64,000 nucleotides of DNA from Apostichopus japonicus (lineage: Eukaryota > Echinodermata > Holothuroidea > Aspidochirotida > Stichopodidae), in the NCBI RefSeq assembly GCF_037975245.1, contig NC_092562.1, forward strand, positions 26,796,054 through 26,860,053. Reading direction: 5' to 3'. Below, in pieces: positions 1-64,000 of this stretch. The stretch's first letter is position 1, and each line of letters starts with the position of its first letter. The notes beneath the pieces are model-generated. The model was not told the DNA's origin. It ran no database searches and worked only from the letters and a program-made list of their open reading frames with translations. Position numbers and translations under genes: made by a program.

Positions 1-119
1 CTTTATCAACTTTGAATAAAAGTAGAATAAAGTGGAACTTGAGTATTTTAGTGATGATCAGGTAGCTCACAGTCAAGTTGTATTCTAACAGTCTGGCCTT
101 CACCGTATGTTCATTGCTT

Positions 120-769
120 CGAAACGTCATTGGATCGAAACCAAAACCACCCTCAAGAAGCAATTCTATGGTCACAGATCCACAGCCAACACCATGAAGA
201 CTGAGACCCCAGTTGGAGAACACTTTAACTTTCCCAACCATACCATTAACGACATGTCCCTACAGGGGATTGAATCCTTAGGTAGCCGTCCTGACCTAGT
301 ACGAATCAGCAGAGAGAGGCTTGGATGCAACGCCGTCGCACCATTCAACCTCATGGGCTCAATATTAAAGAAGGACATGACTAACTGTTCTTCTGTTCCC
401 CCTCCTTCTCCCCTTGTTCCCCACCCCCCTTCCCATTCACTCTTCATCTCACAGCTCTCTTCCACCCCTATTTTTTCTCCACACCTTTCTGTCTTTGTCC
501 TTCTCCGGTTTATTCCCTCTCCCCTTCCCTTAATCCTCTCTTTGTCCCTCCACTGTTTATCCCCTACCTCTCCTCTTCCCCTCTTGGTTTCTTTCTTTCT
601 TCTCTCCATCCCTTGTCTTCTAATCCCCTTACATATATCTCTTTCTGTTCACCATGCTCAATAAACTGTCTGTATTCTGTGCGAGGTTTTGTCCCTTCTG
701 TTACTTGTCATTTAGCCTTTAAAGAAGACTCTGCTAGGATCGAAACGTCAGGCCAACTTACTTTTACAC
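120..769 (+). mobile_element. Penelope-like retroelement, 3' fragment with 13-bp target duplication
   Basis: Copy 2 of the duplication has an empty site here. The 650-bp insert is flanked by ATGTTCATTGCTT at 107-119 and 770-782. The frame from 107 encodes TPVGEHFNFPNHTINDMSL and R..RE residues, resembling the end of the GIY-YIG endonuclease domain of Penelope-like elements. A pyrimidine-rich 3' UTR follows, with GGATCGAAACGTCAGGCC near the end. No intact RT is present. Confidence 0.75.
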
Positions 770-1143
770 ATGTTCATTGCTTGCAATTATTGCAATATCA
801 TATAATTAAAAATTGCAACTGATATGACTAGCTATTAATTACACTTAATTGTACACACCTTCATAGAAATTCAAATGAACTTTAAATTAAAAGTATCAAC
901 AACATTACCAAATGCAGTATTTAGGTTATGTGTACATCAGTTGTATTATCACCAGATATCGATTAGGCCTACTATACAGCTGACTTCAGAACAACAATCC
1001 ATGTCCAACTGTAGACATTGAGGAGAAAATTACTCATTCTCTAATGGTTTTATAGTTTTCATTGTATAAAGCAATATACCAGGTTCACGTCTGATGAAAC
1101 GTTATCTGTGTTTTCTTTACTACTTTCCCATTTGGGCCTCTTG

Positions 1144-1458
1144 ATCTGCCTGTACTGCAATCTGCTCCAAAGAAGGGTTCTATAACTAATTCATCAGTCA
1201 CCATCAGCTGGTCAGCCTGGGATGAAGAAACTGAAGATGGGGACCCCCCTGTCATTGGGTATACACCTTACTACAAGCTGGCATCAGAACAGGATTGGTC
1301 TATCCAGGATACGTCTACCTCTATCAAGGCCCTTAACTTCACATTCACGGCCCTCACACCGGAGGAAAGGTACTCATTCAGTGTAGCAGCAGTAAGGGAA
1401 GGAGAGATGGGAGAAGGTCCAAGGAGTCCAATGCTGAATGCTACTACCATTTGTACAG
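1144..1458 (+). pseudogene. Gene A FN3 exon with destroyed 3' splice site
   Basis: Open 315-nt FN3 exon, phase 1 to 1, encoding a domain with ITWSAWDE-like and VREGEMGEG-type FN3 strands. It is about 96% identical to the gene B exon 47289-47603. In gene B the acceptor reads CCTCTAG; here it reads CCTCTTG, so the AG is gone and no other AG lies close upstream. The donor (CAG/GTATTT) is kept. Because the exon is symmetric in phase, skipping it would keep the reading frame. Probably not used in the mRNA. Confidence 0.7.
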
Positions 1459-4400
1459 GTATTTTGTAGTATATTACATCACAGTGCATAGGCTTATAGT
1501 TATTTGTCACATCAATGTGTTGCTTGTGACATATCCAATTAAGTGCATGTGATACTAAATGCATTTATTGCCAGTGTTAAATGTTGTTGATTCTTTCCTA
1601 CCCTTCTAGATTTGATTTTGCCATATGATTGAAAAGAACATTTTATTAGTTTCACAGCACTCCTCCTTGAATTTCTCACAGTAGTTTGTGAGCAAACAAA
1701 TAATGAGAGCGCTGCGACAATATAGTTTTAGGTCAGTGACTTCATGATTTATCGGGAGGTATGCTTGCTGATCGCAAAAACTACTCTACACTCACTATTA
1801 ACTACCACATATCAACTACTCCAAACTACTAGAAATCTTCTGAATGAGTATACAATGTAACCAACTACATATTGCTACTGTATGTACTTATGGAAAATCT
1901 ACTGCTGACTCCCAAGAAATAAAATATACAAGTTATATAACTTAGGTATGGGACCAGGCATGGGCCAGACAGGAAGTTACTGTTTCCTCTCATTTGCACT
2001 CTCTCATATGAACCAGAGGCAGGGTTACTGATTAACAACACTGTGACATCACGGATGTCACCAAACACAAGGTTAATTTCTTGGCAGTGATCTGTGCAGA
2101 TAGATATTACAGACAGGTGTAGGGTTTCTGCTGTGGAGAGTAACTGTGGAGGTCTACATGTTAATATTTTTCTACTGGAATGAAAAGTAAATTATTATGA
2201 TTTATTGTGTTCAGATTGGTAAATAGACAGGTATGTAATACTCTGTGAACTGTGATCTAGGAGGACTTCCAGTCTCTACTCCATGCTATAATATATTGTA
2301 AAGGTAAACCTAGGGTAAGCTAGAGGATGGGGTATATCTCTGAAAAATAATCTCTGTTAAAATTGCAATGCAACTGATTATTCAATGCAATGTAACCTCT
2401 ATTCTATATCAAATTTAGTGCATTTTTTTTCCCCTGTCAACATTCGTTTTTTATGACAGTAACCTTCCCTATGTTACTTAATACCACTTCTGCAATTCAC
2501 CTTACAAAAGCTTGATATTAATATAAAGTGCACACATACCTTAGGAGAGGCCAATTCTCATATTACACATTAGGTTGCACACTTGTTATTTTCTTCTTCT
2601 TGAACATATATAGTGAATAGATAGTGAATTGTTGGAATCTTAAAAAATGTTTGAAAAAATACTTTCAACCCTTTATTTTTCAGAGTCTATGGCACATGTC
2701 AAAAACATAATGTTAACTAGCTTTATATTAAAATGCACAAAGGAAGGCCTACCATTTTATACAGAATTAAGTTACTAGTTACTTCAATCTGTTGATCCTT
2801 TTCAGTTCTATTAAGTGGTCCAGGAGAAGTTCAAGCAAATGTTGCTGGTGAAAGGCGAGAAAATGTAGAGATAACTTGGCAGGTATGTCAAATATAAGCT
2901 AAATACTTTTAAAAACATGCATATTGCAGATTTAACACTATTCACTTGCAACAAGTCTAGTCCCACATTGTCTTACCTTTTGTTACTAGTTTAGTATCCC
3001 TATGGTAATAGTTTTGTTAGTTTATTAAGTCTGTAAAGTTCTGCTCTGTTCACAAAGATAAATTTCACAAATTTAGATCCCGAATCAGAATTTCATAGAG
3101 TTGATGTATCTGGTTTGTCCTGCTTTGCTATGCGGTTGAACTTATATTGTTACAGTTGTGAACAGAGCTATTACTGTATATTTTAGTATATTGAGAGGGC
3201 AAGGAATCAGTTAACCAGGCCAGTAGCCTTTGCTTGCTTTTGTTATAATAAAATTTAAGGTACGCTTCTGTAATCTATAATTTCAAACCACAAAATGTAA
3301 ATAAACCCTTTTGCAATATAAACATTTTTATTGATCTAATTCCACCTTTTTCCATGTAATATGAAACCAAGCATACAGGTACCGATAGTAATATATCATG
3401 GAATTGTTCTGCTGATAAAATTATTGTATGAAAATTATTGATGTTAGGTCTGAGTACTAGAACAAATTCCAGTTAGAAGTATGTAAAGATAGTTGAAACG
3501 ATGTTCTTATATTTGAAAATGTCTACTGCATTGCATTTGCAAAGCTACCCTCAGATATGCAAGTTAATTGCGGAAGTGGTGTGTCTAAGTTTACCATCTA
3601 CTACTCTTCATATAAAGTGGAACCATATGATGAAGGAACTAAGGATATTCTGGATCCTGATGCTACATCATACATATTTGATAATCTAATGGTGGGAAAA
3701 ACTTACAAATTCCAAATGACACTGACTACTGCTGGTGGTGAGAGCCCTTTCAGTGATGAAGTAACTCACCTTTTACCAAGTGAGTTAAAATTCAGCTGCA
3801 GTATTGATATTCATAATCTTGTTTAAAAATCTGCATTTAAACAAATATACCTTAGTAACGTTTGTGGTATGGTAGAATTTCTTAGATATGTAAGTAGACG
3901 GTAGCATAGCAAGGATTTGAGGTTGCAGAGATTGAGTGGGAGAGGGGTGAAGAGAGTACAGGCCTGGCTGTTAAACTTGTGGAGGTAGTTTGCATCATCA
4001 TATTAAATCATAAAGTATTTTTAATATTTTACGTGTCATATCAATTTGTTTCACGACAATCATATGTCAACTGACCAAATATCATTGCATTGTGTTCACT
4101 GTTTTTGATTGTTTTCTCGACTTTAATAGATCTAAATGATGTTTTAACAGCACGTATTTAGATAAAAGCCTTTGCAACTATTTTATTGAAAAGTTGTTAT
4201 GAGTTCATATTTTGTGTTGTGTTGAATATCAGCATTACATGAGAATGAAAGTAACCCTTCCCATATGCCCCTTGTAAACTTTACTTTGAAGTGTCTTGTT
4301 ACTGAAAACTAAATACACATTCACCAGTTAGTTTCTCTTAAGGATATGCCAACTCTCATAAACCTACAAACCTAGATTTTCGATTTAGATGTTAATCGTA

Positions 4401-7400
4401 ACCAATGCGATCACGATGGCGTGTGTTCGTATGTATGTGGTGTGCATGTGTCGATCAGGCTGATAAACATTAAATAACAAGGACTTCGACACCAGTATTA
4501 CTTAATACTTAACACAATGATTCTCTGTCACCCAGTGATGTCCCCTATTGATTTGGGTACAGATGACATGCATATAAATGAGTAGGCGATACTTAAAAGG
4601 CATAGCTGGCAGTTTTTCGACATCCTCTAATCTATTTTTCTTTTGAGACTAGGTAAAACTTGATCAAACCTAGCACCTTTGGACAAGGAATTTGCTCTTT
4701 TCACAAAACTTCCTCAGCGTTCACTAGACTGCAGGTCAACCTGTGACGTACATGTGCGGATTCGGATGAGGAAAGGTTTCGATCAAGCTATTCAGTTCAG
4801 CACTAAACTACGCCGATACGACACTTTGTCATACTGTTAAAATCAAAATTACAACGATTTGTGTAGTAGGAGGTTGCAAAACACTTTTGAAAACCGGAAT
4901 TTAAGATTCTTACGTTTCCCAGTCATCAAACCGACGAAAATCGTCGCAGGCTTTGGATTAATTTGTAAGATATTTGTGAGACATACTCGAAGCTTTATAT
5001 TTCGTGTATTTTATTAATGTTGCATCCCCTGACTAGAACCTAAAGTTGCAAACACGATTAATTGCTACAACGAATGTAGAAATGCCTGCTATGTCGACAT
5101 ATTTCACAAGGTAGGCTTTTCAATTGCGCCAAGACCTCCATACCGTACGGCACAGGATGTATACTGGCCTATAATAGCAGCGAAACTTCTGAAATATGAC
5201 CAGACTTTGAGGCAGTTTTTAACCATAATTTACTTTTAATTGAAGAATTGCTACCCAAAATAAATTAACATTCATTCTTTCTCTTGTAGCTGCATGTTAT
5301 ATTGGAAGAGTGAAACTAATCAGAGATTCACTACCTTACTAGTGACTTTTCTGTCACAAATATTAGTACGGATTTTTCTCTTTCCGATCACCGATTCATA
5401 TTGGCGACTCTATCTACATCTCGCCCAGTACTGGTGCGGAAACAAATTCAGTTCCGCAAGTTGAACTCGATTGATCGGGAGAGATTTAGATCGGATCTTA
5501 GTTACGAAATGGATGGGATGATGGCACTTGATTCTCTTGACGATCTGGTAATCGCCTATAATATCCGTACCGAGAGAGTACTGAACGATCATGCCCCTGT
5601 CATCTCTAAAGTAATAACTGTTCGCCAAAGTGTTCCGTGGTTTGATAATGAGGCGTCAAGGCTGAAAACTAAAACACGTAATGCAGAGCGGAGATGGTTG
5701 AAACATCCAACCTCTGAGAATCATAATTCGTTTTGTTCATTCCGTAACGAATACAAAAACCACGTCGAAGCATTGAAAAGCACCTTCATTCGGAGGAAGA
5801 TTGAATCATGTGGCAACGACACCCGTCAACTGTTTGCTACCGTCGCCAACATTACTGGCAGTGCAAAGACCAATCCTCTACCGGATGGTGTGCCAGACGA
5901 TCAGCTGGCTGGTGACTTTGCCACATATTTTTATAACAAGGTCGATGTCATCCGGAATGAGCTCGAGCACCATCCTATCTTCATCCCACCCGAGATGAGC
6001 GTACCACCTTTTGCTTCATTTTCTACCATTGATGTATCGACGGTTACAGCACTCATTCGTAATGCAAAGCCTACGACTTGCCAGCTTGATCCCTTGCCAT
6101 CGTCCCTTGTCAAAGAACATTATGACATATTTGCTCCTATATTTTGCAAAATAATTAATACATCGCTCTCCACTGGTAATTTTCACCCTGACTGGAAACA
6201 AGCTATTGTCAAACCACTACTGAAGAAAACTAACCTCGATCATATAAAGAAGAACTATCGCCCGGTTAGTAATCTTTCCTTCCTTTCAAAGATAGTGGAG
6301 AAGGCCTCTCTGAGTAGTTTTACTGAACACATCGAGAATCACGGTCTCCTTCCTCCGTATCAAAGTGCATACAGGGCCAACCATAGTACGGAAACACACT
6401 TACTGAAATTATATAATGATATCATGTGCAATATGGAGCGCCAGTTATTAACTCCATTTGCCGCAATGGACTTGAGTGCCGCGTTTGACACAGTCAACCA
6501 CCAGCTGTTATTGGACATTCTCAAGACGTTCTTCGGAGTTCACGGGGTAGCTAGAAAATGGGTATCGTCGTATTTATCTGAGAGACATGTCGCTGTTTGT
6601 ATAAACAAATCACTTTCTACGCCGATGAAGGTCAATTTCTCCGTACCACAGGGTAGTATAAATGGACCAGTATATTTCAACTGCTATACTAGCACAATGA
6701 ACACATGTATCAGTGATGACCAATTCCTCATTGGCTACGCCGATGACCACAGTATCTACTCTAGTTTTAAACCCTTAGACGTTTCTTCAGAATTTGAGTC
6801 AATCAGGGGTCTTTCATCAACTCTAGAAAATGTGAAACTCTGGATGCAATTTAACCGTCTTAAGATGAATGATGAAAAATCGGAGTTTATCGTTTTCGGA
6901 AGCAATCGCCAACTACCAAAGTGCAATACAGACGTTTTATCCATTGGGGACACTTCCGTCCGTCGTACCCATAGTGTGAAGCTACTAGGTGTTTACTTGG
7001 ATGAAACCCTCAATCTCAAACATCATATTTCCATGAAAGCTCGTGCATCAGCCCTCGCCATGTTTAATCTGAAGAAGATCCGGAAATATTTGGACAAGTC
7101 GACATGTCTCAAAATTGCAAATGCCATGATTTTCTCTCATATGGACTATTGCAATGGTCTTTTTATCAACCTCCCGGCCTCCACACTTCATCCCCTACAA
7201 AGGATCCAAAATTACACGGCTAAAATTATTCTCGGCAGATCAAAATATGATAGTGCCTCCGCAGCATTGAAGGAGCTGCACATCCTCCCCATCAATGTCC
7301 GTGCCGAATACAAGATCCTCCTCCTCGTTTATAAGTGTATACATAATTCAGCACCAGCTTATCTGTCCGAGTTGCTGGAAATTAAGACACCTGGTCGTTC

Positions 7401-8961
7401 AACACGCTCGTCAAAGGGCATCCTTCTTAAGGTTCCTTTCACACGCCGAAATTGTTTCGCAGGCCGCTCTTTCAGCGTCGCTGGCCCTAGACTTTGGAAC
7501 GCTCTCTCCGTCGACACAAGAAATTCGAAGACCATCAGAACTTTTAAAGCTGCTTTAAAGACTCATTTATTTCAGAAATCGTTTTTATAATTGTTTTGTT
7601 TGTTCAGCGCCATTGAGTGTTTTTTTACAGTAATGTGCGCTAAACCAAGTTTTACTACCTTAACCTTAACCTTACGAAAAGTACGTGGAAAGTTCATTGT
7701 TATTGTTTCGCGGTCGCGGTCGCGGTATACGCCGCAGAATGACTTCACACGGTAACCTGTACGTTCATCAGCTCTTACGCTTCAAGTTTCTGGTCAGTGA
7801 GAATCTGCCAATTTTGACAACAAATTTCTCGGAATTACTGTCTCTTTCAACGGACATTGCTGTTTATGTACTAAATGCTTTAGTATGAGCCCCTAAAAAG
7901 TGTTTTCTTCGCCACCAGCTATGTATTTTATAGTAAAAATAATTCAAACACAATTTCTCCTTAATTAACTGTTTCTTGTGTTGACTTTAAATTGTATAGG
8001 TTATATGCTACTTGTAGACTAAATCAACTTTTTTAGTAGAAATGTTCTTTATTTGCAATCGCGATATATTGGAGCACTGAACTACGCTAATTTCATAACA
8101 ATTTAACTTTGAAATTAACGCTCGAAGGACACAAAACCGATTTTTGTGTGCACATTTTGAACTTTTACAACATTCACTAACTAACTAACACTCCAAAAAT
8201 ATGAATACAAGCTTACTCAGTTATGCTATTATTCAAATATTTCTGCTTTCGGGTCCTGCCGTAATAGGGGATAGTATGTCCCTAGCCAAAATGTAACGTA
8301 TCTGATATGCTACTGTTTTGTCGTATATTATGAATATATGAGTGACAAACATGTAGTTTGCTCGGCGCGTTTGTAGCTCTGTGTAGGCTACATGATGCTA
8401 AGCTGATATTCCTTCCCAAATTCCTACTGCACTTGGTATCGTTGGCCTCTATTGGCCAATTTTTGTTTTTTGGGTTTTTATTCTAGTCTAAATCCTACTT
8501 ATTATAAGTTAGGCCTAGGCCAAGGTTAGTTAGGGTATTTGTCTTTTATATAATTTTCTGAAATTCAGTAGCATCCATTCAACAACTTTTCTGTTATAGC
8601 TTTTTGAAACACATATTTTCCTTAGTTCTAAAAAGTTTACATATGTACTGTATAACGCATTTTTTTTTTTTTTGGGGGGGGGTGTTTGTGTGCTGCCCAC
8701 TGTGGTGTCACAAGAACAATTACGAAATAAGGAAAGTTTCATTATCGAAACTTTCTATGCATACCGCGTTTCTTTTAATATTCACCAAATTTGTACAGAT
8801 ATTGACGCTTTCACTGCGTAATGCATTTAGAGAGGTCTCGGTCTTGGTCTCGAACACCCAGGTCTCGTCTCGGTCTCGAACTAATATGTATCGACAACAA
8901 CACTGATAATCATCCATGACACCTGGCATATCTAGCAGTTTGTGGAGAATAACTATATATA

Positions 8962-9025
<64 letters not shown>

Positions 9026-9775
9026 TATATGTCTTGGTAAGTACAGCTTAACTCGGAGTTTCACGCCCTTAGGGTGGCGATCATCAGACAACTGAACTCG
9101 CTGCGCGGGTATATTCTATGGGGAACACGAACCCTATTTCTTACGTGCACGGTTCATTGGTTTGAGCCTATTGTGGCGGCACTTGGAGATGAATTCAGAT
9201 CTCTTGTTGAGTAAATGCGGGTTTTTGGACAGGAGAATACAGAGCTTCTCATCAATGCAAAGGTTACATTGACCGGATCTACGCATGCGTGTGTTGGAAT
9301 GCTTGTGTACATTCCACTAAAGAACGAAGGGGGCACCCATACGCTTCAGGTCCCATATATGCTTGGAAAGCTCTGTTTCCTTCTCGTAACGCTCATGGCG
9401 GAAGGACTTACTGTGTTTACTGTGCCTTTGCTTAAAGGAGCCACTCGTTAGCCCTATGTATGATTTGGTGTCATGACCAGTAGTAACATCGGCCCTATAT
9501 ATTACGCTGCTCACCAAACAATTCCTGTTGAGGGGGCAATTGAGTTTTTCTCTACAATTGCATATGCGTTGAGCCTGCAGAGGTCTAAGCTCGTTTTGTG
9601 TAAAAAGCCGTAGAATATACCCGCGCAGCGAGTATTTGTTCAGTTGTCTGATGATCGCCACCCTAAGGGCGTGAAACTCCGAGTTACAGCTGTACTTACC
9701 AAGGCATATACTTATTTATCTAGGCTCTGCTATTATAGCATAGCGCACTCTCCTTGCAGTCCTGATTCTTTATCA

Positions 9776-9859
<84 letters not shown>

Positions 9860-12800
9860 GTTTTAGTTTTGAGTTAACCCGTTCATTTAAAGTGAGGACT
9901 TCAACGTTAGTCTATGTAGTGTTTCTGTAACTTTATGCGTGTATGATAGTCTTATATATGTTATATTTTTACACGTACACGAACAGTTAAATTTCCGCGC
10001 ATTCAGTGACGGTGGTTGTAATTTCAAATGGGGGCAGGAGCAAACAAAGAATTGCGTGGGGAGGGCAGTTTAAAACTGTCCAAGTATAAAGTAACAGTTA
10101 AAATTGGAGAACACGTCATTTTACATACAGTTCATAGCTGCAACAAAAGCTTCGGCACTGAGCATACGCTAACATTTCCCTGGAATGTTCTCTGTGCCCA
10201 ATCTGGGCTCCAGGGACGAAGCCCCGGAAAGTTAATTGTTTCGAAACTTTGACGTGAATAAATATATGACTTTCAGTTTTTTGTTACCTTAACCGACACC
10301 CACCATGCCACCCGCCTCTCCCCGTATATGCAGAAGCTTGAACATGTTAGTCTACTTGTAAAATACATGTAGCGTACTATAATCGTAACTTATATTATAT
10401 AATAGTACATTGCACTACGGAAACGGCTACAGTGAACCTAAAATCGAACGACCGCAAACTCTGCACAATGGCAAATTACTCGGAATCAGGGTTCATATAG
10501 AAAAGGCATTGTACTCATAGTGAAGCTAATAGTGAAGCTATTGACAACCAACCCTTGATAATGTTTACTGCGGCTTACAAAGAGTTTCTAAACTTGTATA
10601 GACACTTCTATCTTAAGATGATATCGTTATAGTGACAGCTAAACCTATATAGTAGCCAACTTGGCAACTGTACTGATGTTTGATATTTTCATTACGACAC
10701 ATTCAGCAAAGTAAAATTCATTGTACTTATTCGACGATAATGTTCTAATGTTCTTATCGACGTTACATTGTTAATCATAGAGATAACTGGAATTGTTTTA
10801 GTTATTATGAACGTACTACCAGTGTAAACATTTTATTGGACTCTGCCAAAGACTTTCAAAATTAAAAGTCCGGAAGCGGTTTACAGCCATTGCCAGGATT
10901 TAAAACTTGAAGAATCCGGAGTCGGACTTGAACATTTTGGAGGACTCAAGGACTCGAGGACTCGAGGAATCGAGGAATCGGATCGAACCTTACGTGTCCA
11001 GGAAAATTATTATTATAATGTTAAGAATCTATAACAAAGCATAGGAACCTTAATACAACTTTGAAGCTCATTTTTTATTTTAATATTCCTAAGAAAGATT
11101 ACACACATTTTAAGCAGAAATTTTAGATCCACCGATATTCAGCGTTTTTGCAATAGTTATACGTATTCTTTAACACTATAACTAAACTTAAATTGTCTAT
11201 GTAAGATTTGATTCGTCTGCACGGTCAGTGATTTTACTCAGGTTAACCTTACCTGGGGTAAACATGGATATTTTAGTGTCACTGTTGGAACTTCTTGTAT
11301 GATACTATGTAACTCACACCGCGAATGACGAACGGTGATAGCCAGGACCACTCCAACTGATTAAATAACGTAGCCAAGCAGTCGTTGATATTACCTATTG
11401 GAAACTTTGCGCTTGAAAGTTGTCTTAGATCCCGGTACTTCATCTCACCAAACGAGTTATTGATGGCCTCTTTTTAAACTGGGATACCAGTGATTTAAAT
11501 TTACTGAAGTAGGACATCATATGGTTTCTCATTTATTGACTTTCTTTTATTTGCTTTTAATTGTGTTTTATTTTCATTTTTTTTTTACAAAAGATCCCGA
11601 ATATGACCAAATGAATATTATAGCAGAAGTAGCTGGAGAAGATCAAGAAAATGTGAAAATATCTTGGAAGGTGTACATAATTTTCTTTATAATTCGATTA
11701 TCATGTCATTCTGAACGTATCTGATTGTGTCATTATTTTTAGAACAGTCAGTAACGTTGTGTATGTTATTGACCACAATAGCTGTAGTTATCATGCCGAA
11801 ATGAAATATTTAATCATATATTTTTTTTGCTAATGAATGTATTGTAGATCTGAAACAATATTACTGCTAACCTATTTACTGAGACATTAGGGCTGCGTTG
11901 ATTTTTTTTGCGTCTTACCTTTATTTCACCTTTATATAGGTATCATTCTTACATTTGCCTTACCTAATAGTATGTAAAAACGCATAGCGCAGCATTAATG
12001 AACGTTCTTTTAAGTGGAAATCGTAAGAGAAGATTCATGTTACGTTTTGATGAACAGGGTTGTGAAAACATATATGAGAATTGATTTGCCTACAGCCTTA
12101 GACAAGTCAATGTTGTAGACACAAATTGTTTTTTAATTCGTTGTGTTGTACCTAGCTTCCAGCTGATGGAAGTTCCTGTAGTTCCGGTGTGACTTTGTTG
12201 AAAATCTACTATGCATCAATTAACTTGGAACCGACACATTCAGGCGCATATGAAGTAACAGATCCTTCGAGCACCTCCTTCATATTGACTGGTCTCAAAG
12301 TAGAAGGAAATTACAGCATCGACATGACACTAGAGACGGCTGCAGAAGAACGTTGCCGGAGTGAAATTATTTACTATTTTGTTCCAAGTAAGTTAACTTT
12401 GAAAATCTTACAACAAGTTCGTTCGTAAATATGGAATAGATTACCAAGCCCTACAAAATATGTCATATTAAATGGGTCGCTTATTTGGCAGCTTTCCAAA
12501 AAATGATGAATTTTTATCCAACAATAGAAAAGTTTGCTTAAAGTTCAGTACAGTATGCCTTTTAACTTTTAAAATACTACTCATTAATACCTCTTGTGAG
12601 CTGAATTGATTTTGAAAGGCGCTTCAGAATAATACATGAATTTAATGAGCCAATGTGATGTGGTGAGTAAGTAAAAGTTCCCAATATTTTAGAATCAACC
12701 ACATTATGATTGTAAAACATTATCAACAAAATTGCATTGTTTATTTCAGTAACGAGCCTTTCGTCCGACTTTGTCAACATATATATAAAGTAACTACATA

Positions 12801-15800
12801 ATGTTTAAGTAACGTTAGATGTTATTATGTTGTTGAGCTGCGTTACAATATAACAGTTTGCAAAAAGCTGATTTTCACGATTTATTCTCATTTTTACTAA
12901 CTTTGTAGTGGCTTTTGGCTTTTATAGAACTCCCAGAATATCAAGCAGCCCCAGCCGTCTCTTATGTTAGCTCAGATTCACTAACAATTACCTGGCCGGT
13001 ATGGGATGGCGTCATTGGGACTCCTCCGGTGGTTGAATATAGATTATTTACCAAGGAGTCGGAGGCCGAAGACTGGCCTAGTACCTTTATCAGAGTCAAT
13101 GCAAGCAATGATCAAGATAAATATGCTGAGATAAAAACACCACTTGAACCAGACACAGAATATGACTTCATGGTTGTAGCTGTAAGAGAAGGGCCAAATG
13201 GGGACGGACCACCCGGTCCAATCTTGGAAAGGGCGAAAACAAACACGCTTGGTAAGCACAGAACCTCGTTACTGATTCGACCGACATTTAACTTGATACA
13301 AATATTTCACAAACTATTTCGTCTACTTCCTACTTTTTCTAAGCGTCCCTAAACGTTATGTTATGCTTTAGTCACTGCAAAATTATGTGTTACAACAGCA
13401 CATAAACAAATATTTACATTACCTTTTTTTTCCTTTCTGCAATTAAAATATAATGAAACACCTCTAATCGGTTAACCTACATATTAAATTGTTAATATGA
13501 AAAGATGTTTGTGTATCATTGTAACGTTTTGTCGAGTTTTCAAAACCAATTCTTAAATCAAATCAATAATATACACACTTTTCAGATGCATACCTACAAA
13601 GTAACATTTGCTTAGGGATATACTATTCATTTCAATGGTCCATGTACAAGAAAATGCACATCGAATGTTTGGTATCAAATGTATTTTTGTAAACGTTTTT
13701 TTTTTTACAATTGGTACGGTATCTCTCGCTATTATTGCTCTTCTTGCAGTGTTTGGGTGAGTTACTCAAAACGTGGTTAATGTTGTATGTTACGATATGC
13801 TTTCATCAAATCTCAAACTTGTTTTTTGTTTCTTCCCAAGAATATGGAAATATCAGAGATCTACAGCCAAACCTAAAAACGTAAAACGACAAACGGACGA
13901 ATCAAAAGGTATATTTGTAAGTTTAATGGCAATTTTAATTAAAGTTGTCTACATATAATGTCAACAAAAGCTGCCCTGTACTATTGGCCTTATGAAAGTA
14001 CCATAATAATTTACCAATAGTAGTAATATAAATCGATTTTTTTTTCTTTATAAGGAAACACTAACATCGTTCACATAGGAAGCGTATATCTTGTTTTTTG
14101 TAATCGCAGCGTTTTTGTTACATATCTCGCATTAATGATTTCATGGTTCTGTAGGCCATTATAGTAAATGAAGAATGTTTTTCCTTACTGCAGTCAGTTA
14201 ACATAATTTAAACATTATTAATCAAATTCGAAAAGTAGAATATAAATACCAAATCGTAAATGTCTAATAAGAACAAGAATATTTAATTAAGGTTTAATTC
14301 CACGTTTGTTCAATAATCATTTAATAATTGCAAAGTATTTCATGAGTGCAAAAATGATGATTAGCAATGACCCTACTATAAGGCATCATTGATATTAAAA
14401 TACTCGTTTTTCCCAATTGAACAAATACAATACGATGTTGATTAGAACAATCGTTTATGATATACAAAGTACACGCGTGCAATTGTAAGTTCTTCGACCA
14501 ACTGCTAAATAAACGGGGTATGATTCTTCATACCATCTGCATTATTTGTTTGATGTGTATTCATTACAAACAGTGTTTCATTCTTACAGAGGTTACAAGC
14601 GAAGCCCCTTCTGACTATGAAAATGTTATCAAAGATAGTGGGCATACCAACGTGGTACGATATGTTCCTTCTAAAGTACGCGAGGAATGCACTCCGTCAG
14701 CCACAGGAAATGATAACACCATTGATGGATATGAAATTCCATCTATCCATATTAGTGAAGGCGCTCAAGCAAGACAACAAATCAACAAGAAGTCCAAAAG
14801 TCGAAGGAAAAGCCTACTACGTACCAAAACAATTCTGATGATGAATTTTCTCTTAGACGACCGATGGCAATTTCTAGGTTTCCGTTGTTCATGAGAAGTT
14901 CTACCGCTAAAGAAATGATATCGGCTACCTTTAAGGTAAAGATAAGTACATAACTCAAAATAGTCGTTGATTACCAGTAAGATATTATGAATAACGGTCT
15001 TCCATGAAAGATATAACCCAGAAAAGGAACTTTTACTAAAATGTCATTCCTGCTGTCTATGATGATCGGTTTGTTAGTGTGGATTCTGCATGATAGTATT
15101 GGTTACAGAAAAATGATCAGTATTAACAAAAATAAACTATCACCATACTTTAATATCATAACAACATGATGTCGTCCGTGGGTTAAATACTAAACTGAAT
15201 AAGTAGATGTTGTCCTGTGTTCACCTGTGATTACAAAAAAAGGTACTTCATCACATAAAAGATATGCACTTGATTTAAATCATAATAATATAAATAATCG
15301 ATAGATATGCGCCCATTATTGAAATGTCTTGCTCGTTTATACATGCATAAAGAATATTGTCATTGAGAGTGCAAAACAGGACCACGTGTACCTAAAATGG
15401 ATGAACACAACGCGATTATCAGAGACATGCGGCATCTAAAGTATTAATGGACTAACCGAGAATATGATTGTTCTCAGCAGGCAGAAGAAGAAAAACAGAC
15501 ACACAGAATATAACAAAATAGATACAATTACCACTATCGGGTTGAACCAAAATGCACGCGATACAAATACTAATACTTATATTTGTATACGATATTTTGA
15601 CATATTTCGTCACCGCCTGAGAAAAAAAATTGCAGAATTTAACATTCATTATCATGGTATTTTCTTTTTTCACAATAATCGTGCCCTTTATACAGTGTAA
15701 TGTCACCTAACTTAATAAATTATTTTCACTTTCGTCTAATTTTGAGGCAGTATTTATGTAAGTACTGCAACATATTGTTTTTGTGTTTATGCTGAAGCGT

Positions 15801-18800
15801 CTGGAAGAAGTAAGCCCCAGCACAAATGTCAGTTCATTCTCCGGGGCTTCCCCTGGAAACTTGCACAAGAACAGATTTGGAGATATTGTACCATGTGAGT
15901 ACCTCAACGAGCAAGAACAATTTAACGAAAGCTGCTTGTTCATAATAAACAAGGCTGTTATAAGAAAATAACCAATCAAATACATAAATGTTCATCGAAA
16001 CAACTATACACCCATTAGTAATTTTATAATGATAAAACAAGGGTGACATTTTGTGCCCCCAGTGTCAGTGTAATTTGTCAAACGTTTCATGAAAGGTTTA
16101 TATTGAAGTCAATTAATATGACAACATGTATTCGTTAGTCAGCTGATGAACTTCGGGATTAAGGCAAAGCGTCAACTTTGACAACAAACTTAGGAAAGCG
16201 GGATAGTAAACAAAGGAAAATATCGAAAATGGATTGTCAGACACAACCTAAAGTATTGAGAATAACTTATATCTTCTTTGTGTAGTCCATTTTAATGTCA
16301 TATTTAAAACTTCTTTTCCCAGTGGACAACCATCGACCTATGTTGAAATCCATGTGTCTCACTCAGGGAGGAAACGATTACATTAACGCGTCTATTGTGA
16401 ATGTAAGCTTTTAAAATAATTAAATTCAGTGCTCTAAGTTCAAGCCAAGGCGAGAAATACATTGGCTAGTTCGCTAGTCAAACCAGTAAAATCAGGTTAA
16501 CATGTCATGTACACTACCATCTGAGCTACACGAGCCGTGATTGCCATCGCTATGTAGGAAATTGCTTTGCTGGGATCGCATGGTATCCAATTGGATAATT
16601 TAAATAACATCGATGAAAGCACCTAATTATTTTAATGGGGGAACAATTCTTCTGAAGTACTTTTCATCATTTTAAATAAATGCAATTAATAACAGATTTA
16701 GGAGATCGATCAAACCGATGATTGTTTTTTCGGAATACGCAAAGCGCTGTATTTGTACTGTTTAAAAGTTTTTTTTTTAATTTCATTATCTTCAGATTTC
16801 TGGATTGAACCAAACCTTGATTATGACACAGGCACCTTTGCCGACTACTGTTGAAGACTTTTGGCGACTCGTGTTTGACTATCATTGTCAGACGATTATT
16901 ATGTTGAATGAGTCAGACTCCGAAAATCATGTAATTCATTCAAATATTCCACTTTTCTTAGTATAACTATTTCTCGCTTCGAACGTTAGGGTACAGAATT
17001 GTCAGTACTAGTCTCTTCTGGTGTTTTCTATTGCGTTACTAACATTGGAACAATCATTCGTAAGTTTAAATCACTGTCAAAATTTTGTATTGTATCATAA
17101 CACAGGATGCTATCAAATATTGGCCAGAGGTAAACGACATCGAGATCGGAACAATGACAATATCCACGTGCCTCATTGAGAAAAAACAGCTTTATACAGT
17201 CCATGAATGTACGGTTGCCCACCTATCGTATAGGGTAAGATACTCATATGCTCATAAATTATTTTGATTGACTAGCTTTACTACTACTATTATCTGTATT
17301 CACAATTAACCTCAAATCACAAGGAACCCTCGTTAAGAGCCATACTGTTCCATTCTTTTCGTTTTGCTTTCAGGAATCGATCAAGGTTAAACGCTTCATT
17401 CTAAACAACTGGCCAAAGAGTGGTGATAGCTTGATACCGCTTATACATTTCATCACAGCTACAGGATTTGGAGATCGCGGTGCAACATTAGTTCATTGCA
17501 TGTAAGTTCTTAATCTGGTATTGAAAGGTGTAAACACTTACATAAACATGCCAATCTTATCATAATTGCCTTCGGAACAATTATAACAAAATAAGTAATA
17601 ATTGTAAAACTAATATGAAAAAGTAAAACAGAACACTTTTTGCAGCAGTATAATGCCAAGGCAAACAGTAATGATGTCTCAGTTTTCTCTAACTTGATGA
17701 TCCTAACTACCCAAATTATTTGTTTTACATGATAAGTTGCTGTTTTATGGTACTTGATCATATGACATCAGTAAACACTTTCTCAGACCATATGTGATAT
17801 AATATTGTAGAATCTAAATTTTTACCAGTATCAACTATTGTTCTCATTTCAACTTTTCTTCTTCTCTTTTTCACTCGAAAGTATTATCGTTAATGTGACG
17901 AAACGAGCCAGCTTAAACCGTCATTTTCTCAATATCTCTATAATTAAACACGGATGGATGACGTGGCATGATTCGGTACCATTGGCAGTACCCGAATCTA
18001 CTGTTGACGGGTCATTCGAATATGTATGCTATGTTTGGTACATGTAAACGTGGGCCATGTATTATTTCTATGTTTGCTGTTCTTAGTAAAAATGACAATT
18101 CTAAGTTTGATATTATCGTATGTGTTTTGTCGCAATTTAGTTTTGTAGAAATGGCGAATTCGAATCCACTTTTGACAAGTTATTCAAACCGGTATACTAT
18201 GTGTGGTACATGTAAACGTACCTCATGTATTTTCCTTAAGTACTTTGCTGTACTTAGTAAAATCAATGTGTAAATTATGTATTTTGGGACAATTTTGTTT
18301 TGCAGAGATGGCGCATCCAGAAGTGGAGTGTATGTGACTGTTTGTTCTGAGATCAATAGGATAAAAAAGCGACAAACGATACATGTGTTCGACACTGTTA
18401 AAAATATCAAAGTGAGCAACCCCAATGCGATTATCACAAAGGTATGTCGTAACATCAATAAAATATTACGATAGCACAGTATATAATACAGTAAATATTA
18501 GCTTCAGAAGACTTTGCTGGTGCTTCTGTAAAGAATAGTGGCCTACTATAATCATCATGTAACCTCCCGCCTAAACCCAACATTAAAATAATATAAATTA
18601 GCAAAACATACACCAAAAACCATATGCATGGCATCACAGTGTTATTCATTCCTATTTACACATTAAACATAAGCGCAGAAACTATTGAAAACTAATCAAT
18701 TTCCAGAAATAAATTTGGACAGAATTGACCAGTTCACAATGTCTACATAGCTGGGTATCCTTATTTTTATCACATAAATTGACCGATATTGTTACAAATA

Positions 18801-20460
18801 CTATGTGAATTTAAGGCTAAACTGATGATGACGTCGACTCCTTTGTCAAGATATTAATGTTCATAAATTGTTTTTTTTTTTACCAAGACATGTTCGTTTA
18901 TCTGTATATTAACAACATGGTACACTTGGATGACATCAAAAACATTTAGATCTTGACAAATTTGTATTACATTGTAGTGGCAGTTTGATAAGGAACTTTG
19001 TTTGTGTTGCATATGAGGTGCTGACCTATTCTTATGTCTCTTATATTATAATCAGGTCACTTTAATTGATGAAGGTTCATTTCTTAAAACGTAAAAGTTG
19101 TTTATAAAATCAACTTTGGACTGATAACTATGGTCGTTAAGGGTCCACAGCATATCAACAGTAATTTTGAGCCTAAAGAAATGTTTCAACGCACTCCGGT
19201 ACACAGGCATTACACCATTGTTCTTTTGTGACAAGAATTCTGTTTATGTTATAGTTTGTTAAAACTTTAAGTAAAATTGATGTATGTGTATTGAATTTCT
19301 CTAACAAACTTTAGAAAGCACCATATTATTTAAATATTAAACTTGTCATTTCTTGGGAGTATCCACTTTACTTGTGCCAAGTGTTTTGCACTTACTGATA
19401 TCATTTGCTCCGACTTATTTTTTCAGATTTAGTGTGGACTTTGTGCTGAAAGTTATGTCAAACAATAGGTTACGTTGATGTTATTAGAGGCTAATATATA
19501 ACGTCAAAAAGAACCGTTTAATTTGAATTATAAAATTTGCATTCAAGTGTAAAATAGTTTTTACATGATTTTATCATTACAATGTTACTAAAGCATTTTA
19601 CATAATATGAGGTAAATCAACAAAATACTACTGATAAATACAACAGCTGATATATGACAGAGTAGGCCTATACGTAATTTTGACCAGGTCCAATGTTAAT
19701 AAAACTACCAGTGATTGCAAGGAATACATTCTACTGAAAGTTTGCTTGGAAGTTAATTTGATAAAAGAAAGTTTCCTGACAGCCAATGTGTGAAGAATCC
19801 AATACAAAGGCATAAACATAATGTGTCATGTTGTTATGTCATCACGTTTCCATGTAACTATAAACTTATGTTTCCTGTTTTTTATTCTCATATCTAAATG
19901 TTTGATGTTATTGTTAATTTTATCTTTGGCCTTTACCAAACATTGACAGAGGTTTCCCAACAAAAAAACATATCAATTTACCAATAAATAGTAAAATGCT
20001 ACCCAAGTATTTTATGGTTGTTTGGTTAAATGTATATAAAATATTATTTAACAAACCGTTGGGTAAACCAGTAGCCAACTGCAGTTGAGGAAATATTGAC
20101 GGTTGTTTGGATACGTAAGTGACTTTTTTTTAAAGAGTGGACGCAGTCACTGGTTAATTCCTTCTTTGCACATTTTATGAACAGAATTTCCGAGATCACT
20201 GTATTGTTCAATTGGTCATTGATGGTGACAGGTTTTAGTATTTATATTCGTTACTATGTAGTTGTTCCACTTGTTCATTTCGTGTAGCGTTTCAAACGTG
20301 TCATTCGAAGACACCTGTTATTTCGTTTACAACATACTGTGATAGTTATAGCAACGTTTAACCATCCATGTGTTTTCTTTTTCAGGAGGATTACATGATG
20401 TGTCATCAACTTCTCAACTGCTACCTAACAGAAATGCAGGATTATGACGTGATTGTGTAG
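1144..20460 (+). CDS. Gene A: receptor-type tyrosine phosphatase paralog with a lone D2-like domain (3' part of gene)
   Basis: Multi-exon gene entering from the left edge. Joined exons: 2806-2882, 3545-3779, 11594-11670, 12156-12387, 12928-13251, 13651-13756, 13841-13908, 14591-14935, 15798-15894, 16323-16402, 16796-16930, 17106-17234, 17374-17501, 18306-18441, 20386-20460. They encode FN3 domains, a membrane helix, a juxtamembrane tail and one PTP domain, then a TAG stop. Except inside 14591-14935, which is one base out of frame, intron phases agree throughout. The PTP domain has KNRF, DFWRLV, KYWPE, WPK in place of WPD, and HCIDGASRSG. The Asp-to-Lys change and Leu in the phosphotyrosine loop fit a D2-type pseudophosphatase; there is no D1 before it. 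The 5' end (signal peptide, Ig, EGF) lies outside the window. Either a diverged regulatory receptor or a decaying copy of gene B. Confidence 0.75.
2806..2882 (+). CDS. Gene A exon: first half of an FN3 domain
   Basis: 77 nt, phase 1 to 0, between TTTTCAG and GTATGTC. It encodes the A-B strand part of an FN3 domain ending in ENVEITWQ. Near identical to gene B exon 51139-51215. The FN3 fold is completed by exon 3545-3779. Confidence 0.8.
3545..3779 (+). CDS. Gene A exon: second half of an FN3 domain
   Basis: 235 nt, phase 0 to 1, between TGCAAAG and GTGAGT. It encodes [12 protein letters not shown], then the KFTIYYSS and [10 protein letters not shown] strands typical of FN3. Paralog of gene B exon 52171-52405. 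Confidence 0.8.
4845..5110 (+). pseudogene. Degenerate THAP zinc-finger domain relic
   Basis: From 4860 the frame reads [14 protein letters not shown], then after a one-base shift [20 protein letters not shown], the C2...FP...R..W pattern of a THAP domain. It is followed by GTAAGA (4966) as if by an intron, and a downstream piece (about 5062-5110) reads RNACYVDIF, a possible C..(D/E)HF half. No start codon, frameshifted. Could be a P-element-like transposase or a host THAP gene fragment. Confidence 0.45.
5320..7675 (+). mobile_element. CR1/L2-type non-LTR retrotransposon, 5'-truncated
   Basis: An open frame extends from about 5320 to the stop at 7588-7590. It opens with the end of the endonuclease domain ([14 protein letters not shown]), followed by the reverse transcriptase: [56 protein letters not shown], then the WNAL-FK-H C-terminus. 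The 3' end has the AGCGCCATTGAGTG and TGCGCTA motif of this group and a CCTTAA-repeat tail (about 7656-7675). The frame closes 5' of 5320 at stops, so the element is truncated. SINGP replaces the usual SVLGP. It lies in a gene A intron, same strand. Confidence 0.9.
5401..7590 (+). CDS. LINE reverse transcriptase (5'-truncated ORF2)
   Basis: About 730 codons without a stop, coding for an RT with [12 protein letters not shown] (catalytic Asp), the PQGS loop and YADD (catalytic Asp pair), a thumb region and the C-terminal CR1/L2-type tail. The reading frame enters from upstream (last part of the endonuclease at about 5320-5400), so there is no genuine start codon. The lack of stops suggests a recent insertion. 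RNA-directed DNA synthesis at the target site is the family's role. Confidence 0.85.
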   Translation: MATLSTSRPVLVRKQIQFRKLNSIDRERFRSDLSYEMDGMMALDSLDDLVIAYNIRTERVLNDHAPVISKVITVRQSVPWFDNEASRLKTKTRNAERRWLKHPTSENHNSFCSFRNEYKNHVEALKSTFIRRKIESCGNDTRQLFATVANITGSAKTNPLPDGVPDDQLAGDFATYFYNKVDVIRNELEHHPIFIPPEMSVPPFASFSTIDVSTVTALIRNAKPTTCQLDPLPSSLVKEHYDIFAPIFCKIINTSLSTGNFHPDWKQAIVKPLLKKTNLDHIKKNYRPVSNLSFLSKIVEKASLSSFTEHIENHGLLPPYQSAYRANHSTETHLLKLYNDIMCNMERQLLTPFAAMDLSAAFDTVNHQLLLDILKTFFGVHGVARKWVSSYLSERHVAVCINKSLSTPMKVNFSVPQGSINGPVYFNCYTSTMNTCISDDQFLIGYADDHSIYSSFKPLDVSSEFESIRGLSSTLENVKLWMQFNRLKMNDEKSEFIVFGSNRQLPKCNTDVLSIGDTSVRRTHSVKLLGVYLDETLNLKHHISMKARASALAMFNLKKIRKYLDKSTCLKIANAMIFSHMDYCNGLFINLPASTLHPLQRIQNYTAKIILGRSKYDSASAALKELHILPINVRAEYKILLLVYKCIHNSAPAYLSELLEIKTPGRSTRSSKGILLKVPFTRRNCFAGRSFSVAGPRLWNALSVDTRNSKTIRTFKAALKTHLFQKSFL
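7676..8953. other. Gene A intron, no gene seen
   Basis: AT-rich intron with a short CGGTCG repeat near 7713-7730, a T11-G8 tract at about 8661-8682, and a GGTCTCG-type simple repeat at 8831-8882. No coding signal. Confidence 0.6.
8954..9023. repeat. (TA)n microsatellite left of Penelope-like fragment
   Basis: About 70 bp of alternating TA with one TTT interruption. Confidence 0.95.
9026..9710 (-). mobile_element. Penelope-like element fragment with terminal inverted copies
   Basis: Minus-strand frame 9661-9317 encodes [20 protein letters not shown], then [28 protein letters not shown]: the GIY-YIG endonuclease of Penelope-like elements. After a frameshift the end continues in another frame ([20 protein letters not shown]). 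The segment 9611-9710 is repeated inverted at 9026-9118 (93 bp, about 90% identity), so the fragment is bracketed by inverted repeats and then by (TA)n on both sides. No reverse transcriptase remains. Confidence 0.8.
9778..9856. repeat. (TA)n microsatellite right of Penelope-like fragment
   Basis: About 78 bp of pure TA repeats. Confidence 0.95.
9857..11593. other. Gene A intron, no gene seen
   Basis: No convincing exon or element. A GGACTCGA / GGAATCGA simple repeat lies at about 10941-10982. Confidence 0.6.
11594..11670 (+). CDS. Gene A exon: first half of a second split FN3 domain
   Basis: 77 nt, phase 1 to 0, between ACAAAAG and GTGTAC. It encodes [18 protein letters not shown], a diverged paralog of exon 2806-2882 with the same length and phases. 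Gene B has only one such split FN3, so gene A carries an extra, older copy. Confidence 0.75.
12156..12387 (+). CDS. Gene A exon: second half of the second split FN3 domain
   Basis: 232 nt, phase 0 to 1, between ACCTAG and GTAAGT. It begins [19 protein letters not shown] and shares the SG-V-KIYY layout of exon 3545-3779 at clearly lower identity. Confidence 0.75.
12928..13251 (+). CDS. Gene A exon: membrane-proximal FN3 domain
   Basis: 324 nt, phase 1 to 1, between TTATAG and GTAAGC. It encodes a complete FN3 domain: [10 protein letters not shown], the [10 protein letters not shown] strand, [15 protein letters not shown], then a GPP-rich end. It corresponds to gene B exon 52777-53106 (330 nt). 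Confidence 0.85.
13651..13756 (+). CDS. Gene A exon: transmembrane helix (5' boundary uncertain)
   Basis: The certain part is 13707-13756, encoding [17 protein letters not shown] and followed by a GTGAGT donor in phase 2. It matches the STIGAFLLIVLLVLLV helix of gene B. Upstream is an 11-T run with no AG. The nearest AG that gives the required phase 1 and an open frame is at 13649-13650 (TACAAG), with a weak pyrimidine tract, giving a 106-nt exon against 82 nt in gene B. The first residues of the exon are therefore doubtful. Confidence 0.5.
13841..13908 (+). CDS. Gene A exon: basic stop-transfer and juxtamembrane segment
   Basis: 68 nt, phase 2 to 1, between TTCCCAAG and GTATAT. It encodes [17 protein letters not shown] and on to TDESK, a Lys/Arg-rich cytoplasmic start after the membrane helix. 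The phase pattern matches gene B exon 55115-55176. Confidence 0.75.
14591..14935 (+). CDS. Gene A exon: juxtamembrane tail, frameshifted
   Basis: Between CTTACAG and GTAAAG. The first part, in the frame set by the previous exon, encodes a polar tail with DYENV, DGYEIP and YVPS, possible phosphotyrosine docking sites (YxN is a Grb2-type motif). That frame stops at 14892-14894. The end of the exon is coding in another frame: [16 protein letters not shown], then [13 protein letters not shown] and a phase-0 end in ATFK, matching gene B before its PTP domain. The length is 345 nt, whereas phase 1 to 0 needs a remainder of 2, so one base is extra or two are missing. The frame change lies around 14785-14815. 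I see no convincing internal intron. Confidence 0.6.
15798..15894 (+). CDS. Gene A exon: start of the D2-like PTP domain
   Basis: 97 nt, phase 0 to 1, between CTGAAG and GTGAGT. It encodes [11 protein letters not shown] and then [11 protein letters not shown], the KNR[YF]xDI motif that opens PTP domains. Confidence 0.75.
16323..16402 (+). CDS. Gene A exon: PTP phosphotyrosine-loop region
   Basis: 80 nt, phase 1 to 0, between TTCCCAG and GTAAGC. It encodes [10 protein letters not shown] to DYINASIVN. The split codon gives Leu where active D1 domains, including gene B, have Tyr (YDHSRV). That loss is typical of D2 domains. Confidence 0.8.
16445..16545 (-). repeat. Possible degenerate tRNA-derived SINE
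   Basis: On the minus strand the sequence contains GTAGCTCAGATGGTAG, a good pol III A box (16513-16528), and about 40 nt on GGTTTGACTAGC, a weak B box. It cannot fold as an intact tRNA. Sits in a gene A intron. Confidence 0.4.
16796..16930 (+). CDS. Gene A exon: PTP core, TQAPLP / DFWRLV region
   Basis: 135 nt, phase 0 to 0. It encodes [20 protein letters not shown], then [13 protein letters not shown], a D2-type version of the QGP and FWRMV motifs. Gene B has the same 135 coding nucleotides split by an intron into 37 + 98. Confidence 0.85.
17106..17234 (+). CDS. Gene A exon: PTP core, KYWPE region
   Basis: 129 nt, phase 0 to 0, between CACAG and GTAAGA. It encodes [15 protein letters not shown] and on to the beta strands before the WPD loop. 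KYWPE is common to D2 domains. Confidence 0.85.
17374..17501 (+). CDS. Gene A exon: WPD-loop region (mutated) and start of P-loop
   Basis: 128 nt, phase 0 to 2, between TTTCAG and GTAAGT. It encodes [19 protein letters not shown] to LVHC. The general-acid Asp of WPD is Lys. The nucleophile Cys codon is present, and the exon ends two bases into the next codon. Confidence 0.85.
17960..18300 (+). repeat. Degenerate tandem copies upstream of gene A P-loop exon
   Basis: Two units about 165 bp apart share TGGTACATGTAAACGT and flanking sequence (18035 and 18205). The second unit includes TTTTGTAGAAATGGCGAATTC, similar to the start of the real exon (TTTTGCAGAGATGGCGCATCC). This suggests local duplication of the exon 5' edge. 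Neither unit is coding for a PTP segment. Confidence 0.5.
18306..18441 (+). CDS. Gene A exon: P-loop of the D2-like PTP domain
   Basis: 136 nt, phase 2 to 0, between TTTGCAG and GTATGT. It completes the P-loop HCIDGASRSG: Cys-x5-Arg is intact but the usual SAGVG is IDGAS. Same length and phases as gene B exon 63199-63334. Confidence 0.85.
18442..20385. other. Gene A last intron, nothing recognised
   Basis: 1.9 kb AT-rich intron without coding potential or recognised repeats. Confidence 0.5.
20386..20460 (+). CDS. Gene A terminal exon
   Basis: After TTTTTCAG the frame reads [16 protein letters not shown] and continues to a TAG at 20458-20460. It is the C-terminal helix of a PTP domain (compare QFKFLHTCLLEVYL in gene B). 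The Q-loop glutamines of active enzymes are missing. Confidence 0.85.
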   Translation, partial: EDYMMCHQLLNCYLTEMQDYDVIV

Positions 20461-20511
20461 TCCTAACCTGCTCAAGAATCTTTAAAACAACGTCCTATTT
20501 GCAAGTCTACT

Positions 20512-20517
20512 AATAAA
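20512..20517 (+). terminator. Polyadenylation signal of gene A
   Basis: AATAAA 52 nt after the gene A stop codon, in a short AT-rich 3' UTR; cleavage is expected near 20530-20540. Confidence 0.6.
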
Positions 20518-20691
20518 CAGCTTAGGTCAAGAAGAAACACTTCCGGAACAATCAGTACTATTATTTTCACCTCAGAAATCTTCACCATAGCGTGATAGCC
20601 TTTAACATCATCGGTTTACCTATTTCTATCCATCGTTTTATGATTATTGGTATTAATCCTTAACATGCCTGTACATTGCATTTATGATATA

Positions 20692-21805
20692 CAGGGACTG
20701 TCGGAATTTCCGACTGTCGCCAGCTTCAATTCGGAATTTCCGACTGTCGCACTCTAATTTTTCTGACTGTCGCACTTTTATTTTCATATGTTCTTGTAAT
20801 TTGTGAGTGACATAAAATTTTCGATCAAAATTGACCTTTAATCAGTCATATTTACCACGTTTTCCTCGTCACATTGAGAAATTGTATCTCGCGATCCTTA
20901 TACTCCACCATACAAAACTTCGTATGATTTTGAATACTCTAAAAAAAATACAACGTTCGCCAGCTTCAAGTCGGATAATTTATGTATTAATTTTGCTATT
21001 GGGTGGGTCGACCCTGTTCGCTTGCTTCAAGTAAGTTCAGGATATACAGGGACGTAGGCTACGTAGCCAGGGGGAGCAGGGGAGCGACTGCTCCCCCCCC
21101 CTTTCAGTGTCGAAAAATATGTTTAAAAGCTGTTGTTATTACACTGCTAATACACGGCGATAACGATATTTGTTTTTAGGCCACTGCACATCTGGCTGTC
21201 TTACAAAATATGAAAGTTTATATTGTCCATCAGTTAAGTTCGTCAAATGTATTTCTGATATATTATGTAAAAGAACATGTAAAAGAATTCAAACAGGAAA
21301 ACAAAATCTGCTGATAATATGATATCATATGATAATGATGAAACTGGCAACAAATCGCACCAGATCGCATCTAAGGACCTTCAATTGTTCAAAAATATCT
21401 CAAAGGGGAGGGGGACACCCCCTCCCCTTAGACCCCTCCCCATATCAATCGCAAAAGGTGCTCCCTCTTTCAAACTCCTGGCTACGTCGTTGGGATATAC
21501 ATTGTCTCTATGGTATACAATTAAAACACCAATGCTAATCTATGGAAGCTTAAAAGTGCCATCAACATAAGCAAAAACTTTGCCCCATAAGGTACAAATG
21601 TATCGAAAAAGGTTCGGAACATAAGTACAGTCGCGAAAGATGGGGTGTCTGACTGAGACTGACCGTATCGTTGACGATTAGTGCGGGGTGGAGGGGGGGG
21701 GGGGGGGTACAAGGCAGCAGTCGGAATTTTCTGGCTCCAAAACCCATCCAGTTGGAATTTCAGCCACTACACCCCCCCAATCATCAGGCCTTAGCTACGT
21801 CCCTG
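20692..21805 (+). mobile_element. hAT-like non-autonomous DNA transposon 1
   Basis: Ends CAGGGAC...GTCCCTG, flanked by a perfect 8-bp target duplication ATGATATA (20684-20691 and 21806-21813). No transposase. Same family, opposite orientation, as 26169-27532. A second element is nested inside at 21047-21492. Confidence 0.85.
21047..21492 (+). mobile_element. Nested hAT-like MITE
   Basis: 446 bp, starts CAGGGACGTAGGCTACG and ends GGCTACGTCGTTG, flanked by GGATATA (7-8 bp duplication). The sister element at 26169-27532 lacks this segment (empty site about 27148-27170), confirming insertion. It shares the AGGGGAGGGGGACACCCC core with 42976-43339. Confidence 0.8.
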
Positions 21806-21813
21806 ATGATATA

Positions 21814-23829
21814 TGAATGTTATTATTAATATTTACGGAATTCTCCCAGTTTGCCGGTAATGACACTTCAATGGCCTTGCAATTTGCATCTAAGCATTCT
21901 TTATTTTAAGATCTCATGTTTTTTAAATTAACACGTCTAAAAAAAAATGGAAATAATTATATTAATTACGAAAATTAACTGAAATAGCGCATATTGTTAC
22001 TTTAATGGAAGTTATTTTTCTACTTTCGTACTCAGAATATTAGTTAATAAATTAAGGAAAATCAAGGAACCTTCGTAAATTTAAGATCAAGATTTTTTCT
22101 GCCCTTGTTGTTGTATTTATTTTAAGATGTTTTAATGTTTTAATACTTCTTCACATTTACCCTGTTAGAAAAGTTAACTAATATAGGAATATTCATATGT
22201 CTAAGACATTCGAAGTTTTATTTTATACCCAGATGTTATGAAAGACGTTTTAAATCAACCGTTGTAAGAAAGAGAACGTCATTGCTACTTTAACATGTTA
22301 AACAGATTACAACTTTGATAATTTTCAGAACTGTAACTGACAAAGCGCCAAAACAAAGATGATAAGACTGTTATTTTTACATAGATAGTTTCTACAGAAT
22401 ATTTTTACGCCTCAAAGAAGTGAATTTGTATCATTTTCTTTAATGTTATAAGTAGTGTGATAGATCTATCTTATACAATGATTATATTGTGTAAGATAGG
22501 TTTGCTAATGGAAGTCAATGTCTACTTTACCGTAATCGTAAAATATTGATGCCATCTGAGATCATGTTAATAATCCATTCCTAGATAGTAATGGTAATGT
22601 GTTAATATAGTAAATCAGTTCATAACGTTGAACATACAACATTACTGCTTATTACACATCGATGGTGGCATCAACATCCTGGATTCACTTAGATTATCTT
22701 TGATGTAAGATTCATTGTATATTTTGCAGTTCAAACAAAATAGCAAACTGTAACACTGTTACAATTCCGTCACATACACAGAGATATATGACAAAATGTT
22801 GGTATTACTCGACAATTGAAAATGTTCAAAATTTCAATTTTATGTTTAGAACTTCTAAAATCTTCTTGTCAGTTGTTATACCACCTATACATGTGGGGTT
22901 TTTTTTCTCCTTAGGTCTATATTGTACTTCAGAACCGTTCAGCAAACCGTTGATAAACTTTTGACAAACCACTTCACGGTTATATCTGGCATATGACGGT
23001 TAGTTATTGGACACTGATGTTGACAAGACATGAGTTATGTTAGTTGCAGTAATTGCATTCACACTATATGAAACCATTGTTCTACGCAATTAGTACTGTT
23101 ATCATTTTAAATTTCGATCACTAAATATGTCTCTTTCATTTGTTAGACCAGCTTTATGCAATTTTGTTCTCTACGTTATTTTGCAGAATTCATAGAATAA
23201 ATTCAATTTTTGATATACTCTACCAGCGTAAAATAAGCTATATATTGTCTGTATGTTAGAATGAATTCACAATAAATCGTAAATAAAGTTCAGTCTGTAA
23301 ACGGTACCAATTATTCCCTTCATCTGCGTCGAAGAGAGACACATTATGCATAGTTTTACAAGGAAATAACAGATACGGTATCAGAATATCGCTGAATACA
23401 CTAGCAATACATACACTCATTAATGCTGGGGACTAATGCATGGGAAGTTTCACATCGCATTTGATAAGTGAAACTAGTTTTCTCTGCTTCCTTTACTTTG
23501 TGTATTTCTTTGATTCACATCACCAGGATGTATGGTCGCGGAGTAGCTTAAGCAAGCAAACATCACTATATTGACAAATCCAATACAAATTTCGGTGATA
23601 GCATGAGAAAATAAACAAGAGATTATAAACCCGTGACTATAGGTTTCACTTTTTTTAGTTCAATGTGTTAATGTGAACGTGAAAATATTTTCAGTTTTAC
23701 CTTGAGGATCTCATTTATACGTAAATCAGGAGAGGGAAACAACGGATGTTCTGTATTAAACAGAAATTTAAACAACAGTTATAAATAACTATTCTTACTG
23801 TACATGCTTTATCTGTTTTGTTTTCCAAA
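21814..23829. other. Intergenic, nothing recognised
   Basis: AT-rich sequence between transposons downstream of gene A; no coding signal or recognised repeat on either strand. Confidence 0.5.
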
Positions 23830-23960
23830 CTATGATGGTCCGTATTTATTTTTCATTTTTTATTTGAACTTTCGCATAGAAGAGGGTAACTCCGTTAGCC
23901 TATAGGCATAACTTGCCCGAGGCCCTCAGTTACAAAATTTATAAAATAAAATAAAATGGT
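23830..23960 (-). mobile_element. Probable LINE 3' UTR fragment
   Basis: On the minus strand: TGTAACTGAGGGCCTCGGGC, then GGAGTTACCCTCTTC and an A-rich AAATAAA-type tail. This resembles 3' ends of invertebrate non-LTR elements. No RT is readable next to it. Confidence 0.4.
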
Positions 23961-25449
23961 TGAAAGTATGACAGTAAACGAGCAGTATAAAAAAAAATAA
24001 GGAAAACGTAGAGCATACAATATTTAAAATTAAAATGGACATAAAAATTAAAAACAGAAATATGAACATTAAACAAGCAGTATATACAAAGGTAAAAACA
24101 AACCGGTCCGTATTTATCCTTGAGTCAGTCTTATCGAAAACACGAAGAAAATAAAAAATGTTTTGTTGTCTTATTTTCATTTAAAAATGAGTCCTTTCCA
24201 GCTTTTTAAAATAGTTTCTAGCATCTATGAGAAACAACACTGACAAAACAGTTTTGACCCTTCGATTATTATATTACACAATACTTATAGTACCGATTAT
24301 GTGATTCTACGATAACACTCAAGCTTATTTGTATAGCCGCTAAAATGAGAATTTGCAGCTTGGAATAGAGCAACATTTAGGGTTTGTATTGGGTTTTCAT
24401 ATCGATCATTTTCTTCCGTCGGTATATATTTACTTACAGTAACACAGTAGGCTTATTTTCTTTTAATTCCAAAGTTCTTAAAAAATTGCACATAGTCTTT
24501 CTGAAATATGTTACTAACTGCCAGAGGACTTAAAAGATCTTTGTATCTCATCGTAACATCAGACTCCTAATCACCTTTTGGTGTGATATTTCTTCATTGA
24601 AGTTAAAACAAGTGTTTACTCTTTTATCGTACTGGGCTTAAATGCAAATTGAAAACATAATTTTCACACGAGAAGAATGTAGAACCGTCTAGTTACAACT
24701 TAAGTCAGTTTGAACTTGGTTGCCAAGATATCAACGTGTAAATAAACAACCAGGAATTAAAATAATTTTCTAATAGCTGAAATAGTTGCTTGCTTAGCAA
24801 ATTTGCTGCAGGATTTTCTGAATGATTGAGGCGCAAACGGCGCCCTGAAAGCATTTTGTATCGCAAAGATAAATCATTTGTTTTTCAATTTTATTCCATT
24901 GTGTTAATGCATCTGGCAATGACAGAGTGAATGATGTCATCAGGTCACTCCAGCTAAAATGTCTTTTTTTTTATTTGTAAATCATTTATCCACAGAGGAA
25001 CACAATATTTCTATAAAAGAAAATACACTTTCCCTGTCCTATGATTCAACTTCTCAGTGGAATTGTTGAAAGATTAGCCACTTAAAATAAGCTACGTCCA
25101 TTCAATCAACCATCTCGAGACAGAATATCAATGAAAGTTATTGAATGACACAACCCCGATACCTTCAATGTTTTTTTTTTTTTGCAACAAATCTGGAAAA
25201 CAAGTCTTGTTAAATTAAAGTTTATATTTCTAATGCTTTGGATGGTTTTAATATTTTGATACGTTTAATTGTTTTTATCAACGAAATTTTTCTCTCGAAA
25301 TAAATGAACGCCTATTTACTGTCTGATGTTTCACCCACCATCGGGCTGAGGCACACATAGACCGATAAAAAGGACCAAACGTAACGAGTGTCCCTGGCTC
25401 TTCCCAAAACTTCCCCTATCATTTTTTTGACACACCAGCCGATTTACAC
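23961..25449. other. Intergenic, nothing recognised
   Basis: AT-rich, no coding signal. Confidence 0.5.
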
Positions 25450-25720
25450 AGAGATTACAGAAACTACCGTACTGTATAATGTTAAAGTTGTGTATCACAG
25501 TAACAACTGGGTCGTGCTGCATAATATGATACATCGGTAGCATTAGCTATTACGAGTACAGTAAGAAATGAGGAAATGTGTAATCCCAAACTAATTCATC
25601 AACCTGGATTTGTTGGGATTACACATATCCCCAGTTCTTACTGTAATCTTAATAGCACATGCTACCGATTTATAGCACGATCCAGTTTTTACTTTGGTAC
25701 AAAACTTTAAGATTTATAGT
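25450..25720. mobile_element. Palindromic (fold-back) element, copy 1
   Basis: Left and right arms are imperfect inverted repeats of about 110 bp around 25600 (GGAAATGTGTAATCCCA / TGGGATTACACATATCC; GTCGTGCT / AGCACGAT; CGGTAGCAT / ATGCTACCG). The sequence is related to 41200-41395. It could form a long hairpin; typical of a palindromic MITE. Confidence 0.7.
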
Positions 25721-26168
25721 AGTTACTGCGTTCTCTGAGTGCATCGGGTGGATACGCACGTATACGTACACATTTTGCATAGTGTGTATATGGTAGTGCC
25801 ATTACGGTTTATCTAAAACAGGGCTTAGACTCCTTTTAGTCTGCGTAGCCATGCATGCAAATGTTTCACAGAGTATCACTTCCTGGTTTACATGCGATGA
25901 CTCATCATATGGTAGATTAGAAACAATTGCCTATATATATAAATATATATATAAAGTCTATATTTTGTTTCAAATAAGCATTAAACAGAAACCAAACGAC
26001 AAACTTAGACTTTGGTTATGTTATTTTGTTGATAACTACTGGATATCAATTAACTATTTTCTAATTCTTCCGCAAGTTAATATATAACATAAATCCTGAA
26101 CGCTTTTCCCACGAAGAACGATGAAGGCGGAGATGGTCTCATTCCCCTCCTATTCCCTTGCGCACACC

Positions 26169-27532
26169 CAGAGACGTAGCTAAGGCCTGATGATTGGGGG
26201 GTGAAGAGGCTGAAATTCCACTGGATGGGTTTTGGAGCCAGAAAATTCCGACTGCTGCCTTGTACCCCCCCCGCCCCCCCCCCCCCCGCCGCTACTCGTC
26301 AACGATACGGTCAGTGTCAGTCAGACACCCCATCTTTAGCGACTGCATTTTTGTTCCAAACTTTTCCGATACATTTGTACCACTGGCCCTCACTTCACAA
26401 ACTTATTAATCACTCTGGGTAAGCAAGTAGGCAACTGAGTATAAGTTTTCTGCTTTAAGGCTACATAGACTACTGACTACAAAAGCTATGTTAATGTAAC
26501 AAAGGGGAATTTTTTTTTTCAACAAATTATATTCGGCGACATAGTGAATTACCGAAAAATACAGTGCTTTTTCTTAGCGCGCTTAATATCATTTTCTTTG
26601 GGGGAAGCGGGTCTACTTATTACTCACATGAAAAATGTTTAAATTGTTCACTTCATGCCAACTGAGCATTTGGAATGAAGTGAACAATTAAACATTTTGC
26701 AGAAAAATGTTGAATTGACGAGATACGATGAGCTGTCAGTTAAACATTTTGCAGAAAATGTTTCAATTGCTCAGTAAGAATGAAGTGAACAGTTAAACAT
26801 TTTTCAGAAAAATTGACGATATACGATAAGTTGTCAATTAAACATTTTGCATACAATTTTTCAATTGCTCAGATGGAATGAAGTGAACAATTGAACATTT
26901 TGCAGCAAATTTCCATTTGACGAGATATGATAAGTTGTCAATTAAACATTTTGCAGAAAATTGTTCAATTACTTAGTTAAAGCAACTGAGCAATCCAACA
27001 TTTTTCTGATTTTTGATAAGATTTAATCTTGTTATCTAAACAATTAACTGATAAATGTCAACTTATGTGGCAAAGTTTTTCTTATGTTGATGGCACTTTT
27101 AAGCTTCCGTAGATTAGCATTGCGTGTTTTAATTGTTAACATAGAGACAATATATATACTGAACTTACTTGAAGCTAGCGAATAGCGTCAATCCACCCAA
27201 TAGCAAAATTAGTACATAAATAAACCGAACGTTGTACAGTTGTTCTATTAGGCATTTTTATTTAGAGTATTCAAAATCATACGAAGTTTTGTATGGTGCC
27301 GTATAAGGATCGCGAGATACAATTTCTCAAAGTGGCAAGAAAAACGTGGTAAATATGACTGATTAAAGGTCAATTTTGACCAAAATGTTTAGGCCATTCA
27401 CAATCACAAGAATGTATGAATAGGCATAGGTAAATTAGAGTGCGACAGTCGGAAATTTTCCAACTATCGTCAGATTTAACAGGATGGGGGGGGGGGTGAG
27501 ACACCCCACACACCCCTTTAGCGACGTCCCTG
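26169..27532 (-). mobile_element. hAT-like non-autonomous DNA transposon 2
   Basis: Ends CAGAGACGTAGC...GCGACGTCCCTG with a perfect 8-bp target duplication CGCACACC (26161-26168 and 27533-27540). It is the inverted relative of 20692-21805 and retains sequence deleted there. It carries G/C homopolymer tracts and internal repeats, no transposase. Confidence 0.87.
26636..26995. repeat. Internal subrepeats of hAT-like element 2
   Basis: Six or so copies of an AACATTTTGCAG motif about 50 bp apart, alternating with GGAATGAAGTGAACA and GACGAGATACGA segments. Probably subterminal repeats that bind transposase; inference. Confidence 0.65.
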
Positions 27533-27540
27533 CGCACACC

Positions 27541-30336
27541 GATGTCGTTTATTTAAAACAAATTCTTGCAGCTTACGACCCAAAGTAGACAATTCTTAAA
27601 CAAATTCATTGCATTTATATAAGTCGACCCAGAAGGCTTATATTTCATAGATATCGTTTATCAATGACACTCCCGGGAAAATGTAACGATAATGGACAGA
27701 TATAATGATCTTCGAGATGCGTTTTGCCAGTTTCACAAGACCCATTCAAAAAAGGGGCGTCGTTTTCTGTCCGTTGCATCATATGACCGTTTAGGAAGCG
27801 GAAAAAACATATATTTCTTGTTGAATGTGAGTTAACGACAGCCACAGGCAACCATGAACACCTTTGCATTTTCTTTTGAAATATAAGTTAACAACATTTG
27901 ACAAGAAACGTGTTGAAAGTGTTTTATGGCCAAACCTACATTACTTGGGAAGTGTTACCAAACAGTACAATATTTACATGTACATGTACTCTAATTACTC
28001 AGCGACGTTGTAGTTCTATGAAACTTCGTATAGAATGACGTCGCACTTTGGACTGCAAGGACATCGTCAGAGCTAATTTACAGACATTGTCGTGATCGAG
28101 AGCCTAGATATAGTCCTGTTTTGTCATATATTGTGAGCATAAGACTTGCAGTTATTGTGAAAGCTATGGCATCCGGTTACTATAAGAGAAATACCAAACA
28201 CGCCTAAACTAAAGAATTCAGCTAGGCCTTCCTTAAAAAATCCCCATAGCATACAGAACAGTAGTAACAAACAAGACAGGATAAACAAGGTCAGAGAGGC
28301 ACGTGCCCTTCCAGTTTTATGCAAACATTTGCCGTTTATGCACCGTTAATTAGTATATCTCGATAAAGTGGTAACTCGTTTTGTTATCGTTACAATGTGT
28401 GTTGTTGTTAATGTGGTGTCCATTCTACTCTACCGTACACTGACTCCACATAAAAAAAATACACCTACAGGCTAGGCAACTAATGTTTTGCACAATTTAC
28501 ACGAAGACATGCCGGAAGAGAGAGAAGAAGGCTAACCATGTACATACCCAATGAACCATTGCACTGAGATACTTTTGAACGATTTACAGGATAGTGACTA
28601 GTTTCCTGCAGCGGTAAGTAATCTGCCTATTGTGTGTAGTTCAATCACCGGGAGGTGATTTTCAAACTTTGGATAGGCCTGGATATGTTGACCGAATTGC
28701 TTGCATATAGTTGTTCTGCGCAGTTAATGAATGTTCACATGTGAAGCATTCATATTCGTTACATGAGAAATTGGGATAGGCCAACAAGCTTAGGCTAAAT
28801 CATCACCAAACGCAGACATGGAAACACAATTAGCTTGAATTGGGATCCATATAAGTAGCATAGTCCTATCCTACTTCTAGGTCTTATACACTTAAATCTA
28901 CGGTAGCCTTGCCTAGGGTCGTTATGTTTAAAGGCTAGGGGCATTTCGCGTAGCCTAAGTTAGGTAAAGTGTTGTTTTGAACTAGTGAGACAGAGGCAAC
29001 AGCAGTGGTATGATTATATCCTACGTCAGTAAGAAAACAAATGGTATTTTCAGGAAGAATTTTTAAGAAGCCTATGCAAAACTAGCAAACTCTTTTGGTC
29101 AACTAGACGTAGTCCTAGCCTAAATGGCTATTCTAATTTCAGTTCATGTTCAAATTCATTAACTTAATTTCCTAAAAAGGATTGGAAATTAGTAAGATAA
29201 CATTCATTAAAAACTTGTGCATTAATGGCTCACAGGGAATTCTAAGACAACTCCAAATCTTTCCAATATGTAGCTTCAAGTTGTTGTAGTGTTTGTGGTG
29301 ATCATGGTCATTGTCCCTTTTTGAAATTTTGTACTGGTACTGTAGGATGTAGTAGCCTAGGCTCCTTAAACCTAACTTTTTAATATAACATAATTCCATT
29401 GGAAATTTATATCAAATTTGACAGTAATATTTGGATGAATATTTTGAGCAGCAAAAATGTATTCAACATTGCTGTTCATGTAATCAGTCAATTGGGATAA
29501 TTTTCTTATTAATTAATCTTAGCAATTTGCTACAGTCAATGCACATGTCTTCCCATATCATGCTTCAAAGCACTTGTAAGAGCAGTATGAACTATTCCTC
29601 ATCGTTTTCAATTGAAACTGCTGGTCAATACAAGGGCTTTAAAGCAGGACATGAAAGTATAAGACAACTTGATGAAAGCAATGATATCGACCATCTGATT
29701 CTGAAAAATATAGCACTTTGAAATACTTGCACACTTTACTAGGCTATCTGGCTAACTCTCTGTTTATCTGGTAAAGTCATGAAATTTCTAAAATGCATGT
29801 TAACTGTATTGTCACATCCCTATTCCCTACATTTACAATATTGATAGTACACTGATGTATGCTCACTCATCAATATTTGAGTTTTCAGATTAAAGAGTTT
29901 TTAACAAAGTCCATGTACATTACTTAGTAATTTAAACCTTCCTATAAGCACTATAGTTTCAAATGCCAGTTTCAAATGCCAGCTAATAGGACCAGATGCA
30001 TTTTCTTCAATTCACTTGACATGTTTAAACATTTCATGACCACCATGAGAAAGTGATCAACCAGTTTCAATAGTGAACCTGCATACTTGAAGCTTTAACT
30101 TTTAAATGTTGTTTCCTTCAAGTATCAATTGTGTATTGCATTGAAAAATAATCTTTTTTGACAATTCTTTGATTTTCAACCTCTGTTTCTGAGATGCCAA
30201 ACAGTCAACAGTTGATTCAATTCATCAGAAATGTTCTGTTTAGTGTAGACATAGATAGTCACCTGTACACAACATAGTATTACGGAGGTTTATGATTGTA
30301 CATAATATAAATATCTTCACTTGAATTTCCTCTCAG
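27541..30336. other. Intergenic region upstream of gene B
   Basis: No element recognised. Should contain the gene B promoter and non-coding exon 1. No TATA/Inr arrangement is convincing; a strong donor GCG/GTAAGTA at 28613/28614 is the only lead. Confidence 0.4.
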
Positions 30337-30365
30337 GTTTAACAAAGATATTGTCAGAAGAAAAG
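30337..30365 (+). other. Gene B 5' UTR segment
   Basis: TTTCCTCTCAG at 30326-30336 is a good acceptor directly before the leader, so a non-coding first exon upstream is likely. The frame upstream of the ATG is open but has no ATG. A strong donor (GCG/GTAAGTA) at 28613/28614 is one candidate for the end of exon 1; this is inference. Confidence 0.45.
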
Positions 30366-30441
30366 ATGACTTACAAAGTGCAGGTCATTGCTGTGACTAC
30401 GTTGCTGCTGTGGCAAACACTCCTCAGTTATGGACAAAATG
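30366..30441 (+). CDS. Gene B exon 1 (coding): signal peptide
   Basis: It encodes MTYKVQVIAVTTLLLWQTLL then SYGQN, a classic signal peptide: short charged start, Leu/Val/Ala/Thr core, polar end. It ends in phase 1 before GTAATG. The ATG at 30366 is the only one in frame before the hydrophobic core. Confidence 0.8.
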
Positions 30442-33400
30442 GTAATGTTGTGTTTGTGTTGTTGCTTTTACAGCAGTCCACAATGTTGATATGTTATAAA
30501 GTTTGTAGCAATGCTATGCCTATACTTGTGATATGAAATATTAGTAAAAGCAACGAAACTTCTACCCTTGCAGTATCAAATTGTTAATTAGGTTACTGTA
30601 AACTATTTGGATCCGTATAAGACTTGTGATATCAGCTTAAGTGATATTGATGTAATTACACTGATAATGCCGGTGCATTGGGTAATGTACGCATGCTTTA
30701 TTTATGCAAAAAACATGTTACACCATGACAGCAATTTAATTTCCAACTCTGGTCACCTCTCATTCTTCAAGAAAATCAGGGCTATACATCATCTTCTCTT
30801 CAGTGCCTTTTTTTTATTTGAAACGGTTTCTTCAATTCCAATTCCCATTTCCTTCATCTATGGTAGCTATGATCTATAAATGTAATTTAAGCAGGAAAGA
30901 AAAAGTAAAACCTTTGTCAATATGTTTTACAGTAGTTCAGATCTCTCAGATCCTGTAAACAACGGTGAGGTGTATATTATTCAATTACCAGGAAATTCAA
31001 CATCCTGTTTCACATTTTTATATCTACATGGGTCTGATAGCTCACTGTACTGTTCTACTGTACATTTGTATGATACTGTCACCATTCAAATATATTGCAT
31101 GGTATAGTGTACACCTTGATAACACTATATCTGGACTTTAAACATCTATGTAATCATAAAAATATGTACAATTATCAAATGCTGTGCTATGTATGCTTAG
31201 GGGAAGAACTTTGATAAAAAGGTTTACTGTTGTCCTTAACCTTTAGCATCCAATGTAGCACTATTAAATTTATATAATGGGTCTTGTTGCTAGTCTCAAT
31301 CTTAAGAGGAAGTAACTGTATGCATGCATACAGGAGAGTCTTACATTATTATGCCTGTATATATCAAAGGATACTGTCATATTGGTAATTTTAAACAGTT
31401 CTTCTTTAAACAGATCTGAAGCTTTAACACTTCCGTGTTAGATATGCTGCTCAAACAATGTGCAGCATTGTTTTAACTGGTGCTACATATAAGTTCGATC
31501 TAACCTTTTGGAAACATAAGAAAGGAAAACAATGTCCCCATTTATTCTATTTTGCCTAAATGTCTTCTGAAATGATGAATTGTACCAACTTTCTTCAATT
31601 ATGAATGGAAGGGCAAAAATGGTATGAATGGATGGCTTCAGGCATTTAATTAATTTGGATGTAAAGTAGATCATTAGAAACCACAGCTGTCAGTCTAGGT
31701 TGTATTTTTTTTTTATCCCTTTTACTTTTTGAGAAATGAACAGCTGCGGTTAATAAGTGGCTTCTATGGAAATCATGACGATATTTTACTTGTTTACGTG
31801 TTTATGTTCTTGCTGTTAACATATTAAGTGACGGGTCTGTATACAGTAGGTCGACCAATATAAACAAAGACTAGGTAAGTTATCCCGATACAACGTTCGC
31901 AAGACTTTGGGAAAATATTTGTATTTGATTGCATAAGATTTAACGTTTACATTTATTTCCAAATTATGCAAGGGCAAATAGTGTTGAAAGTCAGTAAGGA
32001 ATGTCCTGTTATTTATGTAACAATGAAACTCCTAGCTCAATTAAAGTTCACACTTGTTTTTGTTTTCTGAATAACAATACACACCTTTACTGCAGAGGCT
32101 TAAGAAAGCAGCCAATCCATTAAAAACATTATTTCTAATCAGCCGTATTACAGGGCTTTTGATTCCTATGGGAATCATTATGATTGTTTACTTGTTTCAC
32201 TTGTTTTAACTTTATTATGTTTTTTTGTTCTTGATGTCTACTGGCAGTAAACAAAAGCCTTATTTTTAACTGCTATACAGCAAATTCCACTGGCATTCAA
32301 GTCAGTAAATAGCCAGCATTTTGGGAGCTACCAAAATTAGTAACAATTGAATGTTAACATTTTTGCATGAACACACTGGATTACAAAATACCATAACATT
32401 TCAAATAACAAATATCTGATTTATCCTAAGTTAGTCAAGCTGCTTTCTTTAATAAAAACAAAAATTGCCAACCCTGCTTTCATTTTACAAATGCAAGTTA
32501 CAGGTTTGCCATCACACGTGTAAGGTATGTGTGAAATATTGAATATAATATACATGATATAATGAATACTGTGCACAGCAGTCTACAGTACAGTGTGAAC
32601 ACTACGTATTATATTGTCAACGTTTTGTAGTCTGAACTTCAGAACTGGTTTGTATGTTTTTGATTTTTTGACAGAGGCAAAGTGACCTGTGAGATGGTGA
32701 TGATATGTGTGATGGCATGTGAATGTGTATGTATGTGAGCCCCTGTATGTGAACACCATAATTTTAAACTAGCACATATAGATTAAGTTCATACTTGGGA
32801 TGTGTATTGATCCCCATGCTGTGCGCAAACTACCTATTGAATTGAATTGGTGGAGTCACATTCTGAAAACCTTTAAAATATGATAACTGTATTAAAGGTT
32901 AAGCTACAATGACCACAGTGGTATCGAGTGAGTACAAGAACAAGATAATGTGTGGTCAATATAGGTCGAGTCTGTAAACCCTGAAAATGTTGAATGAATT
33001 TTATGCTAGGAAAGTGGATCCATGTTAGTCAGTAGAAGGAACCTGTTGAGCTTGGAGAATATCTAAGGTCATTTCAAGTCAACTATGTAGACCCTTGTAA
33101 ACTTGATAACTTAAACATGTAAAGCTTGAATTACTATAATATTTGGTATTTAGGTCTACATTAGTGAATACCAGAATAAGTTTGCTTCTTGGGAAGTCAA
33201 CTGTCATTTGAGATTATTAGAAGTTAAAGTCTGAAAGCTCTTGAATACACAAATGTCTCTAGTACAGCATGAATTAACATGTAAGTTGACATGGAAATCT
33301 AAAAACAGCGTGGACCTTGCAGATAAATTCATGTGAGTAATGTTTAACACTTAAAACTCTAAACAGTATTACTGTTCAAGGTTCTTGAATCTAAAATGAG

Positions 33401-36400
33401 GAATTTATCACTCAGCCACTTGGCTCTCTGGTTTGTAAGTGAGGTTGTTTGTAATTATATATTGTTATATTATGGTTATATTATGGTTATATTATGATTC
33501 AGAGCAAATTGTTTTTATGCCATAATATTTATTGGTTTACTAGTTTCTTTGTGACCCTGACCCCCAATAATTCCAACACAGGTGGGAAATATCCTAGGAA
33601 ATTTGATTGCCTCATGTTATAATACAAAAAATTGTTTAAATGTAACAAGAGGATAGTATAAAGTTAAATATAAGAGCATACATCTGTTTTGTTTGCAAGA
33701 ATCTAATTGTATTCTTTTCTTTTCAATGACAGTTAACATGTTCTCTCTCAATAGAGCCAGTAAAGATGACTTTCCTCGGAGTAAAGCCTTTTGAGTCTGA
33801 AAATACTAAAACACACTATCAGTGTCACATTAGCGAATCCGATGTTATTGCAGCAACTGCCCATGTAGAGTCTTTCAGGACAGTTTGGACAAGGAATGAT
33901 GCTAATGAAAATGTAGATCCACCAGCTCCAGCCTGGAATGCTGGTGGTGCTTATAAACATTGGAGGGTAACATTGGACAATAATGGAAATAATGACGCCT
34001 TTGGGGTGTTTGGATGTGAAGCTGCATTAAATGGAAAGATCACTACATCAATCTCCGGGATATTTATGAGATCAGATGGTGAGTTACTCACAGCTGTAGT
34101 TATTGGCCTGTGTTATTGGCCTGTCATACATTATATCATTATATAATAATACAACGTTATCACAGGTGGTATGATAATAATATGTGGACGTTTTACTGCA
34201 GCGTGTTTAGAATAGATTACATAATATGAGCATAACACATTACAAGTCTCCTGTTATATTGCATATATTGCATATATTGCATATTTACAAATGTATTCCT
34301 GACAAGAACATTTTTTGGGGGAACAATATTCAAGCTGGGTTAAGCAAAAGTGGTTGAAGTGATTACATAAAACATTATAGTGCAATTAAGGGTAGGCATT
34401 GGTACTGCTAATAAAACAATCTGGACGATTGTTGCACTATACTTTCAACATGGCTTTAATTGCAATGCAGTCATGTGGATGAGGATAATGACCGTGTAAA
34501 TGTCAACTTCAATATGTAACAAGACGACATTTGGTTGAAATGCAAAGCAAATGACAAAACGTTACATGCTTCTTTGCACAATTTGCATCAACTTTATCTT
34601 GGACCCTTTAATGCGATTCCATACTTGACACTTGATTCCTTTGTAGCATCAGCCTGTTAATATCCAGGAGAATGCAAATTGTAAAAATACAGCTAATTTT
34701 GTGTCATACCATTAAACCGTTCTTCTAGAGTTTTACTGGATGTGGTTGCTGTAGCATTAAGTTATTTGAGGCATTTATGTTGACATACATGTATTACCAG
34801 AAGTGCTGAAAAATATTGTTCTTACAATATTTTTGTTAAGAACTTGTTAAATGTTTGATTTAGTATTTAATACCATATAGATTTTACACAGGCCAATATA
34901 TATAACTCATGTATATATTGTTACAATGTCCTTGATTTCAGCCGATATTGTACCCAGTGATGAGTTGGTCTCATTAACTGTCAATGCGGGTGATACAGAT
35001 GTAAGCATTGGTATGAAGAGCACCGGATCGAAGGATGTTACAGACTTCAGATGGTTGAAGGATGATGTAAAGAAGAGTGCTTTTAATGGAGATGATAGTT
35101 TGGTCATCAGTGGAGCAGTTGAGGTAGATGATGCTGGTGTCTATGAGTGTCATATCCAAGGCCAGAGGATTAATGCAACACAAGGTCTAAAACTGTTGAT
35201 AGTGAGAGGTTTGTAAATCACTTACATATTTCAGATATGAATTACTTAATAGCCATTTACTAAACACATCTTTGTTTAAGAGACATTCGTTATCATAATG
35301 TGTTAAAGCCCAACAGGATTGTGGTTCATGACACCATAACAATCTCATATTAATAAAATATAGGATATTCTGTAAGGTCATTTGACTATCACAGCTCTAT
35401 GTCTTGCGACTAGATTAATGGTTGTTTCAATTTGTGAACTATTTTTAGCAGATAAATCCTTCCTTTCCCCATTATGAAGATCGCGAGTGGTGATGTTTTC
35501 ATGGAAGAAGTAATTCAAAGCTTAAGTTTCCTTGTATAACATTGCATGTTATATTGCTGTATCCTTGGAATGTGGTTGATTTGAAATGTTGACACAAAGT
35601 GTTGATCCTCACTTCATCACTATTGTAAGAAAGCACAGAATATATATGGACATTGAAATCTAATTACACTCACTGCCACACCATTTAGTCTGACAATGAG
35701 AGTGTTACAAGCTTAATACCATCTTGCAAAAACGCCAAACTCTGAACATTTGTGTTCTATGAGATTTACTAGAATTCAAAAACGTTAACATTCTGAAAAT
35801 CAGTGTTTTGCACAGTATGCTTTTTCCCTGATAAAATGTCAAAAGTCTGAGGTAATGTATCTGTGCCAAACTGCAATAATCTGAAAATTTACTATTTTGA
35901 AAAGATTTACTAAGTGTATGAACTGTAATAATCTGAAAATTGCAGTTTTGTAGAAATTTGCTTATTGTGTAATAAGGTACAAGTATAAAACTTGCCGTTT
36001 CACACACTTGCCAAGATCTTGACAAACATCTACAATCCGGCACTTGAAACAGAAATATTACTTTGTGTCGTAACATCCACAAAATGTATTTTGCCATTCA
36101 CAGATTTTCTCTTTTGTATTGCCATAATGACATTAACTAACATGCTGTTGCCAGATGCATCTATAAAATGTCACCAAGTTTTAAAAACATTGTACTTCTA
36201 CATTATTTTTTAGATGTTGGTTGTTACTTCCAGATGCAAAAAAATCCAGCACTTTCGTTAAACTATGAACTTTAGTCATCAGATTACACTCTATTGGCCA
36301 ATAATCAACTTTATAGATCACCTTAAACGGGTATCTAATTTAAATAATATAAAACGTCTGACAATATCTATAGAGTTAATTAAAACATTTTATTCACTAA

Positions 36401-39400
36401 TTTGAAATCCTATGAAGAATTTCTGTTATCTGAGATAGATTACTGTACCTCCGGTTTGAATGGTGTTTTTATGAACATCCTTCACAAAGTTAAATTGTTA
36501 CAGTCCAAAATGTGACAGGTGAATGCCGCAGTTACAGAAATTACTTCTAATTAAATATGGACTAATTGGAATTAGTTACATTTATTTATGAACATCAGAT
36601 AGGTCTTTCTTTCATCTGTAGTTTTTCTAGGGGAATTTCCTTTATCAATATAAATGTTTTGTGTTGAATAGGCATCCCAAGTAATAAAGAGAAGCAATTG
36701 TCTCAATTTTGTAAATTTCAAAGCAAGTGTGAGATCAAGGAGAGCGTTCTTGAGAAACTTGTGCATTGCTTAAAGAGAGGATATGATCAAAATGTGAAGG
36801 CGCAACTATTATACAAACAAATGATAACGGTCTGTATTTCAGACTGTTTTTTGTTTCCAAATTCCTACTTTTGTCACTGTGGTATGTAAGTGATCACACC
36901 TGGATCAGCCAAGCCCATTGAGACCAGATTAGAGATCGTCTGGATACAAGAAGTTGCTACATGTACAGTTAAGTGTACAAAACTTGTTCCTGGCTGGTAC
37001 ATTGTGATCCAAAATGTGAAATTGAGCTGCATATATCATAATTTATATCTTTGCATGATCTTTTCATAACACCAGCTTGTCCAGCTCAACGATGGGGTCC
37101 AGATACTTGTGATGGTATATGTGATAACTGCTATAACGGAGGCATTTGTGATGAGACTAGTGGAAAATGCATTTGTGCCCCTGGGTTCAAAGGAGCAAAT
37201 TGCGAAGAAGGTAACACTTTTCTCCTTGTTTAATTGAAAGCAAAGGTATACCTGACATACCTTAATGACAGATAGAGATTCTGCATAATGCACTTTGCAA
37301 ATCATCAAAGGAAAAAAAAAATTATTGAACTTTCACAGGTAATCCATTTCGCTTCTCATGCTAAAGATATGATGTTGATAAAGAGCAGGAAGCAATTGCT
37401 CAAGTCTTCAGTTTTAAAGCTTAGAACTTGTATCTTGCGTGTAAAGGTATGATGTTGATAATAAAAACAATAAAAACCAACAACAACTATCATATCTGCA
37501 GACTAAAGGCATTTCTGAAATAGGGACTTTTAGGCCTTACTTGCACATCAGTGTGTCCAGAAAGTTGAAAATCCAATCCAGATTATATACTTGTAAGTTT
37601 AATAATTGCAGGATACTTACAGGTAGTATTAATTTACCTAGAGAGTAGCAAGAATGGTTTATATGCAATCCTATTTTGTAGACAGGACCTTACTGTTATG
37701 ATGATGATGGTGGTGGTGGTGGTGGTGGTGGTGGTGGTTTGGTGGTGGTGGTGGTGGTTATTATTATCATTATATCAACATCTATAACATTAACATACAT
37801 ACCACAATTGCAATACCTCAACATAATCATATACCCTTGGTAGTAACATGACCTGTTGGTGATTGTGAGATAACATCAGTAAAATCAGCAAGACTCGTTC
37901 AATCAAGTTACCATGAACAAAATGCCAATTGAATTCAGTTATTGCTGGGCAACATACTTGTGATTAGGCTGCATATGGTTTCACAGATCCTCAAATATGT
38001 TTTTTTTTCAGTAAAATACATTAAAGCAGGGTTTAGTTTTGACCGGTCAAAACCTGTTTTGACCACTAAGCGGTTTAAACCTGGTTTAAACCAGTCAAAA
38101 CTAGGTTTAAACGGGTCAAAACTCTAAAATAAATTGGAAGCTCCCGACAAAGTTCTGCAGATGGTCTTGGGTAGTGTGGAGTATAATGCATACTATTGGA
38201 GTGATCATAATATCTGTTCTAAGGTATTCTCCCATTTGCTTCTCTTCCCAAGGATCAGTATGTAATTATATACAAAAATGTGAAGCTGATGAATGTGTCA
38301 CATGTATGTTCTGACTAGGCTTTGCCTCAACTTTAATGTTCTTATGAGTTACACCGTACTAGGCCAGGCCTACAGTACTACTCTAGATATTTGTTCTCTC
38401 AACTAAAAGACGGACTGCAAGCAAATATCCTCATATATCAACAAGGTTGTGTAATAGATTTGTGTTTTACTTGGCTGCAATATATCACCTGAGTATGCCT
38501 ATTAATCCATATCTAGGAATAATTCATCATCCTTACTTATATGGGGCATGGGGTTTACTTATGGTCTCGGTGTCGGACTCACTCAGTCTCGCACCAACTG
38601 CATTTTCAAGAACAGAAAAACTAATCTCAGATATCTGTTGGGTGTGAACATTTTAGTTCTTAAGTTGTTTATGTGTAATTATTAACACACTCAGTATTGC
38701 ACTACATCATACAATTATCAGCATGGTTGCAATTGCAAGAAATCACCTTTATATATATTGTTGGTGTCGGACGTACATTTTTTCGGTGTCGGACGTACCC
38801 GTGCAAAATATTTGAACACCAACCAACAAATGTAGTGGGAACATGCAAAATGTAATTCACATGGTGATAATTAGTATCAGACATATTAGTTGTATCTTTT
38901 CACTAATTGAATGATGCAAGCAAGTAGCTCAATTGGGAACAAGTGTTGAGAAACAGATTGGCATTCTTTGGAGATGTACTGTACGTCCGACACCAATTGT
39001 CCTTTTTGAACAAATTTAATTTTTTTGCCAATACAGGTAGGGGGTTTACTATTAACAGAATTGCCCTGTACTGATAAGTCAACATAAACCTTGAAATGCC
39101 TTTTTGAGATGTAGTAAATTAGTTGTTCCAAGTTCAATTGCAGTTTAAGTTTACACTGTAAATTGTAGTTAGGAAGTTTCATGGAAATTAATATATGTGT
39201 CAGTAGGCCTACTCTTTAATAATATTGTATATCTGTGTTCCACATGTGTCCTTTGAACAATGCTTGATAGCTGCCTACTTGGCTTAGATACTTGCTGTAG
39301 ATGAAAATCTCTTATTGGGTTGACAAACATGTCAGTTTATGCACAAAATTAGTTTTGACCACTGGGCGGTTTAAACCGCCTTGGTAAAAACTGGCCAACC

Positions 39401-42400
39401 CTGCATTAAAGGGTGTATGTATCCTATTTTGTCATTTTTAAATTATGTTTTGAATGTGTTGATGACACTGAGGTCAACTTTACTAGCCTCATTATAGGAC
39501 ATTGTTGAATACACTTGAAACATTCAAAAGTATGATAATAAACCTTTGCACTTTTTGTTTCTGATATAATGTTTTCAAAGATTTTAGTGTTCTGCACATG
39601 ACTAAAAACATACAGCGTCTGTGTTGACTGAAAAACAATAAAGTTGCATATCCATGACTTTGAGATGCTTCTCATGTGACAATGTTGGAATTTTAATTAA
39701 TTTATATTTTTCTGTTAGGTTGTGGAGGAAACAGATATGGAGACACCTGTGAAAAGCAATGTTCTACCACTGACGAACCTGAAAGATGCAGTAAATACCT
39801 TTTCTGCCTCGCCCATCCATATGGCTGTAGCTGTAACACAGGATGGAAGGGGTTGGACTGTCTTACCGGTAGAGCTTTACTTTAATATTTCATTATCTGT
39901 TCCTATTCCATCATGCTAGTGTAAAGGTTTTATCATTCCTAATGTATAGTATATTTCAGGTATGTATCCATGCTTTCGGAGTTTAATTCTGGTTTGGATA
40001 CTGGCTTTGCCAGATGCAGCCAAAAATCCATGATTGGATATTGGAAATTGACATTTTCTTTTGGGAAAGACCGGTAGTGTGGGACAAGGGTGGTGGAAGT
40101 GGTAGTGATGTAATAGTTTAGCGAAGTGATCTATTTCCAATAATTTTGTACAAAGAATAACTATTGTTAAAACCTTCTTATAAGGGCTACAATGTAAAAC
40201 CCCACCAATATAGTCTGGCATTCTTTAAGGCAAATATCCTGTCAACAAGACATTTTAGGATAGCCTACTGCACAGTGCACTGCATGATGCCACCACTGAA
40301 GAGAACCACAACTGGAAATTAAATTAGAAATACAAATATATGTAATACGTCCCAGCCCTTGAATGGTGACTGACCATGAACATGTTGCCAATGATTTAAA
40401 AAGTCTAGCATTTCATTACAAAAATCTTGAGGTAGTACCTCAATTTCTATGACAAAGGCTCTAAATTTCCTTCCAAAGTTATGTTTCATGAGGAAAATAA
40501 TTGGTAATACATTTTTGATGTTTAATTGTAAATGTTGAACTAGTTGAAGTCATAACATTTTTTGGTGAGAGCTGAAACTGGTCAAACAAAAACTTGAATT
40601 TAGATGTTATCTCAATAGGTAAAATTTCAGTATTGGTTTTGAAGCTTCTAAATTTACAAAAAACCTACTTCCAAAACTGGGTATTTTTTTTTTTTGGGGG
40701 GGGGGGCGGAATGGTGCACGATTTATTTTACATTAAATTAGTTAAATACATTGATCTTAATAGTATGTAGTCAAATTAATGTTGTTCATAGTTTGTCATA
40801 GGTGGGGTGGGTGGGGTGGTCTACATGCTGTAAGGACACACCCGACACACACAGAGAACAGAGTAACTACTGTAAATCTGAAAATTTTGTTAGTTTAGTT
40901 TAGTAGAGAAAATGCATCAGGAGGGACACTTAAGTCCCCATCATGGACCCTATAGAGAGAAAAAAAACTGAAGACACAAACACTCAGACCTGATTACAAT
41001 GCTTAAAGTGCTTGTCCAAAGCAAGTACAACTTTCTCAGTCAAACCGTTCCACTCATTCACAACCCTATTAGAAAAAAAAGTTATGCCGAATATTAATCC
41101 TACTATGTGACTTTTGGAGTTTAAGACAATGACCTCTGGTACAACTACTGTTAGAAAACATGAAAAAGTTGGTTATGGATAAATTGAACCAAAGTAAAAC
41201 ATGAATGGTGGTATAAATCAGTAGCATGTGCTATTAGGATTACAGTAAGAACTGAGGATATGTGTAATCAAACAAATCCAGTTGCATTTGATGAAATTAC
41301 ACATGTATTCAGTTTGTACTGTAATCCTTAAAACACATGCTACCAAGTTATCATATCCGCACGATTCAGTTTTCACTGTGGTACAGAACTTTAAAATTTT
41401 GAAATCTCTGTATGAATCGATTGAAGGACATCAAAAATGCACAGTACAAGAGGATATGTCTTTACTTGTCACAATTGAAAAGAAAATCTTAAAAAGCAAA
41501 ATGATATTCCATCTGTTATCTCTTGACTCCCCAACTTGACTTGAATGTAAGGATGCCACTCTGGTTCTGCACTGATAGTTATATAATTAATTACTTAAGC
41601 AGAGGGTGCTTAAAAACTAGATAACATGTGCTAAAAACTTTAAAATTGGTCAAACTATTTAAATGAATGCCCAATTTACATAACAAAGGCACTATATAAA
41701 TGTAAAAAAATCTATTATATTGTTATTTAATAAATGTGTTCCACATCCCTTTCTTATATTGGAAGAGTCCAGATACACACATATGTAGGTAGACATTAGA
41801 TGTTTCCATTACAGAGAAATAGGTAGGAAGACTCTACCAGTACATGTAATCAATTGTATTATTTTAGACCTAATTTTTGTGTATTTTACAGTTCACTGTA
41901 CAGTTTGACAACTAATCTGTATCTTTCCATTTTAGCCAAAGTACAAAAAAGCAACAGAAGGGAGGGGGGTGGGGTGGTCATCTCAATATTTACTCTAGCC
42001 ACATTTTGGAGGATTTTTCATGTTGTTCAATCTGCAAGCACTAGCACATGTGGTCATGGCCCTACAGTGAAGCAATCTTATACACCACCCTTGGTAAGAC
42101 AAGAAAACAATGAAACATTTTTAATCTGATCAAGTCTATCAACAGCAGAAACAGTTGTACTGTAAAATACAGTAGTCACCACAACTGTACAGTTCTTGCA
42201 TGATACAGCTTATTGTATGTATGTAAATTAAATGGTAGTTATACTGTGCATCCAAATTACATGCAACAGTTGTCTGTCGGTTGCTCAACTGTCCCTGCAC
42301 ATATTCATTATAAGACAAAGGTTGCATCCCCATTGAAATTGTACCAATAATGTTGATTTTAAAATTTAGTAAACATTTGTCTGCAGGTCCCAACACAGAG

Positions 42401-45400
42401 AAAATGGTCCTTTACGGATGTTTGGTGACCCCCACTTCATGTGGTTATCTAAAACTGATTTAAATTCATATTTATTGTTATTTCATAGTTGTTCAAATAT
42501 ATAAAGAACTATAAAATATTTTTTACAAAAATTTACTGTTACTCAACTTTAATGTTGATGTTTGTCTCTGGTGCACAAAAATTGCTTGTTTGAAGGACAT
42601 TAATGGATTGATGCAATGTGAATTCTCCACAATATGTAGTGTTAAACTATAAATAGTGATTAAGTGACAACTACTACTCTAAGTTGTTTTTTTGGCGAAA
42701 GAATCAAATTAGACACTATATCACCATTCAAGTTTTACAAGGTTCATTGACTTTTACAGATTAATCTATTTAATTAATTACTGTACATGCAGCACTATAT
42801 GAAATTAAGAATTTGGTGTACAATGTACTACATTCATAGCCTATTACTGTCACATTCTTGTTGTTTTAATGGGATCATTGTTTCAGGAATTTTAACTGCA
42901 GTAAATGTAAAAAACTTTCGGTTACCGTTTCGAGATAATTGTTGATTATTTTCCTCTCACAGTTTCTAATATAATCAAGGGCGTAGGAACCGGGGGGGCT
43001 GGGGGGCACAAGCCCCCCCAGTGAAAAATGTGGAGGGCGGAAGTATCATTCCGCCCCCCCACTTCGCAAGTCAAAAAACCCCTTTTCATTTCCAAATGAG
43101 AAAAATATCTCATTTGGAGCACCAAATTGCATCTAAGGCCAGGTGAAAATACAAAATTAAGTTTACAAAATAGAGATGGTGTTGAAGTGTTCTATATTGC
43201 ACCAAATTGCATCTGAGGCCACCTGGAAATGCAAAAAAAATCCAAAGGGGAGGGGGACACCCCCTCCCCTTAGACCCCTCCCCCAGGCCGGCCATCAGTC
43301 TTCAGCCCCCCCACTCAAAAGTAACTTCCTACGCCACTGTATATAATAATATTAATATAATAATATTCTGAGATCAAAATTGCATGTTTGAGCCCTATAG
43401 ATTGTTGGTTAACCCCTCATTTAATCACTTCATATTATATCATATCCTATCATATCATATCAAGTTTTCCAACATTTTTTTTCCTTCATAAACTTGATGA
43501 ATTCGAAAGCTAGGAATGAATCGACAGTATTTTTAGGTGTTTTTCAATAGTTTAATGTAGAATATTTTTTTTTTTGTATGAACAAAAGAGGAAACTTACT
43601 ATGTTACTTGTTGCAAATGCAACCAGAAATTGCAACATGAAAATAATAGAATTTGAAAATAATTAAAGGAGACTTCATTCTAGTTTACAGATGAGTTACA
43701 ACTACCTGTTCTAGCTGTCTTATTATTTTGAATAGTAAGTTTTTCTCTTCTCATCTATCAGCTTGTGATCCAGGAACCTACGGAGCCAGTTGCCTACAGA
43801 CATGCGACAAATGCCAGTCTGATGCATGTGACAAATATACAGGAAGCTGTACTGGAAGTTCTAGCTGTGACATTGGATGGACAGGGAACAGTTGTCAAGG
43901 TAACACATAAGTAAGAATGGTAACACCTGCTGAAATATCAAGTAAGAGAATATTACCAGCACAAACATAACTAAATTCATTGAAAGTCATAAAAGTTATA
44001 AACATCCCCTTCTCATTTAAATTCATGTGCTAGACAAATATCATACTTTAAGTGTAGATGCCAGTAGTATAGGAGAGACCGTTCAAACCTAGTTCACTGA
44101 TGGTATTTGCCGTTTTCGTTCATTCCCTTTTTTTCTTTTTTCTTTTCTTTTTCGTTTCTCGTCAATTATTTGTGGACTAAAGTAGTAATTAACATTATTT
44201 ATTTATTGTCTGGTATGTCTGGCTATGAGTTTTATAATTCAGACTTTTATAAATATATATATACCTATGTATCAATCTTACAAGTATACTTTAATAATAT
44301 ATAAATATACCTTGGCCATAACATACTTTTATAACTATATAAATACCTAGGCCTAAATATTAGTTTATAAATGTTTAAATACCTATATACACTTATATAA
44401 ATGTATTAAGATCTAAGCTTAAATCTACTTTTACCAGTATACTTTATCAATGTAATTGTATACCTACATCTATGATTGAACATGATGTATAAATACCTAT
44501 ATATACTTTTACACCTATATAAAACTTTAACACTATGTATTATTAACTTTCAGTTCACCATCCACACTTACCCACCACATTTAACCACCACAAAAAAAAG
44601 TGTAAACGGTCTCTTTTATACTACTTAAAATTAAGTGTGAAGTAGACATACCAATGATTGTCATCAAACTTGGTATCATGTTGTAAATGCATAAACAGTA
44701 GTTGCACTTTTTGTGATGAGTGCTAGCCTTTCTCACCTGTGTTGTCTATTTATATGCAATTAACCAGATAGTCAAAATCATCTGCCTTGACAGTTTGGTA
44801 CATTTTGCACTAATATCAATTTAAAACAAAATTATATTTAAAGAGATATTAAACTGGTGAATGGCACTGATTTTACATATATTTTAATATCTGTAAGGCT
44901 ACAGGATTGTTTCGTAGCTAGTACAGGTATCTTGCATTAACAAACAATAACACTACAATGACAGTTAATTACTTGAAACTTCGTTTACAATATCCGGAGA
45001 GGAAGATATTATATTTTATGATATGCAAAGACACACTAATATTAAATGTCAATAAAATGAAAGGTAGAACCTATTAATTTGCAGAATGTGAAGGGGCACG
45101 ATTTGGGGAAAAGTGTGCAGAAGATTGTCACTGTTCAAAAGAGTACTGCAACCAAGTAACAGGAGAGTGTTCTGAACATTGCAATTCTGAATGGGTTGAA
45201 CTTTACCCACCAAATTTATGTCAGATAGGTAAGTAACTTTCTGGTTATTATGTACACTTGACCAACAATTTGTATTAGTTATTTATTCACAAAATGTGTA
45301 ACACCTTTTAGACATTATCTAGTTTGGATGCTATAAATGTTCTTTTAGTTTGTTATTGATTATACCATGCATATTACTGCTAAATCAACAGAAAATTACA

Positions 45401-48400
45401 TTAATTTCTTGAAGTGGAACACATGACATTGTTAGAATTATGATAAGAATTAGTTTCTAACATCTTTGCTCTGCCAGATTGTTCTCTGTCATTATACTGT
45501 AGATTATCACAATTAAGGTTTGAGTCTAGCAACAGCACATTTGTCATGGGATATATTACTAAAGGTGTACTCCTTGAAAACTGGGGGAAAGGTGGGAGAA
45601 TGGCAATATATTAGGTAATATATTTGTTAATTTATAAATTCATTAAGTACATTGCTCTACACAATCTCAGCACATTTTCATAAAATATTTATCGTCGCAA
45701 TATAAAAGACAGTGGAGATTTATCACAGTATGATATTCTATATACTTTAATACCACTTTATTGTTTCTCATTATTTTCTCATGTAGGTCTTATTGATGCC
45801 GCCTATACTCGTAAGAATCCTGGAGTAACAGTTCCTGTGACTTGCACAGCTGCCAAGGGTCCAAGTCCTTCATATATTAATCAATTAAATTTTGTTCTGT
45901 CAAGAGACCATGAGAATTTAGATGACAATGGCATTTCTCGTGAAGTGGTTTTTGGTAATGCAACAACAAGAACTGCTCCATTCATGGTAGATAATGTCAC
46001 AGATGGACAGACACTTTACTGTCAGCTGAGGAAAGATGGCAAGAAATATGCAGTATATAACATAACTATATATGTTTTTGGTGAGTAGCATAATTACATG
46101 TGTTACCCTTGTACTTTAGGAATAGGGGTCAACCATGGTCTCCTTAGAAGATAACCTAAAGGAGGATGTTAAATATAAATTAAACTAACCATGATATGAC
46201 AATGTCTTTAGTTCTAGAGAAGAAAGTTTGAAGTTTACCGTAATGTAAACACAATATGCTCTCATGCTACCACACTTGCTTTATTTGTTTTAGTTACATT
46301 TGGAGGTTTGTTTTCTTATTACTCTTTTGAAATTGGTGTATCAAAGAATTTCATGCTTCTTGTTAACGTTACAATTATACAACGTACCAATAGGTAAACT
46401 GAGTTTTAATGTTTTCTTCTTTCCTATGTTTTATTTAATCTTCAATCTGAAGACTATGTAAGGCAACATAAGTTTCAACATTAATGTTGTTTGATATTAT
46501 TATGTGGTTTATTGTTCCATGTACTTTGGTGAGTACGAGTATTAAATTGTTTTTGGTATAGATGAATGTTAGTGAAGTCAACATGTGTCAGAATCAAACC
46601 TTTTAAATACGATATCTCCAGATTCAATGTTTATTTAACTTCAGTCTGTATAAATTGATCCTTGCACATTGGCAAAGATCAAAAGGTTATTTTATATCAC
46701 ATAGTTTAGACAAAATGTTTGTCCATGGTTAAAGGTTGCACCTTGCTTTTAGTGTAGGATTTTCTTCACAATAATGATATACATTGAAACTGCTTTATCA
46801 ACTTTGAATAATAGTAGAATAAAGTGGAACTTGAGGATTTTCGTGATGATCAGGTAGCTCACGTACAGTCAGGTTGTATTCTAACAGTCTGGCCTTCACC
46901 ATATGTTCATTGCTTGCAATTCTTGCAATATTTTATAAGACAAAAATTGCAACTGATTGCAACCTATGACTAGCTATTAATTACACTTAATTGTACACAC
47001 CTTAATATAACTTTAAATTAATTACAGACTATCCCTAAAGGTAGCAACAACATTACCAAATGCAGTATTTATGTTATATGTGCATAAGTAGTATTATCAC
47101 CAGATTTCGACTAGGCCTACTATACAGCTGACTTCAGAACTACAATCCATGTCCAACTGTAGACATTGAAGGGAACATTGCTCATTCTCTAATGGTTTTA
47201 TAGTGTTCATTGTATAAAGCAATAGACCATGTTCACGTCTGATGAAACATCTGTGTTTTCTTTACTACTTTACCATTTGGGCCTCTAGATCTGCCTGTAC
47301 TGAAATCTGCTCCAAAGAAAGGTGCTATAACTAATTCAACAGTCACCATCAGCTGGTCAGCATGGGATGAAGAAACTGAAGATGGGGACCCCCCTGTCAT
47401 CGGGTATACACCTTACTACAAGCTGGCATCAGAACAGGATTGGTCTATCCAGGATACGTCTACCTCTATCAAGGCCTTGAATTTCACATTTACGGCCCTC
47501 ACACCAGAGAAAAGGTACTCATTCAGTGTAGCAGCAGTAAGGGAAGGAGAGATGGGAGAAGGTCCAAAGAGTCCAATGCTGAATGCTACTACCATTTGTA
47601 CAGGTATTTTGCAGTAGATTACATCACAGTGCATAGGCTTATAGTTATTTTTTACATCAATTTGTTGCTTGTGACATATAAAAGTTAGTGCATGTGATAC
47701 TAAATGCATTTCTTGCCAGTGTTAAATTTTGTTGATTCTTTCCTACCCTTCTAGATGTTATTTTGCCATATGATTGAAATGGACGTTTTAATAGTTTCAC
47801 AGCACTCCTCCATGAATTTCTAAAAGTGGTTTGTGAGCAAACAAATAATAATAGCGCTGCAGCAATATAGTTTTAAGTCAGTGACTTCATGATTTATTGG
47901 GAGGTATGCTTGCTGATCAGAAAAACTACTCTACATCACTATTAACTACTACATGTTTGTATCAACTACTCCAATACTAATGGAAATTTTCTGAATGAGT
48001 ATGCAATGTAACCAACTACATATTGCTACTGAATGGACTTATGGAACATCTACTGCTGACTTCCAAAAAATAAAATATACAAGTTATATAACTTAGGTAT
48101 GGACCAGGCATGGGCCAGACAGGAAGTTACTGTGTCCTCTCATTTGCACTCTCTCATACGAAACAGAGGCATGGATACTGATTAACAACACTGTGACATC
48201 ACGGATGTCACCATACTCAAGGTTAATTCCTTGGCAGTGATCTGTGCAGATATATGTTACAGACAGATGTAGGTTTCTGCTGTAAAGAGTTAATGTGGAG
48301 GTCAAAGTGTTATTGTTCTACTGGGATTGAAAAGTATATTCTTATAATTTATTGCGTTCAGACTGATTAATAGAAAGGTAATTAATACTCTGTGAACTCC

Positions 48401-51400
48401 TTGCTATAATAGATTGCCCAGACGAAAATAATTCCTGGCTTTTAAGCAAGAGTCAAGAAAACCCCGGTTTTCCCTGGATATCCAAGCTTTATTCCTGCCT
48501 CAGGTAGCCAGGAAAAGCCAGGACTTTGAAAGTCCAGCCTTTTCCTGGCTTCACCCAGCCTAACAAGTCCACACTAGGCAGGAAAAGCGAGGGCAATGCT
48601 GTCCTGGCTAGGCAGGAAAAGCCAGGACTTTGAAAGTCCAGCCTTTTCCTGGCTTCACCCAGCCTAACAAGTCCACACTAGGCAGGAAAAGCGAGGGCAA
48701 TGCTGTCCTGGCTAGGCAGGAAAAGCCAGGATTTTGAAAGTCCAGCCTTTTCCTGGCTTCACCCAGCCTCACAAGTCCACAATAGGCAGGAAACAAGAGT
48801 GGAATGCTGTCCTGGCTAGGCAGGAAAAGCCAAGCTTGCCTTTTACCCAGTATTAGCTAGTTGTAAGATGGTCAGCTCTTACATAAAGTTTTCTTTTGTA
48901 CCATAGGTTTACTTGTTTATTAGTTTAGTGCTCACTGTACAGAGGGCTATACATTTGTACAGTATATTTGTAAGTTGTTTTGTGGTCGGGGGGATTAAGA
49001 TTTCTCTCTTCTGGGTTGCTAAGCAACTATCTTTGTTCTTCCTGGAAATTAGCTCTCACAGGAAAAGGGGTCTGTGTATATATATATTATAGGGACAAAT
49101 GAGTTTTGTGAGGGTATAGGAAGTTAGGCAGTTGGCCATGAGTATTGGAGCAAGACAGTTGCAAAAGAGGAGAAATATAGTTTTAATGCTGGATAGTTTG
49201 TTTTAAACCTTAATTTACAAAATCAAGTTACTGTAGTCCTTATTATTTTTTGGAAGGAGTGATATTCACCTGACAGTCTGGCACGCATTTTACTATAAAG
49301 GACATTATTTACTATAAAGGATATTATTTACTTAGAGGATATTATTTTACCGTAAAGGATATTCTGGGACACCATTTGTTTAACTGACATTATTTTACTG
49401 CAAGGATACCCTGGGACACTATTGCTTATTAATTAAAGGATACTATTTTGTTGGGATGGGACATTTATCATACAATTTATTCTGTTCAACTATACTGATG
49501 TCGTGGAAGTTGTTCTTCCTGGAAATTAGCTCTCACAGGAAAAGGGGTCTGTGCATATATATTATAGGAACAAAGGAGTTTTGTGAGGGTATAGGAAGTT
49601 AGGCAGTTGGCCATGAGTATTGGAGCAAGACAGTTGTAAAAGAGGAGAAATATAGTTTTAATGCTGGATAGTTTGTTTTAAACCTTAATTTACAAAATCA
49701 AGTTACATGTAGTCCTTATTATTTTATGGAAGGAGTGGTATTCACCAGACAGTCTGGCATGCATTTTACTATAAAGGACATTATTTACCATAAAGGATAT
49801 TATTTACTTAGAGGATATTATTTTACCATAAAGGATATTCCAGGACACCATTTGGTTAACTGACAGTATTTTACTGAAAGGATACCCTGGGACACTATTG
49901 CTTATTAATTAAAGGATACTATTTGGTTGGGATCGGAAATTTATCATACAATTTAATCTGTTCAACTATACTGATGTCGTGGAAGATCTGTACAGGTCTG
50001 ATGTCACCAGCACGCCAACTCACCAGAACAGATTTATAAATTAAGTGTATTTACTTTAACATTTGGGTGCACCTCACGACTCTAAGTCATTTGATTTAAT
50101 TCTTTGACTGGGCCCAGATCAGCTGTATATTGTTTGTTATTCATAATTATAATTTATTTTGATCCAATCCAGTTGAGTGTTCCATTTTTATGTGTCTTGT
50201 TCTGTGTTTGGTCATCACACCAAACCCAGAGTTCTCTGATCAAGAACAAACATTTATTTTCAGTGGCTAACACCCTTACATATAATTCATGATTTTAAGT
50301 TATGAAAATTTCCTATACCACAAACACACTTAAACCTCCTATAAGCTAAAAGTAACTGCCAACTAGCCAGCAAGATAATTTATATAGGGTAAGCATGGAC
50401 ACCTGGCTTTTCCGGGGTAATCCTGGGTATGTATACCTGGCTTTTCCTGGCTCCTCACTGATATAAACAGGGACCTGGCTTTTCCTGGGTAATCCTGGGT
50501 GTGCATACCAGGCTTTTCCTGGTTTTTCCTGGCTCTTCACTCACACACTAGAGACCTGGCTTTTCCGGGGTAAACCTGGGTTAACCATCCAGGCTTGTCC
50601 GGCCTTTACCTGGCTCTTCACTCACACAATAGAGACCTGGCTTTTCCGGGGTAAACCTGGGTTAACCATCCAGGCTTGTCCGGCCTTTACCTGGCTCTAA
50701 ATGAGTTATATAAACCAGGCTTTACCGGGCTTTTCCTGTCCGAATTACCATTTTCAAACCCAGGAATTTCCCTGGATTTCCCTGGGTTAAATCCAGGCTT
50801 TTCCTGGCTTATATTCCAGAGAATTCCAGGGTTTTCCTGCCTTAAATTCGTCTGGGTGTAAAGGTAAACCTAGGGTAAGCTATAGGATGGGGTATATCTC
50901 TGTAAAATACTCTCTGTTAAAAATACAATGCAACTGATTATTCAATGCAATGAAACCTCTACACTATATCAAATTTATTGCATTTTTTTTTTTGCCTGTC
51001 TATTTTGCAGAGTCTAGTGCACATGTCAATAACATAATGTTATTTTTAACTAGCTTTATATTAAAATACACAAAGGAAGGTCTACTATTTTATACAGAAT
51101 TAAGTTACTAGTTACTTCAATCTATTGATCCTTTTCAGTTCCATTAAGTGGTCCAGAAGAAGTTCAAGCAAATGTTGCTGGTGAAAGGCAAGAAAATGTA
51201 GAGATAACTTGGCAGGTATGTCAAATATAAGCTAAATTCTTTTATTAACATGCATATTGCAGATTTAACACTATTCACTTGAAACAAGTCTAGTCCCATA
51301 TTGTTTTACCTTTTTTGCCAGTTTAGTATCCCTATGGTAATAGTTTTGTTAGTTTATTAAGTCCCCAAAGTTTTGCTCTGTTCACGAAGATAAATTTCAC

Positions 51401-52589
51401 AAATTTAGATCACGAATCAGAATTTCATAGAGGTATGAAGAACATTGCTATGGTAGTATCTTTCTCTGCAATCCCACAATGGATGCTGGTTTTGCAATGT
51501 TATCTCCATTTTCCATTGTTGTTTTGGAAAAAAATCAGATTTCACAGTAGATGTGGTAAACAGTAAGAGTTACATATTGTATTGATTGCTTATAATCAAG
51601 CAAGGAGGCCAGTACCTTCTCATATACAGTTCTGATTTTGCTTCGCATAAATGGAGCAATGTACTTGGACATTTATTGAGTTGAAATGAATAAAATTGGT
51701 GAAGTGAATTCCACAGCTGGCATGAAAGTTAATGTATCTGGTTTGTCCTGCTTTGCTATGCGGTTGAACTTACATTTTTACGGTTGTGTATAGAGCTATT
51801 AGTGTAGATTTTGGTATATTGAGAGGGCAAGGAATCAGTTAACCATGCCAGTAGCCTTTGCTTGCTTTTGTTATGATAAAATTTGAGGTACCCGTCTGTA
51901 AACTTTCATACCGAAAAATGTTAATAATGTGACATAAACATATAGTTGTATGTAAATTGATGTCATTCCAACTCTTTCCATATATTGTGTAACCACGCAT
52001 ACCAGGTACCGGTAGTAATACATCATGGTATCTTTCTACTGACAAATGACTGTTCGTAAAATCTTGATGTAAGGTACGAGTATTAGATAATCTTCCAGTT
52101 AGAGGTATGTAAAGATAGTTGAAAGGAGGATCTTACATTTGAAAATGTCTACTGCACTGCATTTGAAAAGGTACCCTCGGATAAACAAGTTAACTGCGGA
52201 AGTGGTGTGTCTAAGTTCATCATCTACTACTCTTCAAATGACGTGGAACCAAATGATGAAGGAACGAAGGATATTCTGGATCCTGATGCTACATCACACA
52301 TATTTGAGAATCTAATGGTGGGAAAAACTTACACCTTCCGAATGACACTGACTACTGCTGGTGGTGAGAGCCCTTTCAGTGATGAAGTAACTCACCTTTT
52401 ACCAAGTGAGTCAAAATTCAGCTGCAGTATTTATATCCATCTTGTTAACAAATATGTGGACATATCTACAATAGTAAATGTTTATGGTGTGGTAAATTGT
52501 TAGGATTACTTATATATGTGATGAGACAAGTGTAGAAAGGGGGAAGAGGGGGGCACGGTGAAGGGTGGTTGGCATCTGTAGCTGTGATG

Positions 52590-52665
<76 letters not shown>

Positions 52666-54952
52666 CATTCATATTTTGGTCAATTTATCATACAGGTAAT
52701 ATATTTGTGATACCTGAGATAATGAACAGGTAAATATTACCAGTGATTTTCTGTACCTTGTTTTCTGCATCTTCAGTACTACCAGCTTTGTCCTCAGCAC
52801 CTGAACTTGGGGCAAGCAGCTGTGATAGAGTGAATATAACATGGAGAAGGTGGCAAGAAGGATTGGATGTCGGAACTCCACCAATCTGTGGTTATATCCC
52901 TTACCATAAGTTAACTGCTAATTTATCATGGACTGCCAATGATATGGTACCTCACCAAGGTGAAAATTTGGAACTGTGGTTTGAATTTGTAAACTTGACT
53001 GAAGTTTCCAATTACACGTTTGCAATTGCTGTTGTTCGTGAAGGACTTGAAGGAAAAGGAGACATGGGTACCAACCTTTTTCATGAAACACCGCCATGCA
53101 AGACAGGTGAAGTGGATATGTTAACTGTAGTAATGGCAGTACGATAAGTCATCTGCCCCCCCCCCAAAAAAAAAAGGTAAACTAGGTAGAATTTGTACAT
53201 GTTATGGGATCAGGGTAGCAAAAAGTGGTCTCAAAGAATAATGGGGATGACATGGGCACATACCCCACACATATGTTCATTTTACTTTACCTCACACTTC
53301 CATGGGTCTGGTGATGTCAGGATAAACAACATGCCCCCCACCCTACCCCCCCCCCCCCCTCTCGTTCCAAACATCAACATAAATGATGTACTAAGATGAC
53401 TAAGAGCCTTTGAAGGTGCGATTCATTTAATAGTTTCCAAGTTTAGCTCAGAGATGACATACCAATTAACCCCTAGCTTTTGTCCCACTTTGAAAGAAGG
53501 GACATAATTGACAATCTAAGGAAATTAAATTAAACCCCCTACACAAACAGCACCCAGCTTAATTAATTCTTCCCCTGATATATGTATGCAGATATCATAC
53601 CACAATTACTTCCTCCATTTTCTGACTGTTAACATTTCAGGCAGATGTACATTTCTCTAATTGTGGTACTGTACCTACATAAGCTTGTGTTCAACACTTG
53701 AGCGTAATTGGGCATTGTAACTCACCATTCGCCGCATCCTTCCTTAATTCCTTTAGAAGTCATAGTACAATGTCTTGTTGATATTGATGTGTAGCTAGTA
53801 GATTATTGGTGTAACATGCAATTGTACTAGCTTACTCTAATCATCTTCTACCTTGCCTTAAGTTTGAATTTTCTTAATCTTGTACATGTTATTCTTCTTC
53901 CTTTATTTCTTGCTCTAAATTGTCTTTCTTCTATTATGATATGCAGGTCCGTCTGCAGGTTTAATTGTTGGATCCACAATTGGAGCATTCCTTTTGATTG
54001 TGCTGCTGGTACTACTGGTTATATATATGTAAGTTTTAAACATAATATTTCATAGTATTGTTTTATGTATAGTAGAAGGGTCATGTTATTTGGAAACTCT
54101 ACAGACCAGCTATATGCTGCTTATTCACTTCTAACACATTCTTTGATATGGTTTCTTCAACGTAAAACAACATTTTAGTAACTGTTTTCTCATTGTAGGG
54201 ATCCACCTAATTTGTTCATTTGTCACTAAGGACTGTCTAAGGATTAGGTTTGTTTGATAAGCATGATCATGATATAGACACACAATAGAACTGACATATG
54301 AGAATAAATGACAACTGATATATAACATGAGAATGCATGACGTTTAGGATAGCTGTGTTGTACCCTTTTTGTATCTTACCTTGCACCATTCAAATCATTC
54401 ATTTTCCCATTTAGCTGCCAACTCACTGGTAACTTGTTACCTCTAGGTGGTCTTTACTGTTCTACCTTAGGGTAAACAGCCATCCTCTCTTACCAACACG
54501 ATCGTTCTTAAGTAACACACAAACATTCACAATGCATTATTTCATCATAAGCTTTTCAAAGAGAGATAAGAAAAAAAGAGTAGCAATATACTTTCTGTTA
54601 TCGAATTTAAACAGTCTGTGTATGTGATAGTCTAAAAATGTACAATGTGGCCCAGGTAAGTTATGTCATTGGATATGGGTAGGGCAACCATAATGAGGGA
54701 CTACTTTAATTACTGATGATGTTACATATTTCCAAACTAAAGGTAAAAATAACTATGATCATACTTTGTAGTCGCTTAATTGTCCCATGACAGAATCTCT
54801 ACTGTTTTAAATCTGAGCCACTGAATGGGCTTATCTATTTTCCCTTCTATGTTACACAATCAAAAACTTACCAAATGGTTTCTTATTCTTTCTTTTCTCT
54901 TTATCATGTTATTTGTTTGCATTTTTAGAATGGCTATACCTACATTGCAAAC

Positions 54953-55024
<72 letters not shown>

Positions 55025-58000
55025 ATAGAATTTTGTATATGTGCAGTAACTTGAGAATTGTATGTGAAGGCTAAATCATGCACTCACAAAGAGTTGTTGT
55101 TTGGATTATTTTAGGCGGAGGAAGAGCAAGAGTGACAAAGGTATGAATGACTCACAGGCTACACGGACAAAGTTTGGTATGTTCATTTATACATGAAATC
55201 ACATTTCTCTCTCTAATTATCTCTTGGAAAAATTTTCCGACATTTGTTTACTCTGATAGACTCTGCTACTCTGTTACACGAATTATGTGTCAACATTACT
55301 TGTTGGGTTTTCTCGATAAACCAATAACCTAATTTCCAGATGGTTTTTGCGGAGACTTAATACAACCTGTGTTTAGGAGAATGATCAACAATTGAGTTTT
55401 AATTAGAATACTTTATTGATTTCGATGCTGTAACGGTAATCATATAAAGCTCACTCTTTCTTAATTCCCTTCACCGCATGCCTTCTTTCATAAGACGGCA
55501 TGTTCTCAGTTATGCCTTTCTTAAATTTCTACATTTGTAAATGTAAATTGCCTTTTAAAGCAATAGACATTATTATGTTTACAGTACATGGTGCACTTTG
55601 GAAACTGGCTTGCCCTAATTAGCTAGTCTAATAACGGTAGAAAATATAGATTAGATGATTGCAAAACCAATACAGTTCGTCTTGAGAATTTGAAAATAAT
55701 TCTTAATGTATACCACTTATCTTTATAATTGCTCTTTGATAATTTACTGCTATTAATACATTGTTTTATACTTATGATATCCAATTGGGAAATTTATTGT
55801 TTGAAGGTTTAATTTTGAAGGTTTGGATATAACTGTTGAAGAAAGCAATAATGGTGTATTTATATTGAGAGCGAATTTAAATTTATATATTTAATTACAG
55901 TCAAATCTACTTCCATGCATTCACCATTCTCCATATGGCCCCATCGACATCAATATGATTGTATTTTATGACTTATTAGCAATTTTAAAGATTTCAGCTT
56001 TTTGAATGAAGACACATGATTACTTGTTGAAATGTATTTTCCAACATTTGACAGGAACTTCATCTTCAGCATTTAAACCAGATGTAGAACCTGTTGCAGT
56101 CGTAACTGAAGCGGATGGAGACGATCTTTACATCAACATTGTAAAACCTGTCCCGGTCCTTGTCACCAATCTTGAAACTTACATGAAAAACTGTGAAGAA
56201 AGCAAGTCCAACACCTTAGAGCAACAATTTCAGGTTGGTCGCATTTTAAAGTATTATTTTGAGTGGAAAGATAAGCTAGATCTTGGTTTAAAAAGGTTAC
56301 AACATTTACAAAATATCTGGTATGCTGATAATGTCGAAGAAGTAATGAAATTGATTTACATAAATAAGAGATTCCTTGAAATCATGGGAAAATCCTGTTC
56401 ATCTGCTGTCCTTTATATTTCCAGATACATCAATTTTTATACAATCTCAAATACAATCTAAAAGATCTTCAGAATGAAGATCAAATTTAGCAAGCCTAAA
56501 ATATCATCTGCTGAATAGTACTAAATTTTCAAAAGCTCACAAGCTTTCAAAAGTACTTTCCCTGAGGCATTGATACTACAAATGAGTCCCAGTCATTGAT
56601 GAGTGCAATAGATAGTTCAATATGGCGGTGTGGATAAATACTTTTAGAGCGGCAGTAAACTATTTGTTGAAATTTGTGCACGGTTGACCATTACCTGACT
56701 ACTTGGGAGTTAACACCAATGACTTTAAAGAGCTATTATCTGAGCATATTTTCCAGCAATCTCATGAAATTTTCTTGATGGTGAGGAGGGACAGTGTTTA
56801 AATTGACATAGCTGTGACATACAGCCCATCTGATGCACAATTCAACTTATCTTCTTTAAATTACTAATGACTATTTCATTCAGCTTTCAAGAAAGATATA
56901 AGTAGCTTGATCAGATCATGTAGATGGCAATGTCACTAAGAATCTACCAAAGTAAACAGAGAGCAAAAATACAAAAGAAGTAATTATAAGTTTATTATAC
57001 TAGTATGTAGTGACACAATATTTATCAGATATGCTAAGTGGCCTCAAGTTCTAAAAACTTACTGCAAAATGTTTAGCATTGCTGAGCAGCGTTAAATATT
57101 TATTTGCATGGCATTTATGATTGTTTGGTCTAAATCTTTGTTATCTCAAGTGATCGCTAGTGATTTTAGCGTTGGTGCCAATAAATATCATGTTTCTATT
57201 TGCTTCACTCGAACAGGATCAAGATATGAAATCTGAGTTTTTTTCTTCAATAAACATATATGGTAAAATTAAAAGATCATTAGGACAACTAGGAATCGAA
57301 AGTTTGGAAGTGCTTTGAGTAAAAGTTGTTTTTACAATATGTTATTACTTTATCTGGCCTTTGTTTCTTTGTTTTTATTAATCAGGCTTACTAATATCGT
57401 GGTTAATTTTTCGCACATTAATTACAAATCTTGACACAAATAATGCAAATGATGTTCTGTTTTGAAATAGAATTGCATCAGTTATATTTTTTTTTCAATT
57501 ATCAATAAATTAGTTTCTCAGTTTGTTGAGCTAAGCCTAGCATCCTTCTGAACACTAAGTCAAGGTTTCTATTTTGAAAATAATGTTATATGATTGATGG
57601 TTATGTCTTGTAATCTGTCAAACTGCCGACTCCTTTACAGGGCTTTAACAAAGGTAAGCAGTTTGCCAGTGAAGTTGGAGAGGAAGACGACAACAGGCAA
57701 AAGAACAGATTCAAGAACATGATTGCTTGTAAGTTTTAACTCTTATAGTTGATAGAATGTCTATGGAATTTAATCTATAGGCAAGAGTGGCAATATCTCT
57801 TCCACATTGCTTGTGTCATGTAGCAGTAATGTAGTAGACGTAGTAGTCATAAAGTAGTAGTGTGGTAGTAATGTGATAGTAATGTGGTAGTAATATAGTA
57901 GTAATGTAGAATAATGTAGAAGTATATAGTAGTGATGTGGTAGTAGTGCGGTAGTAATGTAGTAGTAATGTAGAAGTAATGTAAGAGTGATGTGGTAGTA

Positions 58001-61000
58001 GTGTGCTAGTAATGTAGAAGTATATAGTAGTGATTTGGTAGTAGTGTGGTATTAATGTGGTAGTAGTGTGTTAGTAATGTAGAAGTAATGTAGTAGTAAT
58101 GCAGTAGCAATGTAGAATAATGTAGAAGTATATAGTAGTGATGTGGTAGTAGTGTGGTAGAAATGTAGTAGTAATGTAGAAGTAATGTAAGAGTAATGTG
58201 GTAGTAGTGTGTTAGTAATGTAGAAGTATATAGTAGTGATGCGGTAGTAGTGTGTTAGTAATGTAGAAATAATGCAGTAGTAATGTAGAAGTAATGTAGT
58301 AGTAATCTATTAGTAATGTAGCTATATCCTAAACATATCACTTAAAGCATGTGCTTCCATGCCTCTTTTTTTGTCTTACAAGTAACTACTTATTTCCTGC
58401 TCCCAAGTTTATTCACCCCTCAATATTCACGCTTAACCACAGATGACAACCTGTTGCATCTCATGTGTATATACGAAAGTGGTTAGTCATAGCCCTCTGC
58501 TACTGTATGTGCCTTAGTAATTATCAATAAAAGAGTCTGTGACAACGAGTTTATGTCATAGAGTGGTTAGCCCCCCCCCCCCCCTTCCCTCTTGAAGGAA
58601 GTTGTAATGACCTAAATACTGTTTTTTTTTTTTGGTATGAAGAAGGACTACCATTCCAGACTTCAGAGAGTCAGCCCTTCAGAGAAAACCCACAACCAAA
58701 ACCTTATATTCTTCTGCTGTTGTAGAAATTTAGTAGTATACCTATTTTGATGATACTAATGTTACATGAGATATTTTTACTGCTGGTAGTACTTGTGGAG
58801 TGTGATCATAATTTATTGCTTTTCTTCAATAAATCAGATGACCACTCGAGAGTAATTTTGGAGAAGCTGGAAGGAGACCCTCATTCAGACTATTACAATG
58901 CAAACTATATTAAGGTAGGTAGATTTTAAGAAATATTCATGAAAGCCTGGCATGTAGACTACAAAGAGAACCTCATTCAGAGTATTACAATGCAAAATAC
59001 ATTGAGGTAAGTAGATTTTAAGAAAATATTTATGAAAGCCTGTCATGTAGGCTACAAGGAAAACCTCATTCAGACTATTGCAATGCAAAATTCATTGAGG
59101 TAAGTAGATTTTAAGAAATATTCATTAAAGCCTGGCGTGTAGGCTAAGGGAGAATCTCATTCAGATTAAAATGCAAACTACATTGAGGTTAGTAGATTTT
59201 AAGAAATATTCATGAAATACTGGCAGGTAGGCTACAAAGAGAACCTCATTCAGACTATTACAATGCAAACTACATTGAGGTAAGTATATTTTAAGATATT
59301 ATTCATGAAAGCCTGGCATGTAGACTACAAGAAGAACCGCATTCAGAGTATTACAATGCAAACTACATTAAGGTTAGGTAGATTTTAAGAAATATTAATT
59401 AAAGCCTGACATGTAGGCTACAAGGATGCGGTGAGATGAAAGTTTGCTGTATCTTTACATAAATTTACATCATATTACCCTAAGATATGTTCCTCAACTC
59501 TATCATTCTCTGCTGATGTTCATTATATTTTCTCCGTTGTGTACTTTGCAGGGGCAGTGTGGTTTGAGACATTGTGATAATTGTTTTTGCGAATTGTCCT
59601 TGCCTAGCAGAGCATTAACCCAGTAACAGGGACACTAATGTCAGACATAGAGGACAATAATGTTAGACATAGTGTCCCTTTCAGCATTAGTGTCCATTCC
59701 ACTGTAGACCTCTCTCCACTGATCTTAATTCTTACACACAGTAATTATGTAGACTGGCCGGAGCAGAGTCCAATAGGTCAAACAGAGCAGAGTAAACATT
59801 TGGAGAATGATAACTTAGTTATAATAATATATGGTGGTATTTATTCTCTTCTTATTGCAAACACTTAATAGACTTAGTGTATCTTGAAGTAAAAAAAAAT
59901 CTGCTTTGGTGAACTGTTAAAACTGGTTCTTTTAATGAGTTTATTTCACCTCTAATCAATCAACTCACAAGGCTTAATTCCAAGGCTAACAGTAAATGAA
60001 AAGATACATTTCTACTTTTTTTACATTATTTATTTTTCATAGAATGCTGAAGAGTTTAACGCATTCATAGCTTGCCAAGGTAATATTCTTTATTTTTATT
60101 ATTTTCATGCATATTGAAACCCTAGTTACATGTTTGTCCATAGGACTGTTCCAGTACTGTATTACCTGAAACGGTTAACATGCAAGCTTGCAATCTACAA
60201 ACATGACACTAGAATTAGTGTGAGTTTAAGGTTTTGTAGACTATCACTTACAGCATCTACATTAACAATAGCAAATGCTAATCTGTTTTAATAGCATCAA
60301 ATGTTTAGATGATAAGGTTCTGTCATAACATTCAATGCCAAATTTTCTGTGTCACACTTATCCCCAGCAACATTGTGAATTACATGCATGTTAAATTTTA
60401 AACAATAGCAAAGCATTCAATTGGGGATCATAAGTCACCAAGCATATAATTGTAGGCTATTAAAATATATTTTATTATATTTACTCTTTTATCCAAATGT
60501 AAAGATTGGGATAGTGAAATATCTTGATTCTGTTTTGACAGGACCAAATACTGCATCCATTGACGACTTCTGGAGAATGGTAATACAGGAGAAAGTGTTA
60601 AACATAGTCATGCTGACAAACCTGATTGAGAAAGGAAAGGTAACAATTGGGTCTAATATATTTCACTTGTTCGATCCTTAAAACAAAGCAAGAACATTAT
60701 GAATTGTTAGCAGTAATGTAGGCTGACCATATACTGTTTTTCTGAAGGTGCAAACTACCACCTTCCATCAAATCAAAGATGACAGTGATGTTTTTATTAG
60801 CTATTTTTCTGTAACTCTCTGTAAATGTTCCCTCATCCTCCAAATTTGCGCCAATCTCTTTGAGTGTGCCCACTAATGTATGATTGTTTTTTTCTTTTCT
60901 GTTAACCATATGAAAATGTAGGTGTTTTCTCTTAAAAGATTATTGTTCAAAAGATCTTTTAGTTTAAATGAAATTTAGATTCTGAGGACAAGATGGACTT

Positions 61001-63891
61001 TGAAAATTATTTTCAACAGTAATAACAGGTCTGACTGGAAGAATTTACTGAAAAGAAAGCTTTTGTCACTTGAACAGACAGAAGGACTAGGAATTGTTTT
61101 GCTAACAGAAAGTGTTTATTTATAGGACTCTCAAACAACCCTTACACAGCAGCTCCGAGGCACATACTTGGTTCACTACTTTAGTGCTTAAAATTTGGGG
61201 CCATTTAAGGTAGCTTTAGGTTCAAGTTTTCTTATGCTACTTCAAGCATTGCCAATATTTGCATTAAAAAAATCCATGTTTTGAATTACAAGATAGTCCC
61301 AGTTGAAGACTTGATGACTTATTGCATCATCCAATGGGAATATTTTTAAGATCTAGGTGTTTCTAAATTTCGAGCATCATTAATTCATCTCTGTCATCCG
61401 ATCCCCTCAGCCCAGAACAACAACCCCCTCCCCTTCATTTTGTTCAAATTTGTCAAGAAATTCTACAGATAGGACAATATGAACTCTCTTGCAGGAACGT
61501 TGCAAGCAGTATTGGCCAAAAGCTGTAGGTGACACAAAGAAGTTTGCCACTTGTGAAGTGAAATGGGAGTCGACAGAAAATTTTGCAGACTACGAAATTA
61601 GATCATTGACTGTTACATTCGTAAGTAAATTGAGTGATAAAAAAGTATTCATTATATTAAACTAAATGTTAACAGTGTCCATATCAATATGAATTACAAC
61701 GTCAATGCTGTGAAGGGAATTTATTTTGGAAGTATTCTGCAATATATTTCTTAAGACCAAAAATACATGTTGAATTTTAGCTACTCTTGAATCTTAATGC
61801 GATACACTTGCGTATAAATTTTTCTCGCCAACACAAGTTTTTGTTTTCCATCCTGAGTTTCAGTTTAATTTCTATTTCACTTAAAAAGTAATTGTGCAAT
61901 TTGAAAATTCCAGTAATATATATGACAACTGATTGCAATTGCTAGGATCTTCTGTCCGAGGTGGGACTGTTTAATTTTGTTTTTATTTACTTTTAATCAG
62001 AGCATATAATAATGTCAGATAAAACACCACTTAAAAAGTTGTAAAGAGAAATTACTAAGTGAACTCTGTGCTTGCAAAGGTGTATTGCAATTTTGTTAAT
62101 ATTGTCTGCGGTGTGTTTCTTTACATCATTATATTAAATTTAAATTCCTTGTTTTCATAGGGAAATGAACAAAGGAAAGTCAGAAACTGGCACTACCGAA
62201 CCTGGCCAGACATGGATGTACCACAGCAGGCCACTCCATTGATTGGGTTTGCTAAGAAAGTGAAACTACAACAGTCTGCTTCAACTGGTCCCCTAGTGGT
62301 TCACTGCAGGTGATTATTTCTCATTGGAATCGTCTGCATTCAACTCTAATTCACTGCTTATATATAAATCACAGATCAAATACAACAGTGAATAACTTTC
62401 TCTGGGTACCAATTCCAACTTCAGAAATAGAACATCAAAATTGATTTCCAGTATCCAATCGTATAGCTACATCCAAATTTTTTCAAATTCATGCAAGATT
62501 TTTTGAGCTCAAATTCATTCAAAAGGTTGGTTTCATAGCAAACTTTTACTTAGGGAAGCATATTCAGCAATAACACAAAGAAGAGATCCGGTATAGTATT
62601 TCAAGTGTTATAGTGTGAGAGAATAGTAGTTCGTTGAATTATTTGCTCAATATAACCAAAATGTCTTTGTTGTAAAGCATTCTGCTTGAATATGAACATT
62701 TAACATTCTCAGTAAAGAATGAACAATTATGCAGTTTACATGATCTATAAAAATACAGACAAAAAGCTGTGGAATAGGTTCCCCTTCCCATCCACACCCT
62801 TCAGTGACAGAAAAGACAAAATCTTTTGTCATATGTATAGTTTTTCACATGTGAGTGCTACTTTGTAACGAGTGGAGGGAAACTTATCAATTTAAGACAT
62901 CGTCTTCATCATATAACTGCTACCACTGAATTTTCTCCTTCTTTTATAAGCTCCTTTTCCTATTTTACTATTTGTGGGAGAGACCATGAGATAAAACTCA
63001 TGATCTGGACCCACTGTACTTGTGGAGTTTGATCATAAATATTTAGAAGATGTATACCATTTTAGTAATTTGGGAGAGAGGGGGATTCTATTCTAGGTGA
63101 AAAAAATTGATGCTGTTACTTTCGTATCTGTGCATCAGCATGGCGGTTTTTGGCAGGGTAGGTGATATCCAAATTCATTTTTTATATTATTATTTTAGTG
63201 CTGGTGTGGGGAGGACAGGTACATTCATTGCTCTGAGTACTCTGATGGACACCATCCACAACAAGGACAGAATTGATATCTACGGATTTGTGGAGAAAAT
63301 GAGAGAAAACAGAATTATGATGGTTCAAACTGCTGTGAGTTCTATATTCATTTCAATTCAGTCTTGTGGTTAGTTAAGTTGACATTCTGTGTTGTTGCGT
63401 TGAATAGTCACTGGTTCTGATTATTCCGATAAACTCTGATAATGATTGGTTCAATTTATACTGAGGACATATTTCTAACTCAGCATTCCTCGTTTTGATT
63501 GGATGAGTTTTCTGCGTTTGTATCTCACAAGCTTATTGATTTATGAAAAAGGTTATGTATCGAGAAAAACACACATGTAATTTTCAGATCCTTTGTTAAT
63601 TGAATTTTTTATTATCAAATAAATAATTTCCAGTATTTGTGACAATAATAGCCTCACATTTCTTAACAAACTACTATAAATCAGTAAACTGTGATCTCAT
63701 AAATACTACTAGTTAAATGTGTATCTAAACATATACTCCCTTCATTATTATTTTGCAAACAGTTGCAGTTTAAGTTTTTGCACACCTGTCTGCTGGAAGT
63801 TTACTTGACCGGTGAGACAGAGATAACACTAGGGAACATATCTTCCTTTGATGCGGATGAAAAATTACAACAGCTGGACAAGGAATTCAAG
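30366..63891 (+). CDS. Gene B: receptor tyrosine phosphatase with Tie-like ectodomain (5' part, runs off right edge)
   Basis: 23 coding exons, all phase-consistent and open, give about 1216 residues: 30366-30441, 33755-34078, 34942-35208, 37076-37210, 39719-39868, 43762-43899, 45085-45228, 45787-46080, 47289-47603, 51139-51215, 52171-52405, 52777-53106, 53947-54028, 55115-55176, 56055-56233, 57641-57728, 58838-58914, 60043-60079, 60542-60639, 61495-61620, 62161-62309, 63199-63334, 63763-63891. Order: signal peptide, N-terminal domain, Ig, EGF x4, Ig, FN3 x3, membrane helix, juxtamembrane, D1 PTP. The enzyme should remove phosphate from tyrosines of membrane-associated substrates. Every D1 catalytic motif is intact: KNRF, YDHSRV, QGP, WPD, HCSAGVGRTG, QTALQF. 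The final residues (DKEFK) look like the linker into a D2 domain beyond the window. The Ig-EGF block resembles Tie kinases rather than known vertebrate RPTPs. Confidence 0.88.
30442..33754. other. Gene B intron 1, nothing recognised
   Basis: 3.3 kb AT-rich intron between signal-peptide exon and first domain exon. First introns often hold enhancers, but no motif cluster was seen. A short TTATATTATGG repeat lies at 33467-33500, near the intron's 3' end. Confidence 0.5.
33755..34078 (+). CDS. Gene B exon: N-terminal extracellular domain (Ig-like, diverged)
   Basis: 324 nt, phase 1 to 1, between CAATAG and GTGAGT. It encodes about 108 residues with two Cys (YQCHISESD and GVFGCEAAL), a Trp between them (FRTVWTRND) and a strand ending in IFMRSD. 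The Cys-Trp-Cys spacing suggests a diverged Ig domain, matching the position of Ig1 in Tie receptors. Confidence 0.75.
34942..35208 (+). CDS. Gene B exon: Ig domain
   Basis: 267 nt, phase 1 to 1, between TTTCAG and GTTTGT. It encodes FRWLKDD, SLVISGAVEVDDAGVYEC and LKLLIVR. The DAGVYEC signature is Ig. The run into the next exon (IVR then CPAQRWGP) mirrors the Ig2-EGF1 junction of Tie receptors. Confidence 0.85.
35209..37075. other. Gene B intron, only degenerate repeats
   Basis: Contains loosely repeated AATAATCTGAAAAT segments at about 35780-35960. No exon seen. Confidence 0.45.
37076..37210 (+). CDS. Gene B exon: EGF-like module 1
   Basis: 135 nt, phase 1 to 1, between ACCAG and GTAACA. 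It encodes CPAQRWGPDTCDGICDNCYN, then GGICDETSGKCICAPGFKG and ANCEE. The eight-Cys laminin/Tie-type pattern with WGP and CxPGFxGxxC is clear. Confidence 0.9.
37706..37758 (+). repeat. (TGG)n trinucleotide repeat
   Basis: About 50 bp of TGG/GGT, interrupted once by TTT, in a gene B intron. Confidence 0.95.
38027..39403 (+). mobile_element. hAT-like non-autonomous DNA transposon 3
   Basis: Ends CAGGGTTTAGTTTTGACC and its inverted partner GGCCAACCCTG, flanked by a perfect 8-bp duplication CATTAAAG (38019-38026, 39404-39411). Both ends carry inverted GACCACT-GCGGTTTAAACC blocks. Internally the motif GGTGTCGGACGTAC occurs twice direct (38762, 38785) and once inverted (38983). No transposase. Confidence 0.88.
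39719..39868 (+). CDS. Gene B exon: EGF-like module 2
   Basis: 150 nt, phase 1 to 1, between CTGTTAG and GTAGAG. It encodes CGGNRYGDTCEKQCS to [20 protein letters not shown]. The FCLxxPYGCSCxTGWKGLxC segment is the hallmark of the second EGF module of Tie receptors. Confidence 0.9.
40885..41180 (-). mobile_element. LINE 3' fragment
   Basis: On the minus strand a frame reads HSRINIRHNFFSNRVVNEWN, then GLTEKVV, the common C-terminal signature (R-IR-FFS-RV-WN-LP-VV) of many invertebrate LINE ORF2 proteins. It is followed by a 3' UTR and a TAAAC-repeat tail at about 40888-40903. Confidence 0.7.
41200..41395. mobile_element. Palindromic (fold-back) element, copy 2
   Basis: Inverted arms GTAGCATGTGCTATTAGGAT and the matching complement near 41320-41345, with ATATGTGTAAT / ATTACACATG near the centre. 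Related to 25450-25720; in a gene B intron. Confidence 0.7.
42976..43339 (+). mobile_element. Small hAT-like MITE
   Basis: 364 bp, TIRs CAAGGGCGTAGGAA / TTCCTACGCCACTG, flanked by near-identical 8-mers (AATATAAT / TATATAAT). The internal AGGGGAGGGGGACACCCC core and GCATCTAAGG segment are shared with 21047-21492. Confidence 0.75.
43762..43899 (+). CDS. Gene B exon: EGF-like module 3
   Basis: 138 nt, phase 1 to 1, between CTATCAG and GTAACA. It encodes CDPGTYGASCLQTCDKCQSD to CDIGWTGNSCQ, the same laminin-type EGF layout. Confidence 0.88.
44220..44540. repeat. Diverged AT-rich minisatellite-like stretch
   Basis: Loose repeats of a TATACTTTTATAAATAT / AAATACCTA unit in a gene B intron. Confidence 0.4.
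45085..45228 (+). CDS. Gene B exon: EGF-like module 4
   Basis: 144 nt, phase 1 to 1, between TTTGCAG and GTAAGT. It encodes CEGARFGEKCAEDCHCSKEY, then CNQVTGECSEHCNSEW. A fourth module; vertebrate Tie receptors have three. Confidence 0.85.
45787..46080 (+). CDS. Gene B exon: Ig-like domain after the EGF block
   Basis: 294 nt, phase 1 to 1, between CATGTAG and GTGAGT. It has VTVPVTCTAAKG and DGQTLYCQLRKDG, the Cys pair of an Ig fold without a clear core Trp, ending in beta strand YNITIYVF. Same place as the third Ig domain of Tie. Confidence 0.8.
47289..47603 (+). CDS. Gene B exon: FN3 domain 1
   Basis: 315 nt, phase 1 to 1, between CCTCTAG and GTATTT. A full FN3: [51 protein letters not shown]. 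Functional counterpart of the dead exon 1144-1458. Confidence 0.88.
48505..48830 (+). repeat. 104-bp tandem repeats, 5' arm of the fold-back-like element
   Basis: About three units; GCCAGGACTTTGAAAGTCC starts at 48517, 48621 and (GCCAGGATTTTG) 48725. Each unit is itself a short palindrome. Confidence 0.85.
49033..49985 (+). repeat. Direct duplication inside the fold-back-like element
   Basis: Unit 1 49033-49509 and unit 2 49510-49985 are about 95% identical, each beginning TTGTTCTTCCTGG and containing small AAAGGATATTATTTAC repeats. Confidence 0.85.
50395..50840 (+). repeat. Tandem CCTGGCTTTTCC repeats, 3' arm
   Basis: Several 60-80 bp units of ACCTGGCTTTTCCGGGGTAA with ACTCACACA spacers; complementary in motif to the 5' arm. 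Confidence 0.8.
51139..51215 (+). CDS. Gene B exon: FN3 domain 2, first half
   Basis: 77 nt, phase 1 to 0, between TTTTCAG and GTATGT. It encodes [20 protein letters not shown] and EITWQ. Confidence 0.85.
52171..52405 (+). CDS. Gene B exon: FN3 domain 2, second half
   Basis: 235 nt, phase 0 to 1, between TTGAAAAG and GTGAGT. It encodes [20 protein letters not shown] to [18 protein letters not shown]. The intron sits inside the FN3 fold after the ITWQ strand. Confidence 0.85.
52591..52660. repeat. (TA)n microsatellite
   Basis: 70 bp of TA in the gene B intron before FN3 domain 3. Confidence 0.95.
52777..53106 (+). CDS. Gene B exon: FN3 domain 3, membrane-proximal
   Basis: 330 nt, phase 1 to 1, between CTTCAG and GTGAAG. 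It has VNITWRRWQEG, TPPICGYIPYHK, NYTFAIAVVREGLEGKGD. N-glycosylation sequons NIT, NLS, NLT and NYT are visible. Confidence 0.88.
53947..54028 (+). CDS. Gene B exon: transmembrane helix
   Basis: 82 nt, phase 1 to 2, between ATGCAG and GTAAGT. It encodes GPSAGLIVGSTIGAF then LLIVLLVLLVIY, a 22-25 residue hydrophobic helix followed in the next exon by Arg/Lys. Confidence 0.9.
54957..55022. repeat. (TA)n microsatellite
   Basis: Pure TA, about 66 bp, between the membrane and juxtamembrane exons of gene B. Confidence 0.95.
55115..55176 (+). CDS. Gene B exon: stop-transfer/juxtamembrane, two in-frame donors
   Basis: It starts after ATTTTAG with RRKSKSDK. Two donors keep phase 1: one after 55140 (AAAG/GTATGA) and one after 55176 (TTTG/GTATGT), differing by 12 codons (GMNDSQATRTKF). 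The longer form is nearer the length of the gene A counterpart and has the better donor, so it is taken here; both may be used. Confidence 0.7.
56055..56233 (+). CDS. Gene B exon: juxtamembrane and PTP lead-in
   Basis: 179 nt, phase 1 to 0, between GACAG and GTTGGT. It encodes an acidic stretch with DDLYINIVKP (a YxN docking motif), then VLVTNLETYMKNCEESK to LEQQFQ, the helix before PTP D1. Confidence 0.8.
57641..57728 (+). CDS. Gene B exon: PTP D1, KNRF motif
   Basis: 88 nt, phase 0 to 1, between TTTACAG and GTAAGT. It encodes GFNKGKQFASEVGEEDDNRQ then KNRFKNMIA, the opening motif of the catalytic domain. Confidence 0.85.
57835..58325 (+). repeat. GTAGTAATGTAGAA minisatellite
   Basis: About 490 bp of imperfect 9-14 bp units (GTAGTAATGTAGAAGTAATG) with higher-order periodicity (TATATAGTAGTGATGTGGTA recurs), in a gene B intron. 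Confidence 0.9.
58838..58914 (+). CDS. Gene B exon: PTP D1, phosphotyrosine loop
   Basis: 77 nt, phase 1 to 0, between AATCAG and GTAGGT. With the split Tyr codon it reads YDHSRVILEKLEG, then PHSDYYNANYIK, the canonical phosphotyrosine-recognition loop. The last 40 nt or so are repeated downstream in a tandem array (58915-59430). Confidence 0.88.
58915..59430 (+). repeat. 92-bp tandem array derived from a PTP exon-intron junction
   Basis: Junctions at 58915, 59007, 59100, 59188, 59280 and 59373: each unit holds about 40 nt matching the end of exon 58838-58914 (PHSDYYNANYI), its own GT donor, and about 50 nt of intron (AGATTTTAAGAAATATTCAT). Units 1, 2, 4 and 5 keep the reading frame; unit 3 has a small deletion. 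Confidence 0.9.
60043..60079 (+). CDS. Gene B exon: PTP D1 mini-exon
   Basis: 37 nt, phase 0 to 1, between TTCATAG and GTAATA. It encodes NAEEFNAFIACQ and joins the next exon to make FIACQGP, the TQGP-type motif. Confidence 0.8.
60542..60639 (+). CDS. Gene B exon: PTP D1, DFWRMV motif
   Basis: 98 nt, phase 1 to 0, between TGACAG and GTAACA. It encodes PNTASIDDFWRMVIQEKVLN, then IVMLTNLIEKGK, the conserved core helix and strand of D1. Confidence 0.88.
61495..61620 (+). CDS. Gene B exon: PTP D1, KQYWP region
   Basis: 126 nt, phase 0 to 0, between TTGCAG and GTAAGT. It encodes ERCKQYWPKAVGDTKKF to DYEIRSLTVTF, the C-KYWP motif and following strands. Confidence 0.88.
62161..62309 (+). CDS. Gene B exon: PTP D1, WPD loop
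   Basis: 149 nt, phase 0 to 2, between TTCATAG and GTGATT. It encodes RNWHYRTWPDMDVP to GPLVVHC. The catalytic WPD Asp and the nucleophile Cys are present. Confidence 0.9.
63199..63334 (+). CDS. Gene B exon: PTP D1, P-loop
   Basis: 136 nt, phase 2 to 0, between ATTTTAG and GTGAGT. It completes VHCSAGVGRTGTFIALSTLM and ends in MMVQTA, giving an intact P-loop and start of the Q-loop. Confidence 0.92.
63763..63891 (+). CDS. Gene B exon: PTP D1 C-terminus and linker toward D2
   Basis: 129 nt, phase 0 to 0, between AAACAG and GTTAGT. It encodes LQFKFLHTCLLEVYLTGETE, then a linker ending QQLDKEFK. The EFK ending before a donor mimics the entry into another PTP domain, so a D2 probably follows outside the window. 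Confidence 0.85.
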
Positions 63892-64000
63892 GTTAGTTAA
63901 AAAAGTATAGATATAAGAAAATCAGTTGTAAAAATAAGAAAAAAATGTTCTGAAGCAAAACATCAGTCAACATGACTAAAAAATCACAGAATTTACTCGA

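Follow-up and report, generated by a model that had tools for sequence, protein, structure and literature searches.

Analysis of the window, a stretch of 64,000 nucleotides of Apostichopus japonicus DNA, led to a gene (gene B) which, judged from its domains, encodes a receptor-type protein tyrosine phosphatase (PTP) with an ectodomain outside the known groups of receptor-type PTPs (RPTPs). Its product would carry, in this order, a signal peptide, an Ig1-like N-terminal domain, Ig2, three EGF modules of the Tie type (EGF1-3), a fourth EGF module, Ig3, three FN3 domains, a membrane helix and a PTP domain (D1). We estimate the probability of this anatomy, with gene B as a single gene, at roughly 80%. 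The features of a receptor-type PTP (signal peptide, one membrane helix and cytoplasmic PTP domain) are all present in gene B, and it is placed among these phosphatases and not among the Tie receptors because the tyrosine kinase domain is missing and a PTP domain stands in its place.

Gene B was rebuilt from the DNA as 23 exons at 30366-63891 (+ strand), with GT-AG at every junction, a closed frame and a length of 1216 aa. The ends, the domain order and the length were given beforehand, the exon list was not; the order and the 1216 residues claimed by an earlier note on this DNA were both recovered in the rebuild. The exons are the following:

30366..30441, + strand: exon 1, signal peptide (ATG and hydrophobic stretch, GT donor, phase 1)
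33755..34078, + strand: exon 2, N-terminal domain in the position of Tie Ig1 (it ends level with Tie2 Ig1 in the alignment)
34942..35208, + strand: exon 3, Ig2 (Ig motif DAGVYEC; runs collinear to Ig2 of Tie2 when the ectodomain is aligned)
37076..37210, + strand: exon 4, EGF1, Tie type (gene model and Tie2 alignment)
39719..39868, + strand: exon 5, EGF2, Tie type (gene model and Tie2 alignment; at least 145 genome matches at E<=1)
43762..43899, + strand: exon 6, EGF3, Tie type (gene model and Tie2 alignment)
45085..45228, + strand: exon 7, a fourth EGF-like unit not covered by the Tie2 match (cysteine pattern; found in paralogs too)
45787..46080, + strand: exon 8, Ig3 (gene model; paralogs)
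47289..47603, + strand: exon 9, FN3a (gene model; Ig3-FN3 search against PDB)
51139..51215, + strand: exon 10, first part of FN3b (gene model; Pfam fn3)
52171..52405, + strand: exon 11, second part of FN3b, weak acceptor (gene model; Pfam fn3)
52777..53106, + strand: exon 12, FN3c (gene model)
53947..54028, + strand: exon 13, transmembrane helix (AGLIVGSTIGAFLLIVLLVLLVIY)
55115..55176, + strand: exon 14, basic juxtamembrane part (phases fit on both sides)
56055..56233, + strand: exon 15, juxtamembrane part and start of the PTP region (RPTP alignment)
57641..57728, + strand: exon 16, PTP D1, KNRF loop (RPTP alignment)
58838..58914, + strand: exon 17, PTP D1, DHSRV...DYYNANYIK (RPTP alignment)
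60043..60079, + strand: exon 18, PTP D1, FIACQ mini-exon (gene model)
60542..60639, + strand: exon 19, PTP D1, GPNTASIDDFWRMV (RPTP alignment)
61495..61620, + strand: exon 20, PTP D1 (RPTP alignment)
62161..62309, + strand: exon 21, PTP D1, WPD loop and catalytic Cys, VVHC (RPTP alignment)
63199..63334, + strand: exon 22, PTP D1, SAGVGRTG P-loop and start of the Q-loop (RPTP alignment; at least 83 genome matches at E<=1e-3)
63763..63891, + strand: exon 23, end of PTP D1 (the gene continues into D2 beyond the window)

Weak splice sites are the acceptor of exon 11 (52171), whose pyrimidine tract is poor, and the donor that follows Ig2 and reads gtttgt. The junctions between ectodomain units are in phase 1 in 11 out of 11 cases, in agreement with the phase-1 introns claimed for the ectodomain boundaries, and since all of them share this phase, exon shuffling is indeed plausible for gene B, as had been proposed; the single intron within FN3b (51215/52171) is in phase 0. 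Pfam detected fn3 (E = 6e-14) and Y_phosphatase (residues 954-1185, E = 2e-76) in the model, and the only membrane helix is located after the third FN3 domain. Concerning exon 2, structure prediction from the single sequence gave a pLDDT of 43.5, which leaves the N-terminal fold without confirmation. An intron of gene B also bears a long low-complexity stretch on the minus strand (57770-58306) with repeats of the TTLLPHYYHI type.

Tie receptors follow the order Ig-Ig-EGF-EGF-EGF-Ig-FN3-FN3-FN3-TM, which gene B has in common with Tie2/TEK and Tie1, although it differs from both in the phosphatase that takes the place of the kinase in the cytoplasmic part, in one added EGF-like unit, and in Ig and FN3 parts that are not Tie-like one by one. 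When the ectodomain was searched against all PDB chain sequences, three Tie2 sequences ranked first (E = 1e-47 to 3.6e-45), with an alignment spanning the end of Ig1, Ig2 and EGF1-3. The Ig-to-EGF junction quoted in the earlier note (DAGVYEC...LLIVR, then CPAQRWGP) and the EGF2 motif are present and collinear with Tie2, while of the four EGF modules that it had listed, EGF1-3 lie within the Tie2 match and the fourth EGF-like unit is extra. Searched alone against the PDB chains, the four EGF-like units matched Tie2 with 113 bits (E = 1.9e-31), and the next EGF protein with 29 bits. Tie2 was absent at E<=10 from the PDB matches of Ig1 and Ig2 alone, and Ig3 with the FN3 domains scored higher with titin (92.6 bits), LAR (53) and DCC (41) than with the FN3 part of Tie2 (26). 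Because Ig1 and Ig2 miss Tie2 and Tie2 is not the preferred match of the Ig3-FN3 part, homology with Tie is established for the EGF block only, and the Tie label of gene B, as far as its sequence goes, rests on this block together with the number and order of the domains.

The cytoplasmic part resembles tandem-domain RPTPs. Specifically, D1 matches PTPRA, PTPRS, LAR and PTPRE in the PDB (whole-sequence E of 1e-115 to 1e-119), and the comparison of best matches that the earlier note had set as a test led, among PDB sequences only, to Tie2 for the ectodomain and to tandem-domain RPTPs for the cytoplasmic part. The WPD loop (TWPDMDVP), the P-loop (HCSAGVGRTG) and the Q-loop (MVQTALQF) of D1 are all intact, which bears out its description as an active-looking phosphatase, and D1 would presumably be catalytically active; its pTyr loop is KNRF, where D1 of PTPRA and PTPRS has KNRY. 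The end of the gene had been set at 63891, which proved incorrect: exons of a second PTP domain (D2) lie on the same strand within 9 kb past the window. This D2 is degenerate, with AWNEGSD where WPD is expected, and was read as separate exons, the P-loop exon being located farther out. Gene B is thereby like PTPRA/PTPRE and the LAR-type PTPRS/PTPRF in having one membrane helix, an active-looking D1 and a degenerate D2. Its head is another matter, as a review of RPTP ectodomains from 2024 does not contain the word 'EGF' in its main text (PMC10815196) and the ectodomain groups presented there are unlike the Tie-type head of gene B. According to the same review, VE-PTP (PTPRB) acts on Tie-2, a role similar to the one proposed for gene B, but its ectodomain consists of FN3 repeats only, without a Tie-like head (PMC10815196), and it is assigned to the R3 group with a single PTP domain (PMC5336234). 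A phosphatase with a Tie-type head was not found in the literature, the 2006 sea urchin phosphatase survey and the general protein databases lying outside the scope of the search, and gene B may have been annotated earlier.

The claim that the ectodomain and PTP exons belong to one gene is probably correct. A diverged paralog at C2:3.91-3.93 Mb, with 31-83% identity to gene B by exon and SAGVGRTG in its D1, matches the order of gene B on a single strand over the N-terminal domain, Ig2, EGF1-4, Ig3, FN3a, the second part of FN3b, D1 and D2, and its stretch between the N-terminal exon and the close of D1 measures approximately 13 kb; at this locus tblastn did not recover the signal peptide, FN3c, the membrane helix, two short exons and the part of FN3b that comes first. 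Because the exon order recurs in paralogs, the exons of gene B are considered as one gene. Elsewhere in the genome, EGF1 or EGF3 is also present in 24/30 EGF2 loci (3-kb regions), and a same-strand PTP exon is located downstream (<=60 kb and before the next EGF2) in 47 of 72 EGF2-like loci at a median distance of 21 kb, versus an opposite-strand one in 2/72. The other 25 loci have no such pairing, and two of them are followed by a kinase exon. For this pairing, all 72 EGF2 matches at E<1e-3 were set against a PTP list of 81 of the 83 P-loop exon matches (two near-tandem copies beside C2:12137502 were omitted), together with every C16 match (15) and 8 selected C2 matches from a separate PTP search, and against a kinase list of 40 chosen matches. 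It supersedes a first pairing on another 72 EGF2 rows, missing some loci, which had given 40/72 within 80 kb. Strand and distance are not independent proof here, because one-way arrays also result in same-strand PTP exons upstream within 60 kb (24/72). The opposite explanation, namely that a Tie-like gene and an RPTP gene with separate transcripts simply adjoin and that their join is an annotation artefact, is highly improbable. It can draw on the long introns (up to ~4 kb) and on gene B being known from genomic DNA alone, but the frame stays open through 23 exons, the diverged paralog keeps the same exon order, the downstream pairing is on the same strand, and the sole membrane helix of the model sits after the third FN3 domain; based on the first three of these, it was rejected.

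Gene B is a member of a large duplicated family located for the most part on chromosomes C2 and C16. Match counts in the genome are lower bounds throughout. Beyond the matches given above for exon 5, at least 33 EGF2 matches reach E<=5.1e-11, all of these on C2 and C16, and the P-loop exon has none on C16 among the matches listed. Four copies of this exon, at C2 26859250 (gene B), 27029651, 27286947 and 27567025, are 100% identical in protein over a 0.7 Mb span, which suggests recent duplication or gene conversion. PTP exons come after EGF2-like exons on C18 and C19 too, and the PTP behind a Tie-like head at C18:13.64-13.66 Mb has alanine instead of the P-loop arginine. EGF2 motifs very near to that of Tie2 were observed at C12:6997502 (FCLPDPYGCSCATGW), C2:2463982 and C2:2560666. 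The first of them has the most Tie2-like EGF2, and no kinase or PTP motif was found in the 20 kb read at this locus. Pattern scans led to the same outcome for the 20 kb downstream of C6:16379492, where the fourth EGF-like unit and Ig3 are present, and for the 10 kb lying 12 to 22 kb downstream of C2:4685104. GTDB genome contigs gave 14 pattern matches, with no relative among them.

Upstream of gene B, at 1-18.4 kb of the window, there is a paralog (gene A) in which one PTP domain, a degenerate one, was seen. The following parts of it were located:

1098..3823, + strand: gene A, FN3a (reading frame 1098-1466) and FN3b (3497-3823); exon ends not set
11592..18441, + strand: gene A, second FN3b/FN3c set, membrane helix and one degenerate PTP domain; approximate ends

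In the PTP domain of gene A, WPD is replaced by NNWPKSGD and the P-loop reads HC..GASRSG; a motif scan of gene A (1-18.4 kb) detected no D1. DNA blocks covering FN3a and FN3b are 84-93% identical between the two genes (1-3879 versus 46793-52498) and, by their likeness, are the product of a recent partial duplication or conversion. An EGF2 exon 96% identical to that of gene B is located about 10 kb upstream of the window, with EGF3, EGF4 and Ig3 between, and its position suggests that this head belongs with the gene A pseudophosphatase, two FN3 sets and a retroelement lying in between. Inside gene A, a 756-codon stop-to-stop frame at 5320-7587 is, judged by eye, non-LTR reverse transcriptase-like. 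At least 18 PTP exons of the gene A type were found in the genome with 81-100% identity, 3 on C2 and 15 on C16. The domain looks D2-derived, because the D2 exon of gene B is among the further matches of this search (57%) and the D1 counterpart is not. One C16 copy, read over the domain only, has WPK in common with gene A, and dN/dS between gene A and this copy is 0.29 over 218 codons, so that the two look like conserved pseudophosphatases and not like decaying genes. In the copies read, the sequences show similar heads with two main kinds of tail, one consisting of D1 and D2 with the D1 motifs intact, the other of a D2-type pseudophosphatase domain.

Concerning selection on the heads, pooled pN/pS was 0.27 for EGF1 (23 loci) and 0.28 for EGF2 (30 rows, 29 distinct loci), some of these loci carrying the same sequence in the exon concerned; both modules are under purifying selection. 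Smaller sets gave 0.37 for EGF3 (9 rows), 0.52 for EGF4 (8 rows) and 0.61 for Ig3 (2 rows). Between genes A and B, EGF3 has a ratio of 0.85, indicating little constraint, and Ig3 presents no constraint (dN 0.060, dS 0.046), with 13 nonsynonymous and 3 synonymous changes, which are too few for a claim of diversifying selection.

Kinases with Tie-like EGFs were also looked for in the genome. At C19:9.137-9.156 Mb, on the minus strand, EGF1-2-3, an FN3-like exon (by eye), a membrane helix and the start of a tyrosine kinase lie within 18 kb; Ig3 was not found in this interval. One kinase gene of the genome, at this one locus, follows Tie-like EGFs on the same strand. A less secure link is that of C19:8.78-8.84 Mb, where Ig2-EGF1-2-3 has a kinase 49 kb downstream. 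An exon of the latter kinase has at least 41 genome matches at E<=1e-8, and its best PDB match is an EGFR entry, followed by RET, with no Tie entry among the best 60 of 725 matches. Receptor tyrosine kinase exons akin to these C19 kinases form tandem arrays on C17, C18, C19 and C21. It has been reported that FREPs and tyrosine-protein kinase receptors are greatly expanded in A. japonicus (PMC5638244), in a paper whose main text does not contain the words 'phosphatase' and 'Tie'. Those receptors come from the same species as gene B but are kinases, whereas gene B is a phosphatase.

As a tentative working model, to which we give somewhat less than even odds, the head of gene B would share a partner with related receptors, D1 would damp signalling and the pseudophosphatases would compete. 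The head may bind a ligand or partner common to related receptors, and clustering would then bring D1 beside phosphorylated receptors or adaptors, where dephosphorylation could damp or reset signalling; pseudophosphatase copies with similar heads could be decoys or scaffolds competing for the same partners. A cell-cell recognition or immune receptor family is also conceivable, though here too we would rather doubt than assert it. The expansion would then represent diversified recognition, with the active and pseudophosphatase forms as inhibitory and competing members. This agrees with the many tandem copies on C2 and C16, with the two cytoplasmic kinds behind closely similar EGF2 modules (96% at the head locus of gene A), with selection that maintains the pseudophosphatase in the tested pair and with 13 nonsynonymous versus 3 synonymous changes in Ig3 of genes A and B. 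On the other hand, EGF1 and EGF2 are conserved and not diversified, and the Ig3 comparison covers two pairs only.

How much kinship with Tie should be read into the heads also has to be considered. The EGF1-2-3 block could be an old module of many invertebrate receptors, in which case 'Tie-derived' overstates the relationship; this is rather unlikely. A Tie signal found in the EGFs only, and Tie-like EGF2 at loci with no recognised cytoplasmic part (e.g., C12:6997502), are what such a module would leave, yet 84 bits separate Tie2 from the next EGF protein (in the small EGF sample of the PDB) and the remaining domains agree with Tie in number and order as well. The earlier note had gone further in the Tie direction, and gene B may oppose Tie kinases and read angiopoietin-type ligands. 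In its strict form, a phosphatase that recognizes angiopoietin-like (fibrinogen-domain) ligands via Ig2 and, like VE-PTP with Tie2, takes phosphate off Tie-type kinases, this is unlikely. Angiopoietin fibrinogen-like domains are reported to bind Ig2 of Tie2 (PMC8560823), and the expanded FREPs and kinase receptors of A. japonicus (PMC5638244) would suit such a role. The Tie layout with an active-looking D1, the presence in this genome of a kinase gene behind Tie-like EGFs and the abundance of fibrinogen-domain exons (2727 first-look candidates, 150 scored) point the same way. Against it stand Ig1 and Ig2, which alone have no detectable similarity with Tie2, a gap of two residues in the Tie2 alignment, in the stretch that we take to hold the Tie2 contact residues for angiopoietin, and the C19 kinase exon that is nearest to EGFR and RET. 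Given the Ig1 and Ig2 result, a Tie-derived Ig2 was rejected as proof of ligand sharing. Clustering of FREP genes with the receptors was looked for as well and not found; there is no sign of linkage between fibrinogen domains and receptors, because the fibrinogen-domain matches listed are mostly on C9, with 2 on C2, and this too speaks against the strict form.

Returning to the phosphatase with a Tie-type head as such, the ectodomains of receptor kinases and receptor phosphatases are usually taken as unrelated, meeting via separate partners. If the present reading is true, a receptor can change its sign in evolution and keep its head, with a Tie-type head borne by phosphatases at dozens of loci in active-looking and disabled forms and with Tie-like EGFs in a kinase gene of the same genome, and this raises the question of whether one ligand is common to opposite enzymes. 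The broadest picture, of a matched Tie-like-headed set in which active phosphatase arrays, pseudophosphatase arrays and kinases, together with co-expanded fibrinogen-domain ligands, would provide push-pull recognition in the immunity or regeneration of the sea cucumber, is speculative and quite improbable in full. A. japonicus is an echinoderm noted for regeneration and for its greatly expanded fibrinogen-domain proteins, and gene B and its relatives would offer a candidate receptor family in it.
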